Shown here: positions 1-64,000 of the stretch, piece by piece
How positions within the stretch are numbered: position 1 is the stretch's first letter
Layout of the letters: every line of letters begins with the position of its first letter
From: Psychroserpens damuponensis
Lineage (GTDB): Bacteria; Bacteroidota; Bacteroidia; Flavobacteriales; Flavobacteriaceae
Assembly: GCF_000826655.1 (NCBI RefSeq)
Contig: NZ_JXJO01000010.1
Location: 1 to 64,000 of the forward strand
Direction: 5' to 3'
Length of the DNA: 64,000 nt
Position numbers and translations under genes: made by a program
Notes under the pieces: model-generated
Database searches by the model: none
The model's input: the letters and a program-made list of their open reading frames with translations, nothing else
What the model was told of the DNA's origin: nothing

Positions 1-2926
1 TACCATCTGGTGTACCATCATCACAAACTTCTAAGGCTATTGGATCAGCGATGATAGGTAAAGGGTTTACTATTAAATCAAAATTACCCACATTAGAACA
101 ACCTGTTGCTGTATTTGTAATATTTACAAAAATGGTTTCTAGATTACTTGTATTACTATAAAGCGTAGGCAAAGGATTTAAACCATCAACGGCATCAGAT
201 AACGATTCGTGATAGCTCACTGTAACTCCTGTTTGTCCATCAATCGCTTCCGCATCTTTGGTTGAAAGATCAAACACTTCGGTTTCATCTCCAGATAAAT
301 TATCATCACAAAGTTGATAATCTGAAATTGTACCTACAGAAGGTAATGGATTTACAAATAATACTAATTCTACGGTTTCATAACAACCAGAAATATCATC
401 AGTAACCCTAACGTGCAATGTTTGAGAACCTGCTGATATATTACTATAAGGACTGGTTTTAGGATTGACACCATCAATAGCTTCGGTAGGCGTTTCATGA
501 TAGGTCACTGTCATTCCTGTTTGTGTCCCTAAAATTTCAGCATCTTTTGTAGTTAAATCGAATATTGAAAAACCATCGTTATCATCATCACAAATTTCAT
601 ATTGAGTCGGAGTTAATGGCACTGGTAGTTCATTTACTATTAATTCTAATGAGGTTGTATTATAACAATCTGCACTGAGATTCGATTGCACCCTTACATA
701 TATGGTTTGGTTATCAACCATCACATTTGTATATGAAATAGGTAGAGGATTAATTCCATCAATAGCATCTGTCGAAGAAAAATGATAAGACACGGATACC
801 GTTCCAGGATCTAAAACATCGATAACTTCTAAATTCGCATCTGTTAAGGTAAACGTTGCGAAACCATCAGCATTATCATCACAAATTTCTAAAGGTGTTA
901 GAGCTGTATTAATATTCAAATTTGTAAACTCCAAATTAAAGGATGTTGTATCATAACATTCTTGAGATAATTCTGCCATACGAACATAGATTGTTTGCGG
1001 ATTTGAATCATTTGTGTATGGACTTGTCAATGGATTAACATTATCAATTGCATCTTGTTCCGAGTAGTGATAACTAATTACAAAATCTGCTGAGTTTTGA
1101 GTTCCTAGAATTTCAGAATCATTATCTGTAAGCATAAATTCACCAACTCCATCTGTACTACAAACGATCATATTTGGTGGTGTATTTGGGTCTGGAATAG
1201 GTTTAAATTCAACTACTACAGAATCATTTGCTTGACAAATTCCAGAAAAGATAACATCTACAGCATAAATTCCAGACTCTGTTACATTTAAAGTAGACCC
1301 TGTTTCTCCTGTAATTACAATTCCATCTTTATACCAAACATGAGTTGCCGTTGGTGTTTGAGTATCTAAAAGAATTACAGCTCCATCACATTCTGCAGTA
1401 CCTGCAGCGATTGTAATATCATCACCTAAATCACCTCCTAAATCAAAACTTCCTGCTTTTAAAAATACCCCAGAATCTAGAGACGTATCAGAAGCATCAG
1501 CAACTACTAATTTTATATGATACGTATCACCAGGAATAACAGCAGATTGAGCTGTAAATACAGCTGTACGACCATCAAAGCTCATTGGAGCTTGAGGAGG
1601 TGTAGCGTTATCATATGGCACTGTCATATCTGGCCATTGTGTATAACCACCAAAATATTGTTCATTAATAGCATTGCAACCTGAATTATCTGGATGGATA
1701 TTTGTTACTAAAATAGGAGTTGTAGTTGCAGGTAATACTGCTAAATTAGTAACATTACCAGCAGCATCGGTTAATAAAAAAGCAAAGGCATCAGAGTAGG
1801 TACATTCAAAAGACCCTCCACTATAACCATTATATTCTTCCGAAGCCATTAAAAAATCAAAGCTGATACTATCTGCTAATGGCACAAAATCAAATTCTAT
1901 GATAGAAGCATTATTTGACCCAATACCGACAGCAGTATCTAATTCTGTGTCACCTGGCCAATTCGAACCACCTTCACTTAATGCATTATCATTAGGTCCT
2001 CTTGCATTAGCTGCGTTACCAGAAGTTAATAACAGCCCATCAGTAAATGGAAATAACGTGCCATCATTTATAAAATAACCAATACCATTATCGTCACCAA
2101 AATCGGTTCCTGTTGAAGATGAAATATTACTAATTTGAGCGCAATCACTATTGACAAGTACATCCTCAACTAATTCTTCTATTGTATAGGTTGTTTGATC
2201 AACAACAATATTTTCACCAACTATAAATACAGATATCGTTGTAGTCTCAGTACATCCTATAGGATTGTCATCTGTAACTATTAAAGTGACTGTATAAGTT
2301 CCTGGAGCCGTATATGTATTTGATACTGTTGTACCAGTATCTGTATTAGAGTCTCCAAAATTCCACTCGTAAGTTGCACCTGTTCCATCTGTAGAAAAGT
2401 TTGCGCTACCATTGAATGTAATGACTTCACCAACATTTGCTTGAACAGAACCCGAAGAGTTCATTTCAGGTATTGTACTATCTATTGAGGGAGTAATGGT
2501 TTGACAAGGTACTGCACAAATTATATCAGCCTCCCAACCTGTTGTGGTTCCTGAGTCATTTGAAACAAATTCTATTGTAATACAGCCGCTTGTGTTAGTA
2601 TCTGATGCAACTATTGTACCTGGATTATTGGCGCCATTGTACGAACCTATGATAGGAGCTGACGTATCATCACCATCATAAATTGTTAAGACATCTACAT
2701 TAAGTTGTGTGCTAAAAGACAAGAAATCTAGGATTATAAATTCTCCTGCATTTGAAGCACAAATTGTAGTCACAAAATTTTCATCACTACCATAGGCTCC
2801 TCCTGCACCACCAGAATCATAAAATTTATCTGGAGCACACCTATTAAAACTTCCATTTTGCATATTTAAATCTTGTGCAAAGGAAAAACAAGAACATAAG
2901 ACAAGTAGTAAGTAAAGCTTTTTCAT
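1..2926 (-). CDS. Large secreted repeat adhesin, choice-of-anchor L type (C-terminus outside window)
   Basis: About 975 residues are visible; the frame is open to the window edge. The ATG at 2926 opens a signal peptide (MKKLYLLLVLCSCFSFAQ). It is followed by a CUB-like domain (about 30-140), a PKD domain (about 150-237, motif YEWNFGD), and a choice-of-anchor L region (about 240-490, with MASEEYNGYSGG). Next comes an Ig-like stretch and then at least four copies of a roughly 95-residue unit (about 565 onward). Each unit carries a C-[SD]-D opening, an SYH-x-S/E-x-x-[DE]-A-[IV]-D motif, NPL and a TI-[YF]-V element. Such proteins are normally very large, surface exposed and exported by the type IX system with a C-terminal sorting domain; that part is not visible, so T9SS export is inference. 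The likely role is adhesion or gliding. Family assignment is firm; the ligand is unknown. Confidence 0.85.
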   Translation of the reverse strand, partial: MKKLYLLLVLCSCFSFAQDLNMQNGSFNRCAPDKFYDSGGAGGAYGSDENFVTTICASNAGEFIILDFLSFSTQLNVDVLTIYDGDDTSAPIIGSYNGANNPGTIVASDTNTSGCITIEFVSNDSGTTTGWEADIICAVPCQTITPSIDSTIPEMNSSGSVQANVGEVITFNGSANFSTDGTGATYEWNFGDSNTDTGTTVSNTYTAPGTYTVTLIVTDDNPIGCTETTTISVFIVGENIVVDQTTYTIEELVEDVLVNSDCAQISNISSSTGTDFGDDNGIGYFINDGTLFPFTDGLLLTSGNAANARGPNDNALSEGGSNWPGDTELDTAVGIGSNNASIIEFDFVPLADSISFDFLMASEEYNGYSGGSFECTYSDAFAFLLTDAAGNVTNLAVLPATTTPILVTNIHPDNSGCNAINEQYFGGYTQWPDMTVPYDNATPPQAPMSFDGRTAVFTAQSAVIPGDTYHIKLVVADASDTSLDSGVFLKAGSFDLGGDLGDDITIAAGTAECDGAVILLDTQTPTATHVWYKDGIVITGETGSTLNVTESGIYAVDVIFSGICQANDSVVVEFKPIPDPNTPPNMIVCSTDGVGEFMLTDNDSEILGTQNSADFVISYHYSEQDAIDNVNPLTSPYTNDSNPQTIYVRMAELSQECYDTTSFNLEFTNLNINTALTPLEICDDNADGFATFTLTDANLEVIDVLDPGTVSVSYHFSSTDAIDGINPLPISYTNVMVDNQTIYVRVQSNLSADCYNTTSLELIVNELPVPLTPTQYEICDDDNDGFSIFDLTTKDAEILGTQTGMTVTYHETPTEAIDGVNPKTSPYSNISAGSQTLHVRVTDDISGCYETVELVLFVNPLPSVGTISDYQLCDDNLSGDETEVFDLSTKDAEAIDGQTGVTVSYHESLSDAVDGLNPLPTLYSNTSNLETIFVNITNTATGCSNVGNFDLIVNPLPIIADPIALEVCDDGTPDG

Positions 2927-3253
2927 AGTATTTGAAAATAGTTTTAAACCTATTATTTAACTTACAATCATCATATTAAATTGAATAGATGAAATCTATA
3001 TCTTAAAATAAAATTACTTTAAAAAGCAAATGCAATCAAGTTATAGGTAGAGGTTTTCATAATAAGAGCGAAATTTAATAAAAATTAAAGGAAACACAAT
3101 TGTTAAATCGTTATAATATAAACAGTTTAACAGTTTAATTTCCTAGCACTCTTCAAAAATTAACTCTTGCCAGTGATTTTTATTTTATTCTTAGCGCTAA
3201 TTTTAAAAAGTTATGATAATCTTAAAATGGTGTTAATTGCGTTTTTTGTTGCT
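2927..3253. other. Intergenic gap between divergent genes, no gene seen
   Basis: This AT-rich stretch separates the minus-strand adhesin from the plus-strand nfu gene. I see no coding frame, tRNA or strong hairpin. It must carry both promoters. Only weak matches to the TTG/TAnnTTTG promoter pattern are visible on the adhesin side. Confidence 0.5.
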
Positions 3254-3261
3254 TATTTTTG
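3254..3261 (+). promoter_or_regulatory. Candidate -7 element for nfu
   Basis: TATTTTTG matches the Bacteroidota -7 consensus TAnnTTTG and lies 14 bases before the ATG at 3276. No good TTG is present at the -33 position. The TTG at 3237, which could be read as an early start codon, lies upstream of this box, so translation should begin at 3276. Confidence 0.4.
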
Positions 3262-3275
3262 CAGAAACAAATTCA

Positions 3276-4178
3276 ATGAATACGTATTCAATCTCAATAA
3301 AAGAAACCACAAATCCTTCAATTGTAAAATTTGAAGCCAATCAATTTATTACTCAACACGAGAGTTTTGAATTTAATAATATTGATGAGGCTAGCTCATC
3401 GCCTTTAGCTCAACAATTATTTTATCTTCCATTTGTTAAAAAAGTATATATCTCAAGTAATTTTATTGCGATAGAACGTTTTAATATTGTTGAATGGGCA
3501 GATGTTCAAAATGAAGTTGCAGAGCAGATTGAGACCTATTTAAACTCTGGAGCTTTGATCGTTAAAGTTTCCGAAGAAAAAAAGAAAACACCTGTAACTA
3601 TTTATGCCGAAAGTACACCAAACCCATCGGTACTAAAATTTGTTGCCAATAAAAAATTGGTAACAACTACACATGAATTTACATCAATTGATGATACTAA
3701 ATTTGCACCATTAGCAGCAGAGCTTTTTCATTTTCCTTTTGTAAAAAGCATCTTTATTGATGAAAACTTCGTGTCTATAACTAAGTTTGATATTGCTGAA
3801 TGGAATGAGATCACTATGGAACTTAGGGAGTTTTTGAGAAGCTATATTGAAAATGGCAAAACCATTATAGATCCAAATGCGCCTGAAACGAAATCAAAAC
3901 AGAGTGACCAATTAGATCTTGATTATGAATCTAAAGATGACACATCTAAAGAAATCATAAATATTTTGGAAGAATATGTAAAACCAGCTGTTGCTAGTGA
4001 TGGTGGAAACATAGAATTTCAATCATATGATCCAAAAGAAAAAAAAGTAAGTGTAATTCTACAAGGTGCTTGTAGTGGTTGTCCATCGTCTACTTTTACA
4101 TTAAAAAATGGCATCGAAAACATGCTTAAAGAAATGATGAAAGGCAAGGTTGAAACCGTTGAAGCTATCAATGGATAA
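3276..4178 (+). CDS. NifU/Nfu-family iron-sulfur cluster scaffold protein
   Basis: This 300-residue protein should bind and hand over Fe-S clusters in the cytoplasm. It has two tandem Nfu N-terminal domains (about 5-95 and 108-200; each has an [ST]-T-P-N-P-S motif and a 'PLAAELF.FPFVK'-like segment). A C-terminal NifU domain (about 220-300) carries CSGC at Cys266 and Cys269, the usual cluster ligands. A duplicated N-domain is a form I recall from other Bacteroidota. The start at 3276 is preferred over an in-frame TTG at 3237 because the homologous domain begins right there and a -7 box lies between. No SUF or ISC genes are adjacent. Confidence 0.9.
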   Translation: MNTYSISIKETTNPSIVKFEANQFITQHESFEFNNIDEASSSPLAQQLFYLPFVKKVYISSNFIAIERFNIVEWADVQNEVAEQIETYLNSGALIVKVSEEKKKTPVTIYAESTPNPSVLKFVANKKLVTTTHEFTSIDDTKFAPLAAELFHFPFVKSIFIDENFVSITKFDIAEWNEITMELREFLRSYIENGKTIIDPNAPETKSKQSDQLDLDYESKDDTSKEIINILEEYVKPAVASDGGNIEFQSYDPKEKKVSVILQGACSGCPSSTFTLKNGIENMLKEMMKGKVETVEAING

Positions 4179-4219
4179 TGACACCTCAACTACATCATTT
4201 TTATTAAAAACAACATCTA

Positions 4220-4416
4220 ATGGCTGTATTAAAAGTAATAGAAGTATTATCTAATTCAGAAACAAGTTGGGAAGACGCAACTAGAAAAGCGGTAAAGCAT
4301 GCTTCTAAAAGTGTTAAAAACATAAAATCTATTTATAAGAACAAAACGCCATTATAAAAGAAGATGATGTAACTGAATTTAGAGTTCATTTAAAACTAAC
4401 GTTTGAAGTAAAATAA
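4220..4416 (+). pseudogene. Dodecin, interrupted by a one-base deletion
   Basis: The ATG at 4220 opens a typical dodecin (small dodecameric flavin-binding protein): MAVLKVIEVLSNSETSWEDA and on through the VKNIKSIYK region. The frame then runs into a stop at 4355-4357. The rest of the family pattern, NAIIKEDDVTEFRVHLKLTF followed by EVK and a stop at 4414-4416, continues in the -1 frame. The total length, 197 bases, is exactly one base short of a 65-codon gene plus stop. Restoring one base near 4337-4342 gives an uninterrupted dodecin. The result is either a disabled gene, a sequencing error in an A-rich run, or a frameshifted product. It lies 41 bases after nfu and may share its transcript. 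Confidence 0.85.
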
Positions 4417-4436
4417 AATATAGCTATATCTTTTCT

Positions 4437-4470
4437 TTGAGTAATTACTTTAGAAAAGGCATAACTTTTG
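4437..4470 (+). promoter_or_regulatory. Candidate promoter of the exported protein at 4502
   Basis: TTG at 4437-4439 is followed after 22 bases by TAACTTTTG (4462-4470), which is the -7 consensus with one extra base. It is followed by an A-rich leader up to the ATG at 4502. Confidence 0.35.
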
Positions 4471-4501
4471 ATATTAATTTAAAAAACAATTAAAAAAAAT
4501 T

Positions 4502-5209
4502 ATGAAAAAATCAACATTATTATCACTATCACTAAGCCTCATTATGACTTTTGGTTTCAACATTGCTAACGCTCAAGATGATGCAGGATCTAATCAAGCC
4601 TTAATGGATGGTAGTGGGTCTTTTATTACGACGCTTAATCAAAAAAGCCAAAAGGCAATTGGGTCACCTTACCTCTATGAAAATTTTACCATAGCAAAAA
4701 TTTCTGCTACACCAACAGAAGTATATAATATTAGATATAACGCCTACACTGATGAAGTTGAGGTAAAAGTAAGTGACGATAAAGTTCAAAACTTTAATAA
4801 AAGCATTAGTAATGTAGTAATTACATTTATTGCAGATGATTTGAAATTAACACCTTTAAACTATATTAACTCCAATGATGGTGTGCAAAGAGGATATTTT
4901 GTACCATTAACAGAGAACAATGAAAAGGTTAAGCTTTTTTCAAAAAAACAAGTAGTCTTTTATAAAGCAAAGCCTGCTGTAACAGGTTATGACAAGGATA
5001 AGCCTGCTGAATTTAAAAACGTTAGTGATTCGTACTTTATAAGTATACAAGATGCTTATGCTCGTGAGTTACCAAAAAAGAAAAAAGATTTAGCAAAATT
5101 ATTTCCTAAACATTCAAAAGAAGTGCTAAGTTTTATTAAAAAGAATAGAATTAAGACGTCTCGTGAAGAAGATTTAATACAATTAACAAATTACGTTAAC
5201 ACGCTATAA
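4502..5209 (+). CDS. Exported protein of unknown function
   Basis: I do not recognise this 235-residue protein. It begins with a clear signal peptide (about 1-25, cleavage after NANA-like 'NIANA' before QDD). The mature part is a mixed polar sequence without cysteines, membrane segments or a catalytic motif that I can name. The C-terminal third is lysine-rich ('ELPKKKKDLAKLFPKHSKEV'). The spacing of hydrophobic strands suggests a small periplasmic or surface beta-rich domain, but that is a guess. It appears to be a single transcription unit, with a candidate promoter just upstream and a strong terminator 20 bases downstream. Confidence 0.75.
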   Translation: MKKSTLLSLSLSLIMTFGFNIANAQDDAGSNQALMDGSGSFITTLNQKSQKAIGSPYLYENFTIAKISATPTEVYNIRYNAYTDEVEVKVSDDKVQNFNKSISNVVITFIADDLKLTPLNYINSNDGVQRGYFVPLTENNEKVKLFSKKQVVFYKAKPAVTGYDKDKPAEFKNVSDSYFISIQDAYARELPKKKKDLAKLFPKHSKEVLSFIKKNRIKTSREEDLIQLTNYVNTL

Positions 5210-5228
5210 ACAGACAGTATCGTACTCA

Positions 5229-5265
5229 AAACCCGAACGTTTTCATACAGCGTTCGGGTTTTTTT
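5229..5265 (+). terminator. Intrinsic terminator after the exported protein
   Basis: A stem of about 11 pairs (AAACCCGAACG with CGTTCGGGTTT) and an 11-base loop are followed by a run of T. It separates the gene ending at 5209 from the mscS-like gene. Confidence 0.85.
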
Positions 5266-5297
5266 ATTAATATTATACTCAAATTAAAAACTATATT

Positions 5298-6110
5298 ATG
5301 GATTTACAAAAATGGATAGACAAAGGTATTGACATCATTGTTGATTTAGGACCTAAAGTATTAGCAGCTCTTGCTATATGGATTATTGGTGCGTGGGTTA
5401 TAAAAACGCTAATCAAAGGCACGAGAAAGGCAATGAAGCAAAGAGCATTTGATCCTAGTTTAGAAAAATTTCTTTTAAATTTAGTTGGTTGGGTACTAAA
5501 AATCGTTCTTATTATAGTGATTTTAGGCACTCTAGGTATTGAGACTACGTCATTTGCAGCAGTAATTGCAGCGGCTGGTTTAGCTATTGGATTAGCATTA
5601 CAAGGCTCTCTAGGCAATTTTGCAGGAGGTGTATTACTTATGATTTTTAAACCAATTAAAATTGGTGATTTAATTGAAGCTCAAGGTGAAGTTGGTGTTG
5701 TAAAAGAAATAGAAATTTTTACGACCAAACTTATTGGACTCTCAAACAGAGAGATCATTATACCAAATGCAGCACTTTCAAATGGAAATATAATAAATTT
5801 TTCTACGGAAGGTACGCGTAGAGTAGACTTAGTATTTGGTGTTGGTTACGATAGTGACATTAAACAAACTAAAGATGTTTTTAAGAGTGTTGTAGATGCA
5901 CATCCATTAATATTGAAAGATCCTGCTCCAACTATAGCAGTGTCTGAACTTGCTGACAGCTCAATAAATTTTGTTGTGAGACCTTGGTGTAATACTGCAG
6001 ATTATTGGACTGTATTTTTTGATATTACTGAACAAACTAAAGAAGCATTAGATGCAGCTGGCATAGAAATACCTTACCCACATACTGTTGAAATTAAAAA
6101 AGAAGGCTAA
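5298..6110 (+). CDS. Small-conductance mechanosensitive channel, MscS family
   Basis: This 270-residue inner-membrane channel should open on hypo-osmotic shock to release solutes. It has three hydrophobic segments (about 14-35, 58-80, 85-115). The third is the glycine/alanine-rich pore helix (AAAGLAIGLALQGSLGNFAGG), followed by the beta-domain hallmark 'PIKIGDLIE' and a cytoplasmic cage domain to the C-terminus. Its length is close to E. coli MscS (286). The stop codon overlaps the end of convergent tsaB by a few bases. The only terminator-like hairpin downstream lies inside tsaB (6161-6195). Confidence 0.92.
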   Translation: MDLQKWIDKGIDIIVDLGPKVLAALAIWIIGAWVIKTLIKGTRKAMKQRAFDPSLEKFLLNLVGWVLKIVLIIVILGTLGIETTSFAAVIAAAGLAIGLALQGSLGNFAGGVLLMIFKPIKIGDLIEAQGEVGVVKEIEIFTTKLIGLSNREIIIPNAALSNGNIINFSTEGTRRVDLVFGVGYDSDIKQTKDVFKSVVDAHPLILKDPAPTIAVSELADSSINFVVRPWCNTADYWTVFFDITEQTKEALDAAGIEIPYPHTVEIKKEG

Positions 6111-6784
6111 GATTTAGGCTTCGGTTTTAAAGCTATAAAATCTTTTAAATAAAAAGGTTCAAAATAGGCGACATCTTCGGTGTCGCCTATTTTATATTTA
6201 GAATACGCCAAAGCGCTCATCTCATTAGCAGATGGCAATTTATGATCTATAAAGACCGCGTTCTCATGTGTAATAATAGCTTTTGTTTTTTCAGTTCCAT
6301 TTCCGACGAAAAACACTTTACCATTGTTTAACTCTTGCTCAAAGGATGTGGCTTCTAAAATTTGTGCTTCAATGTTACGCAGTAAATTAAAGCTATGATC
6401 ATAGATGGCAGAGTACACTTCCATGCGTCGTGCATCTAACATTGGTACAATTACACCGTCTTGAGTTTTGACTTGATGCGCCAAAGCATGCAAGGTTGAT
6501 ATCGATATTAAGGGTTTATTTAAGGCATAACACAAGCCTTTTGCAGCAGACACTCCAATACGCAAACCTGTGTAAGAACCTGGACCTTTACTTACTGCAA
6601 TGGCGTCAATTTGAGTCTTGTTTATTTGAGCAGTTTTTAAAACGTCATCAATAAATGTATGTAAGGACTCAGCGTGAGAATAATTAGCATTGTTATCTTC
6701 TTTTAAAACCAAAGTCTCTCCTTGTTTTGAAAGAGAGACTGAGCAGTTTGTTGTAGATGTTTCTATACTTAATATTATAGACAT
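6107..6784 (-). CDS. tsaB: tRNA threonylcarbamoyladenosine biosynthesis protein TsaB
   Basis: TsaB is an inactive paralogue of TsaD that scaffolds the enzyme complex (TsaB-TsaD-TsaE) making t6A at position 37 of ANN-decoding tRNAs. The 225-residue length fits. The ASKHA-fold start ILSIETSTTNCSVSL and the family motif KGPGSYTGLRIG (about 66-77) are clear, and the C-terminus has the Bacteroidota-type 'VAYFEPFYLKDF'. It is the last gene of the efflux operon, 24 bases after the adaptor gene, so it is probably co-transcribed with it. It overlaps the convergent mscS-like gene at the stop codons. Confidence 0.93.
   Translation of the reverse strand: MSIILSIETSTTNCSVSLSKQGETLVLKEDNNANYSHAESLHTFIDDVLKTAQINKTQIDAIAVSKGPGSYTGLRIGVSAAKGLCYALNKPLISISTLHALAHQVKTQDGVIVPMLDARRMEVYSAIYDHSFNLLRNIEAQILEATSFEQELNNGKVFFVGNGTEKTKAIITHENAVFIDHKLPSANEMSALAYSKYKIGDTEDVAYFEPFYLKDFIALKPKPKS
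6161..6195 (+). terminator. Terminator-like hairpin inside tsaB, probably for the mscS-like gene
   Basis: AAATAGGCGAC (6161-6171) pairs perfectly with GTCGCCTATTT (6181-6191); the stem can extend inward toward a TTC loop. TTTATATTT follows on the plus strand. It lies 51 bases past the mscS-like stop and within the convergent tsaB coding sequence, where it encodes a conserved GDTEDVAYFEP segment. Confidence 0.5.
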
Positions 6785-6808
6785 TACTGTGTGTATTAAA
6801 ATTTAGTG

Positions 6809-8113
6809 CTATTCGTCAGTAGATTCGGTCGTTTTATTTGCACTCCCTTTTTGGGATATTTTATCGCCTGGTTTAAGAATTTTTGAAACCATATTGTAAG
6901 GTCCTGTAATAATTTCAACACCTTCACTTAAACCAGATACAATTTCTATATTGGTATCGTCCTGAATTCCTGTTGTTACTTTTTCTAATTTGGCTACACC
7001 ATTATCGTTTACAAAGACACATTCAAATTTTTCTTCATCTTCGGCTTTAATTTCTTCGGAAACGGATACTTTACTTCCCGCTTCTTTCTTTTTCATTTCA
7101 GATTCGGTTTTAATCACAATAGAACTAATAGGAACCGCAATAGAGTTATCTCTTTTACTTGTAATAATATCTACAGTTGCTGTCATACCAGGTCTAAATG
7201 GCGAATAAGATTCTGGTTTCCCTTCTATTAAATCGGCATAAGATTCTTCAACAATTCTAACTTTCACTCTAAAATTAGTCACTTGATCTGCTGTTAACGT
7301 ACTAGCCGCTGAGTTTGCTATTTCAGTAACAACGCCTTTAAACTCCTTTTTTAAATAGGCATCAACTTCAACGATGGTAGAATCACCAATTTGAACTTTT
7401 ACGATATCATTCTCATTGACGTCAACTTCTACTTCCATATTGTTTAGGTTGGCAACTCTCAAAATTTCTGTACCAGCCATTTGTTGCGTTCCCACAACAC
7501 GCTCACCTAATTCAACATTAAGCAAAGAAATAGTGCCACTCATTGGCGCATAGATTGTTGTTCTTCCTAAATTATCTTTTGCTTCATTTACAGTAGCTGC
7601 TGCACTTTGTACGCTATAATAGGCAGAGCTTCGTGATGCTGTAGCGGTTTCATAAGCTGCAATAGCTCTATCCCAATCTGCTTTAGAAATCACACCTCTT
7701 TCAAAAAGAGATTTATTTCTATTATAGTTTGATTTTGCTTCTTTAAGTGATGCGTCTGCTTGTTCTAATCCAGCTTTTACATTTTGGTAAGATGCTTGAG
7801 ATCTATTCACTGCAGATTGTATTAAATCTGGATTAACTCGAACTAAGAGGTCACCTTTTTTAACTTGCTGACCTTCTTTAAAAGGAAGATCTAAAATCTC
7901 ACCAGAAACTTCACTAGATATTTTAACTTCAACTTCTGGCTGTATTTTACCTGTTGCAGAAACCGTTTCGATAATATCTAATAGAGCTACTTTTTTAAAC
8001 TCTACTTCTTTAGAATTTCCTTTTTCACCGAACATTCCCATTGATTTTCCTGCGATTAGTGCAATTAGCAGTAATACAACAATGCCGAGAATAATTTTAG
8101 TACTTTTAGTCAT
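6809..8113 (-). CDS. Periplasmic adaptor (HlyD/MacA family) of an ABC efflux system
   Basis: This 434-residue membrane-fusion protein links an inner-membrane pump to TolC across the periplasm. It has an N-terminal membrane anchor (about 7-24). A lipoyl half-motif comes next ('VSATGKIQPEVEVKISSEVS'), then a long coiled-coil hairpin (about 100-185, rich in Ala/Gln/Asn), the second lipoyl half (TIYAPMSGTISLLNVELGER), a beta-barrel domain and a membrane-proximal domain. It sits 5 bases after TolC and is the second adaptor in this operon. A short charged insertion (Lys/Glu-rich, about 335-360) lies in the membrane-proximal domain. The substrate is unknown. Confidence 0.88.
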   Translation of the reverse strand: MTKSTKIILGIVVLLLIALIAGKSMGMFGEKGNSKEVEFKKVALLDIIETVSATGKIQPEVEVKISSEVSGEILDLPFKEGQQVKKGDLLVRVNPDLIQSAVNRSQASYQNVKAGLEQADASLKEAKSNYNRNKSLFERGVISKADWDRAIAAYETATASRSSAYYSVQSAAATVNEAKDNLGRTTIYAPMSGTISLLNVELGERVVGTQQMAGTEILRVANLNNMEVEVDVNENDIVKVQIGDSTIVEVDAYLKKEFKGVVTEIANSAASTLTADQVTNFRVKVRIVEESYADLIEGKPESYSPFRPGMTATVDIITSKRDNSIAVPISSIVIKTESEMKKKEAGSKVSVSEEIKAEDEEKFECVFVNDNGVAKLEKVTTGIQDDTNIEIVSGLSEGVEIITGPYNMVSKILKPGDKISQKGSANKTTESTDE

Positions 8114-8118
8114 GGTTT

Positions 8119-9561
8119 TTAAAACTTTAATTCTGTAGCTGGGATTCCGAAGTATAATTCGAGAACCTTTAACTTAAATATATAATCGTATTTAGCACGA
8201 TTAACTTCAATTTTTGCATTATCAAATCTTAATTTAGATTGGCTAAAATCGAACGCATTTGTTAATCCAACATCATAACGCTCTTTTGCATAATCATAAG
8301 CCAATTCTTGAGATTCTAACGCTGTATTAGCTGCTTCAAAAGATTTTAAAGCGCCTTTAGCATCTACATATGCTTGATACACGGTAGATTCTAAATCTAA
8401 TTCTGCTTGTTCTAATTGAAATTCAGATAATTGTAAATTTATTTTACTTCTCTTAATACTAGCTTTAGTAGAAAATCCATTAAAAATAGGGATATTTAAA
8501 TTAAGACCGTATCCAATACCGTCATTTAAAGATAATTGATCTATAAATGGATCTGCTCCTGTTTCTCTTAGAATTGTGTTTGGAAATTCTCCAACAACAG
8601 ATTGACCTGTGGCTTCTACGACTCCAATTTGTGAAATTGTAACTGGATTATCTGGATCTATTTCTGAAATGAAAGATGAGTTATTGGTATATCTCGTATT
8701 ATAACCAAAAAACGCTGTGAGTGTAGGCAAGTTTGCTCCTTTAGCTATTTGCACATCCTTTTTGGCTAATTCCACATTTTGCTCAGCTATTTTAATTTCA
8801 GAACGAGACTCTTTAGCTTTTGCAAGTATCTCTGAAATATCTTTATCTGCAATACCTCCATCTACAACATCATAACCTTCATCTTGAATATCAAAATTTT
8901 CATAATCTTTAATAAGAAGTAATTGAGCCAAGCTAATAAGTGAAATTTGAACTGCATTTTCTGCATTAACAATGCCTTGTTTTTCAGTAGCATCTGTCGC
9001 TTGAATTTCAAGTAAATCTCCTCTTGGCAAAGACCCAGCTTCTACCAATTGTTTTGTTCTATCTATTTGCTCTTGAGTGACTCCATTTTGAGATTGTAAA
9101 ACTTCTAAATTAGCTTTATTTAAAATAATTTGAAGGTAACCATTAGCAACAAACAGCGAAATATCATCTTTCATTTTATCTAAGCGATACTGGCTTGCGA
9201 GTTTTGAGATTTCTGCTCTCTGTAATGTTCTTACATTTCTAAGACCATCAAATAAGGTATAACCTACATTAATGTTTCCGCTGGCAGACAAAAATGTTTC
9301 TGTTTGCGCATTATTTGTTACCGGATTAAAGTTAAGACCTGTACTTTCTGAAACACCTGCACCTACATTTAAACTCGGTAAAAAATTACCAACTGCTGTT
9401 AATTTATCTATATCGGCAGTTGCGAGATCTAATTCGCTTTGTTTTACTGAAATATTATTTTCCAAAGCATACTCAACACATTCAATAAGTGTCCATTTTT
9501 TATCTTGAGCTTGCGAGCTTATTGTTATTAAAACAATTAATATACTGACTATTTTTTTCAT
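8119..9561 (-). CDS. TolC-family outer-membrane efflux protein
   Basis: This 480-residue protein should form the trimeric outer-membrane channel of the exporter. It has a signal peptide (about 1-18, ending SSQA). Two homologous halves follow, each with the long helices and short beta strands of the OEP family. The typical motifs are 'WTLIECVEYALENNISVKQS' at the start of the mature protein and 'AKERYDVGLTNAFDFSQSK' near the end. Its place between the two adaptors and downstream of the permeases supports a MacAB-TolC-type tripartite pump. Confidence 0.9.
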   Translation of the reverse strand: MKKIVSILIVLITISSQAQDKKWTLIECVEYALENNISVKQSELDLATADIDKLTAVGNFLPSLNVGAGVSESTGLNFNPVTNNAQTETFLSASGNINVGYTLFDGLRNVRTLQRAEISKLASQYRLDKMKDDISLFVANGYLQIILNKANLEVLQSQNGVTQEQIDRTKQLVEAGSLPRGDLLEIQATDATEKQGIVNAENAVQISLISLAQLLLIKDYENFDIQDEGYDVVDGGIADKDISEILAKAKESRSEIKIAEQNVELAKKDVQIAKGANLPTLTAFFGYNTRYTNNSSFISEIDPDNPVTISQIGVVEATGQSVVGEFPNTILRETGADPFIDQLSLNDGIGYGLNLNIPIFNGFSTKASIKRSKINLQLSEFQLEQAELDLESTVYQAYVDAKGALKSFEAANTALESQELAYDYAKERYDVGLTNAFDFSQSKLRFDNAKIEVNRAKYDYIFKLKVLELYFGIPATELKF

Positions 9562-9616
9562 AATTAATCTATAAGTATCTATAATTCTTAAAGTGTTACA
9601 CTTAATATTAAACTTT

Positions 9617-10774
9617 TTATTGAGCGTAATCTGGCATTCCTTGTATTTGGTTCCAAACTTTAATTTTATCGTCTTTATTTATTCCACTTTTTACTTCTAC
9701 ATAAATACCATCACTTATACCGAGTTCTACTTCTCTTCTTTCAAATTGTTGATCTCCAGTTTCAATTTCAACATAAGGCTTTTTAGTCTCATCATCATAT
9801 TGAACAAGGGCTTCTTTGATGGCTAAAACCTTTTCTGCTTTTTCTAATATAATGGATGCGTTTGCACTTAATCCAGCTCTAATAAAAGTAGAATCTATAT
9901 TTTTAAGCGATCCTTTTATTTCAAATTGAATGGCTCCATTCTCAGCGACTCCTTTTGGTGCAATATAATCTAACACAGCATCAAATGTTTTGTTTTCTAT
10001 AGCTCCTACTGTGATCTCTAATGGTAAATCTTCTTTGATTTTACCAACTTCACTTTCGTCTACTTTTCCTTCAAAAATCATTTGTTTTACATCTGCTAAC
10101 GATGCAATAGACGTACCTTCATTAAAATTATTTGCTTCAATAACTTGGTTACCTGCTTTTACTGGAACATCTAAAACCATCCCAGAAACGGTTGCTCTTA
10201 CTTGTGTTTGTGCAATATTGCCTAATCCGCTAGTGGTACCAGTTTTTATAATATCATAATTTTGACTTGCCGAATTCACATTTATTCTCGCTTGTTCAAC
10301 AGCTTGTTTTGTTTGTAAATACGTGTTCTTTACGCCTTCAAAATCGTTTGCCGAAATCACTCCTTTTTCAAACAATTCTTTTTGCCTATCATAGTTAGAC
10401 TGTTGTGTTTGTAAATTGATTTTAGCCGTTTGAAAAGCAGTTTGATTAGATGCAATATTATTTTTTGCACTTGTTAATGATGACACATTAGGAATGACTC
10501 TAATTTGTGCAATTAAATCACCTTGTTTCACATATTCACCAGCTTCAATAAATACTTCTTCTATAACACCAGAAATATTTGGCTTAATTAATATTTCTTC
10601 CTTCGGAACAATACTACCTGTTGCCACCGTTTTAACTACAATGGTTTGCTCTGATGGGCTCTCTGAAGTGTATTTTATCGGATCTTCTTGATTTTTTTGC
10701 CACAAATAATATAATGCGCCACCAAACACGACAACGATTAATATTAATATGATTATAGTTCTAGTTCTTTTCAT
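9617..10774 (-). CDS. Periplasmic adaptor (HlyD/RND-type membrane-fusion protein)
   Basis: This 385-residue adaptor has one N-terminal membrane segment (about 5-23). A lipoyl half follows ('TVATGSIVPKEEILIKPNIS'), then a coiled-coil hairpin (about 100-175), the second lipoyl half ('VRATVSGMVLDVPVKAGNQV') and a C-terminal beta-barrel region. It is more compact than the second adaptor at 6809-8113 and only distantly similar, so the two are paralogues rather than a recent duplication. It follows the permease genes after 37 bases and precedes TolC by 55. Confidence 0.88.
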   Translation of the reverse strand: MKRTRTIIILILIVVVFGGALYYLWQKNQEDPIKYTSESPSEQTIVVKTVATGSIVPKEEILIKPNISGVIEEVFIEAGEYVKQGDLIAQIRVIPNVSSLTSAKNNIASNQTAFQTAKINLQTQQSNYDRQKELFEKGVISANDFEGVKNTYLQTKQAVEQARINVNSASQNYDIIKTGTTSGLGNIAQTQVRATVSGMVLDVPVKAGNQVIEANNFNEGTSIASLADVKQMIFEGKVDESEVGKIKEDLPLEITVGAIENKTFDAVLDYIAPKGVAENGAIQFEIKGSLKNIDSTFIRAGLSANASIILEKAEKVLAIKEALVQYDDETKKPYVEIETGDQQFERREVELGISDGIYVEVKSGINKDDKIKVWNQIQGMPDYAQ

Positions 10775-10811
10775 TAGATGTTGTTGATTATATAATTTAT
10801 TTTGATTTGAT

Positions 10812-12074
10812 TTATTCTATTCTTAATGCATCTACAGGTTTCATCTTTGTGGCACTGTTAGCTGGAATTAAGCCTGCTAAAACACCAGAGACTACCAATA
10901 TAATTAAAGCGACAAACACGACTTGCATGCCCACGCTAGGATTTGCAAAATTTTCAACTGGTCCTCCACTCATATCTAAAAGATAATTTAAAAACCAAAT
11001 TAGTAAGGCTCCAAAGGAGATACCAACCATACCTGATAAAATCGTAAGAATTAAACTTTCTTGTAAAATTTGTGATTTAATCATCCAAGGAGAAGCGCCC
11101 AAGGCTCGTCTTACTCCAATTTCCTTTGTACGCTCTTTAACAACGATGAGCATAATATTACTAATCCCAATAATACCAGACATAAGAACCAATGCTCCAA
11201 CAAAATAGCCCACAATAGTTAAAATTGAGAATAAACCGTTTACACGTTCAAATTGTTCAGAAAGATCAAAATGTCCAATAGCACGATCATCATCAGGATG
11301 AATTTTATGTCTTGATTTCATTACATCAAAAACTTGTTGTTTCAGGGAGGTTATACTTGTACCGTCTTCCGCAGTAATAGCCATCCAACCTACACTATCG
11401 CCTCTATTAAATGCTTGACCAAATGTGGTAAATGGGATATAAATTGTACTCGCATCTTGTTCACCATCACCTTGACTGTTACTCATTTTAAAAGTTCCAA
11501 CAACTAAAAAATTAACACCATTAATTTTAATATATGTCCCTAAAATCTCTTCTCCTTTATCATAAAGTCCACGTTCAACACCTGTGCCAATGACGCAAAT
11601 TTTACGTTTAGACTCAATATCTGAATAACTAATAAAACGACCTTGAAGAATATCCATTGGTTGTTGTTTTATATATTCTGGATAATCACCATAAATTTCA
11701 AAAGCACCTGTTTTAGTACCTCTAACAACATTATTTGCGCCATTGTAACCGCCCAACTGATTTCTTGGAGATACATATTTAATATTTGGCACTGTAGATT
11801 TTATGGCTTCAACATCATCTATTTTGTAATTAAAATAACGTCCTTTAGGTAAGCCTTTATAAGGCTTTGATGTTCCTTGCGTCCACATAAACATGGAGTT
11901 TGTAGCAAAATCACCAAAATCTGCAGTTACACCATTTTTAAGTCCATTGGTTAAAGCCAATAGCACCACCAAAATAAAAATGCCCCACGCCACACCAAAT
12001 GCTGTCAAAAAAGTTCTAAACTTATTTGCATTTAAGGCTTCTAATATTTCGTCCCAACGGTCTCTACTAAACAT
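10812..12074 (-). CDS. ABC transporter permease, MacB/FtsX type
   Basis: This 420-residue inner-membrane subunit has the MacB layout: a first membrane helix (about 22-44, 'FLTAFGVAWGIFILVVLLAL'), a large periplasmic MacB-PCD domain (about 50-285) and three C-terminal helices forming the FtsX domain (about 290-410). The coupling segment 'KERTKEIGVRRALGA' contacts the ATPase. Unlike E. coli MacB, it lacks a fused nucleotide-binding domain; the ATPase is encoded two genes upstream. It is homologous to the adjacent permease, which it follows after one base, so the two may work as a heterodimer. Confidence 0.9.
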   Translation of the reverse strand: MFSRDRWDEILEALNANKFRTFLTAFGVAWGIFILVVLLALTNGLKNGVTADFGDFATNSMFMWTQGTSKPYKGLPKGRYFNYKIDDVEAIKSTVPNIKYVSPRNQLGGYNGANNVVRGTKTGAFEIYGDYPEYIKQQPMDILQGRFISYSDIESKRKICVIGTGVERGLYDKGEEILGTYIKINGVNFLVVGTFKMSNSQGDGEQDASTIYIPFTTFGQAFNRGDSVGWMAITAEDGTSITSLKQQVFDVMKSRHKIHPDDDRAIGHFDLSEQFERVNGLFSILTIVGYFVGALVLMSGIIGISNIMLIVVKERTKEIGVRRALGASPWMIKSQILQESLILTILSGMVGISFGALLIWFLNYLLDMSGGPVENFANPSVGMQVVFVALIILVVSGVLAGLIPANSATKMKPVDALRIE

Positions 12075-12075
12075 A

Positions 12076-13320
12076 TTATTCGTCTCTTAGTGCTACAATA
12101 GGTTTAATTTTTGCTGCACGATATGCAGGTATAAATCCTGCTAATGCTCCAGCAAATACTAATAAAAACACTGTAGTTATTGCTATATTAAAATCAACTT
12201 GAGGGTATTTAATAAAATCACTTTCTATTTGTGGACCAACCAATTCTAGAAGGCCTAAACCAAAAATCAACCCAAACAATCCTGAAAACATGGTTACAAA
12301 CACTGCTTCTTGTATAATCATACCAACAATAGACATTGGTAAAGCTCCTAAAGCTTTTCTTATGCCTATTTCTTTAGTTCGTTCTTTAACAATAATAAGC
12401 ATGATATTTCCAACACCAACAATACCTGCTATTATAGTACCTATACCAACAAACCAAAAAACAGATTGAATCATACCAATTAAGGAGTAGATTTTCTTTG
12501 CTTCTTCTAACGTATTAAACACACGAACAGCACTTGTATCATCTGGAGACACCGTATGCATTTGTTTTAATTCGGTTTCAACAGCATTAGCCATATTTTG
12601 AGATAAAGCAACAGCGTCATCAAAATTATCAGACATTTTCACTGTAAATAACATATTTCTAATGTTATCACCTGCATTAAATACTTTTTGAGATGTTGTT
12701 AATGGTATATAGGCTTGTTGTTCTTCTCGTTCTCCACCTGGATCTATAAACACACCAATAACTTTAAAATTCATTCCAAAAATGGAAATATTTTTATCTA
12801 TTGGATCTTCATCTTTAAACAAATCCTGTTTTAGTTTACGACCAATAACAGCAACTTTTCTATTCTCATTTAAATCAGATTGATTGACAAATCGACCAGA
12901 TTCTATTTCGGCATTTTCAATAAATTGATGATCTGGCATTGCACCTCGTACTCGATAATTTCCTGTTTCATTTTTATAAGCTACTTCTGCTCCCCAAATA
13001 GCATATAAAGCGGTTTCATACTCAATATTATCTTCATATTTTTTAGAAATCATTTCAAAGTTATCATTCTTCATTTGAATATAACGCCCTGGATTTAAAC
13101 CCTTATAACCTTTCGTAGTTACACCAGTCCACACAGTAATTAAATTAGTAGCATCTTGCTCAAACTGAGACTTAACACCATTCTCAATACCTTTGCTAAA
13201 ACCTAATAGTACAACCAATATAAAAATCCCAGAAGCTACAGAAAGCCCTGTTAAAAACGTTCGCAATTTATTTTTGCTCAACGTCTCAAATATTTCTTGC
13301 CAACGTTCTAAATTAAACAT
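12076..13320 (-). CDS. ABC transporter permease, MacB/FtsX type
   Basis: This 414-residue protein has the same architecture as the next gene: N-terminal helix (about 22-44), periplasmic MacB-PCD domain, three C-terminal helices, and the coupling motif 'KERTKEIGIRKALGA' just before the last helices. Its start overlaps the end of the ATPase gene by 8 bases, which indicates translational coupling. With the downstream permease it offers two different half-channels for one ATPase. The substrate cannot be read from the sequence; candidates are peptides, lipids or xenobiotics. Confidence 0.9.
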   Translation of the reverse strand: MFNLERWQEIFETLSKNKLRTFLTGLSVASGIFILVVLLGFSKGIENGVKSQFEQDATNLITVWTGVTTKGYKGLNPGRYIQMKNDNFEMISKKYEDNIEYETALYAIWGAEVAYKNETGNYRVRGAMPDHQFIENAEIESGRFVNQSDLNENRKVAVIGRKLKQDLFKDEDPIDKNISIFGMNFKVIGVFIDPGGEREEQQAYIPLTTSQKVFNAGDNIRNMLFTVKMSDNFDDAVALSQNMANAVETELKQMHTVSPDDTSAVRVFNTLEEAKKIYSLIGMIQSVFWFVGIGTIIAGIVGVGNIMLIIVKERTKEIGIRKALGALPMSIVGMIIQEAVFVTMFSGLFGLIFGLGLLELVGPQIESDFIKYPQVDFNIAITTVFLLVFAGALAGFIPAYRAAKIKPIVALRDE

Positions 13321-14014
13321 GTAATGATGCTCTTACTTGTTGTACTGGACTATCATCTATTATTAATCCATCTTTAAGATTAACAATTCGTTTTGTCATT
13401 TGTGCAATATCTGGTTCGTGAGTTACGACCAAAATTGTTTTACCATCATCATTAATTCCTTGAATAAGCTCCATAACTTCATAAGACGTTTTGGTATCTA
13501 ATGCACCTGTAGGTTCATCTGCTAGAAGCACTTTAGGATCACTAGCTAAAGCTCTGGCAATTGCAACACGCTGTTTTTGACCACCAGATAATTCACTTGG
13601 TAAATGGTGAGACCAATCTGCCAAACCCACTTTCTCTAGATAGTGCATGGCTTTTTCTGTACGCTCTTTACGTTTTACACCTTTATAGTATAAAGGCATA
13701 GATACGTTATCTAGAGCACTTTTGTAATTAATAAGGTTAAAGGATTGAAAAATAAAGCCTAAAAATTGATTTCTATATTTAGCTGCAATTTTTTCGTTTA
13801 AGTTTTTGATTGGTACATTATCAAGTATATATTGACCTTCATCTGCCTCATCTAACATACCCAAAATATTTAGTAAAGTTGATTTACCAGATCCCGATGA
13901 TCCCATAATAGAGACTAATTCTCCCTGTTTTACGTCAAAATTGATACCTTTTAATACATGAAGCGAGTTGCTTCCCATATGGTAAGACTTGTGTAAATCC
14001 TTGATTTGAATCAT
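13313..14014 (-). CDS. ABC transporter ATP-binding protein, LolD/MacB type
   Basis: This 233-residue ATPase drives the two downstream permeases. It has Walker A GSSGSGKS (38-45), Q-loop Gln90, the signature LSGGQ (142-146), Walker B LLADE (163-167) and an H-loop histidine in VVTHEPD. The order and spacing are those of the LolCDE/MacB group of mechanotransmission ABC proteins. It is the first gene of a seven-gene unit running to tsaB, with a -7-like box just upstream. Confidence 0.95.
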   Translation of the reverse strand: MIQIKDLHKSYHMGSNSLHVLKGINFDVKQGELVSIMGSSGSGKSTLLNILGMLDEADEGQYILDNVPIKNLNEKIAAKYRNQFLGFIFQSFNLINYKSALDNVSMPLYYKGVKRKERTEKAMHYLEKVGLADWSHHLPSELSGGQKQRVAIARALASDPKVLLADEPTGALDTKTSYEVMELIQGINDDGKTILVVTHEPDIAQMTKRIVNLKDGLIIDDSPVQQVRASLHV

Positions 14015-14035
14015 AATGTGATTGGTTAATTCTCA

Positions 14036-14043
14036 CAAACTTA
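14036..14043 (-). promoter_or_regulatory. Candidate -7 box of the efflux operon
   Basis: On the minus strand this reads TAAGTTTG, a full match to TAnnTTTG, 21 bases before the ATG at 14014. No convincing TTG is present at -33. Transcription from here would cover ATPase, permeases, adaptor, TolC, adaptor and tsaB. Confidence 0.4.
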
Positions 14044-14097
14044 ATTAAATCACAATCTGGATTATGCTAAGTATTTGTTAAGAATTAGATTTTGATT

Positions 14098-14122
14098 GAT
14101 ATTTATAAGACGTCTAAATATC
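14098..14122. repeat. Inverted repeat between the oxidase-assembly genes and the efflux operon
   Basis: GATATTTA and TAAATATC form an 8-base inverted repeat around a 9-base centre containing GACGTC. It lies downstream of the small gene at 14148 and upstream of the efflux promoter. It could be a weak terminator or an operator; the lack of a clear T run makes termination doubtful. Confidence 0.3.
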
Positions 14123-14147
14123 AAGAATGTTACAGTAGCTTAGAAAA

Positions 14148-14375
14148 TTAGTCTAATTCTTTTTTTCTACGGAAGAATTTCCAATAAATCATAAAACCAA
14201 TTCCTGCAACCAACATATAAGGAATCGCCATTAAATACATTATACCATCGTTTACACCTTCTGCTGTAGCTTGACCTTCTTCACTTTCTAAAACAGCTCT
14301 ACACATGGCACATTGCGCATTTCCTTTTATAAAAAAGGCAAGAGAAAATACAAAAATGACGAGTTTATGCTTCAT
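14148..14375 (-). CDS. Small membrane protein with CxxC, next to oxidase assembly genes
   Basis: This 75-residue protein has a signal-peptide-like N-terminus (1-20, ending GNAQ), then CAMC directly after the predicted cleavage site. A short acidic stretch and one membrane helix (about 46-66) follow, and the tail is basic (FFRRKKELD). I know of no described function. The pair of cysteines facing the periplasm and the position 3 bases after the DUF420 gene, in a Sco-containing cluster, suggest a part in copper or thiol handling during cytochrome oxidase assembly. That is inference from context. Confidence 0.75.
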   Translation of the reverse strand: MKHKLVIFVFSLAFFIKGNAQCAMCRAVLESEEGQATAEGVNDGIMYLMAIPYMLVAGIGFMIYWKFFRRKKELD

Positions 14376-14378
14376 AGT

Positions 14379-14927
14379 TTAAATATAATATGGCGCAATC
14401 ATAATATATACAATAACACCAGTAACAGCAACATATAACCATAAGGGAAATGTGATCTTAGCAATCCTTTTATGTCGCTCAAAATTATTAGTAATAGCTC
14501 TCACATAGGTAATCAATACAAACGGAATGATTACAATAGATAATAATATATGTGTAAATAATATAAAATAATAAACGTATTTGATTACTCCTTCACCTCC
14601 AAATTTTGTAGAGTCACTCGTCATATGATAAGCAACATACATCACTAAAAATGATACCGACAACCAAATAGCTGTTTTCATTAAACGTTCGTGATCAATT
14701 CTATTTTTCTTCTTTATTGCAATTACTGCCAAAATTAGCACCAATGCAGTAAGACCATTAATGGCAGCATATATTGGAGGCAAAAACGTTAAAGGCTCTA
14801 CTTCAATACCAAAATCTTGCAATTTTACTCTTGATAAAATGGCCACAACAACTGGAATCACAACGGCCAAAAGCACAATCCATTTATTGTATTTTTTTTC
14901 TTCGGAAGGATTTTCTATAGAACTCAT
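14379..14927 (-). CDS. DUF420 membrane protein, likely cytochrome oxidase assembly factor
   Basis: This 182-residue protein has five predicted membrane helices and a cytoplasmic N-terminus. It belongs to the DUF420 family, whose Gram-positive relative CtaM is needed for cytochrome oxidase assembly. Conserved histidines occur in the helices ('HERLMKTA', 'YHMTSD', 'FTHILLS', 'FERHKRIAK'), as expected for metal or heme contacts. It lies 4 bases downstream of the Sco gene, so it is in the same operon. The exact reaction is unknown. Confidence 0.85.
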   Translation of the reverse strand: MSSIENPSEEKKYNKWIVLLAVVIPVVVAILSRVKLQDFGIEVEPLTFLPPIYAAINGLTALVLILAVIAIKKKNRIDHERLMKTAIWLSVSFLVMYVAYHMTSDSTKFGGEGVIKYVYYFILFTHILLSIVIIPFVLITYVRAITNNFERHKRIAKITFPLWLYVAVTGVIVYIMIAPYYI

Positions 14928-14931
14928 TACT

Positions 14932-15687
14932 TTAATCTTCTTTTAATAGTTTAGCAATATCTGCTTTAAGCATACTTATTTCTTCTGTTTCACCATCATC
15001 ATCAACTTTTTCTTCTTCGGAAATAACACCTTTATAGAAAATTTTAGGGTTACCAAAATTATCTTGTCTAGATCGCATAAAGCCGTTTTTATCAATAAGC
15101 GCGAAATTTCCTGAATGCTCAAATCCATCCTCTACTTCTGGATTTTCTCCTGCATAGATATTAAAACCAATATTTGCTAATTCATAAATTGCCTCTTGAT
15201 CTCCTGTCATAAAATGCCAATTTGGATTGGTCACCTTGTGATTTTCGGCATATTTATATAACACTTCTTGAGTATCATATTCTGGATTTATGGTAAATGA
15301 AGCAACTCCGAAATCTTTAGAATCTAAAAACGTATTTTGAATTTCTACAAGGTTTCTATTCATTCTTGGACAAATGGAACCGCAGGTTGTAAAGAAAAAT
15401 TCTACCAAATACACTTTACCTTCATAATCTTTGTTAGTAATCACATTTCCGTGGTGATCAACAAAAGAAAAAGGCGGCACTTTTTTAGGCGCTCCATTAA
15501 TTTCTAAAAACATTAAATCTGCTACAAAACCTTCGGCATTTGACGATACTTTTTCTGACCTGCTCTCAGATCTTATTACATCTCCACCTTTTATTCTATC
15601 TACAATTTTAGGAATAAAAATAATTCCGAAAACTAAAAGAACAAGTGCAATTCCTACGAAAGAATAGTTTGTTTTTTTTGTGCTCAT
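14932..15687 (-). CDS. SCO1/SenC-family copper chaperone
   Basis: Sco proteins deliver copper to, or reduce, the CuA site of cytochrome oxidase subunit II. This 251-residue protein has one N-terminal membrane anchor (about 9-29) and a periplasmic thioredoxin-like domain. The copper ligands are Cys102 and Cys106 in TTCGSICP, and the distal histidine is in FEHSGNF. The position between a degenerate paralogue and DUF420 fits oxidase assembly. The target CuA subunit is encoded in the respiratory operon (43602-44663). Confidence 0.93.
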   Translation of the reverse strand: MSTKKTNYSFVGIALVLLVFGIIFIPKIVDRIKGGDVIRSESRSEKVSSNAEGFVADLMFLEINGAPKKVPPFSFVDHHGNVITNKDYEGKVYLVEFFFTTCGSICPRMNRNLVEIQNTFLDSKDFGVASFTINPEYDTQEVLYKYAENHKVTNPNWHFMTGDQEAIYELANIGFNIYAGENPEVEDGFEHSGNFALIDKNGFMRSRQDNFGNPKIFYKGVISEEEKVDDDGETEEISMLKADIAKLLKED

Positions 15688-15725
15688 AATAGTATATCTA
15701 AATCAACAATTTTTGTTGTGTTTGA

Positions 15726-16442
15726 TTAATTGGTTTCTTTTATATCTCCTGCTCTTCGTGATGCCGAATCAAATTCACCTTTACGTTTTTGACGATATTC
15801 AGTAAATAGAATTCTTAAATCATCACTCATTTTATTTTTAATTTCGGCAACCTCAATACAATCGTATGAATAAAGTGGGTATGCGACGTGTTGTTGTTCT
15901 TTCTCTTGATCTGTTCTATCATCTAATCGTCCACGTTGTTTTAAATCTTGATCAATAATAAACACATGATCAGAAAATAAATTTTGGTCAAGCGACTCTT
16001 CTATTTTAAGGCTTTCAAAAACTTTTTTAATATCGTTAGGTTGTCCAAAAACATAATGCCAAAAACGCATATCGTCATAATTATTTATTTCATCTTGTAG
16101 CTGGTCTGCTTTGGCTTCTGTTCCTTTTGGCAATACAATTACAATTTGAAATTTTTTAAAGCCTTTAAACTTATCGTAAACTAGTTCTTTTAGGTTTGAA
16201 GCTGCTATCACTTGGTTTTCTGGCTCATTTCCGAAGAACGCAATAATCGTGATATAATCTTTTAGGCGAATGTCTGTTTCAGAATTTGAAGTAAACAATT
16301 CGAGATCTGCTACCTGTTGTTTTTTTACAATATTTAAGGGTTCGTAATTGTGTGTAGATGGATATAACATCAACAAAAAAGCCACAGGCAAAAAGAATAA
16401 AATGACTAGTACGAGGTAACGTTTAATTTTGCGTATTTCCAT
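15726..16442 (-). CDS. Membrane-anchored Sco-like protein lacking the copper cysteines
   Basis: This 238-residue protein has one N-terminal membrane helix (about 9-27) and a periplasmic domain with thioredoxin-like features. Strand 'YITIIAFFGN' stands where Sco proteins have the CxxxC segment, and 'HVFIIDQDLKQRGRLDDR' resembles the Sco segment with 'IDKNGFMRSRQD'. The CxxxC is absent and the only cysteine is near residue 195, so a copper-transfer role like Sco's is unlikely. It precedes the true Sco gene by 38 bases. Homology to Sco is my inference from pattern and context. It has its own -7 box just 4 bases before the ATG. Confidence 0.75.
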   Translation of the reverse strand: MEIRKIKRYLVLVILFFLPVAFLLMLYPSTHNYEPLNIVKKQQVADLELFTSNSETDIRLKDYITIIAFFGNEPENQVIAASNLKELVYDKFKGFKKFQIVIVLPKGTEAKADQLQDEINNYDDMRFWHYVFGQPNDIKKVFESLKIEESLDQNLFSDHVFIIDQDLKQRGRLDDRTDQEKEQQHVAYPLYSYDCIEVAEIKNKMSDDLRILFTEYRQKRKGEFDSASRRAGDIKETN

Positions 16443-16446
16443 AGTG

Positions 16447-16454
16447 CAAAAATA
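16447..16454 (-). promoter_or_regulatory. Candidate -7 box abutting the start of the Sco-like gene
   Basis: The minus strand reads TATTTTTG, then four bases, then the ATG at 16442. It follows the terminator of the cox3-cox4 unit directly. Transcripts from here would be leaderless or nearly so. Confidence 0.4.
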
Positions 16455-16483
16455 AAAAAAGACGGTTTAAAAAACCGTCTTTT
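16450..16483 (-). terminator. Terminator after cytochrome oxidase subunit IV
   Basis: AGACGGTTT pairs with AAACCGTCT (outer limits about 16456-16483, extended by A/T pairs), with a short A loop. On the minus strand it is followed by seven T. It lies 27 bases past the subunit IV stop and separates the cox unit from the Sco-like gene. Confidence 0.8.
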
Positions 16484-16510
16484 CGTATACTTTATGATAT
16501 TGAATATATG

Positions 16511-16891
16511 TTAAAAATCTTTCTTAACATATCCATTAGAATACACACTTTCTATATAACCACCTTCTTGTAATAAGATGAAAATTAAATAGCAAATCAA
16601 GAATATTGATGTCCAAACGACCATACGTCTCAATGCTTTTGTTTCATCTCTCATGTGCATAAAATCCCATGTAATATAATATGCTTTCACAATAGTAAGT
16701 ATGATAAACACCCAGTTTAGAAGTTTCATTCCTAAAAATTTAGCCATAAATGATTCTGGCTTGTAAATTCCTAATATAACTTCAACTGCTGTTATTAATG
16801 CTAAGAAAATAAGTACTCCCCAAATTTTTTGGGTATTAGATTTAAACTTAACTAAACCTCTAAATATTTCTAATTTATGTTCGTGTGCCAT
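16511..16891 (-). CDS. Cytochrome c oxidase subunit IV, caa3 type
   Basis: This 126-residue integral membrane subunit has three predicted helices (about 24-44, 54-74, 92-112) and belongs to the bacterial COX4/prokaryotic subunit IV family. The motif 'KAYYITWDFMHMRDET' between helices 2 and 3 is typical. It supports stability of the oxidase core and has no cofactor. It follows subunit III after 19 bases and is the last gene before a strong terminator. Confidence 0.9.
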   Translation of the reverse strand: MAHEHKLEIFRGLVKFKSNTQKIWGVLIFLALITAVEVILGIYKPESFMAKFLGMKLLNWVFIILTIVKAYYITWDFMHMRDETKALRRMVVWTSIFLICYLIFILLQEGGYIESVYSNGYVKKDF

Positions 16892-16910
16892 TTTAAAATT
16901 TTATTCTTAA

Positions 16911-17888
16911 TTAAACTAGGTAGAAGAATGTAAATACGAATACCCATACTAAATCGACAAAGTGCCAATATAATCCAACTTTCTCTACCATCTCATAGCT
17001 ACCTCTTCTCTCGTAAGTTCCAAGAATAACATTAAAGAAAATGATGATATTTATTATAACTCCCGATAGTACGTGAAAACCGTGAAAACCTGTAATAAAG
17101 AAAAAGAAATCTGCAAATAGTGATGTCCCATACTCGTTAACCTTAAGGTTAGCACCTTGAACAACCAAAACACCCTCATCCTTTAACTTAGCTAAAGACG
17201 CTTCTCTAGAAAGCACTGTTTTATGACCTTCTTCATTAATAATTTGAGTTCTTACTAATACATTAGGATTAGCCACTAAGCCATTATATACTTCGTCAAC
17301 CGTGTATGCAGGTAAAGTACCTTCATCTACAAACCAAAGTCCATTTTTACGTTCATGCGCTACACGTTCTCCATGAGCATCTAAAGCTATATCATTAATA
17401 GCTACTCTATGCCCTGTATTATCAACTAACTGAAGAATATTACCTCCTTTAGTTTGTACAGCACCATAATCACCTTTAATAAATGTTCCCCATTCCCAAG
17501 CTTGTGAGCCAACGAAAATTAAACCACCAATAATGGTTAAGAACATATACCAAGTCACTTTGGTTTTATTCATGTGATGACCAGCATCAACGGCTAATAC
17601 CATTGTTACAGATGACATAATTAAGACGAATGTCATAAAAGCCACATAAATCATTGGATAGTTCCCGTGAAAAAACGGAACGTGAGTAAAAACCTCATCT
17701 GCTATTGGCCAAGAACCAATATATTTGAATCGTGAAAATCCGTAAGCTGCTAAAAATCCAGAAAATGTTAAAGCATCTGATACGATAAAAAACCACATCA
17801 TCATTTTACCATAACTTGCTTTAAGAGGTTCGTTTCCTCCACCCCAAGTTTTGCCTTCTGCACCAGTATTCGCTACTGTAGTATCCAT
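16911..17888 (-). CDS. Cytochrome c oxidase subunit III
   Basis: This 325-residue subunit III has seven hydrophobic segments, interrupted after the fourth by a soluble insertion of about 100 residues ('GDYGAVQTKGGNILQ' to 'NLKVNEYG'), which faces outside the membrane. Motifs of the family are 'KMMMWFFIVSDALTFSGFL', 'GSQAWEWG', 'FITGFHGFHVLSG' and the C-terminal 'YWHFVDLVWVFVFTFFYLV'. I chose the ATG at 17888 (MDTTVANTG) over the ATG at 17897 because family members begin this way. Both lie downstream of a -7 box. It precedes subunit IV by 19 bases. Confidence 0.93.
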   Translation of the reverse strand: MDTTVANTGAEGKTWGGGNEPLKASYGKMMMWFFIVSDALTFSGFLAAYGFSRFKYIGSWPIADEVFTHVPFFHGNYPMIYVAFMTFVLIMSSVTMVLAVDAGHHMNKTKVTWYMFLTIIGGLIFVGSQAWEWGTFIKGDYGAVQTKGGNILQLVDNTGHRVAINDIALDAHGERVAHERKNGLWFVDEGTLPAYTVDEVYNGLVANPNVLVRTQIINEEGHKTVLSREASLAKLKDEGVLVVQGANLKVNEYGTSLFADFFFFITGFHGFHVLSGVIINIIIFFNVILGTYERRGSYEMVEKVGLYWHFVDLVWVFVFTFFYLV

Positions 17889-17916
17889 ATAGAGCATTTA
17901 GTTGTTAAAAGTTGCA

Positions 17917-17924
17917 CAAAAATA
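17917..17924 (-). promoter_or_regulatory. Candidate -7 box upstream of cytochrome oxidase subunit III
   Basis: The minus strand reads TATTTTTG, 28 bases before the chosen ATG at 17888 in a 129-base gap, which suggests that subunits III and IV can be transcribed independently of ctaB. The -33 position shows only a T run. Confidence 0.4.
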
Positions 17925-18026
17925 ATCATTTTATCTATCTAAAAAAACATCCGATTCTAAAAATTCAAAACATCGGTCTGTACTAGACTAAATCATGAGT
18001 TTTAGACTATAAAAATGATTTAAAAA

Positions 18027-18608
18027 TTAAACGAAATATGATAAAAATAAAAACAAGAATATCCACAGTATATCTACAAAATGCCAAAAGGTAGCAGAAA
18101 GCTCCATACCTAGCATTTTGGTTGCTGTATATTTTTGTTTAAAATGATTATAAATTACGACCAATATTGAGATTAATCCTACTGCAACGTGTAAAATGTG
18201 AGCGAATGCAATCACATAAATAAAACTCATTGTCACATTAGAGGTTTCTCCAGTAAAATAATAACCTGAATCAATAATTTGTTTAAAACCTTCAAATTGA
18301 CACATGATGAATGCTACTCCCAATCCAAAAGTGGTTAACAACAGTATTGTTGCCAAACTCCTATTACTATTTTTTATTGCTTTTTTTGCTAGAATAAATG
18401 TAATACTACTCACTACAATTAGTAGACAACTAATTAAAAATGCTTGAGGCAATACAAAATCATGCATCCAATCTTCACGCTTTCTACTTACTAAAACCGC
18501 ACTGGTTAAACCTGCAAAAGACATAATTAAAGAACCAATACCAAACATGAGCATCATGCGTTTTGATCTGTCTTTTTTCTCTTCTAAAGTTCCTTGTGTT
18601 AAATCCAT
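18027..18608 (-). CDS. Heme-copper oxidase subunit III family protein
   Basis: This 193-residue protein has five membrane helices and the subunit III signature at the C-terminus: 'LGMELSATFWHFVDILWIFLFLFLSYFV', with 'AHILHVAVGLIS' before it. It is shorter than the true subunit III encoded next and lacks the first two helices and the soluble insertion. Two subunit III-like genes side by side occur in other Bacteroidota as I recall. It starts one base after ctaB stops, so it is probably translated together with heme O synthase. Confidence 0.88.
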   Translation of the reverse strand: MDLTQGTLEEKKDRSKRMMLMFGIGSLIMSFAGLTSAVLVSRKREDWMHDFVLPQAFLISCLLIVVSSITFILAKKAIKNSNRSLATILLLTTFGLGVAFIMCQFEGFKQIIDSGYYFTGETSNVTMSFIYVIAFAHILHVAVGLISILVVIYNHFKQKYTATKMLGMELSATFWHFVDILWIFLFLFLSYFV

Positions 18609-18609
18609 T

Positions 18610-19503
18610 TTATCTTATAAATTTATCTGCAACGTAAACAATCTGTATCAATGATATATATATTACACTAGCAAGCATCAATTGCTTAGCCGCTTTTGCA
18701 GTTCTCTTTTTAAATAATTCAAAGGCATAGTATAACATTACTAATCCTAATAATAATACAACTATTGCTGCCACTATAGATAATTTTAAATCTCCAGTAA
18801 TACCAAATACAGGAACGATAGAAACAAGAATCATCCATATTGTATACATAATTGTTTGCACAGCTGTACCTTTATCTCGTTTTCTAGTTGGTAACATATA
18901 GAAACCTCCTTTTTCATAATCTTCAAACAAAAACCAACCTATAGCCCAAAAGTGTGGAAATTGCCAAAAAAACTGTAAAGCAAATAAGGTTCCTGGCTCA
19001 ATACCAAAATCATTTCTTGCTGCCACCCAACCTAACATAAACGGGATCGCACCAGGAATTGCACCAACAAAAACAGATAAAGGTGTTTTTGTTTTTAAAG
19101 GCGTATACACACAAGTATATATAAATATTGAAATGGCACCATACATTGCTGTACGCTCATTAATGATATATAATACGGTAAGCCCTAAAATAGTAAAGAT
19201 TGTTGCAATAATAAATGCCGATTGAACGCTCATTCGTCCAGCAGGAATTGGACGATTTTTAGTACGATCCATCAATACATCCAAATCTTTTTCTATAATT
19301 TGATTAAATGCATTAGAGGCACCTACCATAAAATAACCACCAAACGCTAGTAAAACCAATGTGTTTACATCAACCTCTATAGCGCCAAGTAAATAACCAG
19401 CAAGTGCCGAAAACACGACGCTTAAAGACAGTCTCATTTTAGTAATTTCCTTAAAATCGGAAATTAAAGACACTTGATTTACAGATGATTTTACAGTACT
19501 CAA
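18610..19503 (-). CDS. ctaB: Protoheme IX farnesyltransferase (heme O synthase)
   Basis: This UbiA-family membrane enzyme adds a farnesyl group to heme B, giving heme O for the oxidase. It has eight to nine helices and two aspartate-rich motifs: 'NQIIEKDLDVLMDRTKNRP' and 'FLFEDYEKGGFYMLP'. The ATG-less N-terminus is ambiguous. A TTG at 19557 gives the longest frame but is itself the -33 element of a perfect promoter whose -7 box lies at 19527-19534, so transcripts start after it. The next candidates are TTG at 19503 (297 residues, used here) and GTG at 19473; conserved sequence begins at 'DFKEITKMRLS'. Confidence 0.9.
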   Translation of the reverse strand: MSTVKSSVNQVSLISDFKEITKMRLSLSVVFSALAGYLLGAIEVDVNTLVLLAFGGYFMVGASNAFNQIIEKDLDVLMDRTKNRPIPAGRMSVQSAFIIATIFTILGLTVLYIINERTAMYGAISIFIYTCVYTPLKTKTPLSVFVGAIPGAIPFMLGWVAARNDFGIEPGTLFALQFFWQFPHFWAIGWFLFEDYEKGGFYMLPTRKRDKGTAVQTIMYTIWMILVSIVPVFGITGDLKLSIVAAIVVLLLGLVMLYYAFELFKKRTAKAAKQLMLASVIYISLIQIVYVADKFIR

Positions 19504-19526
19504 TTTGAGAGATTTTATTGCGTTTG

Positions 19527-19557
19527 CAAAGATACTTTTAAAAAAGGTTTTGGACAA
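19527..19557 (-). promoter_or_regulatory. Promoter of ctaB and the following oxidase gene
   Basis: On the minus strand: TTG (19557-19555), 20 bases, then TATCTTTG (19534-19527). Both boxes match the Bacteroidota sigma-A consensus. The TTG box rules out TTG 19557 as the start codon. Confidence 0.7.
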
Positions 19558-19630
19558 TTCAAAACAGAATTAATTAAGCCCATTGTAAGTTTAGTTATCT
19601 TTATCAGACTCTAGTTAAAAACCGATATTC

Positions 19631-20515
19631 ATGAAATATGTGTCTACATTTACTCTTATTCTTTTTTTTCTCTTCGGAAATTATGCCAATGCACAACGAT
19701 TTGATAAGGTAGAAATAGAAACCATAAAAGTTTCAGATCATGTGTATATGCTTTTAGGCGCTGGCGGAAATATAGGTATATCTATTGGTGACGATGGCAT
19801 TTTTATAATTGATGATCAATTTGCACCACTTACTAAAAAAATTCACACAGCCATAAAAGCTTTAAGCGAAAAAGACATCAAATTTTTAGTCAATACACAT
19901 CATCATGGTGATCACACAGGTGGTAATGAAAACATGCAAAAACTAGGCGCTACCATTATTGCTCATGACAATGTGAGGCAACGTTTAGAAACAACACCTA
20001 AACGCGATGGCTCTTCGGAAGCTAAAGCAGCCTTGCCAATTATCACTTTTAATGATGAAATGAGCTTACATATTAATGGAGAGAAAATTGGTGTGTTTCA
20101 TGTAGAGCATGCACATACCGATGGTGACGCTCTGCTTTATTTTACAGAGAGTAATGTATTACATACAGGAGATACTTATTTTAAAGATCGCTACCCTTAT
20201 ATCGATCTAAGTTCTGGAGGCAGTGTTAATGGCTATATTAATGCTGTAAAACTCGGACTTCAACTTATTGACGACAACACCAAAATTATTCCAGGACATG
20301 GCAGTTTATCTAACAAAGAAGATTATCTAAGTTTCTTAAAAATGCTTGAAGATTTAAAATCTAAAATTTCCGAAGCTATAAAAGCAGGTAAAACTGAAAA
20401 TGACGTTGCAATGGATCAAACTCTTACCAAAACCTATGACGATTTACAGTATGGCACTGGGTTTATTAACTCTGAGAAGATTAGACGTACTTTTTATTTG
20501 AGCTTAACACAATAA
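19631..20515 (+). CDS. Periplasmic metallo-beta-lactamase-fold hydrolase
   Basis: This 294-residue protein has a signal peptide (about 1-21, ending NYANAQ) and an MBL domain. The zinc ligands are visible: NTHHHGDHTGG (HxHxDH), His in VEHAHTDGD, Asp in HTGDTYF and His in IPGHG. The enzyme acts in the periplasm, or at the outer membrane. The overall pattern resembles the environmental B-type or quinoprotein-linked MBL hydrolases. The substrate cannot be inferred, and a true beta-lactamase is possible but not indicated. It is divergent from ctaB and apparently monocistronic. Confidence 0.85.
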   Translation: MKYVSTFTLILFFLFGNYANAQRFDKVEIETIKVSDHVYMLLGAGGNIGISIGDDGIFIIDDQFAPLTKKIHTAIKALSEKDIKFLVNTHHHGDHTGGNENMQKLGATIIAHDNVRQRLETTPKRDGSSEAKAALPIITFNDEMSLHINGEKIGVFHVEHAHTDGDALLYFTESNVLHTGDTYFKDRYPYIDLSSGGSVNGYINAVKLGLQLIDDNTKIIPGHGSLSNKEDYLSFLKMLEDLKSKISEAIKAGKTENDVAMDQTLTKTYDDLQYGTGFINSEKIRRTFYLSLTQ

Positions 20516-20643
20516 GTGTTTATTTATAACTTACTCACAAACAATACCATAAAACCAAATCATTGTAACAGAAGGAACTTTACCATAACAACAATTTCCT
20601 TTACAGTGCTTTATATAGCTTTTACACTTTTGCAAACAAGCTA

Positions 20644-21129
20644 TTAATGATAAGCTGTATTATGAGCTAAAGTTTCACCGCAAGTACCACAAGCAACTGC
20701 AGATCCTGCACCTCCTGCATGACCCTTAGCACAGGTATAATGCCAAACACCAGCAGCATTTTGAGCTGGCTCAGGAGTCGTGGTTGCAGCACTAGTTTGA
20801 GGTGTTGCAAAAGGGGATGAATTTGTAGTCGTATTTGCATTAGCATGATAAGCTGTGTTGTGTGCTAAAATATTACCACAAGTGGCACACTTATTAGCTA
20901 ATCCAGCTCCTCCTGGGCATCCTAATCTACACGTGTAATGCCAAACACCACTCGCATTTTGAGCAGGTTCTTTAAGAGGCGGAGTTGCCTTGGTAGCTTC
21001 TGTAGTTGTTTCTAAATCCTCCTTAGCGGTTACAGTCTCTTGCTTTTGTGTTTTTTTATCTTCATTACAGCTATAAAAACAAAGTAATGAACTAACTATT
21101 AGTATTGGAAGAATTTTAAAATATTTCAT
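20644..21129 (-). CDS. Lipoprotein with two cysteine-rich repeats resembling heavy-metal-binding domains
   Basis: This 161-residue protein has a lipoprotein signal (Cys21 in CFYSCNE) and a Thr/Glu-rich linker. It then has two copies of a 41-residue module (55-95, 121-161), joined by an Ala/Thr/Asn/Pro-rich spacer. Each module starts PAQNA-[SA]-GVWHYTC and ends C-G-x-x-L-AHNTAYH. Potential metal ligands are Cys67, Cys71, Cys81, Cys84 in the first and Cys133, His137, Cys147, Cys150 in the second. The pattern YTC-x3-[CH]-x9-C-x2-CG-x2-L recalls the small YTCPMHP...CPKCGM heavy-metal-binding domain, but the CPMH core is changed. A role in zinc or copper binding at the outer membrane is inference. 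Confidence 0.75.
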   Translation of the reverse strand: MKYFKILPILIVSSLLCFYSCNEDKKTQKQETVTAKEDLETTTEATKATPPLKEPAQNASGVWHYTCRLGCPGGAGLANKCATCGNILAHNTAYHANANTTTNSSPFATPQTSAATTTPEPAQNAAGVWHYTCAKGHAGGAGSAVACGTCGETLAHNTAYH

Positions 21130-21307
21130 GTGTTTGTATGTATTAATTTTTAATGATCACATGTTGCTTGCAATTAATCATTCTTTTAAATGATCGTTTT
21201 TTTAACATGCTCGTTACATAATTGGGTTAATTTTCAAAATGTAAACTTACATTAATTTTTGTACATCGATATATTTATAGCACGATCTATTTCACAATTA
21301 ACATTTC

Positions 21308-23419
21308 TTAAAAATCATTATACCAATTAAACAAATCTGTTCTTACACCTACCGTAAACCAAGCTGTACTTGTATTTAAAGCAGCAGCTGTATCTGCCTC
21401 TGGGTTATAATTTCTAAACGTAATATTGGTAAACAATCTCAAATTAGTTGCAGGATTAACGATGTAACCACCACCTAAATCTGCTTGAAAAACGGTTGTT
21501 GTATTTCCTTGTCCAACGGTAATCCCTGTATTTGCATTACGATCAACTTCGGATCTAAAAATATTACTTCCGTAGTTAAAATCATCTGTACCATCATTAA
21601 AATCAAAACCACGTTTACCAAAGATAAACTTAGCGTCTCCAAACCAACGCTTATAATTGTAACGACCTATTAAAATGGCTTCGCTAAAGTTTGCTCCCCA
21701 AAGATGCGCCATTGGTTGATTGTTGTGCGCATAATTTAAAACGATAGAATTATGTGAGTATGTGTAAGGTCGCACTCTATTATATTCAAATTGCAACAAT
21801 AGATTATCTACTTTAAAGGCATCAAAATATTTGACTCCTATTTGATATCCAAACTTATTTCTCCAACTCTTGTTTCCTGCTGTAACATCATTAATTGCAA
21901 ATTCATCTAGAATAAATTGCGAATAGATATTCACTTTATTATTCCATTTATACTTTGCCGAAGCTCCTAAGATAGCATTACCAGCATCTTGACCTGTAGA
22001 AAACTCAATGGCTCTATAAAATATTACTGGATTTAAATAATTTATATCAAATCCTCTATCATTATCATTTGACCAGAGTACAGATTCAAATAAACCAATG
22101 TTTAATCGCTTGGTAACATTCCAACTCAAATAATGATTTGCCATATATTTGGTTAAAAACGCTCCATCTTCGGTCACCTCTGGCCTTACATCTTTTAACC
22201 ACATCCAAGTATTGGTATATTTTATTTTCCAAAATTTGGTGTTCAATTTTAAAAACGGATAAGGACTCGTAGCATCACCTTGAAATAAGGATCGATATCC
22301 TTCACCTATAAAATTTTTACCGTGGCCAAATTGAACATTAATAAATTTAGCTGGCGAATACGACAAATAAGCTTCTGCCACCGGATAATCAAAACCACCA
22401 TCTTTAAACAGTTTAGATAGTCCTCTTCCTGGTATGATTGGCTCATTACCTTCGGCACTGATGCCTACTGCGTATTCATTAAAATATTGAGCAAAACGTC
22501 CTTGACTCTCATAAATTGAAGTTGTAAAATTGAATTTTTTACCCAAACCACCTTGAATAAAAATACCTCTCGTATTATTATATGTAGAACTAAAATCGGC
22601 TTCGGTATCTTTACCAACTTGCAAATCAAAGATAGGATCTACTGTGAACCAATAGTCTTTTCCTTGAATTTCTACTAAATGTTCGTTCCATAATTTTCGT
22701 TTCCACCACGTATCGCTACCTTTAACCAAAGCTTGCTTTTCGGCTTTAAAATCATAGTAAGCCGAGACTTCATTATAGGTAAATGGTTTTGCTGCAGTAT
22801 GACTATTTGTTCCTAAACCATTCATTTCTTGATCAAATCTAGAATAATAGTTATGTGTAAAAGGAATATTTAACTGGCTGCTATATTCCAATTTTTCATA
22901 TTTAACAATACTATCTGCTACGTTATTATACTCATCACTTACGTCTGCATTTAAATTGGTTGCAGCATTAAGGTGAATGGTTTTAGCTTTTGCTTGTTGT
23001 GTTTGAATTTCCGAAGGATTAATTAAAGGTATTTTTATACCTAAAGAATATTGATAAAATGTGGGTTTACCGTTGTACGTTCCTGGAGATACTTTTGGTA
23101 AAGCCTCAAAAACTCGCTCTGTTTCTTCTTTTAGCTCATCATAAACAGCGTCTATGTAAATGATAGTAATGTTACCTAGTTTATCGACTTCAAAAAGCAC
23201 TTTGACTTCACCATTGTAACTATCATCATTGACTATTTCTGGAACCTTAAACTCTTTATAGATAAAGGCATTGATATTATTATTAAAACAGACTTTTAAT
23301 TGGTTGATAGGTTGAGATTCACACTCAGGGAATACTGGAGATTTTTCAAAATTTGAAACCTCTTGTGCTGTTATGAATCCAAAAGCGAATAAAAACACAA
23401 GTAAGAAACGATTCTTCAT
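21308..23419 (-). CDS. remB: Outer-membrane protein, likely gliding motility protein RemB, with TonB-C-like N-terminus
   Basis: This 703-residue protein has a signal peptide (about 1-18) and a TonB C-terminal-like domain (about 27-133; FPECESQPIN, VKVLFEVDKLGNI). The rest (about 200-703) is beta-barrel-like, with alternating aromatic strands of capsule-assembly Wzi type ('GHGKNFIGEGYRSLFQGDA', 'FLKLNTKFWKIKYTNTWMW'). The C-terminus ends in an aromatic residue typical of barrels (WYNDF). I recall this as the RemB family, which contributes to gliding in Flavobacterium johnsoniae. The symbol is therefore tentative. The two genes transcribed ahead of it encode TonB proteins with the same small domain, but a terminator separates them. 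Confidence 0.65.
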   Translation of the reverse strand: MKNRFLLVFLFAFGFITAQEVSNFEKSPVFPECESQPINQLKVCFNNNINAFIYKEFKVPEIVNDDSYNGEVKVLFEVDKLGNITIIYIDAVYDELKEETERVFEALPKVSPGTYNGKPTFYQYSLGIKIPLINPSEIQTQQAKAKTIHLNAATNLNADVSDEYNNVADSIVKYEKLEYSSQLNIPFTHNYYSRFDQEMNGLGTNSHTAAKPFTYNEVSAYYDFKAEKQALVKGSDTWWKRKLWNEHLVEIQGKDYWFTVDPIFDLQVGKDTEADFSSTYNNTRGIFIQGGLGKKFNFTTSIYESQGRFAQYFNEYAVGISAEGNEPIIPGRGLSKLFKDGGFDYPVAEAYLSYSPAKFINVQFGHGKNFIGEGYRSLFQGDATSPYPFLKLNTKFWKIKYTNTWMWLKDVRPEVTEDGAFLTKYMANHYLSWNVTKRLNIGLFESVLWSNDNDRGFDINYLNPVIFYRAIEFSTGQDAGNAILGASAKYKWNNKVNIYSQFILDEFAINDVTAGNKSWRNKFGYQIGVKYFDAFKVDNLLLQFEYNRVRPYTYSHNSIVLNYAHNNQPMAHLWGANFSEAILIGRYNYKRWFGDAKFIFGKRGFDFNDGTDDFNYGSNIFRSEVDRNANTGITVGQGNTTTVFQADLGGGYIVNPATNLRLFTNITFRNYNPEADTAAALNTSTAWFTVGVRTDLFNWYNDF

Positions 23420-23484
23420 ATAGCATGTACAACATTAGTTGCTCGAAAGATACTGTTTTTTTCAAAAATTAGGTAATTCGATTT

Positions 23485-23529
23485 TTTATAAAAAAAGCGA
23501 CCTAAAACTAAAATTAGTTATAGATCGCT
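23485..23529 (-). terminator. Terminator after the first TonB gene
   Basis: A 16-position stem (AGCGA...TCGCT outer pairs, two mismatches) with a two-base loop spans 23496-23529. On the minus strand it is followed by seven T, 79 bases past the stop of the TonB gene at 23575. Confidence 0.75.
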
Positions 23530-23574
23530 ATAGGTGTATTTCACCTGTTTACCGCAAAATAGGTTTGGCAAAGT

Positions 23575-24378
23575 TTAATTCACTTTAAATACAATTGGAA
23601 GATTATAAAGTACAGATACTGGTTGCTCTCTTTGCAAACCTGGTTCCATTTGTGGAATTTTGTTTGTTACACGCTCTGCTTCTTTTTCTAAACTTGGATG
23701 TGGTGCTCTGGTTAAGATTTCTGAAACATTTCCATTTTTATCAATTTTAAACTGAACATTGATACGTTGTGTACCAGACAACCCTAGTTCTCCGGCAAGA
23801 TCGGTATCAAATTTACGCTGCACTAATTTGGTGATTTTTTCGTTCATACATTTAATACGCTCTCCATTGGTTGTTTTTTTCTCACAACCTGGATATACAG
23901 GTACCACTTCAACACCATTTAAATTGAAAGGCGCCTCAATTTTCTCATTTTTACTAGGATCTACAGGATCTTCGAACGTATTAGGATTAATAGGTTTATC
24001 TGTTGTTGGCGGATCTGTAATAATGTTTGGTGTTTCAACATCTGGTGTATCATTATCTACAATTATTGGATCATCAATGAGTTGTTTTTCTTTTGGCTTT
24101 TTAATTGGATCTGCTTTTGGAGGTACATTGGGCTCCACAATAATTGTTGGTGTGAAATAAGGACTATCATCAGGATCAACGATAACAAGGTCTTGTTTAA
24201 ATACTTTGTTTTCAAACTTCATCTCAAATAAGGCGTAGGTACCAAGAAGACAAAGAATGAGTCCGATTTGAAAATACAACGATGAGTTTTTTTGTAAATT
24301 TGCATCGTGCTTGTGTGATTTTTGCACATTTTTATTGCTCTGACCAGCAATATCGTGCGATTTTTTAAAATCTTTCAT
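23575..24378 (-). CDS. Energy transducer TonB
   Basis: This 267-residue protein couples the proton-motive force (via ExbB/ExbD, not in this window) to outer-membrane receptors. It has a basic cytoplasmic N-terminus rich in Lys/His, one membrane helix (about 33-51), and a periplasmic linker rich in Pro/Asp/Thr (60-150). A TonB C-terminal domain (about 160-267) has 'VYPGCEKK', 'GTQRINVQFKIDKNGNVSEI' and 'YNLPIVFKV'. It is a close paralogue of the next gene but has its own terminators on both sides. Confidence 0.92.
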   Translation of the reverse strand: MKDFKKSHDIAGQSNKNVQKSHKHDANLQKNSSLYFQIGLILCLLGTYALFEMKFENKVFKQDLVIVDPDDSPYFTPTIIVEPNVPPKADPIKKPKEKQLIDDPIIVDNDTPDVETPNIITDPPTTDKPINPNTFEDPVDPSKNEKIEAPFNLNGVEVVPVYPGCEKKTTNGERIKCMNEKITKLVQRKFDTDLAGELGLSGTQRINVQFKIDKNGNVSEILTRAPHPSLEKEAERVTNKIPQMEPGLQREQPVSVLYNLPIVFKVN

Positions 24379-24435
24379 AATATTTGATTTAAAATGTTAA
24401 TATTATGTTTAAATCACAATAAGCATACCAAAGTA

Positions 24436-24467
24436 AAAATCCCATCTAATTACTTAGATGGGATTTT
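24436..24467 (-). terminator. Terminator after the second TonB gene
   Basis: AAAATCCCATCTAA (24436-24449) pairs perfectly with TTAGATGGGATTTT (24454-24467) around a TTAC loop. T runs flank it in both directions, so it may also work on the plus strand. It lies 28 bases past the stop at 24495. Confidence 0.85.
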
Positions 24468-24494
24468 GAAATTTTATGATATGTTATATAATAT

Positions 24495-25220
24495 CTAGTC
24501 TTGCACTTGAAATAAGATTGGTAAAGAGTAAGGTACATTTACTGGCTTACCTCTTTGTTTACCTGGTTTCATTTTAGGTAACAAGTTAATCACTCGCTTA
24601 GCCTCTTTTTCAAGACCTGGATGCGGAGCTCTTGCTCGTACACCAACGATGTTACCTGTTTTATCAATTTTAAAGATCACGTTGATACGCTGTCTTCCAG
24701 ATAGACCTAATTCACTAGCTAAATCTGTATCAAATTTTTTGTTTACAAACTTGCTAATTTTATCAGACATACATTGCTTTTTAGCATTGTTACCTTTTTC
24801 ATTTTCACAACCTGGGAAAATTGGTACATTTTCAATAACGTTAAAAGGTACATCTATATCTTCTTCTACTTCTTCAACTTCAATTTCTTCAACCTCAACG
24901 ATTTCTTCAGTTTGGTCAGTTTCTGTAGATTCAATTACTGTTTCTTCAATTTCCTTTTCATCTTCCACGATTTCAATTTCCTCAGGCACTACAGGTGGTG
25001 GAGGTGGTGGAGGTGGTGGAACTATTTTTTGATCTGTAATAGGAATATCTTCTTCTTCAAGAGCGTCTAAGTCTAATTGTCCAATATCAATAACTTCTTT
25101 CTCATATGATCTATAATTAATAGTCAAATAAGTTAGAGCCATCATCAATACCATTCCTACGGCAAAATACAGCGAGCTGTTTCTGCTTACATCTGATTTA
25201 ATATTCTTTTTAGGTTCCAT
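24495..25220 (-). CDS. Energy transducer TonB
   Basis: This 241-residue TonB has a short basic N-terminus (MEPKKNIKSDVSRN), a membrane helix (about 15-35) and a linker with a run of nine prolines, then a Glu/Val/Ile-rich acidic stretch. The TonB C-terminal domain (about 135-241) has 'IFPGCENEKGN', 'GRQRINVIFKIDKTGNI' and 'YSLPILFQVQD'. I chose the ATG at 25220, not 25256: family members start MEPKKN, and a promoter with boxes at 25273-25275 and 25244-25251 would begin transcription between the two ATGs. Confidence 0.92.
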   Translation of the reverse strand: MEPKKNIKSDVSRNSSLYFAVGMVLMMALTYLTINYRSYEKEVIDIGQLDLDALEEEDIPITDQKIVPPPPPPPPPVVPEEIEIVEDEKEIEETVIESTETDQTEEIVEVEEIEVEEVEEDIDVPFNVIENVPIFPGCENEKGNNAKKQCMSDKISKFVNKKFDTDLASELGLSGRQRINVIFKIDKTGNIVGVRARAPHPGLEKEAKRVINLLPKMKPGKQRGKPVNVPYSLPILFQVQD

Positions 25221-25243
25221 GTGCTTAAAAGGTTTTCTGAATG

Positions 25244-25275
25244 CTAAATTAACCAATTTTTTGTTAAAAAAGCAA
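25244..25275 (-). promoter_or_regulatory. Promoter of the second TonB gene
   Basis: On the minus strand: TTG (25275-25273), 21 bases, TAATTTAG (25251-25244), one mismatch from TAnnTTTG. It lies 23 bases before the chosen ATG and overlaps the longer frame, which supports the shorter start. Confidence 0.5.
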
Positions 25276-25284
25276 GCTATTATT

Positions 25285-25668
25285 TTAATTTAACTTTAGT
25301 TTATTTCTAAATTTAATAATTAGAGTTGCAAAGGTTACTCCTAATGTATTTGCTAATGCATCAAAAACATCTAACGTTCTGTAAGATGTTAATACATGCT
25401 GAAGAACTTCAATAATAATGCCATAAATAATTACACATATAGCAGATATTAATATGATATACGTTCCTTTTTTGGTTCTACTATAATTATAGACAAGAAC
25501 AGTGAACAAAAAATAAGCTATAAAATGGAAAATCTTATCATCAAACGAGGAGCCTAAACTTGGCATACCTCCTAAATGAACTAGGCTAACAGTTGTTAAT
25601 GCTAAAGCATATAATATTAAAATAGGCAATGCCCATTTTTTAAGCACCAATAAGAGCTTTGTAATCAT
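25285..25668 (-). CDS. VanZ-like membrane protein
   Basis: This 127-residue protein has four membrane helices (about 9-29, 42-60, 68-88, 100-120) and the VanZ-family pattern: '[21 protein letters not shown]' and, before the last helix, '[21 protein letters not shown]'. The Bacteroidota members have no known function; relation to glycopeptide resistance is by family name only. It overlaps the end of gcvH by 29 bases if the ATG at 25668 (MITKLLLV) is used, the better start because the first helix follows directly. The pair is probably translationally coupled. Confidence 0.8.
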
Positions 25669-26020
25669 CGGCAGATAATAGATTATCAATTTCTGAGGCA
25701 TCAGAAAATTTAATTTTAATCATCCAACCGTCACCATAAGGATCTGTATTCACCTTTTCTGGCTCGTCTTCTAGACTCTCGTTAAACTCTATAATCTCTC
25801 CAGAGAGTGGTAAGAATAAATCTGAAACGGTTTTAACGGCCTCAACCGTACCAAATATTTCTTCGATGTCTAAAGTTTCATCGAGTGTTTCTACTTCAAC
25901 ATAAACGATATCTCCAAGTTCTCCTTGTGCGAAATCTGTAATACCTACTGTAGCGGTATCACCTTCAATTTTGATCCATTCGTGATCCTTTGTGTATTTT
26001 AAATCTGATGGTATATTCAT
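25640..26020 (-). CDS. gcvH: Glycine cleavage system H protein
   Basis: GcvH carries the aminomethyl group on a lipoyl arm between the P, T and L proteins of the glycine cleavage system. The 126-residue length is standard. The start '[14 protein letters not shown]' and the lipoylation site EAVK-TVSDL (Lys63) are clear. The other gcv genes are not in this window, and the location downstream of sprA is a linkage I recall from other flavobacteria. A -7-like box lies 29 bases upstream, so it may be expressed apart from sprA. Confidence 0.97.
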
Positions 26021-26048
26021 GGTATAATCTAATTTTTTGTATGGTTTA

Positions 26049-26056
26049 CAAATGTA
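26049..26056 (-). promoter_or_regulatory. Candidate -7 box of gcvH
   Basis: The minus strand reads TACATTTG in the 59-base gap between sprA and gcvH, a full TAnnTTTG match. No TTG is present at the right distance upstream. Confidence 0.35.
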
Positions 26057-26079
26057 ATTTTTTTAGATATTATATGCTA

Positions 26080-29000
26080 CTAATTTCCAAAATTGTAACG
26101 CAATGTAAATCCTGATCTAATTGTCGTTTGTGGAAAAGCAGTGGATATTTCGTATTCAGAGAAAGTATAATCAAAATAGAAAATGGCAGTTAAGTTTTTA
26201 GAAAACGCATAATCTGCTGTATACTTTAATCCCCAAATGGTTTGACCTTGAGTAATTTGATTGTTTTCGATATCTAAATACCTAATAATGGTTTTATTGT
26301 TTCTTACTGAAACATCTGCTTTCATGTTTAAATCACTTTTAATCACTTGCTTTGGTCCGGCTAATTTAGAACGAATGCGTAAATCTTTAATACGATAGCC
26401 TAAACCTAATATGTATTCATGACCCTGAATTTCTGTCAATAAATTATTATCAAAACTCATAGATAAAATACGATCCTTCTTCATTTCAGCTAAGATCTTG
26501 ACTGAATTTTTCATTTCAAAATCGATTCTAAACAGAGGACTAAATTGTTCTTCTAGATTGATATTACTAAAAATAGTTTGATTTTTAAAGTTACCCGATT
26601 GATCTACAACTTCACTAAAATTAGGTTGATCTTCATAGGCTACACCTGGTTGTAAATCTCCTGGCTGCAAATCTAAATTTGTTCTAAATTGATTAATTGT
26701 ATAACTAGAACGGTAACCATGTGTTATTGAAAAACGCTTAAATCGTTTTTTAAACCACTTCATTTTCATGAAGCCTGTATACTTTAATTGCCAATTAGGA
26801 ATTGGAATATCTCTAAATGCAGATAAACTAATTTTATCTGGATTTGTACCTTTATAAGCTGCCAAAAATGATGGTAATAATACTGCTTGACTGTTTTTAC
26901 CAAACCCTAATGGATAGCCTTCTGCATCTATAGAATAGTTATCATTGCCATAAAACTCGCGTGCTAAACGCCTTGCGACAACTAATCTGTTGGTTCTAAA
27001 ATCATCAAATGCTGCAGATTGGTTTTCATCACTTTTACTAAATGATGTTTTAATTAAAGCGGTTGAAATATTAAAGTTTCCGAAGGAATTAGTAATTAAA
27101 GGATTGTAATCCAACACACCATCTGACCCTAAGTTACCATTGGCATCGACAAAATCTTCAACTCTAAAGTTTTGTGTTATACTTTCGGAATAAGTACGTC
27201 CACCAGTAATATCTATGTTTAAATCGGGAATTAATTCTATATCTGCTGAAATATCTAAAATACGATTTGTTGTCTCGCTATATTGTTGATTAAAATCTTC
27301 ATATACCGTTAACCAACCATTTCTTGCTGCTAGACCTCTAATATCTCTTTGGCTACCAAAAGTATACCCTAATGTTGGCTTAAAGGTACCTATAAACCCT
27401 GGAGTTCTTAAATAACCTGGTAAATATGAACCGTTATTTTCGGTATAATTTATTTGAATACGCTTAACTGCTGTTAACAAATCTATACCTGCATTTAATA
27501 TTTTAGAGCCTGCACCTTTTTTTGCTGGTTCATTAGAGGCAGCTGCAGGCGATGTAGATTTCCCATCTTTACCTAAAGCTCCTGGTGTTGGGCGTTTAGA
27601 CACTCTTGTATTCCTTTTTTTCTTTTTAGTTAGACCAACATGCTTATACAATGTCTCCATATTAAATGTGGAGTTAATATTGTGCGTATTTGCATTTTGA
27701 ATGGAATGCCCTAAATTATAAGTCGTAAATGTACCAGGTGCATCTTCGTTTTCAATAGGTAGATTCGTATTTAAATCTGATCCTTTTTGCCATTGAAAAT
27801 CTCCTGTATATGAGTAGGTCGCTCTCATAAAACTTAATGTAGGAATCTTATATAACGGGATTTCATAGTTAAGTTGTAATTGTTGATTTTGAATATTTGG
27901 ATCACCAAAATCAAAGAAGCCATCCCATACATCTAATTCTGGGTTTTGTCGGCCGTTTAAAACATCATCAACAAAATAATTTCTTACAATATTTGTATTT
28001 GCAGCTGTAAAGTTTAAACTCAATGCTTTTGTTAAGTTATAATTGAGGGCATATTGCGTGTTGAAATTATAATTTCTTTGAAACAACTCTTCTAAACCAA
28101 TATTATCTCCTGTTAAATCTACTTCTCTAAACTTTTGCTTATTAAACTGACGAATGATATCAGAATTCACTGTAAAACTTGTTGGTACTGGGTTAAAATT
28201 AAAATCTTTTAAAATTTTCCAATATTTACCTCTAAACAGAGAATCGTTTTTCTTAAATGGCTCTATAGGTTTAGCATCAAAACTATAAGCATAATTAACT
28301 CCAGCTCTTACTTGCTGACTTAAGGCATTTTCGATTTCAAAGTCGCGTCGTTCTTCCTTGTTATAAGAATAGTTAAATGTTAGGTTTTCTACATCATAGA
28401 AACGTGGCTTAGCATCACCTGTTCTATTTTTTCTAACACCTATAAAGTTTATACTTTTTCGTTTTGTATAATTCTCATTTACATTTAATATTGAATCCCG
28501 ATTTGTTGTATTATCTAATTGTGTTTGTAATTTAATATCTTGATAAAACTCATCATACTCTGGTGTAATTATTTCTTCACCAATAGCGTAATTAAAAGGC
28601 AATTGAATTCCCCATTTTTTAGGTAATAACTGTCCTAAATTTAAATTAGTTACGATATCATACTGCTCTACATCTTCTCTACTTCTCTCATTTGGTCTTT
28701 GCTCTACCGACCCAAAACCTATAGTACTTTTACGTCCTGTTGCGCTGATATTGGCAAAATCTGCAAAATTAGCATCCATTCCTGCAACAGCTGCCCAACC
28801 ACCTTCATTATCTAAATCGGCTAAACGAAGTTCATTAAACCAAATCTCTCCACATGCATCCATTCCACTTTGACCAGAATTTTTAACACCTACCATTAAA
28901 ACTCGTATGTCTCCAAAGTTTGGATTTCCTTTAATTCCAATTCTTTGTTGACCAGGTACAACAGGTAAAGCATACTCTGAAGTTGCCGTTAAGTCATCAC

Positions 29001-32000
29001 CTATAAGATCATAAAATGAAGGTTCTAAGTTAGCTAAAGAGCCGGCTGCAATTCCTAAAGATTTTACTTGTTCTAATACAGATAGATCAATATTAATTTC
29101 GTTGGCTTCTGGCCAAACAGATTCTGCAGTAGACGTTCCTGAAGAGACTTGTAAAGGCACTTCAATTTGATAATAATTTTGAGTAAAGTCATTACCCATA
29201 CGAATAAAACCTATTAAATCACCATCACTTAGCATGGTTGTAGACTCACCTGGATCTGCATGTATAAACATACGCAGCTTATTATACTGTCTCATGTCTA
29301 CATTAACATTTTTGTAAACACCACGAGAATCTTGTGGCTCTAAATCGCAAACCTCTAATTGTAAGGATTGTTCATTTTGTCTAATAATATTATTGTTGTT
29401 ATTTAACTGCTCTAATACAACTCCTGGTGGTAAGAAATAATTACCTTCATTTTGTTGAAGGCCAACAACACCTACGGTAAAATCTGTATTATCATCATCA
29501 TTATTTGCTTCTTCATCAAGTGTTAATTGATAACGTCTCCAATCACTACGCACTAAATCTAAAGTTGCGAAACGCATAACTGTTTTCTCTTCAAAATCTT
29601 TCAAAAACAAACGAGCAAAACGAACTGATCTAATATCTGAAATACCTCCAATAGCATCAGTAGGCTCAGAAATTGGAATTCTAAATTGATAATAAGTTAC
29701 ATCTGCTGTTTGACCATTTGGCAATGTTACTGGACGCGTTTTGACATCATTAATTTGTGGATTACTAGCATTTAATGTAGTTGGATCAATTTTAACCTCA
29801 TATTGATAATAGCTATCAATAGTATTCATGGTATTATCTCGGTTGATATCCTCAACATCAGGTTGTACAGTAGACCCTCTATTAGTATCTGTAAAGACAT
29901 CTGGAGAGTTACCTTGCAAACCATTATATTTTTTGTAACGCTCAAAAATATCTCCTTCAGTGTTTAAATAATACGTGTAATTATCATTTGAAGGGTCTGG
30001 ACCAAAGGTTGAGCCAAATTGTATCGTTTCTTGTGCATCATCATAACCATCATAACCAGCATCTTGATTATCACGTTCTTCTCCTCCTGTTGAGAAAGTA
30101 TAGATGAGTGATTGATTTCTTGGCACAACCGTTTGATAGGCTGTTACAGGTAATAAAGGCGTAATATCTCCATCCTCTGGCAATCCATTTTCATATTGTT
30201 TTTTCCCATCCTTTATGACATCTTCGGAAATGTTACCTAAATTGATAAATAGGCTACCAGGAGATGCACTTAATATGGTGTCACCACTATCGTCCATAAA
30301 CGGATTCATTAACCAAAATTCAATATATTCTACATTAGCTTGTTCAAAATCTGTAGAGGTAATTTGCCTTGTAATTCCTGCCCAACTATCTTGAGGACTA
30401 TCTATCAACCCATTTCCATCGGTATCAGTTTGATTTAATGGTTGAAAATTATAAGGTCCTCTTTCTGTAGGATAATACACTAAATCTAAAGTATTAATCA
30501 CCGTACTTTGACCCTGAGCAACATCAATTTCAGGAAAAACTTCATCGATAAATACACGACGCGTATAAAGATCAGAAACATCTTCATCACTAATATCGCC
30601 TGGACGTTGATTACTATAAAAAATAGGATCAATTGTATACCAGTTTAATACGGCTCTATCAAAACCATTTTGAATTCCATTTTCATCTTCACCACCAAAA
30701 CCAGCATAGGTTCTACCTAATCCTCTTGGTCTACTAGATAAGAACCAAGATTGAGGTGATAATAAATCTATAGCGCCTTGTGTTCCTTCAAAATCATCAA
30801 CATATGCCGTAGCTTCATTATCAAAGTCTGTTCCTTTAGGAGCACCTGGTGCTAAATATGCGAACTCACCTCTTACTGATAGGTTTGAAGGTGCATCTGT
30901 ATCTATATTTGGAAGTTTATTAACCAATCGTGTAAAAAACGGTACTTCGGTTGAATAATTACCATTAAACCCAAAGATGGTATTATTAATTGGTTCAGAA
31001 TTATAATTGGCCTTTTGAGTAATAGGACGCTCATTTAGATTTAAAAGTGTAGCACCTAGTACAAAGTTTTCATTAAATTGATGCTCAACATTTACACCTG
31101 TAAATCGTCTTGTTTGTTGTCCAAATACGGCATTATTTTCTACCGAAACATTGATAGGAATATTAGAAGATTTTAACGCTTCATCAATAATATAAACACG
31201 TCCAATTTGATAATTTACGGTATAATCTTGACCTTCAACTAAGGTACGTCCACCAGCAGTTACAATCACAGATCCTCTAGGCACATTGAATGCTCCTAAC
31301 GGAATCCCATCACCACCTGAAGATTTATAACGACCTTTAATTTGGAATTTATTTTTCTCAGCTTCATCTAAGGCTGCTGTTTTTGTTTCCTTGTAAAGAA
31401 TATCATAAACATACTTAAGCTGATTTAAGTTATACGGATCTGCTCCTGCATCACCTTCGTTATATTCATAATCTGCCTCATTATCAAAATCATTTCCATC
31501 ATCATCAAGAATATCAAAGAGATAACGACCAAAAGGTTCGGTTTTTGTGAATATAATTTTACCATTTTGGGTTAAAACAGTCATTCCTGGAACAAAATCA
31601 AAGAAACCATCACCACCAGCTTGCGGATCATTATTATAATTTAACCTGTCTAAATGAAATAATCTAATTAATGGTGTATCTAATATTTGTCCGTCATCAG
31701 ATGTATCAAATGGTGTATTATTATCAAATTCTGGAAACGTAGAACCTTCTACAGGCGAGATATAATTTAAAGGTGAGGCTTCTGTATAGAAAATATTAAG
31801 CCTAAAATCTTCTTGATCTAATTGAAAAGCTCCAGTATCATAGATGTTTTTCATCATTAAGTCCCAAATAGGTTGATTGACATCTGTAATTGGACTCTTC
31901 AACATTTTAACAATTAAACTTTGTGTAGATCCTTCTTGTATCGTTACATAGCTATCATTAATTCCATCAAAATTAGCATCTGGTCCATTATCAACTGCTC

Positions 32001-33597
32001 CATCGCCATTAACATCTGCATCACCAATATCATTGATTCCGTCACCATCTGTATCTGGTCCATTATCCACAACACCATCACCATCAACATCTGCGTCTAT
32101 AGAATCAGGAACACCATCACTATCGGTATCATTTCCTGAAGCAGTAGAATTCACACCATCATTAGCAAATTCACCTACTTGATACACTTGACCTCCAATA
32201 GTATATTGAAACGCAACGGCAAGAATCTCATCATTAAGTAATCTTTGGTTTAAAGAAATATAACCTAATTGTTGGCTTAACGTATAATCACTTCCTTGTT
32301 GTAACTTTCTCGCGTTTTCAAGTTTTCCGAAGTCAAACCCTTCATTAGCAGGAGTTAAAATCCCTTGTTCTGCAGTTGTAATATCCCTTACAGCAGAAGA
32401 TAAAAATGAACCTGCTCCACCAATATTTGTTGGGTCAAATGCATTATTATCATTATCAGGAAATTGTGAGCCAGCTGCATTTATAAATCCTCCTGGAGGC
32501 ACACCTCCATTTAAACCAATAGTTTCAAATTCACCAATATCTTGCAACGCAACAACGTTTCTAACATTTTCAGTTTGATTACTTCTGTTGGTTACCCATA
32601 CTTCTATTCTTGTAACCTGTATATTATTAGCAATGTAAGGGTAACGCAGCATTGATTCATCATAAGTATCTCTAAAATATTGTGCTAAGAAATAGTGTCT
32701 ATTCTCATCATAATCTCTTGCAAAGAATTCAAATTCTTCAACCGTACCACCACCTTGAGCTACTACAGATTGTGACTGTGATTTTTGTTCAGAGAAAATT
32801 GCAGTCACTCTAGTTTTACCAAATTGCAATTCGGTTTTAACACCAAATAAACTTTGTGCACCAGTTATCAACGAACTGTTAAGTGGCATACTTACGTTAC
32901 CAACTTCTATTTTTCTAACAATATCATCTTCGGTTGGTGTGTATTCTAATTTTGTTAATTGTTGAAAATCAAATGTGGACTCAGTATCATAATTTACAGT
33001 TACTTGTAAACGTGTACCTACTTTACCTAATAAACTTAGGCTTATACGTTGATCAAAATCGAATGTAAAATTACTTCGATTTCTAGGAGAAAATGTTGGA
33101 TTATCTTGTTTGGTAAAAAGGATTCCTAAATCTACTTCTGCAGAACCTTGTGGTATCACTTCAATTGTATTACCTCCAAAAATAGTTTCAAAAAACCCTG
33201 AATTAACATAAAATTCTGGCAAAAGGTTTTTTTGTTCATCTTCTGCACCTTCTTTTTGACCAGCTGCAGCATCAATTTTTTGCTTGTAATATTTTTGCTG
33301 TTGTTCGAGCAAAACGAGTCTATGAAATTCTGCTGGTGTTAATATAATAGGATAATTAATATTAAAATTCCCAACAGTTTCTGTATAAATATATCTATCT
33401 GTTATTGGGTCATATGTATATTTTGAAACAATACTTTGAGGGTTAGGAATACTAAGCTTTCCTAAAGAAAATCCGGTTTTTGTTGAGTCTTGTTCGGCAG
33501 GATTAATTTGTGCATAGCCAAAACTGCTAATCAATATTGAAGCAATTACTAATAGTAGTCGGTATGATTTTGAATAAGTAAAGTTAGTTGTACTCAA
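26080..33597 (-). CDS. sprA: Cell-surface protein SprA, type IX secretion translocon
   Basis: SprA is the giant 36-strand outer-membrane barrel through which the type IX system exports proteins and which gliding requires. The protein has 2505 residues, a signal peptide (about 1-29, ending FGYA), the expected N-terminal motif region ('FEIEVIPQG'-like; here 'TIEVIPQGSAEVDLG' near 140), many paired Tyr/Asn-rich strands and an aromatic C-terminus (TLRYNFGN). It is somewhat longer than the roughly 2400 residues I recall for Flavobacterium johnsoniae. Part of the extra length is an Asp-rich block at about 490-548 (see the repeat at 31951-32136). It starts 4 bases after ruvA, hence co-transcription. 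It is one of the most reliable calls here. Confidence 0.97.
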   Translation of the reverse strand: MSTTNFTYSKSYRLLLVIASILISSFGYAQINPAEQDSTKTGFSLGKLSIPNPQSIVSKYTYDPITDRYIYTETVGNFNINYPIILTPAEFHRLVLLEQQQKYYKQKIDAAAGQKEGAEDEQKNLLPEFYVNSGFFETIFGGNTIEVIPQGSAEVDLGILFTKQDNPTFSPRNRSNFTFDFDQRISLSLLGKVGTRLQVTVNYDTESTFDFQQLTKLEYTPTEDDIVRKIEVGNVSMPLNSSLITGAQSLFGVKTELQFGKTRVTAIFSEQKSQSQSVVAQGGGTVEEFEFFARDYDENRHYFLAQYFRDTYDESMLRYPYIANNIQVTRIEVWVTNRSNQTENVRNVVALQDIGEFETIGLNGGVPPGGFINAAGSQFPDNDNNAFDPTNIGGAGSFLSSAVRDITTAEQGILTPANEGFDFGKLENARKLQQGSDYTLSQQLGYISLNQRLLNDEILAVAFQYTIGGQVYQVGEFANDGVNSTASGNDTDSDGVPDSIDADVDGDGVVDNGPDTDGDGINDIGDADVNGDGAVDNGPDANFDGINDSYVTIQEGSTQSLIVKMLKSPITDVNQPIWDLMMKNIYDTGAFQLDQEDFRLNIFYTEASPLNYISPVEGSTFPEFDNNTPFDTSDDGQILDTPLIRLFHLDRLNYNNDPQAGGDGFFDFVPGMTVLTQNGKIIFTKTEPFGRYLFDILDDDGNDFDNEADYEYNEGDAGADPYNLNQLKYVYDILYKETKTAALDEAEKNKFQIKGRYKSSGGDGIPLGAFNVPRGSVIVTAGGRTLVEGQDYTVNYQIGRVYIIDEALKSSNIPINVSVENNAVFGQQTRRFTGVNVEHQFNENFVLGATLLNLNERPITQKANYNSEPINNTIFGFNGNYSTEVPFFTRLVNKLPNIDTDAPSNLSVRGEFAYLAPGAPKGTDFDNEATAYVDDFEGTQGAIDLLSPQSWFLSSRPRGLGRTYAGFGGEDENGIQNGFDRAVLNWYTIDPIFYSNQRPGDISDEDVSDLYTRRVFIDEVFPEIDVAQGQSTVINTLDLVYYPTERGPYNFQPLNQTDTDGNGLIDSPQDSWAGITRQITSTDFEQANVEYIEFWLMNPFMDDSGDTILSASPGSLFINLGNISEDVIKDGKKQYENGLPEDGDITPLLPVTAYQTVVPRNQSLIYTFSTGGEERDNQDAGYDGYDDAQETIQFGSTFGPDPSNDNYTYYLNTEGDIFERYKKYNGLQGNSPDVFTDTNRGSTVQPDVEDINRDNTMNTIDSYYQYEVKIDPTTLNASNPQINDVKTRPVTLPNGQTADVTYYQFRIPISEPTDAIGGISDIRSVRFARLFLKDFEEKTVMRFATLDLVRSDWRRYQLTLDEEANNDDDNTDFTVGVVGLQQNEGNYFLPPGVVLEQLNNNNNIIRQNEQSLQLEVCDLEPQDSRGVYKNVNVDMRQYNKLRMFIHADPGESTTMLSDGDLIGFIRMGNDFTQNYYQIEVPLQVSSGTSTAESVWPEANEINIDLSVLEQVKSLGIAAGSLANLEPSFYDLIGDDLTATSEYALPVVPGQQRIGIKGNPNFGDIRVLMVGVKNSGQSGMDACGEIWFNELRLADLDNEGGWAAVAGMDANFADFANISATGRKSTIGFGSVEQRPNERSREDVEQYDIVTNLNLGQLLPKKWGIQLPFNYAIGEEIITPEYDEFYQDIKLQTQLDNTTNRDSILNVNENYTKRKSINFIGVRKNRTGDAKPRFYDVENLTFNYSYNKEERRDFEIENALSQQVRAGVNYAYSFDAKPIEPFKKNDSLFRGKYWKILKDFNFNPVPTSFTVNSDIIRQFNKQKFREVDLTGDNIGLEELFQRNYNFNTQYALNYNLTKALSLNFTAANTNIVRNYFVDDVLNGRQNPELDVWDGFFDFGDPNIQNQQLQLNYEIPLYKIPTLSFMRATYSYTGDFQWQKGSDLNTNLPIENEDAPGTFTTYNLGHSIQNANTHNINSTFNMETLYKHVGLTKKKKRNTRVSKRPTPGALGKDGKSTSPAAASNEPAKKGAGSKILNAGIDLLTAVKRIQINYTENNGSYLPGYLRTPGFIGTFKPTLGYTFGSQRDIRGLAARNGWLTVYEDFNQQYSETTNRILDISADIELIPDLNIDITGGRTYSESITQNFRVEDFVDANGNLGSDGVLDYNPLITNSFGNFNISTALIKTSFSKSDENQSAAFDDFRTNRLVVARRLAREFYGNDNYSIDAEGYPLGFGKNSQAVLLPSFLAAYKGTNPDKISLSAFRDIPIPNWQLKYTGFMKMKWFKKRFKRFSITHGYRSSYTINQFRTNLDLQPGDLQPGVAYEDQPNFSEVVDQSGNFKNQTIFSNINLEEQFSPLFRIDFEMKNSVKILAEMKKDRILSMSFDNNLLTEIQGHEYILGLGYRIKDLRIRSKLAGPKQVIKSDLNMKADVSVRNNKTIIRYLDIENNQITQGQTIWGLKYTADYAFSKNLTAIFYFDYTFSEYEISTAFPQTTIRSGFTLRYNFGN
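31951..32136 (-). repeat. Tandem 75-base repeats in sprA coding calcium-binding-type DxDxDG motifs
   Basis: About two and a half copies of a 25-codon unit. Identical segments such as TCTGGTCCATTATC recur 75 bases apart (31979 and 32054). On the protein they give units of the form D-[ST]-D-G-D-G-I-N-D...D-A-D-V-[DN]-G-D-G-x-V-D-N-G-P, typical of thrombospondin type 3 or dockerin-like calcium sites. The block interrupts SprA at residues 490-548. Confidence 0.75.
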
Positions 33598-33601
33598 ATT
33601 T

Positions 33602-34183
33602 CTATAAATTTTTTAGCGCTTCTTTAATAATGTTTTCTACCGTGGCATCTGGTTGTTTTGATACAATTTTTTCTACAACACGTTCTGCTTGTTTTTTAGC
33701 AAATCCTAAAACCTCTAAAGCTGATAACGCTTCATCTTTATTCGTATTGTTCTTATTAACAGAAACTTCATCAATATCGTACACTTTAAGTACTTTATCC
33801 TTTAAATCTAGTATTACTCGTGCTGCTGTTTTGGCTCCAATTCCCTTAATAGATTGGATTAATGCTACATCTCCATGAGCAATACCTTCTTTCACTTGCT
33901 GTGGTGTTAGAGACGACAGCATCATTCTTGCAGTATTTGCTCCTATTCCACTTACAGATAGCAATAATTTGAAGATTTCACGTTCTGCAATGGTTGAAAA
34001 CCCATAAAGTGTATGAGAATCTTCTCGCACTATTAAATGCGCATATAATTTGAGAGCCTCTTGATCTGGAATTTGTGAAAATGTATGTAGTGATATATTT
34101 AAAAGATAACCAACACCATTACAGTCTATAACAACATCTGTTGGGTTCTTCTCTACTAATTTACCTTGAATATGTGTTATCAT
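33602..34183 (-). CDS. ruvA: Holliday junction branch migration protein RuvA
   Basis: RuvA binds four-way DNA junctions and loads the RuvB motor. The 193-residue protein has the N-terminal OB fold (1-65, 'MITHIQGKLVEKNPTDVVID'), two helix-hairpin-helix motifs ('LSVSGIGANTARMMLS', 'IKGIGAKTAARVILDLKDK') and a C-terminal RuvB-binding domain ('DEALSALEVLGFAKKQAERVV'). ruvB is 6 kb away (40144), not in the same operon. sprA follows after 4 bases, and a strong promoter lies upstream. Confidence 0.97.
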   Translation of the reverse strand: MITHIQGKLVEKNPTDVVIDCNGVGYLLNISLHTFSQIPDQEALKLYAHLIVREDSHTLYGFSTIAEREIFKLLLSVSGIGANTARMMLSSLTPQQVKEGIAHGDVALIQSIKGIGAKTAARVILDLKDKVLKVYDIDEVSVNKNNTNKDEALSALEVLGFAKKQAERVVEKIVSKQPDATVENIIKEALKNL

Positions 34184-34248
34184 TACTCAACTGTGTTTAA
34201 TTTCAATAGTAAAATAGTACTCCTATATCACAATTAAAATTGAAAACT

Positions 34249-34277
34249 CAAATGTAATAAAATTATTTGCATTACAA
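34249..34277 (-). promoter_or_regulatory. Promoter of ruvA-sprA
   Basis: On the minus strand: TTG (34277-34275), 18 bases, TACATTTG (34256-34249). Both elements match consensus. A leader of about 60 bases would precede the ruvA ATG. Confidence 0.65.
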
Positions 34278-34305
34278 AGGCGATTGGTATGGTATTACAC
34301 TTGAC

Positions 34306-36588
34306 TTACTTACGCAATAATTTTGCTTTTTGCTGAGCATCAATCACTGCGATAGCTGTCATATTTACTATTTCATCTACACTTGCATGTAATTGTAGTA
34401 TGTGAACTGGTTTTTTCATTCCCATCATAATAGGTCCAATTGAGTCTGCCTTATTAAGTTCTTTTAAGAGTTTATAAGTAATGTTGGCTGACTCTAAATT
34501 TGGAAAAATTAGCGTATTCACTTTTTTACCTGCCAATTTAGAGAATGGAAACGTTTCTTCTAGTAATTCTCTATTTAGTGCAAAATCGGTTTGCAATTCA
34601 CCATCAACAATTAAATCAGGATGCCTTTTATGTAAATACTCAACTGCTTCTCTAACTTTAACTGCTGTTTGATTTTTTGAAGATCCAAAATTAGAGTACG
34701 ATATCATTGCCATCACAGGTTCCATACCAAACATTTTAACAACACCAGCCGTCATTTGAGCTATTCTCGTAAGATCATTAGCTGACGGATTTATATTAAT
34801 AGAGGTATCGCTCAAAAACATTGGACCACGTTGTGTCATCATTACATTTGTAGTTGCAACACGAGTAGAACCAGTGGCTAAACCTATTAGCTCTAACATA
34901 GGCTTTACGACTAGCGGGTAACTTCTAGCATAACCAGAAATCAATGCATCTGCATCACCCATATTTACCATCATCGCAGCATAGTAATTACGTTCTCGCA
35001 TTATTCTTTCTGCGGAATAAAGCGTTACACCTTTACGTCTACGTTGTTCCCAATAGACTTTTGCATACTGATTTTTTCGTTCTTCTTCTTCGTCAGATTT
35101 TGGATCAATAATTTCTAAATCTGCATCAAACTCAATCTCTTCCATTAATTTTAGAATCGTTTGACGCCTTCCTAATAAAATAGGAATGGCAACACCTTCA
35201 TCATAAACAATTTGAGCTGCCTTAAGTACATCTAAATGATCGGCTTCAGCATAAACCACACGTTTTGGGTTCATCTTTGCTCTATTTAGTAATAGTCTTA
35301 CTATTTTGTTATCAGATCCTAAACGCTCTAAAAGTTCATCTTTATACTTATCCCAATCTACAATTGGCTCTGTAGCAACACCACTCTCCATAGCTGCTTT
35401 TGCTACTGCTGGAGGCACTTCTGCAATTAATCTAGGATCAAATGGCTTTGGGATGATATAGTCACGTCCAAAAGTTAAACGTGTTTCCCCATAAGCGATA
35501 TTAACTTGCTCTGGTACTGGCTCTTTAGCTAAATTAGCCAAAGCATAAACTGCGGCCATTTTCATAGCTTCGTTTATTTTTGTTGAACGCACATCTAAAG
35601 CTCCTCTAAAAATAAATGGAAAACCAAGTACATTGTTTACTTGATTAGGATGATCACTCCTACCAGTTGCCATAATGATATCTTTACGAGTAGCAATTGC
35701 AATATCATAAGGAATCTCTGGATTAGGATTTGCCATCGCGAACACAATCGGATCATTAGCCATAGCCAAAAGCATGTCTGGTGACACAATATCTGCCATT
35801 GACAAACCAATAAAAACATCGGCATTTTTCATAGCCTCATCTAAAGTATCAATTTTTTTATGGGTTGCGAATTCAGCCTTTTCTTTGGTTAAATTATCAC
35901 GATCGTCTCTAATAACACCTTTACTATCTAGCATGACCATATTCTCGCGCTTAGCTCCACAAGCTTGGTATAATCTCGAGCAAGAAATCGCGGCAGCACC
36001 AGCTCCACTTATAACAATTTGTACGTCATCTATTTTCTTGCCTGCAATCTCTAAAGCATTTAATAATGCAGCTGCAGAAATTATTGCAGTACCATGTTGA
36101 TCGTCATGCATTACCGGAATATCCAATTCTGCTTTTAAACGACGTTCTATTTCAAAAGCTTCAGGAGCCTTAATATCCTCTAAATTTATACCACCAAAAG
36201 TTGGTGCTATTTTTTTCACGGTTTGAATAAATTCTTCAACATTTTCGGTATCAACTTCAATGTCAAATACATCAATATCTGCAAAAATTTTAAAGAGCAA
36301 ACCTTTACCTTCCATAACAGGTTTAGAGGCTTCAGGACCTATATTACCTAGTCCCAATACTGCAGTTCCATTAGAAATCACAGCAACTAAGTTACCTTTA
36401 GCTGTATATTTATAGGCGTTTTTTTTATCTTTTTCAATCTCTAAACAAGGTTCAGCAACACCAGGCGAATAGGCTAAAGACAAATCTCTTTGTGTAGCAT
36501 ATTTTTTTGTTGGTACGACTTGAATTTTACCTGGAGTAGGCTTAGCATGATACACTAAAGCTTCTCTGCGTTTACTTTGTTTGCTCAT
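34306..36588 (-). CDS. maeB: NADP-dependent malic enzyme with phosphotransacetylase-like domain
   Basis: This 760-residue enzyme oxidatively decarboxylates malate to pyruvate, giving NADPH. The N-terminal half (about 1-430) is the malic enzyme domain, with '[10 protein letters not shown]', '[20 protein letters not shown]', '[10 protein letters not shown]' and a Rossmann motif '[12 protein letters not shown]'. The C-terminal half (about 430-760) is a phosphotransacetylase-like domain, which in the MaeB class regulates activity by acetyl-CoA. The length equals that of E. coli MaeB (759). It has its own promoter, so it is not in the ruvA-sprA unit. Confidence 0.96.
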
Positions 36589-36612
36589 TTTAGTTGCGTA
36601 TTAAATGATTTA

Positions 36613-36645
36613 CAAAGATAATTGTTTTATAAGAAAGAAAAACAA
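36613..36645 (-). promoter_or_regulatory. Promoter of maeB
   Basis: On the minus strand: TTG (36645-36643), 22 bases, TATCTTTG (36620-36613), 25 bases before the ATG. The TTG lies inside the T tract of the preceding terminator. Confidence 0.65.
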
Positions 36646-36680
36646 AAAGCCTTAGTAATCATTGATTGATTATTAAGGCT
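36643..36680 (-). terminator. Terminator of the DUF6503 gene
   Basis: AGCCTTA (36648-36654) pairs with TAAGGCT (36674-36680); TAATCA/TGATTA extends the stem around a small loop. On the minus strand it is followed by TTTTTGTTTTT. Confidence 0.75.
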
Positions 36681-36700
36681 CTTATTAAATTATTTTACAA

Positions 36701-37606
36701 TTACTTATTTATTGTTTTTCCTCCCTCAGGTTTAGAAAAAAAGTTTTTATCAACTGCAGGAGAAAAGCTAAGATCACTCACTTCTATTTTAGTAATATAC
36801 TCACCTAAGCCATCTTTATCTTTGGTTGACCAATATGTTTTAAAGCCTGTTGAAAACGTGATATCATTGACAGTTGTAGTTCCTTGAGAAACCGTAATTT
36901 TCTCTGGAGCATGACCTCCGTTTGGAAAATACTTTGGGTATGATACTATATATTTAAAAGCATCTACTAAATTAGTTTTTGCATTTACATATAGTATGTA
37001 ATAATCATCAGGAGCAGACCCTACACCTGCATCATATGTTGCTTTTATAACTTTTTGTGCTTTACCTTTAAAGTTTTGCTCCGGCAACAATTCTAGATTA
37101 ACACCTTCTCCATCTAAAACAAAAGGCTGTCCAGAGAAATACAGAGGTGTTAGTGCCCAAAAAGCAGTATCATAATCAAAAGAGGTACTGTCTTTAGCTT
37201 TTACCCACGATTCGTTTCCGTCCCAACCATAGATTGAAGATGGATCTTCTATACTATGATGTCTAGCTTTATTACTCCAAGTATCAATAGTTTGATATGA
37301 ATCCCTTATACCTTTGCCATTTACGGGTTGATAGTTAAAACGAAATGAAAAATAACCATTAGAATACCAAGTTTTCAAACCTCCATGAGCTTCCATCGCA
37401 CTCCATAACACTTTCCCAGCCTCTGTAGCGTTTAATCTTTTATTAGCTGCATCTACTCTTTTTTGAATCCATGAGTCTGGGATATCATATTGCGATTTAG
37501 ATGTTTCTTCTACAGTTTTTTCAACGGTTGTTTCACCGGTAGTTTCCTTACAAGCTATAAGACTTAATACTAAAACTAAGCCTAATAGTTTATGTGATAT
37601 TTTCAT
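36701..37606 (-). CDS. DUF6503-family lipoprotein
   Basis: This 301-residue protein has a lipoprotein signal (Cys19 in LSLIACKE), a Thr/Glu-rich linker and one domain (about 45-301). I recall its sequence as that of the DUF6503 family, common in flavobacteria: 'DSWIQKRVDAANKRLNATEA', 'AMEAHGGLKTWYSNG' and 'LTPLYFSGQPFVLDGEGV'. The family is thought to fold like outer-membrane lipoprotein-carrier relatives, but no function is established. It is monocistronic, with a -7 box upstream and a terminator downstream. Confidence 0.8.
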   Translation of the reverse strand: MKISHKLLGLVLVLSLIACKETTGETTVEKTVEETSKSQYDIPDSWIQKRVDAANKRLNATEAGKVLWSAMEAHGGLKTWYSNGYFSFRFNYQPVNGKGIRDSYQTIDTWSNKARHHSIEDPSSIYGWDGNESWVKAKDSTSFDYDTAFWALTPLYFSGQPFVLDGEGVNLELLPEQNFKGKAQKVIKATYDAGVGSAPDDYYILYVNAKTNLVDAFKYIVSYPKYFPNGGHAPEKITVSQGTTTVNDITFSTGFKTYWSTKDKDGLGEYITKIEVSDLSFSPAVDKNFFSKPEGGKTINK

Positions 37607-37661
37607 TATTCTATTTTTTATTGGTTAATAAACTAAAGTCGTAATGATGATCTTGACATTT

Positions 37662-37669
37662 CAAAAATA
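37662..37669 (-). promoter_or_regulatory. Candidate -7 box of the DUF6503 gene
   Basis: The minus strand reads TATTTTTG, 55 bases before the ATG at 37606. No TTG is seen at -33. Confidence 0.35.
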
Positions 37670-37760
37670 ATTAGTTTTATGGAAAACGTGATACTTACGA
37701 CCAATGCATTAATGAGTCTCTAAATGAATGTACATGATAATTCTTAAATGATTAATTCAA

Positions 37761-38684
37761 CTATTTCAAAAAATTAATATTTCGTTGTAATCCAGAAAAT
37801 TTAGTTCTTTTTACTGCTGATTTCTGAAATACTTTACTAAACGTATCTTGAGTAATTTCTTCCCAATCTTTTTTTGTCATATCTAACAATTCAGGATGCG
37901 GATTAAACAAGGGTTCGCTATGTGCTTTAGAAAACCGGTTCCAAGGGCACACATCCTGGCAAATATCGCAGCCAAACATCCAATCATTGAATTTTCCTTT
38001 TACTTCGGAAGGAATATTGTCTTTAAGTTCTATCGTGAAATATGAAATACATTTACTACCATCAACAACATAAGGCTCAGTAATTGCTTCTGTAGGGCAC
38101 GCGTCTATACAAGCTGTACATGTACCGCAATGATCTGAAACTATATGGTCATATTCTAGTTCTAGATCGATAATAAGCTCTGCAATAAAATAGAATGATC
38201 CAACTTTTTGAGTCAATAAGTTAGAGTGTTTGCCAATCCATCCTAAACCAGATTTGGCTGCCCAAGCTTTGTCTAAAACTGGAGCAGAATCTACAAATGC
38301 TCGTCCGTTAACGTCTCCTATTTCCGTTTGGATTGTATGTAACAATTCTTTCAGTTTATCTTTGATGACAAAGTGATAATCGGTACCGTAAGCGTATTTT
38401 GAGAGTTGATAACTTTCTGGGTTTTGAATTTCCGAAGGAAAATAATTTAAGAGTAATGAGATCACACTTTTTGATCCTTCAACGAGTTTTGTGGGATCGA
38501 GGCGTTTGTCAAAATGGTTTTCCATATAACGCATTTCGCCATGTGCGTTGTTTTTTAACCACTTTTCTAATCGAGGTGCTTCTTCTTCTAGAAATCCTGA
38601 TGGACTTATACCACAAGATAAAAACCCGAGGCGTTGGGCCTCATCTTTTATTAATTGACTGTATTTAGATTTGTTATTAATCAC
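37761..38684 (-). CDS. queG: Epoxyqueuosine reductase QueG
   Basis: QueG reduces epoxyqueuosine to queuosine in the wobble base of GUN tRNAs, using cobalamin and two [4Fe-4S] clusters. The 307-residue protein has the expected N-terminal cobalamin-binding domain and two cluster motifs, [12 protein letters not shown] and CDICQDVCP. Motifs such as '[10 protein letters not shown]' and 'FYFIAELI' are family-typical. It lacks the C-terminal HEAT-like extension found in longer QueG proteins. The start is GTG at 38684, immediately after the P450 stop codon (TAAGTG), so translation may be coupled. Confidence 0.95.
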
Positions 38685-40016
38685 TTATCTAGGTTCAAAT
38701 CTTAGAAATGCATTTTCAGGCTTTAAAGTAATTAATGGTGTAATTTCAATGTTTTCAAATTCTGCATATATTTTATACTTAGATACTATTTCTCTTATGG
38801 CGATAATCATTTCAAACATCGCAAAATTGTTACCAATACATTTTCTAGGTCCTGCACCAAAAGGGAAATATTGTGATGAAAATTTACGTGAACCCTCTTC
38901 AAAACGTTCTGGTTTAAACTCGTTTGGTTGTTCCCAAAGTTTTGGATGACGATGCATCTCATATACCGAAAACAATAAATTAGAGCCAGGTTCAAAATTC
39001 ATATCATCAAAATGATCTTCGGCAATATTAACGCGATCTATAAAATAGGCTGGAGGATATAAACGCATGGACTCTTCAATAACTTGCTGACAAATTTTTG
39101 ATGCCAAAACACGTTGCATTAAATCATTGGTTTCTTGATTTACTTCAGAAATTTCAGCATAAATCTTTTCTTGCCATTCTGGATGTTTTGCTAATAACTG
39201 AAACGTGAATGTCAATGCATTTGATGTGGTCTCATGACCTGCAGTAAAAATAATTAGAATTTCATCTATGAGTTGTTCTTCACTCATACCCAAACCGTCA
39301 TCATATTTGGTTTCTATCAACATATCTAATAAATCATCATAACGTTTACCAGATGATTTTCGTTCGTCAACGATACCTTTCAAAATTATTCTAGCCTCTT
39401 TTGAAAGATCCAAATGTTTTTTAATTGTACCACTTGCTTTGAACCACCAACCTAGATAAGGTTGACGTAATTCTTTAACCAACATACGTTGATTTGCTTC
39501 GGTTACGTATTGCAAACGTTCCATATCTCTAGATCGTGCAGCTTTTGTAAATAATGATTTTACAACGGTTTGAAAGGCTAAATCATTGAGCGTAGGGAAT
39601 ATATCTACAACTGTATTCACCTCAATATTTTCATACTCTGAAACGATGGTTTCTTGCATGCCACTTAATAAATTCTCCAACTGCTTTTTATGAAAAGCAG
39701 GCTGCATCATTTTACGTTGTTTTTTCCATTTGTCTCCTTCGGAAGTTAACAAGCCTTCACCTACATATTTAACTAAGTCTTCCGTTTGGATTTTAGATTT
39801 TACATAGTTTTTTTGATTCTTCTGAAGTACATACACTGCTAAAGCTGCATTTCTACAAAAAATAACGCTGTTATTGAACCCTATTTTTAATCTAAAAACA
39901 TCTCCTTGTTCTGTGAAATTTTTATGGTGAAAAGGAAGTGGGTTTTTAAGAATTTCTAACGAATGCTTAATGAATTTATGTAAAGAAATAGTAGGTATTT
40001 GTTTTTTTGAATTCAT
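38685..40016 (-). CDS. Cytochrome P450
   Basis: This 443-residue soluble P450 monooxygenase has the heme-binding loop FGAGPRKCIG with Cys393, the oxygen-binding I-helix motif AGHETTSNA and the K-helix E-x-x-R in 'EESMRLYPPAY'. The sequence resembles the CYP102-heme-domain-like group acting on fatty acids or terpenoids; the substrate is not evident. There is no fused reductase, so a separate ferredoxin system is needed. The gene is directly followed by queG on the same transcript, with no metabolic link known to me. Confidence 0.93.
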   Translation of the reverse strand: MNSKKQIPTISLHKFIKHSLEILKNPLPFHHKNFTEQGDVFRLKIGFNNSVIFCRNAALAVYVLQKNQKNYVKSKIQTEDLVKYVGEGLLTSEGDKWKKQRKMMQPAFHKKQLENLLSGMQETIVSEYENIEVNTVVDIFPTLNDLAFQTVVKSLFTKAARSRDMERLQYVTEANQRMLVKELRQPYLGWWFKASGTIKKHLDLSKEARIILKGIVDERKSSGKRYDDLLDMLIETKYDDGLGMSEEQLIDEILIIFTAGHETTSNALTFTFQLLAKHPEWQEKIYAEISEVNQETNDLMQRVLASKICQQVIEESMRLYPPAYFIDRVNIAEDHFDDMNFEPGSNLLFSVYEMHRHPKLWEQPNEFKPERFEEGSRKFSSQYFPFGAGPRKCIGNNFAMFEMIIAIREIVSKYKIYAEFENIEITPLITLKPENAFLRFEPR

Positions 40017-40143
40017 GAAGCGTGTCCTATTACGTTTTTATTTTATGGTCATTTTGATGAAAAATAGATTAAGCATCAAGAATTCTCATCTCATTTGTGT
40101 ACCTCTTAATCCTACTTTGGGTGATTGATATAGTGCGTACTAT

Positions 40144-41166
40144 TTAAAACAATCCACCTTGAGTTGGTCCTTTTATTTTACCAAGATGCTTATAAGCTTG
40201 TTCTGTAACTTCACGACCTCGAGGTGTACGCATTAAAAATCCCTGCTGAATTAGAAAGGGCTCGTAAACTTCTTCAATAGTTTCTGCACTTTCACTTACT
40301 GCTGTAGCAATGGTTGTTATACCAACAGGACCTCCTTTAAATTTTTCAATGATGGTTGCAAGGATTTTATTATCCATTTCATCCAAACCATGTGCATCTA
40401 CATGGAGGGCTTCTAAAGCGAACTTTGCAATTTTAATATCTATACTACCATTACCTTTTATTTGAGCAAAATCTCGTACTCTACGTAATAAGGCATTTGC
40501 TATTCTTGGTGTACCACGGCTTCGTCCTGCAATTTCAACCGCAGCTTCCATAGAAATTGGAACGCCCAAAATAGATGCACTACGTTGTAAAATTGTAGTT
40601 AACAACTCGGTATTATAATATTGTAATCTACTTTGTATTCCAAAACGTGCTCGCATTGGAGACGTTAATAACCCTGAACGCGTTGTTGCACCAACTAAAG
40701 TAAAGGGGTTTAAATTGATTTGAACCGTTCTTGCATTTGGTCCAGACTCAATCATAATATCGATTTTGTAATCTTCCATAGCAGAATATAAATACTCTTC
40801 TACAATAGGACTTAATCTATGTATTTCGTCAATGAATAAGACATCTCTTTCATCAAGATTGGTTAGCAAACCAGCTAAATCACCTGGCTTGTCTAATACT
40901 GGACCAGAAGTCACTTTGATACCAACATTAAGCTCACTTGCCAAAATGTGAGCAAGTGTTGTTTTCCCTAATCCTGGAGGACCATGAAATAAGGTATGAT
41001 CTAGGGCTTCTCCTCTCCCATTAGCTGCCTGAACAAAAATTTGAAGATTCTCCAACACTTGATCTTGACCTGTAAAATCATCAAAGGATAAGGGTCTTAA
41101 CTTTTTTTCAACATCCAGTTCTTCTGGAGTGAAATTTTCATCTGTTGGGTCTAGATTTTCGTTCAT
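40144..41166 (-). CDS. ruvB: Holliday junction branch migration helicase RuvB
   Basis: RuvB is the hexameric AAA+ motor of the RuvABC resolvase. The 340-residue length is standard. It has Walker A GPPGLGKT (62-69), Walker B 'VLFIDEIH' (DEIH 113-116), sensor '[18 protein letters not shown]' and the C-terminal winged helix. The opening '[19 protein letters not shown]' is family-typical. It is monocistronic or shares a transcript with the small lipoprotein gene 77 bases upstream. Confidence 0.97.
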
Positions 41167-41167
41167 G

Positions 41168-41186
41168 GCATTACCTGCGCAGGCAG
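41168..41186. repeat. Short GC-rich palindrome before ruvB
   Basis: ATTACCTGCGCAGGCAGAT contains the palindrome CCTGCGCAGG just upstream of the ruvB ATG. It is GC-rich against an AT-rich background and resembles the REP-like palindromes (CCTGC...GCAGG) I recall in flavobacterial genomes. Its closeness to the ruvB start could affect translation. Confidence 0.35.
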
Positions 41187-41243
41187 ATATCTTTTATTAA
41201 TTATATTCTGAAATTTGCTGTATCCAAAGTTAATGATTAGAAA

Positions 41244-41693
41244 TTACATCATGCTCATTTTTTTAATCAAACCATCTTCTTGGACTATAAATGAAATTCC
41301 TTTTGAACCAACCCATGTTTGTAGCATTTTGTCTTTATCTTTTGCTGAAAATTCAGCATCTTCAGAAGGAACAATTGGTATTATATAGTTATCTGATAAT
41401 TTCAAATATCTATTTGTTAATTTCATATAACGTTCATTTTTATAATAATCATCACATGTGTTGAAATGTACAGTAAATCTCTCTTTAAAACCATTAATTT
41501 CTACAAACTGTTTCGTTAAATTATATTTATCATTATTTGAGTTTTTTTGAGCAGCCTCAAAATAGTTAATGATATAAGTTGAGTATTTTTCTTCTAATTC
41601 ATAAATAATCCGACGCTCTTCTTGATTGCTCTTTTCAGAATTACAAGAGAAAACAATCAATAGAAATAATATAAAGAATTTATATTTCAGCAT
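41244..41693 (-). CDS. Small lipoprotein of unknown function
   Basis: This 149-residue protein has a lipoprotein signal with the lipobox Cys at residue 17 (IVFSCNSE). A charged helical domain follows ('EEKYSTYIINYFEAAQKNSN'), then a C-terminal beta-rich part. I do not recognise a family. The ATG at 41693 is preferred to TTG at 41699, because that TTG is the 3' part of a -7 box (TATATTTG). The gene lies between the terminator of the respiratory operon and ruvB. Confidence 0.7.
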   Translation of the reverse strand: MLKYKFFILFLLIVFSCNSEKSNQEERRIIYELEEKYSTYIINYFEAAQKNSNNDKYNLTKQFVEINGFKERFTVHFNTCDDYYKNERYMKLTNRYLKLSDNYIIPIVPSEDAEFSAKDKDKMLQTWVGSKGISFIVQEDGLIKKMSMM

Positions 41694-41696
41694 AAT

Positions 41697-41704
41697 CAAA
41701 TATA
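41697..41704 (-). promoter_or_regulatory. Candidate -7 box abutting the lipoprotein start
   Basis: The minus strand reads TATATTTG, then ATT, then the ATG at 41693. As with the gene at 16442, the box nearly touches the start codon and follows a terminator directly, which predicts a leaderless transcript. Confidence 0.4.
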
Positions 41705-41706
41705 AC

Positions 41707-41745
41707 TAAAAAGACCTTTAGAATGATTGCTCAATCTAAAGGTCT
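41707..41745 (-). terminator. Terminator of the respiratory operon
   Basis: AGACCTTTAGA (41712-41722) pairs perfectly with TCTAAAGGTCT (41735-41745) around a 12-base loop. Five T follow on the minus strand. It lies 39 bases past the cytochrome oxidase subunit I stop. Confidence 0.85.
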
Positions 41746-41763
41746 CTGAATATTTATTATGGA

Positions 41764-41780
41764 TACCCGTTTTCACGGGA
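41764..41780. repeat. REP-like palindrome after cytochrome oxidase subunit I
   Basis: TACCCGTTTTCACGGGA contains the short inverted repeat CCCGT/ACGGG. Similar 'attcccgttttcacgggaat' elements are scattered in flavobacterial genomes as I recall. It sits between the subunit I stop codon and the main terminator. Confidence 0.35.
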
Positions 41781-41783
41781 ATT

Positions 41784-43577
41784 TTAGTGCTGTAACTCTT
41801 CTTCACCGTCCTTTAATGGAACGTTTTGAGGTACAAAGTCTACATCGTGACCAGGTTTACTGTAATCGTACGACCAACGGTACACGTGAGGTATATCACC
41901 TTCCCAGTTACCGTGAATATGTTCTACTGGAGTAGTCCATTCTAACGTTGTAGATCTCCAAGGGTTTTGAACTGTACGTTTTCCGAAGAAAATTGAATAG
42001 AAGAAATTCCATAAATATACCAACTGAAATGCTCCTCCAATAATAGCAAATATAGTAATCACTACATTAGCATTGGCTAAATCATCAAATAATGGGAAAT
42101 TAGAATTTGTATAGTAACGTCTTGGTAAACCTGCCATTCCAATAAAGTGCATTGGGAAGAAAACTCCGTAAGCACATATAGCAGTTACCCAAAAATGAAT
42201 ATACCCTAAGTTTTTGTTTAGCATACGACCAAACATTTTTGGGAACCAATGATAGATTCCTGCAAACATACCATAGAGTGCTGAGATACCCATTACCAAG
42301 TGGAAATGCGCAATTACAAAATAAGTATCGTGTACGTTAATATCTAAGGCACTATCTCCTAAAATGATACCTGTTAAACCACCTGTAATAAAGGTTGAAA
42401 CAAAACCAATAGAAAATAACATGGCCGGATTCATTTGTATATTACCTTTCCATATGGTGGTTATCCAGTTAAAAGCTTTTACTGCGGAAGGTATTGCAAT
42501 TAATAATGTTGTAAATGTGAACACAGAACCTAAGAATGGATTCATGCCTGAAATAAACATATGGTGACCCCAAACGATAGTTGAAAGGAATGCAATTGCA
42601 AGAATTGACATAATCATGGCTCTATAACCAAAAATAGGTTTACGCGAGCTGGTTGCCATAATCTCTGAAACTAATCCCATGGCTGGTAAGATTACGATAT
42701 AAACTTCAGGATGCCCTAAGAACCAAAATAGATGTTCAAATAAAACTGGAGAACCTCCTTGATAGTGTAATACTTCACCCTGTATAAATATATCTGATAA
42801 GAAGAAAGATGTACCAAAACTTCTATCCATTATAAGTAATAATGCTGCTGATAATAATACTGGAAATGATACGATACCAATGATAGCCGTTACAAAAAAC
42901 GCCCAAATTGTTAAAGGTAATCTCGTCATAGACATCCCTTTAGTACGTAGGTTTATAACAGTTACCACATAGTTTAAAGATCCCAATAAAGAAGAAGCAA
43001 TAAATATAGCCATAGAAACTAACCACAATGTCATACCCATTCCTGATCCACCAGATGCCATTGGCAATGCACTTAACGGTGGATAGATTGTCCAACCTGC
43101 TGCTGCTGGTCCTGCTTCAACAAATAATGAAATAATCATGATTACGCTTGACAAGAAGAATAACCAATATGACACCATGTTTAAGAAGCCTGAAGCCATA
43201 TCTCGCGCTCCAATTTGTAATGGAATTAACAAGTTACTAAATGTACCACTCAGACCAGCTGTTAATACAAAGAATACCATAATAGTACCATGAATGGTTA
43301 CTAATGCTAAATAAATATCTGCATCCATAACACCTCCTGGAGCCCATTTACCTAACAATGCCTCAAAAAGGACATTTGGTTCTTCTGGCCATGCAATTTG
43401 CATACGGAACATTATTGACATTAAAACACCAATAACTCCCATAATTGTACCCGTAATAAGGTACTGCTTTGCAATCATTTTATGATCTTGACTAAATATA
43501 TATTTAGTTACAAAAGTCTCTTTATGATGATGTCCGTGATCGTCGTCGTGTGCGTGAGTATCTGCGTGTGCTGACAT
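41784..43577 (-). CDS. Cytochrome c oxidase subunit I
   Basis: This 597-residue catalytic subunit reduces O2 to water and pumps protons. It has the low-spin heme and CuB/heme a3 histidines in 'VTIHGTIMVFF', 'WFLGHPEVYIVILPA', 'WGHHMFISGM' and 'FVIAHFHLVMG'. The His-Pro-Glu-Val-Tyr motif gives the cross-linked tyrosine of A-type oxidases. The N-terminus is His/Asp-rich (13 of the first 24), likely metal-interacting. It is the last gene of the eight-gene respiratory operon. Confidence 0.97.
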   Translation of the reverse strand: MSAHADTHAHDDDHGHHHKETFVTKYIFSQDHKMIAKQYLITGTIMGVIGVLMSIMFRMQIAWPEEPNVLFEALLGKWAPGGVMDADIYLALVTIHGTIMVFFVLTAGLSGTFSNLLIPLQIGARDMASGFLNMVSYWLFFLSSVIMIISLFVEAGPAAAGWTIYPPLSALPMASGGSGMGMTLWLVSMAIFIASSLLGSLNYVVTVINLRTKGMSMTRLPLTIWAFFVTAIIGIVSFPVLLSAALLLIMDRSFGTSFFLSDIFIQGEVLHYQGGSPVLFEHLFWFLGHPEVYIVILPAMGLVSEIMATSSRKPIFGYRAMIMSILAIAFLSTIVWGHHMFISGMNPFLGSVFTFTTLLIAIPSAVKAFNWITTIWKGNIQMNPAMLFSIGFVSTFITGGLTGIILGDSALDINVHDTYFVIAHFHLVMGISALYGMFAGIYHWFPKMFGRMLNKNLGYIHFWVTAICAYGVFFPMHFIGMAGLPRRYYTNSNFPLFDDLANANVVITIFAIIGGAFQLVYLWNFFYSIFFGKRTVQNPWRSTTLEWTTPVEHIHGNWEGDIPHVYRWSYDYSKPGHDVDFVPQNVPLKDGEEELQH

Positions 43578-43601
43578 AATCTATTTTCTTTTTTTATCTT
43601 T

Positions 43602-44663
43602 TTATTTTGTTAAAGAATCTTTGAATAATTTTTGCTCTTTCATCCAAGCATCATATTCTTCTTGAGTTTCTACTATAATTTTCATTTGCATGTTGTAATG
43701 TGATTTGCCACAAATCTTATTACATAATAATAAGTAGTCAAACTCATACATTAACTCTTGGCCTCTAGCCTCTACCTGCTCTTTATTTTCAAGTCTAAGC
43801 GCATTAATATTAGCTACTTTTTCTTGAATATCAGGATTTTGACGCATATCTTTAGTTGTTACTGTTGGAGTAAATCCAAACTGAGTAATCATACCAGGAA
43901 CACAGTTCATTTGTGCTCTAAAGTGAGGCATATATGCTGAGTGTAAAACATCTTGCGAACGCATTTTAAACAATACTGGAACACCTACTGGCAAATGTAG
44001 CTCAGTAGTAATGACATCATCTTGAGCATTAGGATCTGCTTCGTCTAATCCTAAGATATTAGCACGATCAATATCAATTAATCTCACATTTGCTAAACCT
44101 AAAGTATTATCAGCTCCACCATAGCGAGCTTTCCAACTAAATTGTTGTGCATATAACTCAACAATTAGAGGATCTTCAGATTCATCTACATTCATAATTG
44201 CAGTCCAGGTGAATAATCCGTAGATAATTAAACCAGCCAATACAATTACAGGAACGAAGGTCCAAATTGCTTCAAGTGTATTATTATCTGCATAAAACAG
44301 AGCTTGCTTACCTTTTTCTCCTTTATACTTAAAAGCAAAATAATGTAATAAAAATTGAGTTATAGTTTGAACAATAAAAATGACAATCATTGATATAATC
44401 ATTAGATTATCAATATCTGGGCCATGCTCTGAAGCAGAATTAGACATTAATGGTAAATCACCTAAATACCAAAAACTAATGATTGTTATAGCATAGATGA
44501 AGACCAAAAATCCCATCATTAAATATGCATTAATTGTGTTGTCTTTATCTGTAGCTACAGGGCTATTAGAAGAGCCTACTTGAGCTAGGTCAAATATTTT
44601 GACCATTTGCCAAATTGCAACAGCTATGAAAAGTACTATGATAAGGGTTAAAAAAGCAGTCAT
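43602..44663 (-). CDS. Cytochrome c oxidase subunit II
   Basis: This 353-residue subunit accepts electrons from cytochrome c via CuA. It has an extra N-terminal helix (about 3-23), two more helices (about 45-67, 88-108, 134-156 region) and the periplasmic cupredoxin domain. CuA ligands are visible in 'CNKICGKSHYNM' (both Cys, His and Met) and in 'LHSAYMPHFR'. No C-terminal cytochrome c domain is present, so it is subunit II of an aa3/caa3-like oxidase receiving electrons from a separate cytochrome or directly from the ActA-F complex. Confidence 0.95.
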   Translation of the reverse strand: MTAFLTLIIVLFIAVAIWQMVKIFDLAQVGSSNSPVATDKDNTINAYLMMGFLVFIYAITIISFWYLGDLPLMSNSASEHGPDIDNLMIISMIVIFIVQTITQFLLHYFAFKYKGEKGKQALFYADNNTLEAIWTFVPVIVLAGLIIYGLFTWTAIMNVDESEDPLIVELYAQQFSWKARYGGADNTLGLANVRLIDIDRANILGLDEADPNAQDDVITTELHLPVGVPVLFKMRSQDVLHSAYMPHFRAQMNCVPGMITQFGFTPTVTTKDMRQNPDIQEKVANINALRLENKEQVEARGQELMYEFDYLLLCNKICGKSHYNMQMKIIVETQEEYDAWMKEQKLFKDSLTK

Positions 44664-44690
44664 TGTCGTTTCTGTTCTTTATATAATTTA

Positions 44691-46082
44691 TTAATAATGG
44701 AAATGTTCACTTTCTTTAATGAAAGGATTACGTTTAGGCTCTAAAGGCTGTTTTGTTAATGCAGTAAAGACTATAAAAATGAATAACCCAGCAAAAAGAA
44801 GTATTGAACTAATTTCTGGAATTCCAATAGACCATTGATCTCCAACTGTAGCTGGCATAATCATATTGAATATATCAATATAGTGACCACCTAAGATTAT
44901 GATACCTGCCATGATTACAAACCAATTAACACGCTTGAAATCACTATTCATTAACACTAATAATGGGAACACAAAGTTCATCACGACCATTCCTAAAAAT
45001 GGCAATTGATAATCTTGAAAACGAGTAACAAAGTAAGTTACTTCTTCTGGAATATTAGAATACCAGATCAACATGAATTGTGAGAACCATAAATACGTCC
45101 AGAAAATACTGAAACCAAACATGAATTTTGCCAAATCATGAATGTGACTATCATTTACTTTAGGCAAATATCCTTTTGATTTTAGATATATAGTAACCAT
45201 TGAAATTACCGTAATACCGCAAACCATCATACCTGCTAAGACATACCAAGCAAATAATGTAGAAAACCAGTGTGGATCAACACTCATAATCCAATCCCAT
45301 GACATAATAGATTCAGTGTATAAGAAGAACACTAAAAATGCTGCTGAGATACGAAACGTTTTTATAAAGTTTTTATTATCGTCTGCTTCATCTTGAGCAA
45401 TTGAAAATTTACGTGCAAAATGTCTATATAACCACCATCCAGCGATGAATACAAAACCTCTAACGCCGAACCAGAAGATATCTAACCAACCTGATTTACC
45501 TTGTATTAATTTATCATGAGCCACAACATCTGGATCCATCCAAATAAATAAGTTGTAGTGTCCAATTATTCCAGATGCTAAAGCAATTGATAATACAATA
45601 ACAGCACCAGGCAACATATAAGCCGTTATACCTTCCATAACTCTTAAGAGCAATGGCGACCATCCTGCTTGTGAAGCATATTGCACAGCATAAAAAGCTA
45701 ATACTCCTAGTGAAATCATAAAGAAGAAAAATGCAGCAACATATAATGCTGACCACGGTCTATTGTGCATAGCGTGCATCACGTGATTCACATGTTTTGT
45801 ATGTTCATCAACTTCGGCTTGTGGTCCATGTTCTCCATGAATTTTAGCACCAGCTTGAGCAGCTTCAGAATGAGTGTCTTCTGTTGCATGAGAATCACTC
45901 ACTTTAGTGTCATGATGCGTTGCAGTTTCACCATGAGCATCACCATGAGATTCACTCGCTAACATCATTTCTACTGCAGCAAAATCTTTATGAGATGTGA
46001 AAAAACCATAAGCAACACCAATGGCTCCTATAATAATTAGGCCAATTGCAACTGATTTTAATTTACTTGAAAATGTATACAT
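44691..46082 (-). CDS. Alternative complex III membrane subunit ActF
   Basis: ActF is one of two NrfD-like quinol-binding membrane subunits of alternative complex III (quinol:cytochrome c oxidoreductase). The 463-residue protein has about ten helices. Its long soluble N-terminal part (about 35-105) is strikingly His-rich (SHGDAHGETATHHD and more), as I have seen in other Bacteroidota versions. Motifs include 'SVDPHWFSTLFAWYVLAGM'. It lies between ActE and cytochrome oxidase subunit II. Confidence 0.9.
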   Translation of the reverse strand: MYTFSSKLKSVAIGLIIIGAIGVAYGFFTSHKDFAAVEMMLASESHGDAHGETATHHDTKVSDSHATEDTHSEAAQAGAKIHGEHGPQAEVDEHTKHVNHVMHAMHNRPWSALYVAAFFFFMISLGVLAFYAVQYASQAGWSPLLLRVMEGITAYMLPGAVIVLSIALASGIIGHYNLFIWMDPDVVAHDKLIQGKSGWLDIFWFGVRGFVFIAGWWLYRHFARKFSIAQDEADDNKNFIKTFRISAAFLVFFLYTESIMSWDWIMSVDPHWFSTLFAWYVLAGMMVCGITVISMVTIYLKSKGYLPKVNDSHIHDLAKFMFGFSIFWTYLWFSQFMLIWYSNIPEEVTYFVTRFQDYQLPFLGMVVMNFVFPLLVLMNSDFKRVNWFVIMAGIIILGGHYIDIFNMIMPATVGDQWSIGIPEISSILLFAGLFIFIVFTALTKQPLEPKRNPFIKESEHFHY

Positions 46083-46106
46083 ATCTATATATAATCTTTA
46101 TCTATC

Positions 46107-46697
46107 TTATTTTTCTAAGTCTGACTTCAATTCCATAACGTAATCAACAACTTGCCAACGCTCTTCTTCATTAAGTTGATTTGCGTAAGATCCCATTGCA
46201 TTCTTTCCGTAGTAAATTGTATGATAAATACTTCCTGGTGTTATAGCTCTTCCTGCATCATCATAACTAGGCACACCCAATATTTTCTCTCTTTTCACTA
46301 GATTTCCTTGACCATCACCTTTTTTACCGTGACAAATTCCGCAGTAAATATCATATAATTGTCCTGCCCTCAATCTATCATATTGAATAGAATCTAATGG
46401 GCTTTTTAAAGCTGTTTTAGCCAATAAATAACCATCATTAGTATTTTCAATTTCAAAAGGCATATGACCACCTCGAGCTATAGAACCTTCAGCTGGTAAA
46501 AGAGCTTCCATATTATTACTTAATATATGTTCTCCATCAACCATTACATCTGCTTCCTGATAAGCTTCATAACTTATAGGTTCATACATGTTTGGCATAA
46601 ATTGGTAGTTTGGTCTTGTATTCTTTTGACAAGAAACAACACTAGCAAACACCATAAACACTACTACTATTTTAAAAACACTTTTCATCTCTATCAA
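46107..46697 (-). CDS. Alternative complex III monoheme cytochrome ActE
   Basis: This 196-residue lipoprotein cytochrome c has a signal with lipobox Cys (VVSCQ). One heme is bound at CGICH in 'YDIYCGICHGKKGDGQG', with a distal Met in 'KNAMGSYANQL'. ActE passes electrons towards the oxidase. It starts at the base before the stop of ActD, so the two are translationally coupled. The ATG at 46697 begins MIEMKSVFK; the internal Met4 is possible. Confidence 0.92.
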   Translation of the reverse strand: MIEMKSVFKIVVVFMVFASVVSCQKNTRPNYQFMPNMYEPISYEAYQEADVMVDGEHILSNNMEALLPAEGSIARGGHMPFEIENTNDGYLLAKTALKSPLDSIQYDRLRAGQLYDIYCGICHGKKGDGQGNLVKREKILGVPSYDDAGRAITPGSIYHTIYYGKNAMGSYANQLNEEERWQVVDYVMELKSDLEK

Positions 46698-47228
46698 TTA
46701 ATGCGTTTTATCAATTAAATTAATTTCTACCGCTCCAGTTTCCTTCAATAAATCTGTCAATTCATTTTCATTTCCATGCACAGCAATCTCCATTAAAAAA
46801 TGGTCATCGGTTGTTCTTGGGTCTGGGTTTTCAGCTTTTTTAAATGGCCACATTCTACTTCTCAAATAAAATGTAACTACCATCAAATGGGCTGCAAAGA
46901 ATACAGTTAACTCGAACATAATTGGCACAAATGCTGGCATATTCTCGATATAGCTAAAACTTGGTTTACCACCAATATTTTGAGGCCAATCTGATATCAT
47001 TATGAAATTCATCATAACGATAGCCACAGTTAAACCAACACAACCATACAAAAATGATGTAATAGCTATTCTTGTAGGAGCAAGTCCCATCGCTTTGTCT
47101 AGTCCGTGGACTGGAAAAGGTGTGTATATTTCTTCAATATGATGTCTAGCTGTCTTGACTTTCTTGACAGCATTCATTAAAACATCATCATCTGTATAAA
47201 TAGCGTGAATTACTTTTGAAGCTTCCAT
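46698..47228 (-). CDS. Alternative complex III subunit ActD (DUF3341)
   Basis: This 176-residue protein has an N-terminal cytoplasmic region, then two membrane helices (about 60-85 and 95-118) and a C-terminal soluble tail. It belongs to the DUF3341 family, a conserved ACIII subunit that stabilises the complex. Motifs: 'EEIYTPFPVHGLDKAMGL' and the C-terminal 'TDDHFLMEIAV'. No cofactor is known. It lies 8 bases after ActC. Confidence 0.92.
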   Translation of the reverse strand: MEASKVIHAIYTDDDVLMNAVKKVKTARHHIEEIYTPFPVHGLDKAMGLAPTRIAITSFLYGCVGLTVAIVMMNFIMISDWPQNIGGKPSFSYIENMPAFVPIMFELTVFFAAHLMVVTFYLRSRMWPFKKAENPDPRTTDDHFLMEIAVHGNENELTDLLKETGAVEINLIDKTH

Positions 47229-47236
47229 GTACTATT

Positions 47237-48970
47237 TTAGTTTATTAATTTTTTAGCTTGACCAGACCAATCATCACGTTCTGCTCTTCCTGGAAAAGAA
47301 CCGGTAATTGAGTCTAATAAGTCATATTCTCTTTTTGTCATTTTACTAACCTGTAAAAATGTAAAGATCCCAATACTATTAAGTACTTCTTCCATTTTAG
47401 GGCCTATACCATTTACTTCTTTTAAGTCATCTGGAGTTTGAGTCGTTGGATCAAATGCTCCAATACTACCTAGTAAATCATTTACTTTAGCAGAATTATC
47501 TTCAGTTGAAGTAGTACTAGTCGTATTAGTATTCACTGCTATTACGTTAGAAGTTCTTTCATCAGATCCCGTTCCAACTAGACTATCACCTCTTTCTCTT
47601 ATTTTTTTATAACGTTCTCCAGAAGATTTCAAAATCGTTTTAACCTCTGCTTGTGCGATTACTGGGAAGGTTCTTGAGTATAATAAAAACAATACAAAGA
47701 AGAACCCAATAGTACCAATAAAGATACCTATATCAACAAATGTTGGTGAAAACATTGTCCAAGATGATGGCAAGTAATCTCTGTGTAACGATGTTACGAT
47801 GATAACAAAGCGCTCAAACCACATTCCAACGTTTACCACGATAGAAATAAAGAAAGAAAACATAATACTTGTTCTTAATTTTTTAAACCACATAAACTGA
47901 GGTGAGAACACATTACAAGACATCATCATCCAATATGCCCAAGCATAAGGTCCTGTTGCTCTATTTAAGAAAGCATATTGTTCGTACTCTACTCCAGAAT
48001 ACCATGCAATAAATAACTCAGTAATATAAGCCACACCTACGATAGAACCTGTAATCATAATTACAATATTCATTAGCTCGATGTGTTGTACTGTAATATA
48101 ATCTTCAAGGTTACATACTTTTCTCATGATAATAAGAAGCGTATTTACCATTGCAAAACCTGAAAATACTGCACCTGCTACAAAGTAAGGAGGGAAAATT
48201 GTTGTATGCCAACCAGGAATTACTGAAGTAGCGAAATCAAATGATACAATAGTATGAACAGAAAGTACTAAAGGTGTTGCTAAACCAGCTAATACCAAAG
48301 ATACTTCTTCAAAACGTTGCCAATCTTTAGCACGTCCAGACCATCCAAAACTTAATAATGAATATATTTTTTTCTGAAAAGGTTTAATCGCACGATCACG
48401 TAACATAGCGAAATCAGGTAATAAACCAGTCCACCAGAACACTAATGATACCGATAAATACGTTGAAATTGCAAATACATCCCAAAGTAAAGGTGAGTTA
48501 AAGTTTACCCATAACGATCCAAATTGATTTGGAATAGGTAATACCCAATATCCTAACCACGGTCGACCCATGTGAATAAGTGGAAATAAACCAGCTTGAA
48601 CTACTGAGAAAATTGTCATTGCTTCTGCAGAACGGTTAATTGCCATTCTCCATTTTTGACGGAAGAGTAAAAGCACAGCAGAAATCAAAGTTCCTGCATG
48701 ACCAATACCAACCCACCAAACGAAGTTAGTAATATCCCAAGCCCATCCTACGGTCTTGTTTAATCCCCAAGTACCAATACCTGTTGATATAGTATAGATA
48801 ATACACCCAACTCCCCAAAGGAATGCAACTAGAGAGATTGAAAATACAATCCACCAAGCTTTGTTCGCTTTTCCTTCTACAGGTGCTGCCACATCTACCG
48901 ATACATCGTGATATGATTTTTCTCCTGTAACTAAGGGTCTTCTAATAGGTGCTTCGTAATGAGACGCCAT
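47237..48970 (-). CDS. Alternative complex III quinol-binding subunit ActC with C-terminal helix-hairpin-helix domain
   Basis: This NrfD/PsrC-like subunit has about ten membrane helices (60-460) and forms the quinol site next to ActB. 'WWVGIGHAGTLISAVLLL' and 'PLIHMGRPWLGYWVLPIP' are typical. Unusually, residues about 498-577 form an extra cytoplasmic domain with a helix-hairpin-helix core ('LKEVNGIGPKMEEVLNSIGI', 'LLDSITGSFPGRAERDDW'). That fold is common in DNA-binding proteins and in the 'NGIGP' tails of some respiratory subunits. The spacer before it is Ser/Thr/Asn-rich. It lies 34 bases after ActB. Confidence 0.92.
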   Translation of the reverse strand: MASHYEAPIRRPLVTGEKSYHDVSVDVAAPVEGKANKAWWIVFSISLVAFLWGVGCIIYTISTGIGTWGLNKTVGWAWDITNFVWWVGIGHAGTLISAVLLLFRQKWRMAINRSAEAMTIFSVVQAGLFPLIHMGRPWLGYWVLPIPNQFGSLWVNFNSPLLWDVFAISTYLSVSLVFWWTGLLPDFAMLRDRAIKPFQKKIYSLLSFGWSGRAKDWQRFEEVSLVLAGLATPLVLSVHTIVSFDFATSVIPGWHTTIFPPYFVAGAVFSGFAMVNTLLIIMRKVCNLEDYITVQHIELMNIVIMITGSIVGVAYITELFIAWYSGVEYEQYAFLNRATGPYAWAYWMMMSCNVFSPQFMWFKKLRTSIMFSFFISIVVNVGMWFERFVIIVTSLHRDYLPSSWTMFSPTFVDIGIFIGTIGFFFVLFLLYSRTFPVIAQAEVKTILKSSGERYKKIRERGDSLVGTGSDERTSNVIAVNTNTTSTTSTEDNSAKVNDLLGSIGAFDPTTQTPDDLKEVNGIGPKMEEVLNSIGIFTFLQVSKMTKREYDLLDSITGSFPGRAERDDWSGQAKKLIN

Positions 48971-49004
48971 AATCTATTATAATTGTTTCTTAATTAATTT
49001 TTTT

Positions 49005-52000
49005 CTATGCTTCTGTTGTATTTCTCACTTTTGTATGATACTGCACATTTGGCTTAGTACCAACATACTCTAACAAGTGATACATACGATCATCTTCTTT
49101 AAGTTTTGCAACTTTACTTTCTTTATCATTGATATCACCAAATACCATTGCTCCACTACTACAAGCTGCAGAACAAGCTGTTTGGAATTCTCCATCTTTG
49201 ATAACACGTCCATCACGTTTTGCATCAAGAATAGTTTTTTGTGTCATTTGAATACACATAGAACATTTTTCCATCACACCACGAGAACGTACTGTTACAT
49301 CTGGGTTTAATACCATACGACCTAAATCGTCATTCATGTGGTAATCAAACTCATCATTTTTGTTATATAAGAACCAGTTGAAACGTCTAACTTTATATGG
49401 ACAGTTGTTTGCGCAATAACGTGTACCTACGCAACGGTTATAAGCCATATGATTTTGACCTTGACGACCATGTGAGGTTGCTGCCACAGGACATACTGTT
49501 TCACAAGGTGCATGATTACAATGTTGACACATTACTGGCTGGAAAGCAACTTGAGGATTATCTGCTGGATTTTCTAATTCACCAAATCCACCTAAAGATC
49601 CTTTATCACCCCAAAGTCCTGAAAACTCTTCTTTTTTAGTATCATCTTCAGCAAAGGTATCTTCCGAAGAATAATATCTATCAATACGCAACCAATGCAT
49701 ATCACGACTACGTCTAATTTCTTCTTTTCCAACTACTGGCACATTGTTTTCTGCATGACATGCAATAACACAAGCACCACATCCTGTACAAGAGTTTAAA
49801 TCTATAGATAAGTTAAAATGATGTCCTATTGAACGATCAAACTCATCCCATAAATCTACTTCTGGAGAGGTCACTTCTACCTCTTCATGGTTTAAAGATA
49901 CTGTAGGCACTCTATTCCATACATTTCTATCTTTTGTATTAAAGATTTCTAAGGTTGTTTCCTTTATAATATCTCCACGACCCATCAACGTATTTTGCAA
50001 TTGTACGCATGCAAATTCATGCGTTCCCGCTGCTTTTTTAATGGAGACTCTTTGAGTTGTATTAAAATCTTGGTATAACGGATAAGCGTTAACACCAGTC
50101 ATCATTTCTGATTTTAAACCTGCCGTTCTACCATAACCTAGGGACAATCCTATCGAGCCTTTAGCTTGACCAGGTTGAATAATTACAGGCACATTATTAA
50201 CAGTAACTCCATTCACAGTTACATCTGCATAACTACCATCCAAAGCTCCTGTCGCAACATGATTATTTTCTAATCCAGCTGCTTCTGCATCTGCTGCAGA
50301 AATTGTTAAATAATTATCCCAAGAGGTTCTTGTAATTGGATCAGGAAATTCTTGTAACCAAGGATTATTAGCATCTTGACCATCACCCATACCAACTTTA
50401 GTATATAATGACAACTCTAAACCATCTGCCTTGGCAGACGATGCTAATGTTCTTGCTGCAGTTCCAGCATTAATTGCACTAACTCCAAAAGCTCCATTTG
50501 ATCCACTAGTGGTTGTTGAAGACGATGTTGTAGTTACATACTCATCTTTATCTTCATCCTTGATACCAACTCCTACAGCAACGTCATGTATAACGCCTCC
50601 TAAGAAAGTTCTATCTTTTTTATCCTTTAATTCAGTTGATGTTTCCGTAGTAATCGTTGATGATCCATTTGGAGCACTAGAAAACGTACCAGAAACATAA
50701 ACACCATCTTGCAATGCTTTATTGAAAGAACCACCAGACCATCCAGATTTAATATATTCTCTGTATGTTTTATCGCTTCCTGTCCACATTAATAATGCTT
50801 GTTGGAATTGACGAGTATCGAACAACGGACGAATTGTTGGTTGCATTAAGCTGAAATGTCCTTTCTTTATTTCTACGTCTCCCCAAGATTCTAAGTAATG
50901 AGGTGCAGCTGCAATATATCCAGCTTTAGTCGCTGTTTCATCAGCCTTCATTGAGAACGCAATAGATAATTCTGTTTTTGCAAGACCTTCAGCAAATTCT
51001 GAAGCATTAGGTAAAGAATACATTGGGTTAACACCACTCATGATGATACCACCAACGTTTCCAGCTTTCATGTCTGTTACTAATTTAGCAACTGCTGCAT
51101 TATTACCTTGTCTTGTTAATATTGGTGTTGAAGCATCAAACGCTTTACTGTTCAGTTTTTCATTGATTGCTAATGCCACTGTTTGTGCATTTACATCTTG
51201 AATTCCTGTAACTAAAACTCCGTTACTTCCTGCTTTACTTAATTCTGAAGCAGCATTCTGAACTGCTTTATTAATATGTTCTGGTAAATCTGTTGCTGCA
51301 GATCCTCCAACAACTAAGCTATATAATTTTGCTAAAACTTGTTTTTGTTGACTTGGTGTTAAAGGCACACGTTTATCTGCGTTTGCTCCAGATAATGACA
51401 TATTTGACTCAAACTGAATATGTCTCGACATTTTTCCGTTCTTCGGAACACGTCCTTTTGCATATCCTGAATCAAATCCTCCACCTTGCCAATCTCCTAA
51501 GAAATCTGCTCCTACTGACACAATTGTCATTGCTTTAGAGAAATCATAACTCGCTAATCCGCGAATACCATAATTTCCTTGAAACGCATCTAATGCTGCC
51601 GATTCTGAAACCGCATCATATACGACATGACGAACATTTCCGTATTTAGATTTAAATTCTGCAATTAACCTTGATGTAGAAGGTGACGCATAAGTTTGAG
51701 TTAATAACACAATTTGCTTCCCTGCACTTTTTAGTTCGGTTAATTTCTGATTAGTTTCTGAATCAAAAGTTTCCCATGTGATAGCACTTTCACCTTTCAT
51801 AGGACCTTTAACTCTCAAACTATCATATAATCCTAATACAGAAGCATTAACTCTTGCATTAGCACTATTGTGTGTTTTTGCTAAGTCGTTGTTTTCAATT
51901 TTGATAGGACGACCTTCACGTGTTTTAACCAAAACACTAGCGAAATCAAAACCATTTGCAATTGTTGTTGCATAATAATTAGCAACACCAGGAATTATAG

Positions 52001-52259
52001 ATTCTGGCTGAACAACATAAGGAATAGCTTTAACCACTGGCCCTTCACAGGCAGCTAATGAAGCCGCTGCAGTACTAAAACCAACATACTTTAAAAAGTC
52101 ACGACGCGTTGTGGAAGAAGACTCAAGAGTCTCTTTATTTCCTAAAAACTCATCCGTAGGTATTTCGTTTACGAATTCGTTTTGTTTTAGCGTCTCAACA
52201 ATAGAGCTATTATCTTTTAGCTCTTCAACACTTTTCCAGTATTTCTTGTTTGATGACAT
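49005..52259 (-). CDS. Alternative complex III iron-sulfur subunit ActB
   Basis: This 1084-residue protein combines a molybdopterin-oxidoreductase-like domain, without a Mo cofactor in this family, and a C-terminal ferredoxin domain. A Tat-like signal is at 52-80 (STTRRDFLKYVGFSTAAAS). The cluster cysteines lie in 'CTGCGACVIACHAEN', 'CQHCNHAPCETVCPVAA', 'CVGTRYCANNCPYKVRR' and 'CSMCIQM', giving three [4Fe-4S] and one [3Fe-4S] type sites in homologues. It accepts electrons from quinol and passes them to ActA. A lower-complexity Thr/Ser stretch lies near 560-595. Confidence 0.94.
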   Translation of the reverse strand: MSSNKKYWKSVEELKDNSSIVETLKQNEFVNEIPTDEFLGNKETLESSSTTRRDFLKYVGFSTAAASLAACEGPVVKAIPYVVQPESIIPGVANYYATTIANGFDFASVLVKTREGRPIKIENNDLAKTHNSANARVNASVLGLYDSLRVKGPMKGESAITWETFDSETNQKLTELKSAGKQIVLLTQTYASPSTSRLIAEFKSKYGNVRHVVYDAVSESAALDAFQGNYGIRGLASYDFSKAMTIVSVGADFLGDWQGGGFDSGYAKGRVPKNGKMSRHIQFESNMSLSGANADKRVPLTPSQQKQVLAKLYSLVVGGSAATDLPEHINKAVQNAASELSKAGSNGVLVTGIQDVNAQTVALAINEKLNSKAFDASTPILTRQGNNAAVAKLVTDMKAGNVGGIIMSGVNPMYSLPNASEFAEGLAKTELSIAFSMKADETATKAGYIAAAPHYLESWGDVEIKKGHFSLMQPTIRPLFDTRQFQQALLMWTGSDKTYREYIKSGWSGGSFNKALQDGVYVSGTFSSAPNGSSTITTETSTELKDKKDRTFLGGVIHDVAVGVGIKDEDKDEYVTTTSSSTTTSGSNGAFGVSAINAGTAARTLASSAKADGLELSLYTKVGMGDGQDANNPWLQEFPDPITRTSWDNYLTISAADAEAAGLENNHVATGALDGSYADVTVNGVTVNNVPVIIQPGQAKGSIGLSLGYGRTAGLKSEMMTGVNAYPLYQDFNTTQRVSIKKAAGTHEFACVQLQNTLMGRGDIIKETTLEIFNTKDRNVWNRVPTVSLNHEEVEVTSPEVDLWDEFDRSIGHHFNLSIDLNSCTGCGACVIACHAENNVPVVGKEEIRRSRDMHWLRIDRYYSSEDTFAEDDTKKEEFSGLWGDKGSLGGFGELENPADNPQVAFQPVMCQHCNHAPCETVCPVAATSHGRQGQNHMAYNRCVGTRYCANNCPYKVRRFNWFLYNKNDEFDYHMNDDLGRMVLNPDVTVRSRGVMEKCSMCIQMTQKTILDAKRDGRVIKDGEFQTACSAACSSGAMVFGDINDKESKVAKLKEDDRMYHLLEYVGTKPNVQYHTKVRNTTEA

Positions 52260-52342
52260 ATTATATAATTGAATTACTTCTTATTTATTTTTTTTTTGAA
52301 ATCTCTTATTATGAGATCCTCCTTACTTTAGAAAACTACGTC

Positions 52343-53689
52343 TTAGTAATGACACTTACCACATTCTAATCCACCCATTTGAGCAGCAGTAAGTTTTTCT
52401 ACACCATACTTTTTAGACAACTCTTCATGTATCTTAGTATAGTATTCATTTCCTTGCACATTAACATCAGTTTCTCTGTGACAGTTAATACACCAACCCA
52501 TAGTTAAAGGCGCATGTTGATACATCACTTCCATCTCTTCAACAGGACCATGACATGTTTGACATTGCACACCTGCAACCTCTACGTGTTGTGAGTGATT
52601 AAAATAAGCAAAGTCAGGCAAATTGTGAATTCTAATCCATTTTACCGGCTCTGTAACTCCTGTATAATTTTGCTCAGCTTCATCCCAACCTACAGATTTG
52701 TATAGCTTTTGAATTTCAGCATTATAATCAACATTGAACTCATCTATACCAGCCTGCTGAGTTTCATCAGCAACTTGATAAATAGACTTGTGACAGTTCA
52801 TACATATATTTAATGAAGGAATACCTGAATGCTTACTTACCCTAGCAGATGAATGACAGTATTTACAATCAATACCATTTTCTCCTGCATGAATTTTATG
52901 TGAAAAATGAATTGGCTGCACAGGCTGATACCCTTGATCAACTCCTACTTGAGACATATAACCATATGCAAAATACGCACTAATCAACAAAAAGAATATA
53001 ACCGTTACCAAAACCAAGAATTGATTTTGAACAAAAGCTTTCCAAAGCGGCAAACTCTTATCTTTTTCAACAACAGCATCAATCCCTTTTTCATCAGCAA
53101 AACGACGTAATGTTTTTCTAACAAGAACAAGTGACACCGCTAACAGAGCAAACAATATTGCTAATGCTCCTAATATTAATTTACTTGAAATCCCAGCTTC
53201 GGTAGAACCTCCACCATTAGAACCAACTTCATCTTTTATAACTTTTTCCTTTGCTGGCTCTGCAGTATAAGCCAAAATATCGGAAATATCTTGATCTGAC
53301 AGTTGCGGAAACGCTGTCATCGCAGTTCCGTTGTATTCGTCATAAATCTGATTTGCGTAAGCGTCCCCAGATTTTACCAATCCAGCACTATTACGAATCC
53401 ACTTATCTAACCAATCTCTACCTAAACCTTGCTCATCCTCTAAACGCGCTTCTACATTACGAAGTGCAGGACCCGTCATCTTTCTATCTAAATTATGACA
53501 TGATGCACAATTCGTATTGAACAACGTCTTCCCTTTTGCAGGATCACCTTCTTGAGCGTTAAGTGAAGTAGAAAATGTAAGTAAAATAACCAATCCTAAG
53601 TAAGGAATCTTTGAGGCTAAATGTCGGTAAATCACCTGTATCATATTATTAGTTGAATTATCTTCTAAACTTTGGTACGATTTTTTCAT
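52343..53689 (-). CDS. Alternative complex III cytochrome ActA, hexaheme with fused monoheme domain
   Basis: This 448-residue protein has an N-terminal signal or anchor (about 27-46) and a class I cytochrome c domain (CASCH, 61-65). Two membrane helices flank a short cytoplasmic loop, and a C-terminal multiheme domain follows with five sites: CKYCH, CMNCH, CQTCH, CINCH, CGKCH. The typical ActA is pentaheme; the front cytochrome domain adds a sixth. I start at the ATG at 53689. A -7 box at 53724-53731 makes the longer start at 53746 untranscribed; ATG at 53644 is an alternative. First gene of the eight-gene operon. Confidence 0.92.
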   Translation of the reverse strand: MKKSYQSLEDNSTNNMIQVIYRHLASKIPYLGLVILLTFSTSLNAQEGDPAKGKTLFNTNCASCHNLDRKMTGPALRNVEARLEDEQGLGRDWLDKWIRNSAGLVKSGDAYANQIYDEYNGTAMTAFPQLSDQDISDILAYTAEPAKEKVIKDEVGSNGGGSTEAGISSKLILGALAILFALLAVSLVLVRKTLRRFADEKGIDAVVEKDKSLPLWKAFVQNQFLVLVTVIFFLLISAYFAYGYMSQVGVDQGYQPVQPIHFSHKIHAGENGIDCKYCHSSARVSKHSGIPSLNICMNCHKSIYQVADETQQAGIDEFNVDYNAEIQKLYKSVGWDEAEQNYTGVTEPVKWIRIHNLPDFAYFNHSQHVEVAGVQCQTCHGPVEEMEVMYQHAPLTMGWCINCHRETDVNVQGNEYYTKIHEELSKKYGVEKLTAAQMGGLECGKCHY

Positions 53690-53723
53690 ATACTCTTGAA
53701 AAAAGCGCGTGTAAAATCTCATG

Positions 53724-53731
53724 CAAAAATA
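53724..53731 (-). promoter_or_regulatory. Candidate -7 box of the respiratory operon
   Basis: The minus strand reads TATTTTTG, 34 bases before the chosen ATG at 53689. The -33 region has no TTG. It would drive ActA through cytochrome oxidase I, about 12 kb. Confidence 0.4.
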
Positions 53732-53964
53732 ATACTTATAGTCCATTTTAGAAATGTTACAGAACTGTTAATTGACAATTTATATGGATTCTAAATAATA
53801 TTTCGAGGACTAAAATAGTCATTATTTTCAAGTATTAAAACAACACTTAAAAAAAAACGTTTTCTTTGTACTCAATTTCAAATTATAAGATCAATTCAGA
53901 TTGAAATATAATCATATGATTAATAGCAAGCTGCACGTGATCTCCTAAAACAATAAACTTAAAT

Positions 53965-54345
53965 ATGAAATTAAATTTTTTAAAAACAACTGTTCCGTTA
54001 GTATTCATTCTTGCATGTTCTAGTATTATTTCTGCTCAAGAAGGCGTTGTAAATATTGAACAGGATAGCGATATCACGAAATTATTAGAGTATAAGAAAG
54101 ATGTTAAAACTGTTGACTTATATAAGATACAATTGGATTTTGGGTCTCGATCTGAAGCAGAATCACTTAAACGCAAGTTTCAAAACACATTTGCACAATG
54201 GCCTGCAGAAATGGTTTATGAAACGCCTAACTATAAAGTATGGGTTGGTAATTTTAGTACGCGTTTAGAGGCAGACATTGCTTTATTAGATATTAAAAAG
54301 AAGTTTTCTAAAGCTATGGTTTTTGAGCCTAAGAAAGAGGATTAA
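53965..54345 (+). CDS. Exported SPOR-domain protein
   Basis: This 126-residue protein has a signal peptide (about 1-24, ending IISA) and a single SPOR domain (about 50-120: 'YKIQLDFGSRSEAESLKRKF', 'YKVWVGNFSTRLEADIALLD'). SPOR domains bind septal peptidoglycan with denuded glycans. Here, no anchor or second domain is present, so it would be a free periplasmic SPOR protein. It is convergent with infB and has the shared terminator. Confidence 0.87.
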   Translation: MKLNFLKTTVPLVFILACSSIISAQEGVVNIEQDSDITKLLEYKKDVKTVDLYKIQLDFGSRSEAESLKRKFQNTFAQWPAEMVYETPNYKVWVGNFSTRLEADIALLDIKKKFSKAMVFEPKKED

Positions 54346-54373
54346 ATCTATTAATTTTGCTTTACAACATAAA

Positions 54374-54400
54374 AAAATGCGACTCTTTGAGTCGCATTTT
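54374..54400. terminator. Bidirectional terminator between the SPOR gene and infB
   Basis: AAAATGCGACTC (54374-54385) pairs perfectly with GAGTCGCATTTT (54389-54400), loop TTT. T runs follow in both directions. It serves the convergent SPOR gene and the rimP-nusA-infB operon. Confidence 0.88.
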
Positions 54401-54414
54401 CTTTGATTTTACAT

Positions 54415-54433
54415 TTCCGAAGTTATTCCGAAG
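54415..54433 (+). repeat. Intergenic pair of the over-represented octamer TTCCGAAG
   Basis: TTCCGAAG occurs at 54415-54422 and again at 54426-54433, same orientation, 11 bases apart, in the gap after infB. The octamer or its complement occurs 24 more times, starting at 1838, 3569, 7054, 8145, 10601, 14900, 15015, 16229, 19672, 20013, 20368, 23009, 27078, 30222, 32335, 38003, 38430, 39737, 41991, 49662, 51441, 58051, 61066 and 62199. Confidence 0.7.
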
Positions 54434-54458
54434 AACATACTTATATTACAATTGAATT

Positions 54459-57251
54459 CTATTTACTTTTCAATTTCTTTTTCACTTCTACTTCTTGGAA
54501 TGCTTCAATAACATCATCTATTTGGATATCGTTATAATTCTTTATTTGAATACCACAATCGTAACCTTTTGATACTTCTTTGGCATCATCTTTAAATCGT
54601 TTTAATGATGTTAATTCACCTGTATGAATTACTACTCCATCTCTAATTAAACGAATACCTGAACTTCTATAGATTTTACCGTTAGTCACCATACAACCTG
54701 CGATGGTTCCTACTTTAGAGATTTTGAATGTTTCTCTAATTTCGGCAGTACCAGTAATTTCTTCTTTAAGCTCTGGAGACAACATACCTTCCATAGCATC
54801 TTTAAGATCGTTAATTGCATCATAGATAATTGAGTACATACGTACATCGATTTCTTCTTTATCTGCAATTTGACGTGCATTCCCCATTGGTCTCACGTTA
54901 AACCCTATAATAATGGCATCTGATGCTGTTGCTAGTAACACATCACTTTCTGTAATGGCTCCAACACCTTTATGTATAATATTAACCTGTATTTCTTCTG
55001 TAGATAATTTCTGGAAAGAATCTGTTAATGCTTCAACAGAACCATCCACGTCACCTTTTATTATGATATTTAATTCTTTAAATGTACCTAATGCAATACG
55101 ACGACCAATTTCGGCAAGGGTTAACTTTTTAGTTGTACGAACATCTTGCTCACGTTGTAATTGCATACGTTTGGTTGCAATTTGCTTAGCTTCACGTTCA
55201 TCTTCAAATACATTGAATTTATCACCAGCTTGAGGCGCTCCATCTAAACCTAATATAGATACTGGAATTGACGGTCCGGCAGCTTTAATTTCCTTTCCAC
55301 GTTCATCGTGCATGGCTTTTACTTTACCACTGTTTTTACCAGCTAAAACGTAATCACCAACTTTTAAAGTTCCTGCTTGTACCAAAATAGTAGATACATA
55401 TCCACGACCTTTATCTAAGAACGCTTCTACAACAGTTCCTGTTGCATTTTTATTAGGATTTGCTTTAAGCTCTAACAACTCGGCTTCAAGTAATACTTTT
55501 TCTAGTAACTCATTAACACCAGTTCCGTTTTTTGCTGAAATATCATGAGACTGAATTTTTCCACCCCAATCTTCAACTAATAAGTTCATTTGCGCTAATC
55601 CTTCTTTTACTTTTTCAGGGTTGGCACCAACTTTATCGATCTTATTTATTGCAAAAACAATTGGCACTCCTGCTGCTTGAGCATGAGCAATGGCTTCTTT
55701 TGTTTGTGGCATTATTGAATCATCTGCTGCGACAACGATAATAGCTAAATCTGTAACTTGAGCACCACGAGCACGCATCGCTGTAAAGGCTTCGTGACCT
55801 GGTGTATCAAGGAATGCTATTTTTTGACCACCTTCTAGTGTTACACCGTAAGCACCAATGTGCTGTGTAATTCCACCAGATTCACCAGCAATTACGTTCT
55901 CTTTACGTATGTAATCTAGTAACGATGTTTTACCATGATCTACGTGACCCATTACCGTAATGATTGGAGCACGCGGCTCTAAATCTTCAGGTTTATCTTC
56001 AACTTCTTCAATAGACTCCTCAATATCTGCAGTTACGAAATCAACTTTATAACCAAATTCTTCTGCAACAACAGATAAGGTTTCGGCATCTAATCGTTGG
56101 TTCATCGTCACCATCATACCAAGAGACATACATGCTGATATAATTTGTGTTACTGAAACATCCATCATTGTAGCAACTTCATTTGCAGTTACAAACTCAG
56201 TAACTTTAAGAATTTTGCTTTCTGCATCTTCAATTTGCGCATCAATTTCTGTCTGCTCTCTATGTTGATCTCTTTTATCTCTTCTATATTTTGCGCCTTT
56301 ACCTTTATTAGATTTACCTTGAAGTTTCTCTAATGTTTCTCGTACTTGTTTTTGTACTTCTTCTGCTGTAGGCTCAACTTTAACAGTAGATGTACGTTTT
56401 CCACCTTGGTTTTTACCTTTGTAACCACCTCTTTGGTTACCACCTCTATTGTTAGATCTGTTATCACCACCTGTAGATGGTCCTTTACTTATTCTACGTC
56501 TCTTCTTTTTATTATCTGAATCTGACGCTTTTTTATCCTCTTTCTTTTTAGGCTTCTTAAATTTAGAAAGGTCAATTTTATCTCCAGCAATTTTAGGACC
56601 AGATAATTTTTTGTATTGTGTCTTTAAGGTTTCCTCAGCAGGTTCAGTACTCACTGGCTTCTCCTCAGTTTTTGATGTTTGTTTAGTTACAGCTTTTGAA
56701 GGTTCCTTTGACTTTAAAGTATCTGCTTTTTTAGCAGCTGCTTCCACAGGAGTTTCTTTAGTTGATGCTGTTTCCTTTTTAGTAGTTTTCTCTTCAACTG
56801 GAGCTACCTTTTCAGGAGTAGATGCCTTAGGTATTTCAACTTTAGCAGGTGCTTCTTTTGGAGTTTCCTTTTTAGAAGTTTCTTCTTTAGAGTCTTTACC
56901 TTTATTCAAGTCTATTTTACCAACTTGTTTAGGCCCACTAAGTGCTGCTTTTGCTTTAACTATCTCGCGACTTTTCGCTTCTCGGGCAGCTTCCTTTTCT
57001 TCCAATTCACGCTCACGTTGCTCACGTAATTCTTCTTTTTCTTTTAGCTTTGCTTCGCTAACCTCTAAAGAAGCTACTTTTTTATTAGCATCGGTTTGAA
57101 ATTCTCCAGAAAGAATCCCGTAAACCTCTTCTGATATTTTAGTATTAGGGCTCTTCTCTATTTCGACACCTTTTGATTCTAAAAAATCAACAGCACGATC
57201 TATAGAGATATTCAATTCCCTTAGTACTTTATTTAATCTAGTTTGAGCCAT
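54459..57251 (-). CDS. infB: Translation initiation factor IF-2
   Basis: This 930-residue GTPase places initiator tRNA on the 30S subunit. The N-terminal third (about 70-345) is a low-complexity Lys/Glu/Thr/Ala/Pro-rich region, with an Arg/Gly-rich patch near 265-285. The G domain has G1 GHVDHGKT, G3 DTPGH and G4 NKID, followed by domains II, III and the fMet-tRNA-binding C-domain. The length is normal for the long bacterial form. It is the last gene of the rimP-nusA-infB operon, 67 bases after nusA. Confidence 0.97.
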
Positions 57252-57318
57252 AAATTGCTTGTAATATAACTTAAAATTCTATTCTACCAAAACGTCCTTA
57301 TAGAGACTTAATGGTTTA

Positions 57319-58551
57319 TTAATCTTCGAATTCTTCTTTAAGAATTCTTATAACGTCAATAATCGTTTCTTCTTCTAAATCTGTTCTTTTCACAAGATCA
57401 ACAACATCTTGTTCCAAAATACTTTTTGCAGTATCTAAACCTGCTTTACTAAATTCTGCGATAACCCATCCTTCGATTTCATCTGAGAATTCTGACAACT
57501 CTACATCTTCTTCTGCACCTTCTCTAAACACATCAATTTCAAAACCAGTTAATTTACCAGCTAATCTAATGTTATGTCCTCCTCTACCAATAGCCTTAGA
57601 AACCTCTTCTGGTTTTAATAACACTTCGGCACGTTTATTTTCTTCATCTAACTTAACAGATGTCACTCTTGCAGGACTTAATGCTCTTGTAATAAACAAT
57701 TGCAAGTTATTAGTATAATTAATAACATCAATGTTTTCATTTCCTAATTCACGAACAATACCATGAATTCTAGAACCTTTCATACCTACACATGCTCCAA
57801 CAGGATCAATTCTATCATCATAAGAATCTACTGCCACTTTCGCTTTTTCTCCAGGTATTCTTACAACATGTTTAATTGTAATTAAACCATCAAATACTTC
57901 AGGGATTTCTTGTTCAAACAACTTCTCTAAAAATGCAGGTGCAGTTCTAGACATTATAATTGCTGGCTTATTTCCTTTTAATTCAACACTTTCAATAATT
58001 CCTCTTACATTTTCTCCTTTTCTAAAAAAGTCTGATGGTATTTGTTTATCCTTCGGAAGGATGATTTCATTACCGTCATCATCTAACAAGATAATTGCTC
58101 TGTGACGAATATGATGAACTTCGGCAGAATAAATTTCTCCTTCAAGCTCCTTAAAGTGCTTATATATATTCGTGTTATCGTGCTCATGAATTTTAGAGAT
58201 TAAGTTTTGGCGCAATGCTAAAATTGAGCGACGTCCCAAATCTATTAATTTCACCTCCTCTGCAACATCTTCACCTACTTCAAAATCTGGTTCTATTTTT
58301 TGAGCTTCAGACAATGCAATTTCTTGATTAGGCTCTTCAACCTCTTCATCTGCCACAACAATTCTATTTCTCCAAATCTCTAAATCTCCTTTATCTGGAT
58401 TTATGATAATATCAAAGTTATCGTCATCGCCAAATTTTTTCTTCAATGCATTTCTTAATACATCTTCCAAAATAGCCATTAGCGTTACACGATCAATTAA
58501 TTTATCGTCCTTAAATTCTGAAAACGAGTCAATTAACGCAATATTTTCCAT
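57319..58551 (-). CDS. nusA: Transcription termination/antitermination factor NusA
   Basis: NusA binds RNA polymerase and modulates pausing, termination and rRNA antitermination. The 410-residue protein has the N-terminal RNAP-binding domain, an S1 domain ('GEIYSAEVHHIRHRAIILLD'), and two KH domains (with 'VGMKGSRIHGIVRELGNENID' and 'IGRGGHNIRLAGKLTGFEI'). It ends with a short acidic tail, and lacks the C-terminal acidic repeats of E. coli. It follows rimP by 9 bases. Confidence 0.96.
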   Translation of the reverse strand: MENIALIDSFSEFKDDKLIDRVTLMAILEDVLRNALKKKFGDDDNFDIIINPDKGDLEIWRNRIVVADEEVEEPNQEIALSEAQKIEPDFEVGEDVAEEVKLIDLGRRSILALRQNLISKIHEHDNTNIYKHFKELEGEIYSAEVHHIRHRAIILLDDDGNEIILPKDKQIPSDFFRKGENVRGIIESVELKGNKPAIIMSRTAPAFLEKLFEQEIPEVFDGLITIKHVVRIPGEKAKVAVDSYDDRIDPVGACVGMKGSRIHGIVRELGNENIDVINYTNNLQLFITRALSPARVTSVKLDEENKRAEVLLKPEEVSKAIGRGGHNIRLAGKLTGFEIDVFREGAEEDVELSEFSDEIEGWVIAEFSKAGLDTAKSILEQDVVDLVKRTDLEEETIIDVIRILKEEFED

Positions 58552-58560
58552 AATTATGAA

Positions 58561-59025
58561 TTAAAATTTTATTACCACTTGAGCTTTTGATATAGCATCA
58601 TATGCTATTTCTGCCTCCTTCTTTACTGTTATTTTACCTTTACCTACTGGTTTAGGCTCTCTTGTTTTCCACTCTAAAAGAATCTTTAACTCATCTACTT
58701 GAGCTAACACTCCTTCTATAGTTTCATTGTCTTTAGTTTTTACGCTCAGTGTTCTACCAATATTTTTCTTGTATTGTCTCACACTTACTAGAGGCTCTGT
58801 TGCTCCTGCTGACAAAACTTCTAAAGAAAAATCTTGCTCTTCTCTATCTAAACTATGTTCAATAGCGCGACTAACAAAAATACAATCATCAACTACAACA
58901 CCATTATCACCATCAATTATAATTTTAATTGAATTATCTGGCAATACATCAAAACTGATTAAAAACAGATCTTCGCGCTCATCTAGCGCTTCATTTAATA
59001 ACTTATTTACGGTCTCTCTGAACAT
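58561..59025 (-). CDS. rimP: Ribosome maturation factor RimP
   Basis: This 154-residue factor helps 30S maturation. It has the RimP N-domain ('DGDNGVVVDDCIFVSRAIEH') and a C-terminal SH3-like domain ('YKKNIGRTLSVKTKDNETIEG'). It heads the classical rimP-nusA-infB operon. Its leader contains a complete promoter (59089-59120) and, between promoter and start, a terminator hairpin (59031-59060), pointing to attenuation of the operon. Confidence 0.95.
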   Translation of the reverse strand: MFRETVNKLLNEALDEREDLFLISFDVLPDNSIKIIIDGDNGVVVDDCIFVSRAIEHSLDREEQDFSLEVLSAGATEPLVSVRQYKKNIGRTLSVKTKDNETIEGVLAQVDELKILLEWKTREPKPVGKGKITVKKEAEIAYDAISKAQVVIKF

Positions 59026-59030
59026 TTTTA

Positions 59031-59060
59031 GTATAAAAAGAGCGGACTTCTCGTCCGCTC
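59031..59060 (-). terminator. Terminator-like hairpin in the rimP leader (attenuator candidate)
   Basis: GAGCGGAC pairs perfectly with GTCCGCTC (8 GC-rich pairs, 5-base loop, 59040-59060). On the minus strand it is followed by five T (59039-59035) and then, 9 bases on, the rimP ATG. The predicted transcription start lies about 23 bases upstream. Confidence 0.65.
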
Positions 59061-59088
59061 ATTATTCTTTTTTCTTCAAACAACGCTG

Positions 59089-59120
59089 CAAATATACAAC
59101 TTTTTTATTGATTTCTACAA
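59089..59120 (-). promoter_or_regulatory. Promoter of rimP-nusA-infB
   Basis: On the minus strand: TTG (59120-59118), 21 bases, TATATTTG (59096-59089). Both elements match consensus. Confidence 0.7.
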
Positions 59121-59178
59121 GTGATTAAGTCTCGTTTTTTATTCTTATTTTTATAGTAACACAATCAATACAAATAAG

Positions 59179-60003
59179 ATGAAAAAAATATTAGTTCCCA
59201 CAGATTTTTCAACAGAAGCAGAAAATGCTTTAAAAGTAGCTGCACAAATAGCTAGAAAGCATAATAGCGAAATTTATTTATTGCATATGCTAGAAATTCC
59301 TATGCAAGATATTGACGCTGTAAGCTCACATGCAGATGTACCTGAAGTTATGTTTTTTATGAAAATGGCACATCAAAAGTTTGAAGATATCATGAATAGT
59401 GATTATTTAAAAGGCCTTACTGTGCATGAAGTTGTTAAAACTGACGGTACGTTTAATGGCATTTCAGAAATTAGTAAAGAACACAACGTTACCATGATTG
59501 TAATGGGCTCTCATGGCGCAAGTGGTATTAAAGAAATGTTTGTTGGATCTAATGCAGAAAAAGTTGTAAGAAATTCTGATGTTCCAGTTTTAGTTATAAA
59601 AAATGAGCACGATGATTTTAGTATAGATGACATAGTTTTTGCTTCAGATTTCAAAAATGATAATAAAGAAACTTACCTTCAAGCTACAGAATTTGCTACA
59701 GCCTTTGGTGCTCAATTACATTTATTAATGGTTAATACAGCAAGTAATTTTACAACTACGCAGTTGGCAAATGATAGAATTAATGCATTTATAAATGATT
59801 ACAGCTTTAAAAATTTCACTATAAATATATACAATGATGAATCTGTAGAAAAAGGAGTGCTCAACTTTTCAAAACATATTGACGCAGATCTCATAGGCAT
59901 TAGTACTCATGGCAGACAGGGTATTGCGCATTTTTTCAACGGAAGCATCAGCGAAGATCTTGTAAATCATGCCAATAGACCAGTAATGACATTCAAAATT
60001 TAA
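59179..60003 (+). CDS. Tandem universal stress protein (UspA family)
   Basis: This 274-residue cytoplasmic protein contains two Usp domains (about 1-142 and 148-274). The first has the ATP-binding pattern G-x2-G-x9-G-S in 'GSHGASGIKEMFVGS'; the second has the related 'THGRQGIAHFFNGS'. Tandem Usp proteins are usual in Bacteroidota, often stress- or starvation-induced. It is divergent from rimP and ends in a terminator shared with tRNA-Gln. Confidence 0.92.
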   Translation: MKKILVPTDFSTEAENALKVAAQIARKHNSEIYLLHMLEIPMQDIDAVSSHADVPEVMFFMKMAHQKFEDIMNSDYLKGLTVHEVVKTDGTFNGISEISKEHNVTMIVMGSHGASGIKEMFVGSNAEKVVRNSDVPVLVIKNEHDDFSIDDIVFASDFKNDNKETYLQATEFATAFGAQLHLLMVNTASNFTTTQLANDRINAFINDYSFKNFTINIYNDESVEKGVLNFSKHIDADLIGISTHGRQGIAHFFNGSISEDLVNHANRPVMTFKI

Positions 60004-60025
60004 GCCTCAAATATTAAGGTCAAAA

Positions 60026-60057
60026 AAAAATCCTTACTAAAAATAGTAAGGATTTTT
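60026..60057. terminator. Bidirectional terminator between the Usp gene and tRNA-Gln
   Basis: AAAAATCCTTACTA (60026-60039) pairs perfectly with TAGTAAGGATTTTT (60044-60057), AAAA loop, with T runs on both sides. It ends both convergent units. Confidence 0.88.
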
Positions 60058-60066
60058 TCGTTTTTG

Positions 60067-60140
60067 TTGGCCCACTAGGTTTCGAACCTAGACTCTTCGG
60101 TACCAAAAACCGATGTGTTAGCCAGTTACACCATGGGCCA
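60067..60140 (-). tRNA. tRNA-Gln, anticodon TTG
   Basis: A 74-base tRNA on the minus strand. The acceptor stem is TGGCCCA/TGGGCCA with discriminator A, the anticodon stem is TCGGT/ACCGA around TTTTGGT (anticodon TTG at 60106-60104), and the T arm has CTAGG-TTCGAAA-CCTAG. The 3' CCA is not encoded. UUG would read both glutamine codons. Confidence 0.95.
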
Positions 60141-60157
60141 ATCTCTTAAAGAGGGTG

Positions 60158-60187
60158 CAAATTTAATACAAAGTTTTATTTGTGCAA
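60158..60187 (-). promoter_or_regulatory. Promoter of tRNA-Gln
   Basis: On the minus strand: TTG (60187-60185), 19 bases, TAAATTTG (60165-60158), 17 bases before the tRNA 5' end. Both match consensus. Confidence 0.7.
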
Positions 60188-60290
60188 ACAATTTTTTATA
60201 AAAAAATCAAAAAATGGTAACCTTTACTTAAAATCAGTAGTGCTTTTGATAATTATTCTTAATTTCGCTCGCATTAAATAGACATGTTTT

Positions 60291-63200
60291 ATGATACATT
60301 TCAATTTCAAGAAATGGAATACCATTTTAGGATGGTTTGCCTTTACCATAGCATTAATAACGTACGCGCTAACTATAGAACCTACCGTTAGTTTCTGGGA
60401 TGCAGGGGAATACATCCTTACCTCATCAAAATTACAAGTTGGCCATCCACCTGGTGCACCTTTATTTCAAATGTTGGGAGCTTTCTTTTCTATGTTTGCT
60501 TTAGAACCTTCTCAAATTGGAGCAATGCTTAATATGATGAGTGCAGTATCAAGTGCATTTACAATACTATTTATGTTTTGGACGATTACTATTTTGCTAA
60601 CTAAATTAGCTAAAGTAGCAAGCCCTAAACAAGAAAACTCAAAACAAAAAGCTTATCAAGACTTATCAAAAAATCAATATATCGCCATTTTAGGCAGTGC
60701 TTTAGTTGGTAGTTTGGCATTTACTTTTACCGATTCATTTTGGTTCAACGCTGTTGAAACAGAAGTTTACGCCATGGCAACTCTCATCATGGCCATCCTA
60801 TTTTATTTAGGATTGCGTTGGGAAGCAGATATGCACGAGCCTAGAGGTCATAGATGGTTGATTTTAATCGCATTTGTAATTGGGCTATCATTTGGAGTTC
60901 ACTTTATGGGTCTATTAACAATCCCAGCATTAGGCTTACTTTATTATTTTAAAAATTACAAAACTGTAACGATTGTTAATTTCATATTAGCTAATGTCAT
61001 AGCTGCTGCGATATTACTCTTTATATTTAAATTATTACTTCCAAATGCATTATTGCTTTTTAGTGCTTCGGAAATTTTCTTCGTCAACACAATTGGCCTT
61101 CCGTTTAACTCTGGATCTATAATTACCGCACTACTTTTGGTTGCCGCGTTCTATTTCGGATTAAAATACACACGTGATAAAGGGTATAAATATGCAAACA
61201 CGTTAACTCTTTGCTTAATATTTATATTTATTGGTTTTTCATCTTGGGTCATGCTACCAATTCGTGCCAATGCTAATGTTATTATTAATGAGAACAATCC
61301 GTCTAGCGCAAGAGAATTATTAGCATATTATAATTTAGAACAATACCCTGAAACACACTTGTTTTACGGACCACTATTTACAGATCAATACACAGGTTTA
61401 GACGAAAACAATCCTTATAAAGATGCAAAGCCTAAATATGAAAAAGATTATGACAAAGGCGAATATGTAATCGTTAACAACTGGAAAAACGCTGAGCAAC
61501 GTTACAATTCAAAGCAAGCATCTATCCTCCCAAGAATGTGGAGTACAGAACATGCCGAAAACTACATGATGTTTACAGGTTTATTAGATTTTAGAATCAA
61601 ACCTGAGTATCAAATGGAAAATCAGGTTCGACAATTGGTTAATGAATTTAAAAATGAAGTCGCCCAAGGCAATGTTGATTATGAAGATTATCACAATTTT
61701 TTAAAACAATTTGGTAGAGACTTTTTAGTTATAGAAAAGCCATCGTTTAGCGACAACCTATACTATATGGTAGATTACCAACTTGGTTATATGTATTGGC
61801 GCTATTTCATGTGGAATTTCTCTGGACGTCAAGATGATATTCAAGGAAAATACGATGACTTACATGGCAACTGGATTAGTGGTATAGATTTTATTGATGA
61901 AGCTAGACTTGGCATGTCACAAGATAATTTGCCTAGTGATGTAGCCAACAATAAAGCTAGAAACACCTATTATATGCTACCGTTAATTTTAGGTATTATA
62001 GGCTTTCTATTTTTATTAGGACGCGATCCAAAACGCTTTTGGGTATTACTCGTGTTCTTTTTGTTTACAGGACTTGCCATTCAATTTTATACCAACGTAA
62101 GACCTTTTGAACCTCGCGAAAGAGACTACTCTGTAGTAGGTTCGTTTTATGTATTTGCCATATGGATTGGTTTTGGTGTCTATGCCATTTTTGATATGCT
62201 TCGGAAATTTACCAGCTCCAAATTTTTAGCTCCTGCCATAACCATAGTTTGCTTGTTATTAGTTCCTGGTGTTTTAGCAGCCGAAAATTGGGACGATCAT
62301 GATCGCTCAGAAAAATATACAGCACAAGCCATGGCACGAAAATATCTAGAATCTTGTGCGCCAAATGCCATCCTCTTTACTATTGGTGATAACGACAGTT
62401 TCCCATTATGGTATTTACAAGAAATTGAAGGGGTACGAACAGATGTTCGTGTTGTTAATACGAGTTTATTTCAAACCGATTGGTATATTGACCAAATGAA
62501 GCGTAAGGCTTATGAGAGTGACCCAATTCCTTCTCAATTAACTCATGATCAATACAAATATGGAACTCGTGATTATATCATGAAATATGAAATCACCAAA
62601 GACACTATGATGATTAAAGAGTATATGAATTTCATATCTAATGATGATCCTAAGTACAGTCTTAAATATGCCATGCAACGTAGAGGAGAAGACCCAAATG
62701 GTTATCCTGCACAATTACAAAACTCAAATTATTTACCAACATCTCACGTTAGAATTCCGGTAAACAAAGCTGCCGTTCTTGAAAATGGAGTGGTTAAACA
62801 AAAAGATGCAGAGAACATAGCACCGTTTATCGATATCAATATTTCTGGTGGTGCTTTATATAAAAACAGGTTATTAATGTTAGATATCGTAGCAAATAAT
62901 GATTGGAAACGCCCTATCTATTTTACTGGAGGCGCTTTTAGCGATGAAGATTACATATGGATGAAAGATTATTTACAGCTCGATGGATTATGTTATAAAC
63001 TCGTGCCTATAAAAACACCTGTAGACAGAGCAAATCCTTTTGATATGGGACGTGTAGATTCAGATCTTATGTATGAAAAAGTCATGTCATGGGATTGGGG
63101 AAATAGTGGTAATGACAATATTTATCATGATGTTGAAACTCGTAAAAACGGCATCACTTATAGAGGAAATCTCGCGAGACTTTTAGAACAATTGATCAAT

Positions 63201-63650
63201 GAAGACCAACTAGATAAAGCAGAGCAAATTGCTGATTTAGCCATGGAAAAAATGCCAGTAGATAAGTTTGGATTCTATACACTTTTAGAGCCTTACATTA
63301 GTGGCTATTATGAAATTGACAAAAAAGATAAAGCTAGAAAATTATATACTGATGTTACTAGAAAATATCAAGAAAACCTTACTTATTGGAGTGAACTAAC
63401 TATAGAAAACCAAACCCGTTACTTAGATGAAATTGTAACAGATATTGAACGCTATAGAGGACTCGTAGACCTTCTAGTTATATACAACGATAAAGAGTTT
63501 GCCTTACAAGAAACTGAGAAGTTTAATAATTACTTGAAACTCTTTAAGCACTTTACAGGAGAAGAGGAAGAGGACTCAACACCTCCTGCTAGAGAAGAAC
63601 GAGATTTCCCAAAAGATACTATTGATAAAATTATTGGAATCCAAGATTAG
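60291..63650 (+). CDS. DUF2723-family large membrane protein (glycosyltransferase-like)
   Basis: This 1119-residue protein has an N-terminal GT-C-like membrane domain with about nine helices (about 10-345). The conserved loop 'TVSFWDAGEYILTSSKLQVGHPPGAPLFQ' contains the acidic and HPPG residues typical of the family. Three or four more helices follow (about 560-670), then a large soluble C-terminal part (about 690-1119) with helical, TPR-like repeats at the end. DUF2723 proteins resemble protein O-mannosyltransferases, and Bacteroidota members are probably involved in O-glycosylation, but the reaction is unproven. A deacetylase gene follows at once. Confidence 0.88.
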   Translation: MIHFNFKKWNTILGWFAFTIALITYALTIEPTVSFWDAGEYILTSSKLQVGHPPGAPLFQMLGAFFSMFALEPSQIGAMLNMMSAVSSAFTILFMFWTITILLTKLAKVASPKQENSKQKAYQDLSKNQYIAILGSALVGSLAFTFTDSFWFNAVETEVYAMATLIMAILFYLGLRWEADMHEPRGHRWLILIAFVIGLSFGVHFMGLLTIPALGLLYYFKNYKTVTIVNFILANVIAAAILLFIFKLLLPNALLLFSASEIFFVNTIGLPFNSGSIITALLLVAAFYFGLKYTRDKGYKYANTLTLCLIFIFIGFSSWVMLPIRANANVIINENNPSSARELLAYYNLEQYPETHLFYGPLFTDQYTGLDENNPYKDAKPKYEKDYDKGEYVIVNNWKNAEQRYNSKQASILPRMWSTEHAENYMMFTGLLDFRIKPEYQMENQVRQLVNEFKNEVAQGNVDYEDYHNFLKQFGRDFLVIEKPSFSDNLYYMVDYQLGYMYWRYFMWNFSGRQDDIQGKYDDLHGNWISGIDFIDEARLGMSQDNLPSDVANNKARNTYYMLPLILGIIGFLFLLGRDPKRFWVLLVFFLFTGLAIQFYTNVRPFEPRERDYSVVGSFYVFAIWIGFGVYAIFDMLRKFTSSKFLAPAITIVCLLLVPGVLAAENWDDHDRSEKYTAQAMARKYLESCAPNAILFTIGDNDSFPLWYLQEIEGVRTDVRVVNTSLFQTDWYIDQMKRKAYESDPIPSQLTHDQYKYGTRDYIMKYEITKDTMMIKEYMNFISNDDPKYSLKYAMQRRGEDPNGYPAQLQNSNYLPTSHVRIPVNKAAVLENGVVKQKDAENIAPFIDINISGGALYKNRLLMLDIVANNDWKRPIYFTGGAFSDEDYIWMKDYLQLDGLCYKLVPIKTPVDRANPFDMGRVDSDLMYEKVMSWDWGNSGNDNIYHDVETRKNGITYRGNLARLLEQLINEDQLDKAEQIADLAMEKMPVDKFGFYTLLEPYISGYYEIDKKDKARKLYTDVTRKYQENLTYWSELTIENQTRYLDEIVTDIERYRGLVDLLVIYNDKEFALQETEKFNNYLKLFKHFTGEEEEDSTPPAREERDFPKDTIDKIIGIQD

Positions 63651-63656
63651 GAGATT

Positions 63657-64000
63657 TTGAAAATAACTCCCGTAAAAACACCTGTAGTTGCAAAAAAAAT
63701 ATTCCCAAGTTATATTTGGGACATTGCACCTACTCATAAGGAGTTATACTTAACTTTTGATGATGGTCCTACTCCAAAAATTACCAATTGGACTTTAGAC
63801 ATCTTAAAACAGTATGACGCTAAAGCTACTTTTTTTTGCATTGGTAATAATATTGACAAACATCCAAGTATTTATAATGATATACTCAAGGATGGACATA
63901 CTATTGGGAATCATACCCAAAACCATGTCAAAGGCTGGTCTACAAAAACCAAAGCATATGTAATAGATGTAAATGAGGCTCAAACTAGAATGCGCTCTAA
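63657..64000 (+). CDS. Polysaccharide deacetylase, NodB-like (C-terminus outside window)
   Basis: About 114 residues are visible. The NodB motifs are clear: 'YLTFDDGPTP' (catalytic Asp-Asp) at about 36-45 and 'IGNHTQNH' with the metal-binding His pair at about 87-94. It would remove acetyl groups from a cell-wall or surface sugar. No ATG is available in frame after the stop at 63648-63650, so TTG at 63657 is the likely start, with AGGAG 3 bases before it, an unusual Shine-Dalgarno-like match in this phylum. It follows the DUF2723 gene after 6 bases. Confidence 0.88.
   Translation, partial: MKITPVKTPVVAKKIFPSYIWDIAPTHKELYLTFDDGPTPKITNWTLDILKQYDAKATFFCIGNNIDKHPSIYNDILKDGHTIGNHTQNHVKGWSTKTKAYVIDVNEAQTRMRS

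Follow-up and report, generated by a model that had tools for sequence, protein, structure and literature searches.

What keeps one octamer at many copies in a bacterial chromosome? The question is raised by the window, i.e., the whole 64-kb stretch of DNA analyzed here, which is part of contig C2 of the 3.95-Mb genome of Psychroserpens damuponensis (G000). An earlier examination of the same letters, the sequence-only reading, had counted the octamer 26 times by eye and had expected few copies from base composition. An exact recount agrees with this: the two strand forms CTTCGGAA and TTCCGAAG occur 13 times each (Table 1), and 26 of the 28 heptamers in the window carry the extra base. One hundred dinucleotide-preserving shuffles of the window contain 1.28 copies on average and 4 at most, and an order-3 Markov model predicts 1.17 copies; under this model no other 8-mer in the window is as strongly over-represented as CTTCGGAA.

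Table 1. Copies of the octamer in the window, with strand and local context
Feature	Position	Strand	Context
Motif core CTTCGGAA	1838..1845	-	coding (ASE)
Motif core	3569..3576	-	antisense in ORF 3237-4178
Motif core	7054..7061	+	antisense in efflux adaptor ORF 6809-8113
Motif core	8145..8152	-	sense in TolC-like ORF 8119-9561 (YFGI)
Motif core	10601..10608	+	antisense (VPK)
Motif core	14900..14907	+	antisense (PSEE); preceded by T-tract
Motif core	15015..15022	+	antisense (ISEE); copy 115 bp away oriented alike
Motif core	16229..16236	-	sense (FFGN); extended CTTCGGAAAT
Motif core	19672..19679	+	sense (LFGN); T-tract and AT extension
Motif core	20013..20020	+	sense (SSE)
Motif core	20368..20375	-	antisense (ISEA)
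Motif core	23009..23016	-	sense (PSE)
Motif core	27078..27085	-	in 2505-aa ORF (SFGN)
Motif core	30222..30229	+	antisense in 2505-aa ORF (ISED); extended CTTCGGAAAT
Motif core	32325..32332	-	in 2505-aa ORF (DFGK)
Motif core	38003..38010	+	antisense (PSEV)
Motif core	38430..38437	-	sense (PSE)
Motif core	39737..39744	+	antisense, P450 ORF; intact in P. luteus; most other relatives without coverage
Motif core	41981..41988	-	sense (FFGK), cytochrome oxidase I; exact in 9/21 relatives
Motif core	49662..49669	-	sense (SSE), molybdopterin-oxidoreductase-like 1084-aa ORF; exact in 7/21 relatives
Motif core	51441..51448	+	antisense (VPK), molybdopterin-oxidoreductase-like 1084-aa ORF; exact in 4/21 relatives
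Motif core	54415..54422	-	intergenic; extension CTTCGGAAATGTAA
Motif core, second intergenic	54426..54433	-	direct copy, 11 bp from 54415 core
Motif core	58051..58058	+	antisense (LPK); exact in 4/21 relatives
Motif core	61066..61073	+	sense (ASE); extended CTTCGGAAAT
Motif core	62199..62206	+	sense (LRK); extended CTTCGGAAAT

Enrichment in the genome and in coding sequence

The genome-wide count, on which the sequence-only reading had made its claim depend, is not close to expectation. The 3,945,764 bases of G000 contain 741 + 779 = 1,520 copies of CTTCGGAA/TTCCGAAG, against 103 + 72 = 175 copies of the reversed-word control. In a 282-kb sample with 121 observed copies, Markov models of order 4, 5, and 6 predict 22, 62, and 111 copies, respectively; the models of order 5 and 6 are built from the sub-words of the motif itself and are therefore an unfair null. 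The density of the octamer is 0.39 per kb across the G000 genome and 0.55 per kb in the sample of G008, a relative with a complete genome.

Such enrichment might simply follow from preferred codons or amino acids, e.g., Ser-Glu. Within the window 24 of the 26 copies lie inside ORFs and two in a gap (54415 and 54426), and coding copies in general, which are found in both gene orientations, belong mainly to four frame/strand classes that give xSE, SE, FG or PK and avoid arginine codons. The sequence-only reading had dismissed a codon pair as the explanation, pointing to the variety of reading frames and the two intergenic copies, and synonymous shuffling leads to the same conclusion. In 536 ORFs of G000 (683-kb sample) there are 243 coding copies, while 50 within-gene synonymous shuffles leave 13.1 ± 3.7; in 476 ORFs of G008 (560-kb sample) 266 copies are reduced to 16.9 ± 4.1 (the ORFs were obtained with a simple longest-ORF script, not a gene finder). 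On this basis a codon-pair origin was rejected. In G000 the codon TCG makes up 6% of all Ser codons; where Ser stands in the nCT-Ser-GAA context, TCG is used in 62 of 117 cases. The octamer is also denser in non-coding than in coding DNA, a weak preference of 1.47- and 1.48-fold in two samples (p 0.045 and 0.027). Taken as a whole, the codon explanation is hardly credible. A bias towards gene ends was looked for in two samples and was absent from both (42 of 243 and 52 of 236 copies in the outer deciles).

Extended motif, orientation and origin of copies

The conserved signal is longer than the octamer. Pooling 73 intergenic copies from two species gives a motif of about 34 bp, roughly T9-CTTCGGAA-ATnTnAAnnCTnnAAA, in which the core is preceded by nine T-rich bases and followed by preferred bases out to about +24. 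The flank profile of one species recognizes the sites of the other (mean scores +3.8 and +4.8, against -7.7 and -10.5 for four pooled control octamers). One control octamer taken alone, CTTCAGAA, scored +3.2 with the pooled profile at its 4 intergenic sites; flanks that resemble those of the motif around a control word count against an uptake function. Within the core the third position is the least strict: the variants CTGCGGAA and CTACGGAA have a 6.6- to 9.6-fold enrichment, and their 16 intergenic copies have a mean flank score of 1.8, against -8.2 for controls (p 4e-5). We rejected CTRCGGAA as a replacement dialect, as it broadly tracks CTTCGGAA and does not substitute for it. There are 279 perfect copies (12.9 expected) and 463 copies of all 24 single mismatches together (342 expected), i.e., perfect copies prevail only after subtraction of the background; the raw counts are in the reverse order, a point against an uptake function.

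Orientation of the copies is not polar. The genome-wide strand split in G000 is even (see the counts above), and 150 of 308 copies in the 28 sampled stretches of G008 are on the plus strand. Nor is orientation linked to GC skew in these stretches: plus-strand copies make up 49 of 103 at skew above +0.02 and 81 of 158 at skew below -0.02, the other 47 copies lying in between. The strong replichore polarity of KOPS is therefore missing from CTTCGGAA, and the dismissal of a KOPS-type motif in the sequence-only reading is upheld.

Adjacent copies are opposite in orientation in 172 of 275 cases in G000 (0 of 2000 permutations reached this) and in 165 of 280 in G008 (19 of 2000). When two copies are 26-300 bp apart they are mostly oriented toward each other, in 16 of 26 pairs and in 24 of 41, respectively, a frequency that 0 of 2000 permutations reached in either set. 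Convergent intergenic gaps have a density of 1.07 and 1.67 per kb, compared with 0.58 and 0.68 for tandem and 0.30 and 0.47 for divergent gaps; these are small numbers, 35 sites in each genome, with 4 of the 39 G008 sites falling outside a gap between two called ORFs. High density in convergent and low density in divergent gaps is the opposite of what promoter sites would show. Copies are on average 2-3 kb apart, and their spacing is barely more regular than random: the coefficient of variation on three contigs is 0.86, 0.94, and 0.89 if gaps over 15 kb are excluded. With such gaps kept it is 1.83, 0.94, and 1.18, so that spacing becomes less regular once the two largest gaps are included.

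Copies are retained at orthologous sites, a check that the sequence-only reading had suggested. In G008, whose nucleotide identity to G000 is 78%, 17 of 21 G000 copies are intact, compared with 195 of 1240 (15.7%) control 8-mers of equal composition. In the reverse direction 17 of 30 copies of G008 are intact in G000, and other relatives retain 6 of 9 (G018) and 2 of 4 (G007). Of 22 relatives, 20 were fetched (G004 and G017 were left out); among named relatives the closest one found is Arcticiflavibacter (Psychroserpens) luteus, whose 1084-aa oxidoreductase-like protein is 93% identical. The region compared site by site contains nine copies, four of which, all coding, have coverage in the majority of 21 relatives. 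The 84 comparisons at these four sites comprise 24 exact motifs, 57 ungapped alignments with another octamer, which usually differs from the motif at one to three bases, 1 gapped alignment and 2 unaligned cases. As 81 of 84 comparisons are ungapped, coding copies arise and decay by substitution.

This bears on the explanation that the octamer is a small mobile element or a repeat spreading by insertion. Facing pairs about 100 bp apart do look like terminal inverted repeats, the core is contained in three longer repeats of G008, and many relatives have alignment gaps at the intergenic sites of the window, so that insertion may have acted there. Yet the sequence between the copies differs from pair to pair in the intergenic pairs examined by eye, where we saw neither target-site duplications nor shared interiors, and the four coding sites, with a different octamer in ungapped alignment so frequently, led us to reject an insertion origin for them. 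As a general account, spread by insertion is very improbable.

Distribution over gene clusters, genus and family

Two large gene clusters lack the motif entirely. A void of 38.1 kb on contig C1 (GC 0.299 vs 0.330) contains ORFs that read as glycosyltransferases and other polysaccharide genes, i.e., an exopolysaccharide cluster; of five proteins scanned from it, four matched O-antigen ligase, MBOAT, sugar transferase, and Wzt-like domains and the fifth had no match. On contig C10 a void of 19.6 kb covers a SusC/SusD-glycosidase locus for polysaccharide use. Polysaccharide clusters of this kind are often gained by transfer.

Among the 23 genomes of the genus the number of copies ranges from 278 to 2,174, a spread that counts against an uptake function. 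In the 17 of them sampled for word rank the motif heads the 8-mers in just five, which likewise speaks against uptake; of the other twelve, one has it in second place, one in sixth, and ten further down. In a FastTree phylogeny built from four proteins of 21 of the 23 genomes, motif-rich genomes are scattered across several clades; a basal group (G014, G005, G011, G006, G003, and G015) is motif-poor throughout, and poor genomes, among them G010 and G012, are also placed elsewhere.

The motif is not specific to the genus, a possibility that was rejected when wider sampling of Flavobacteriaceae found enrichment in other genera. By a hand count, 38 genomes in 17 genera are enriched among 395 genomes of 203 genera, a genus being counted if one or more of its genomes reach 400 copies and 2.5 times the reversed control. 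The richest of these genomes, G583, has 2,678 copies. Its flank is different: just one of 30 cores in 40 kb is followed by AT (G583 represents one of three other genera sampled for flanks), while CTTCGGAAAT is found at 9 of 13 cores in G390. In a survey of named near relatives (50 of 80 named loci submitted, 48 genomes searched) clear enrichment for CTTCGGAAAT was limited to P. burtonensis and Subsaximicrobium. In a thinner sample, 296 genomes drawn from the whole phylum, no genome outside the genus exceeds the 483 copies of G204, a genome with a higher control. A search for alternative 8-mer dialects in 16 sampled relatives and 80 named loci revealed nothing comparable beyond a set of words in G016 and simple-repeat words. 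A 14-base form of the motif matched at least 120 viral stretches; the 80 that were listed have one match apiece, so that none of the viruses listed has several copies.

Readings of the motif and comparison with known systems

We regard CTTCGGAA as the core of a DNA-uptake-type self-recognition sequence (probability roughly 0.6), its reading during import being suggested by the pattern of copies. A surface DNA receptor would bind the duplex at the motif (the T-tract, the core, then the A/T-rich segments downstream), self DNA that bears the motif would be imported preferentially via the ComEC route and then recombined, and recombination would raise the copy number genome-wide at spots that tolerate the motif. 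The increase would come from the imported tracts, in which perfect copies are more frequent. A non-polar duplex motif that is somewhat denser in freely varying sequence, kept at orthologous sites, absent from two large clusters, and variable in its flanks between genera is the pattern expected if self DNA is preferentially imported and then recombined. The sequence-only reading had offered an uptake-like or repair-linked motif as speculation. The distribution supports it, and most of the observed features, albeit not all, are among those listed for USS and DUS in the excerpts of PMC1626085.

Two other kinds of recognition have to be weighed against uptake. The octamer might be bound by an abundant protein that organizes the chromosome or repairs DNA and takes no part in import. 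This would agree with the even strand split, the genome-wide spread, the facing pairs 26-300 bp apart, and the T-tract flank; by itself it leaves unexplained why the motif is enriched in one genus and scarce in another and why it is absent from whole gene clusters, and we consider it unlikely. Alternatively, the octamer might be a Chi-like hotspot, read as single-stranded DNA by an enzyme of the AddAB/RecBCD type, which would switch from degradation to RecA loading. Like Chi sites, it is a short octamer with many copies at conserved backbone sites; its occurrence in hundreds of copies, mostly in genes, and its absence from two large clusters fit as well. Known Chi sites, however, are G-rich and mostly oriented with replication. 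CTTCGGAA is not G-rich and has no polarity (741 vs 779, with orientation unlinked to GC skew), its two-sided motif with long flanks and its facing pairs suggest recognition of duplex DNA, and its enrichment comes and goes among genera of one family. We find a Chi-like role less likely still than a protein-binding site.

If the motif is an uptake sequence, as we prefer, the receptor need not belong to a type IV pilus. A ComEC-domain protein (open frame of 678-707 aa) is found in all 23 genomes of the genus, and DprA is present in G000. The PF00437 pilus/secretion ATPase was surveyed in 80 genomes hand-picked from those already counted for the motif. With a threshold of E < 1e-40, 9 of the 39 motif-rich genomes have it, and so do 11 of the 41 others; the family cut-off adds G548 (25.4 bits, treated as absent) for a total of 21 of 80. 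In this set the ATPase and the motif are not associated, and on that basis a type IV pilus was set aside as the general reader. The ATPase is full-length in G000, where a pilus may for that reason be the reader, and absent from G008 and G583.

An example of uptake by other means is provided by Riemerella, which PMC7965970 and PMC8459023 place in Flavobacteriaceae. The excerpts of PMC8459023 describe its transformation as dependent on ComEC, DprA, ComF, and RecA together with four proteins that do not resemble known uptake machinery. They also describe R. anatipestifer as transformable, no pilus homologues having been detected in it, and list homologues of the four proteins in Psychroserpens. 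The excerpts of PMC7965970 state that Riemerella columbina favors its own DNA. They also report that Flavobacterium johnsoniae could not be transformed with the conditions used in that work, which counts against uptake. Since 30 of the 39 motif-rich genomes checked lack a clear match to the ATPase and no pilus homologues were detected in transformable Riemerella, we propose by analogy that the reader of the motif may likewise be a non-pilus receptor. Riemerella resembles the case proposed here in its own-DNA preference and pilus-free uptake genes; it differs in that no uptake motif is established for it, the k-mer table in the excerpts of PMC7965970 containing only A/T-rich words.

According to the excerpts of PMC1626085, uptake sequences were unknown in 2006 outside Pasteurellaceae and Neisseriaceae. 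The parts of the open literature at hand contain no mention of the octamer itself and no report of an uptake sequence in Bacteroidota. It is a more tentative suggestion, to which we would give slightly less than even odds, that CTTCGGAA represents a third natural family of uptake sequences and the first in Bacteroidota, patchily distributed in Flavobacteriaceae, with flank dialects and a non-pilus outer-membrane receptor that is probably part of the uptake system which mutagenesis revealed in Riemerella. The motif makes two questions directly testable, namely pilus-free DNA uptake in Flavobacteriaceae and the independent evolution of self-recognition tags, and it may serve as a computable marker of present or recent natural transformability in this family.

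Compared with the two known families, the densities of 0.39 per kb in G000 and 0.55 per kb in the G008 sample are low against about 1 per kb for USS and DUS, which counts against the uptake reading. The core differs from the Pasteurellaceae USS cores AAGTGCGGT and ACAAGCGGT and is unrelated to the Neisseriaceae DUS core GCCGTCTGAA. Unlike the Pasteurellaceae USS, the motif is flanked on both sides, with a T-tract 5' of the core, it has no gene-end bias (such a bias of USS is described in the excerpts of PMC2346458), and its hosts are Bacteroidota, with 30 of the 39 motif-rich genomes checked having no clear type II/IV pilus ATPase. In those genomes a reader of the ComP type, the pilin that reads DUS, is therefore unexpected. 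There are also likenesses, as judged from the excerpts of PMC1626085: the Pasteurellaceae USS (AAGTGCGGT with 3' AT-rich segments) shares with CTTCGGAA the many copies, the lack of orientation bias, the AT-rich flanks, the close opposite pairs, the origin by point mutation, and the spread within a family, and the Neisseriaceae DUS shares the scale of copy number and the lack of orientation bias. As described in the excerpts of PMC3630211, DUS also resembles the present motif in occurring in several members of one family, with dialects.

Octamer counts in related genomes

Three genomes of the genus g149 contain fewer copies of CTTCGGAA than of the reversed word, i.e., the same octamer read backwards as a control: 7 versus 54 in G326, 5 versus 60 in G547, and 10 versus 98 in G730. 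Such low counts could reflect site avoidance. Different 8-mers, including CACACTCA, ACTGACGA, CACAAGCG, and others, are over-represented in an 80-kb sample (stretches L120-L123) of G016, a relative from the genus of P. damuponensis; this set perhaps originates from one repetitive gene family.

Longer stretches around the core

Three similar longer stretches of G008, another relative from the genus, share flanking sequence on both sides of the core, as judged by eye. They may be cassette-type sites or belong to a repeat family of their own.

Features discussed in this part (G000 is P. damuponensis; G008 is the relative)
Feature	Location	Remarks
2505-aa ORF	window 26080-33597	3 motif copies inside
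38-kb exopolysaccharide/O-antigen cluster	G000 contig C1 161745-199848	0 motif copies, reduced GC
Longer similar stretch with core, G008	L164:13188	by eye
Longer similar stretch with core, G008	L174:3979	by eye
Longer similar stretch with core, G008	L176:19597	by eye
T2SSE/PilB-type ATPase	G000:C19:26142-27251	full-length

Individual genes

The full-length T2SSE/PilB-type ATPase is present in P. damuponensis, but among 39 examined genomes rich in the motif, 30 lack one. The large ORF of the window is of a size reminiscent of SprA, a gliding/type IX secretion protein.
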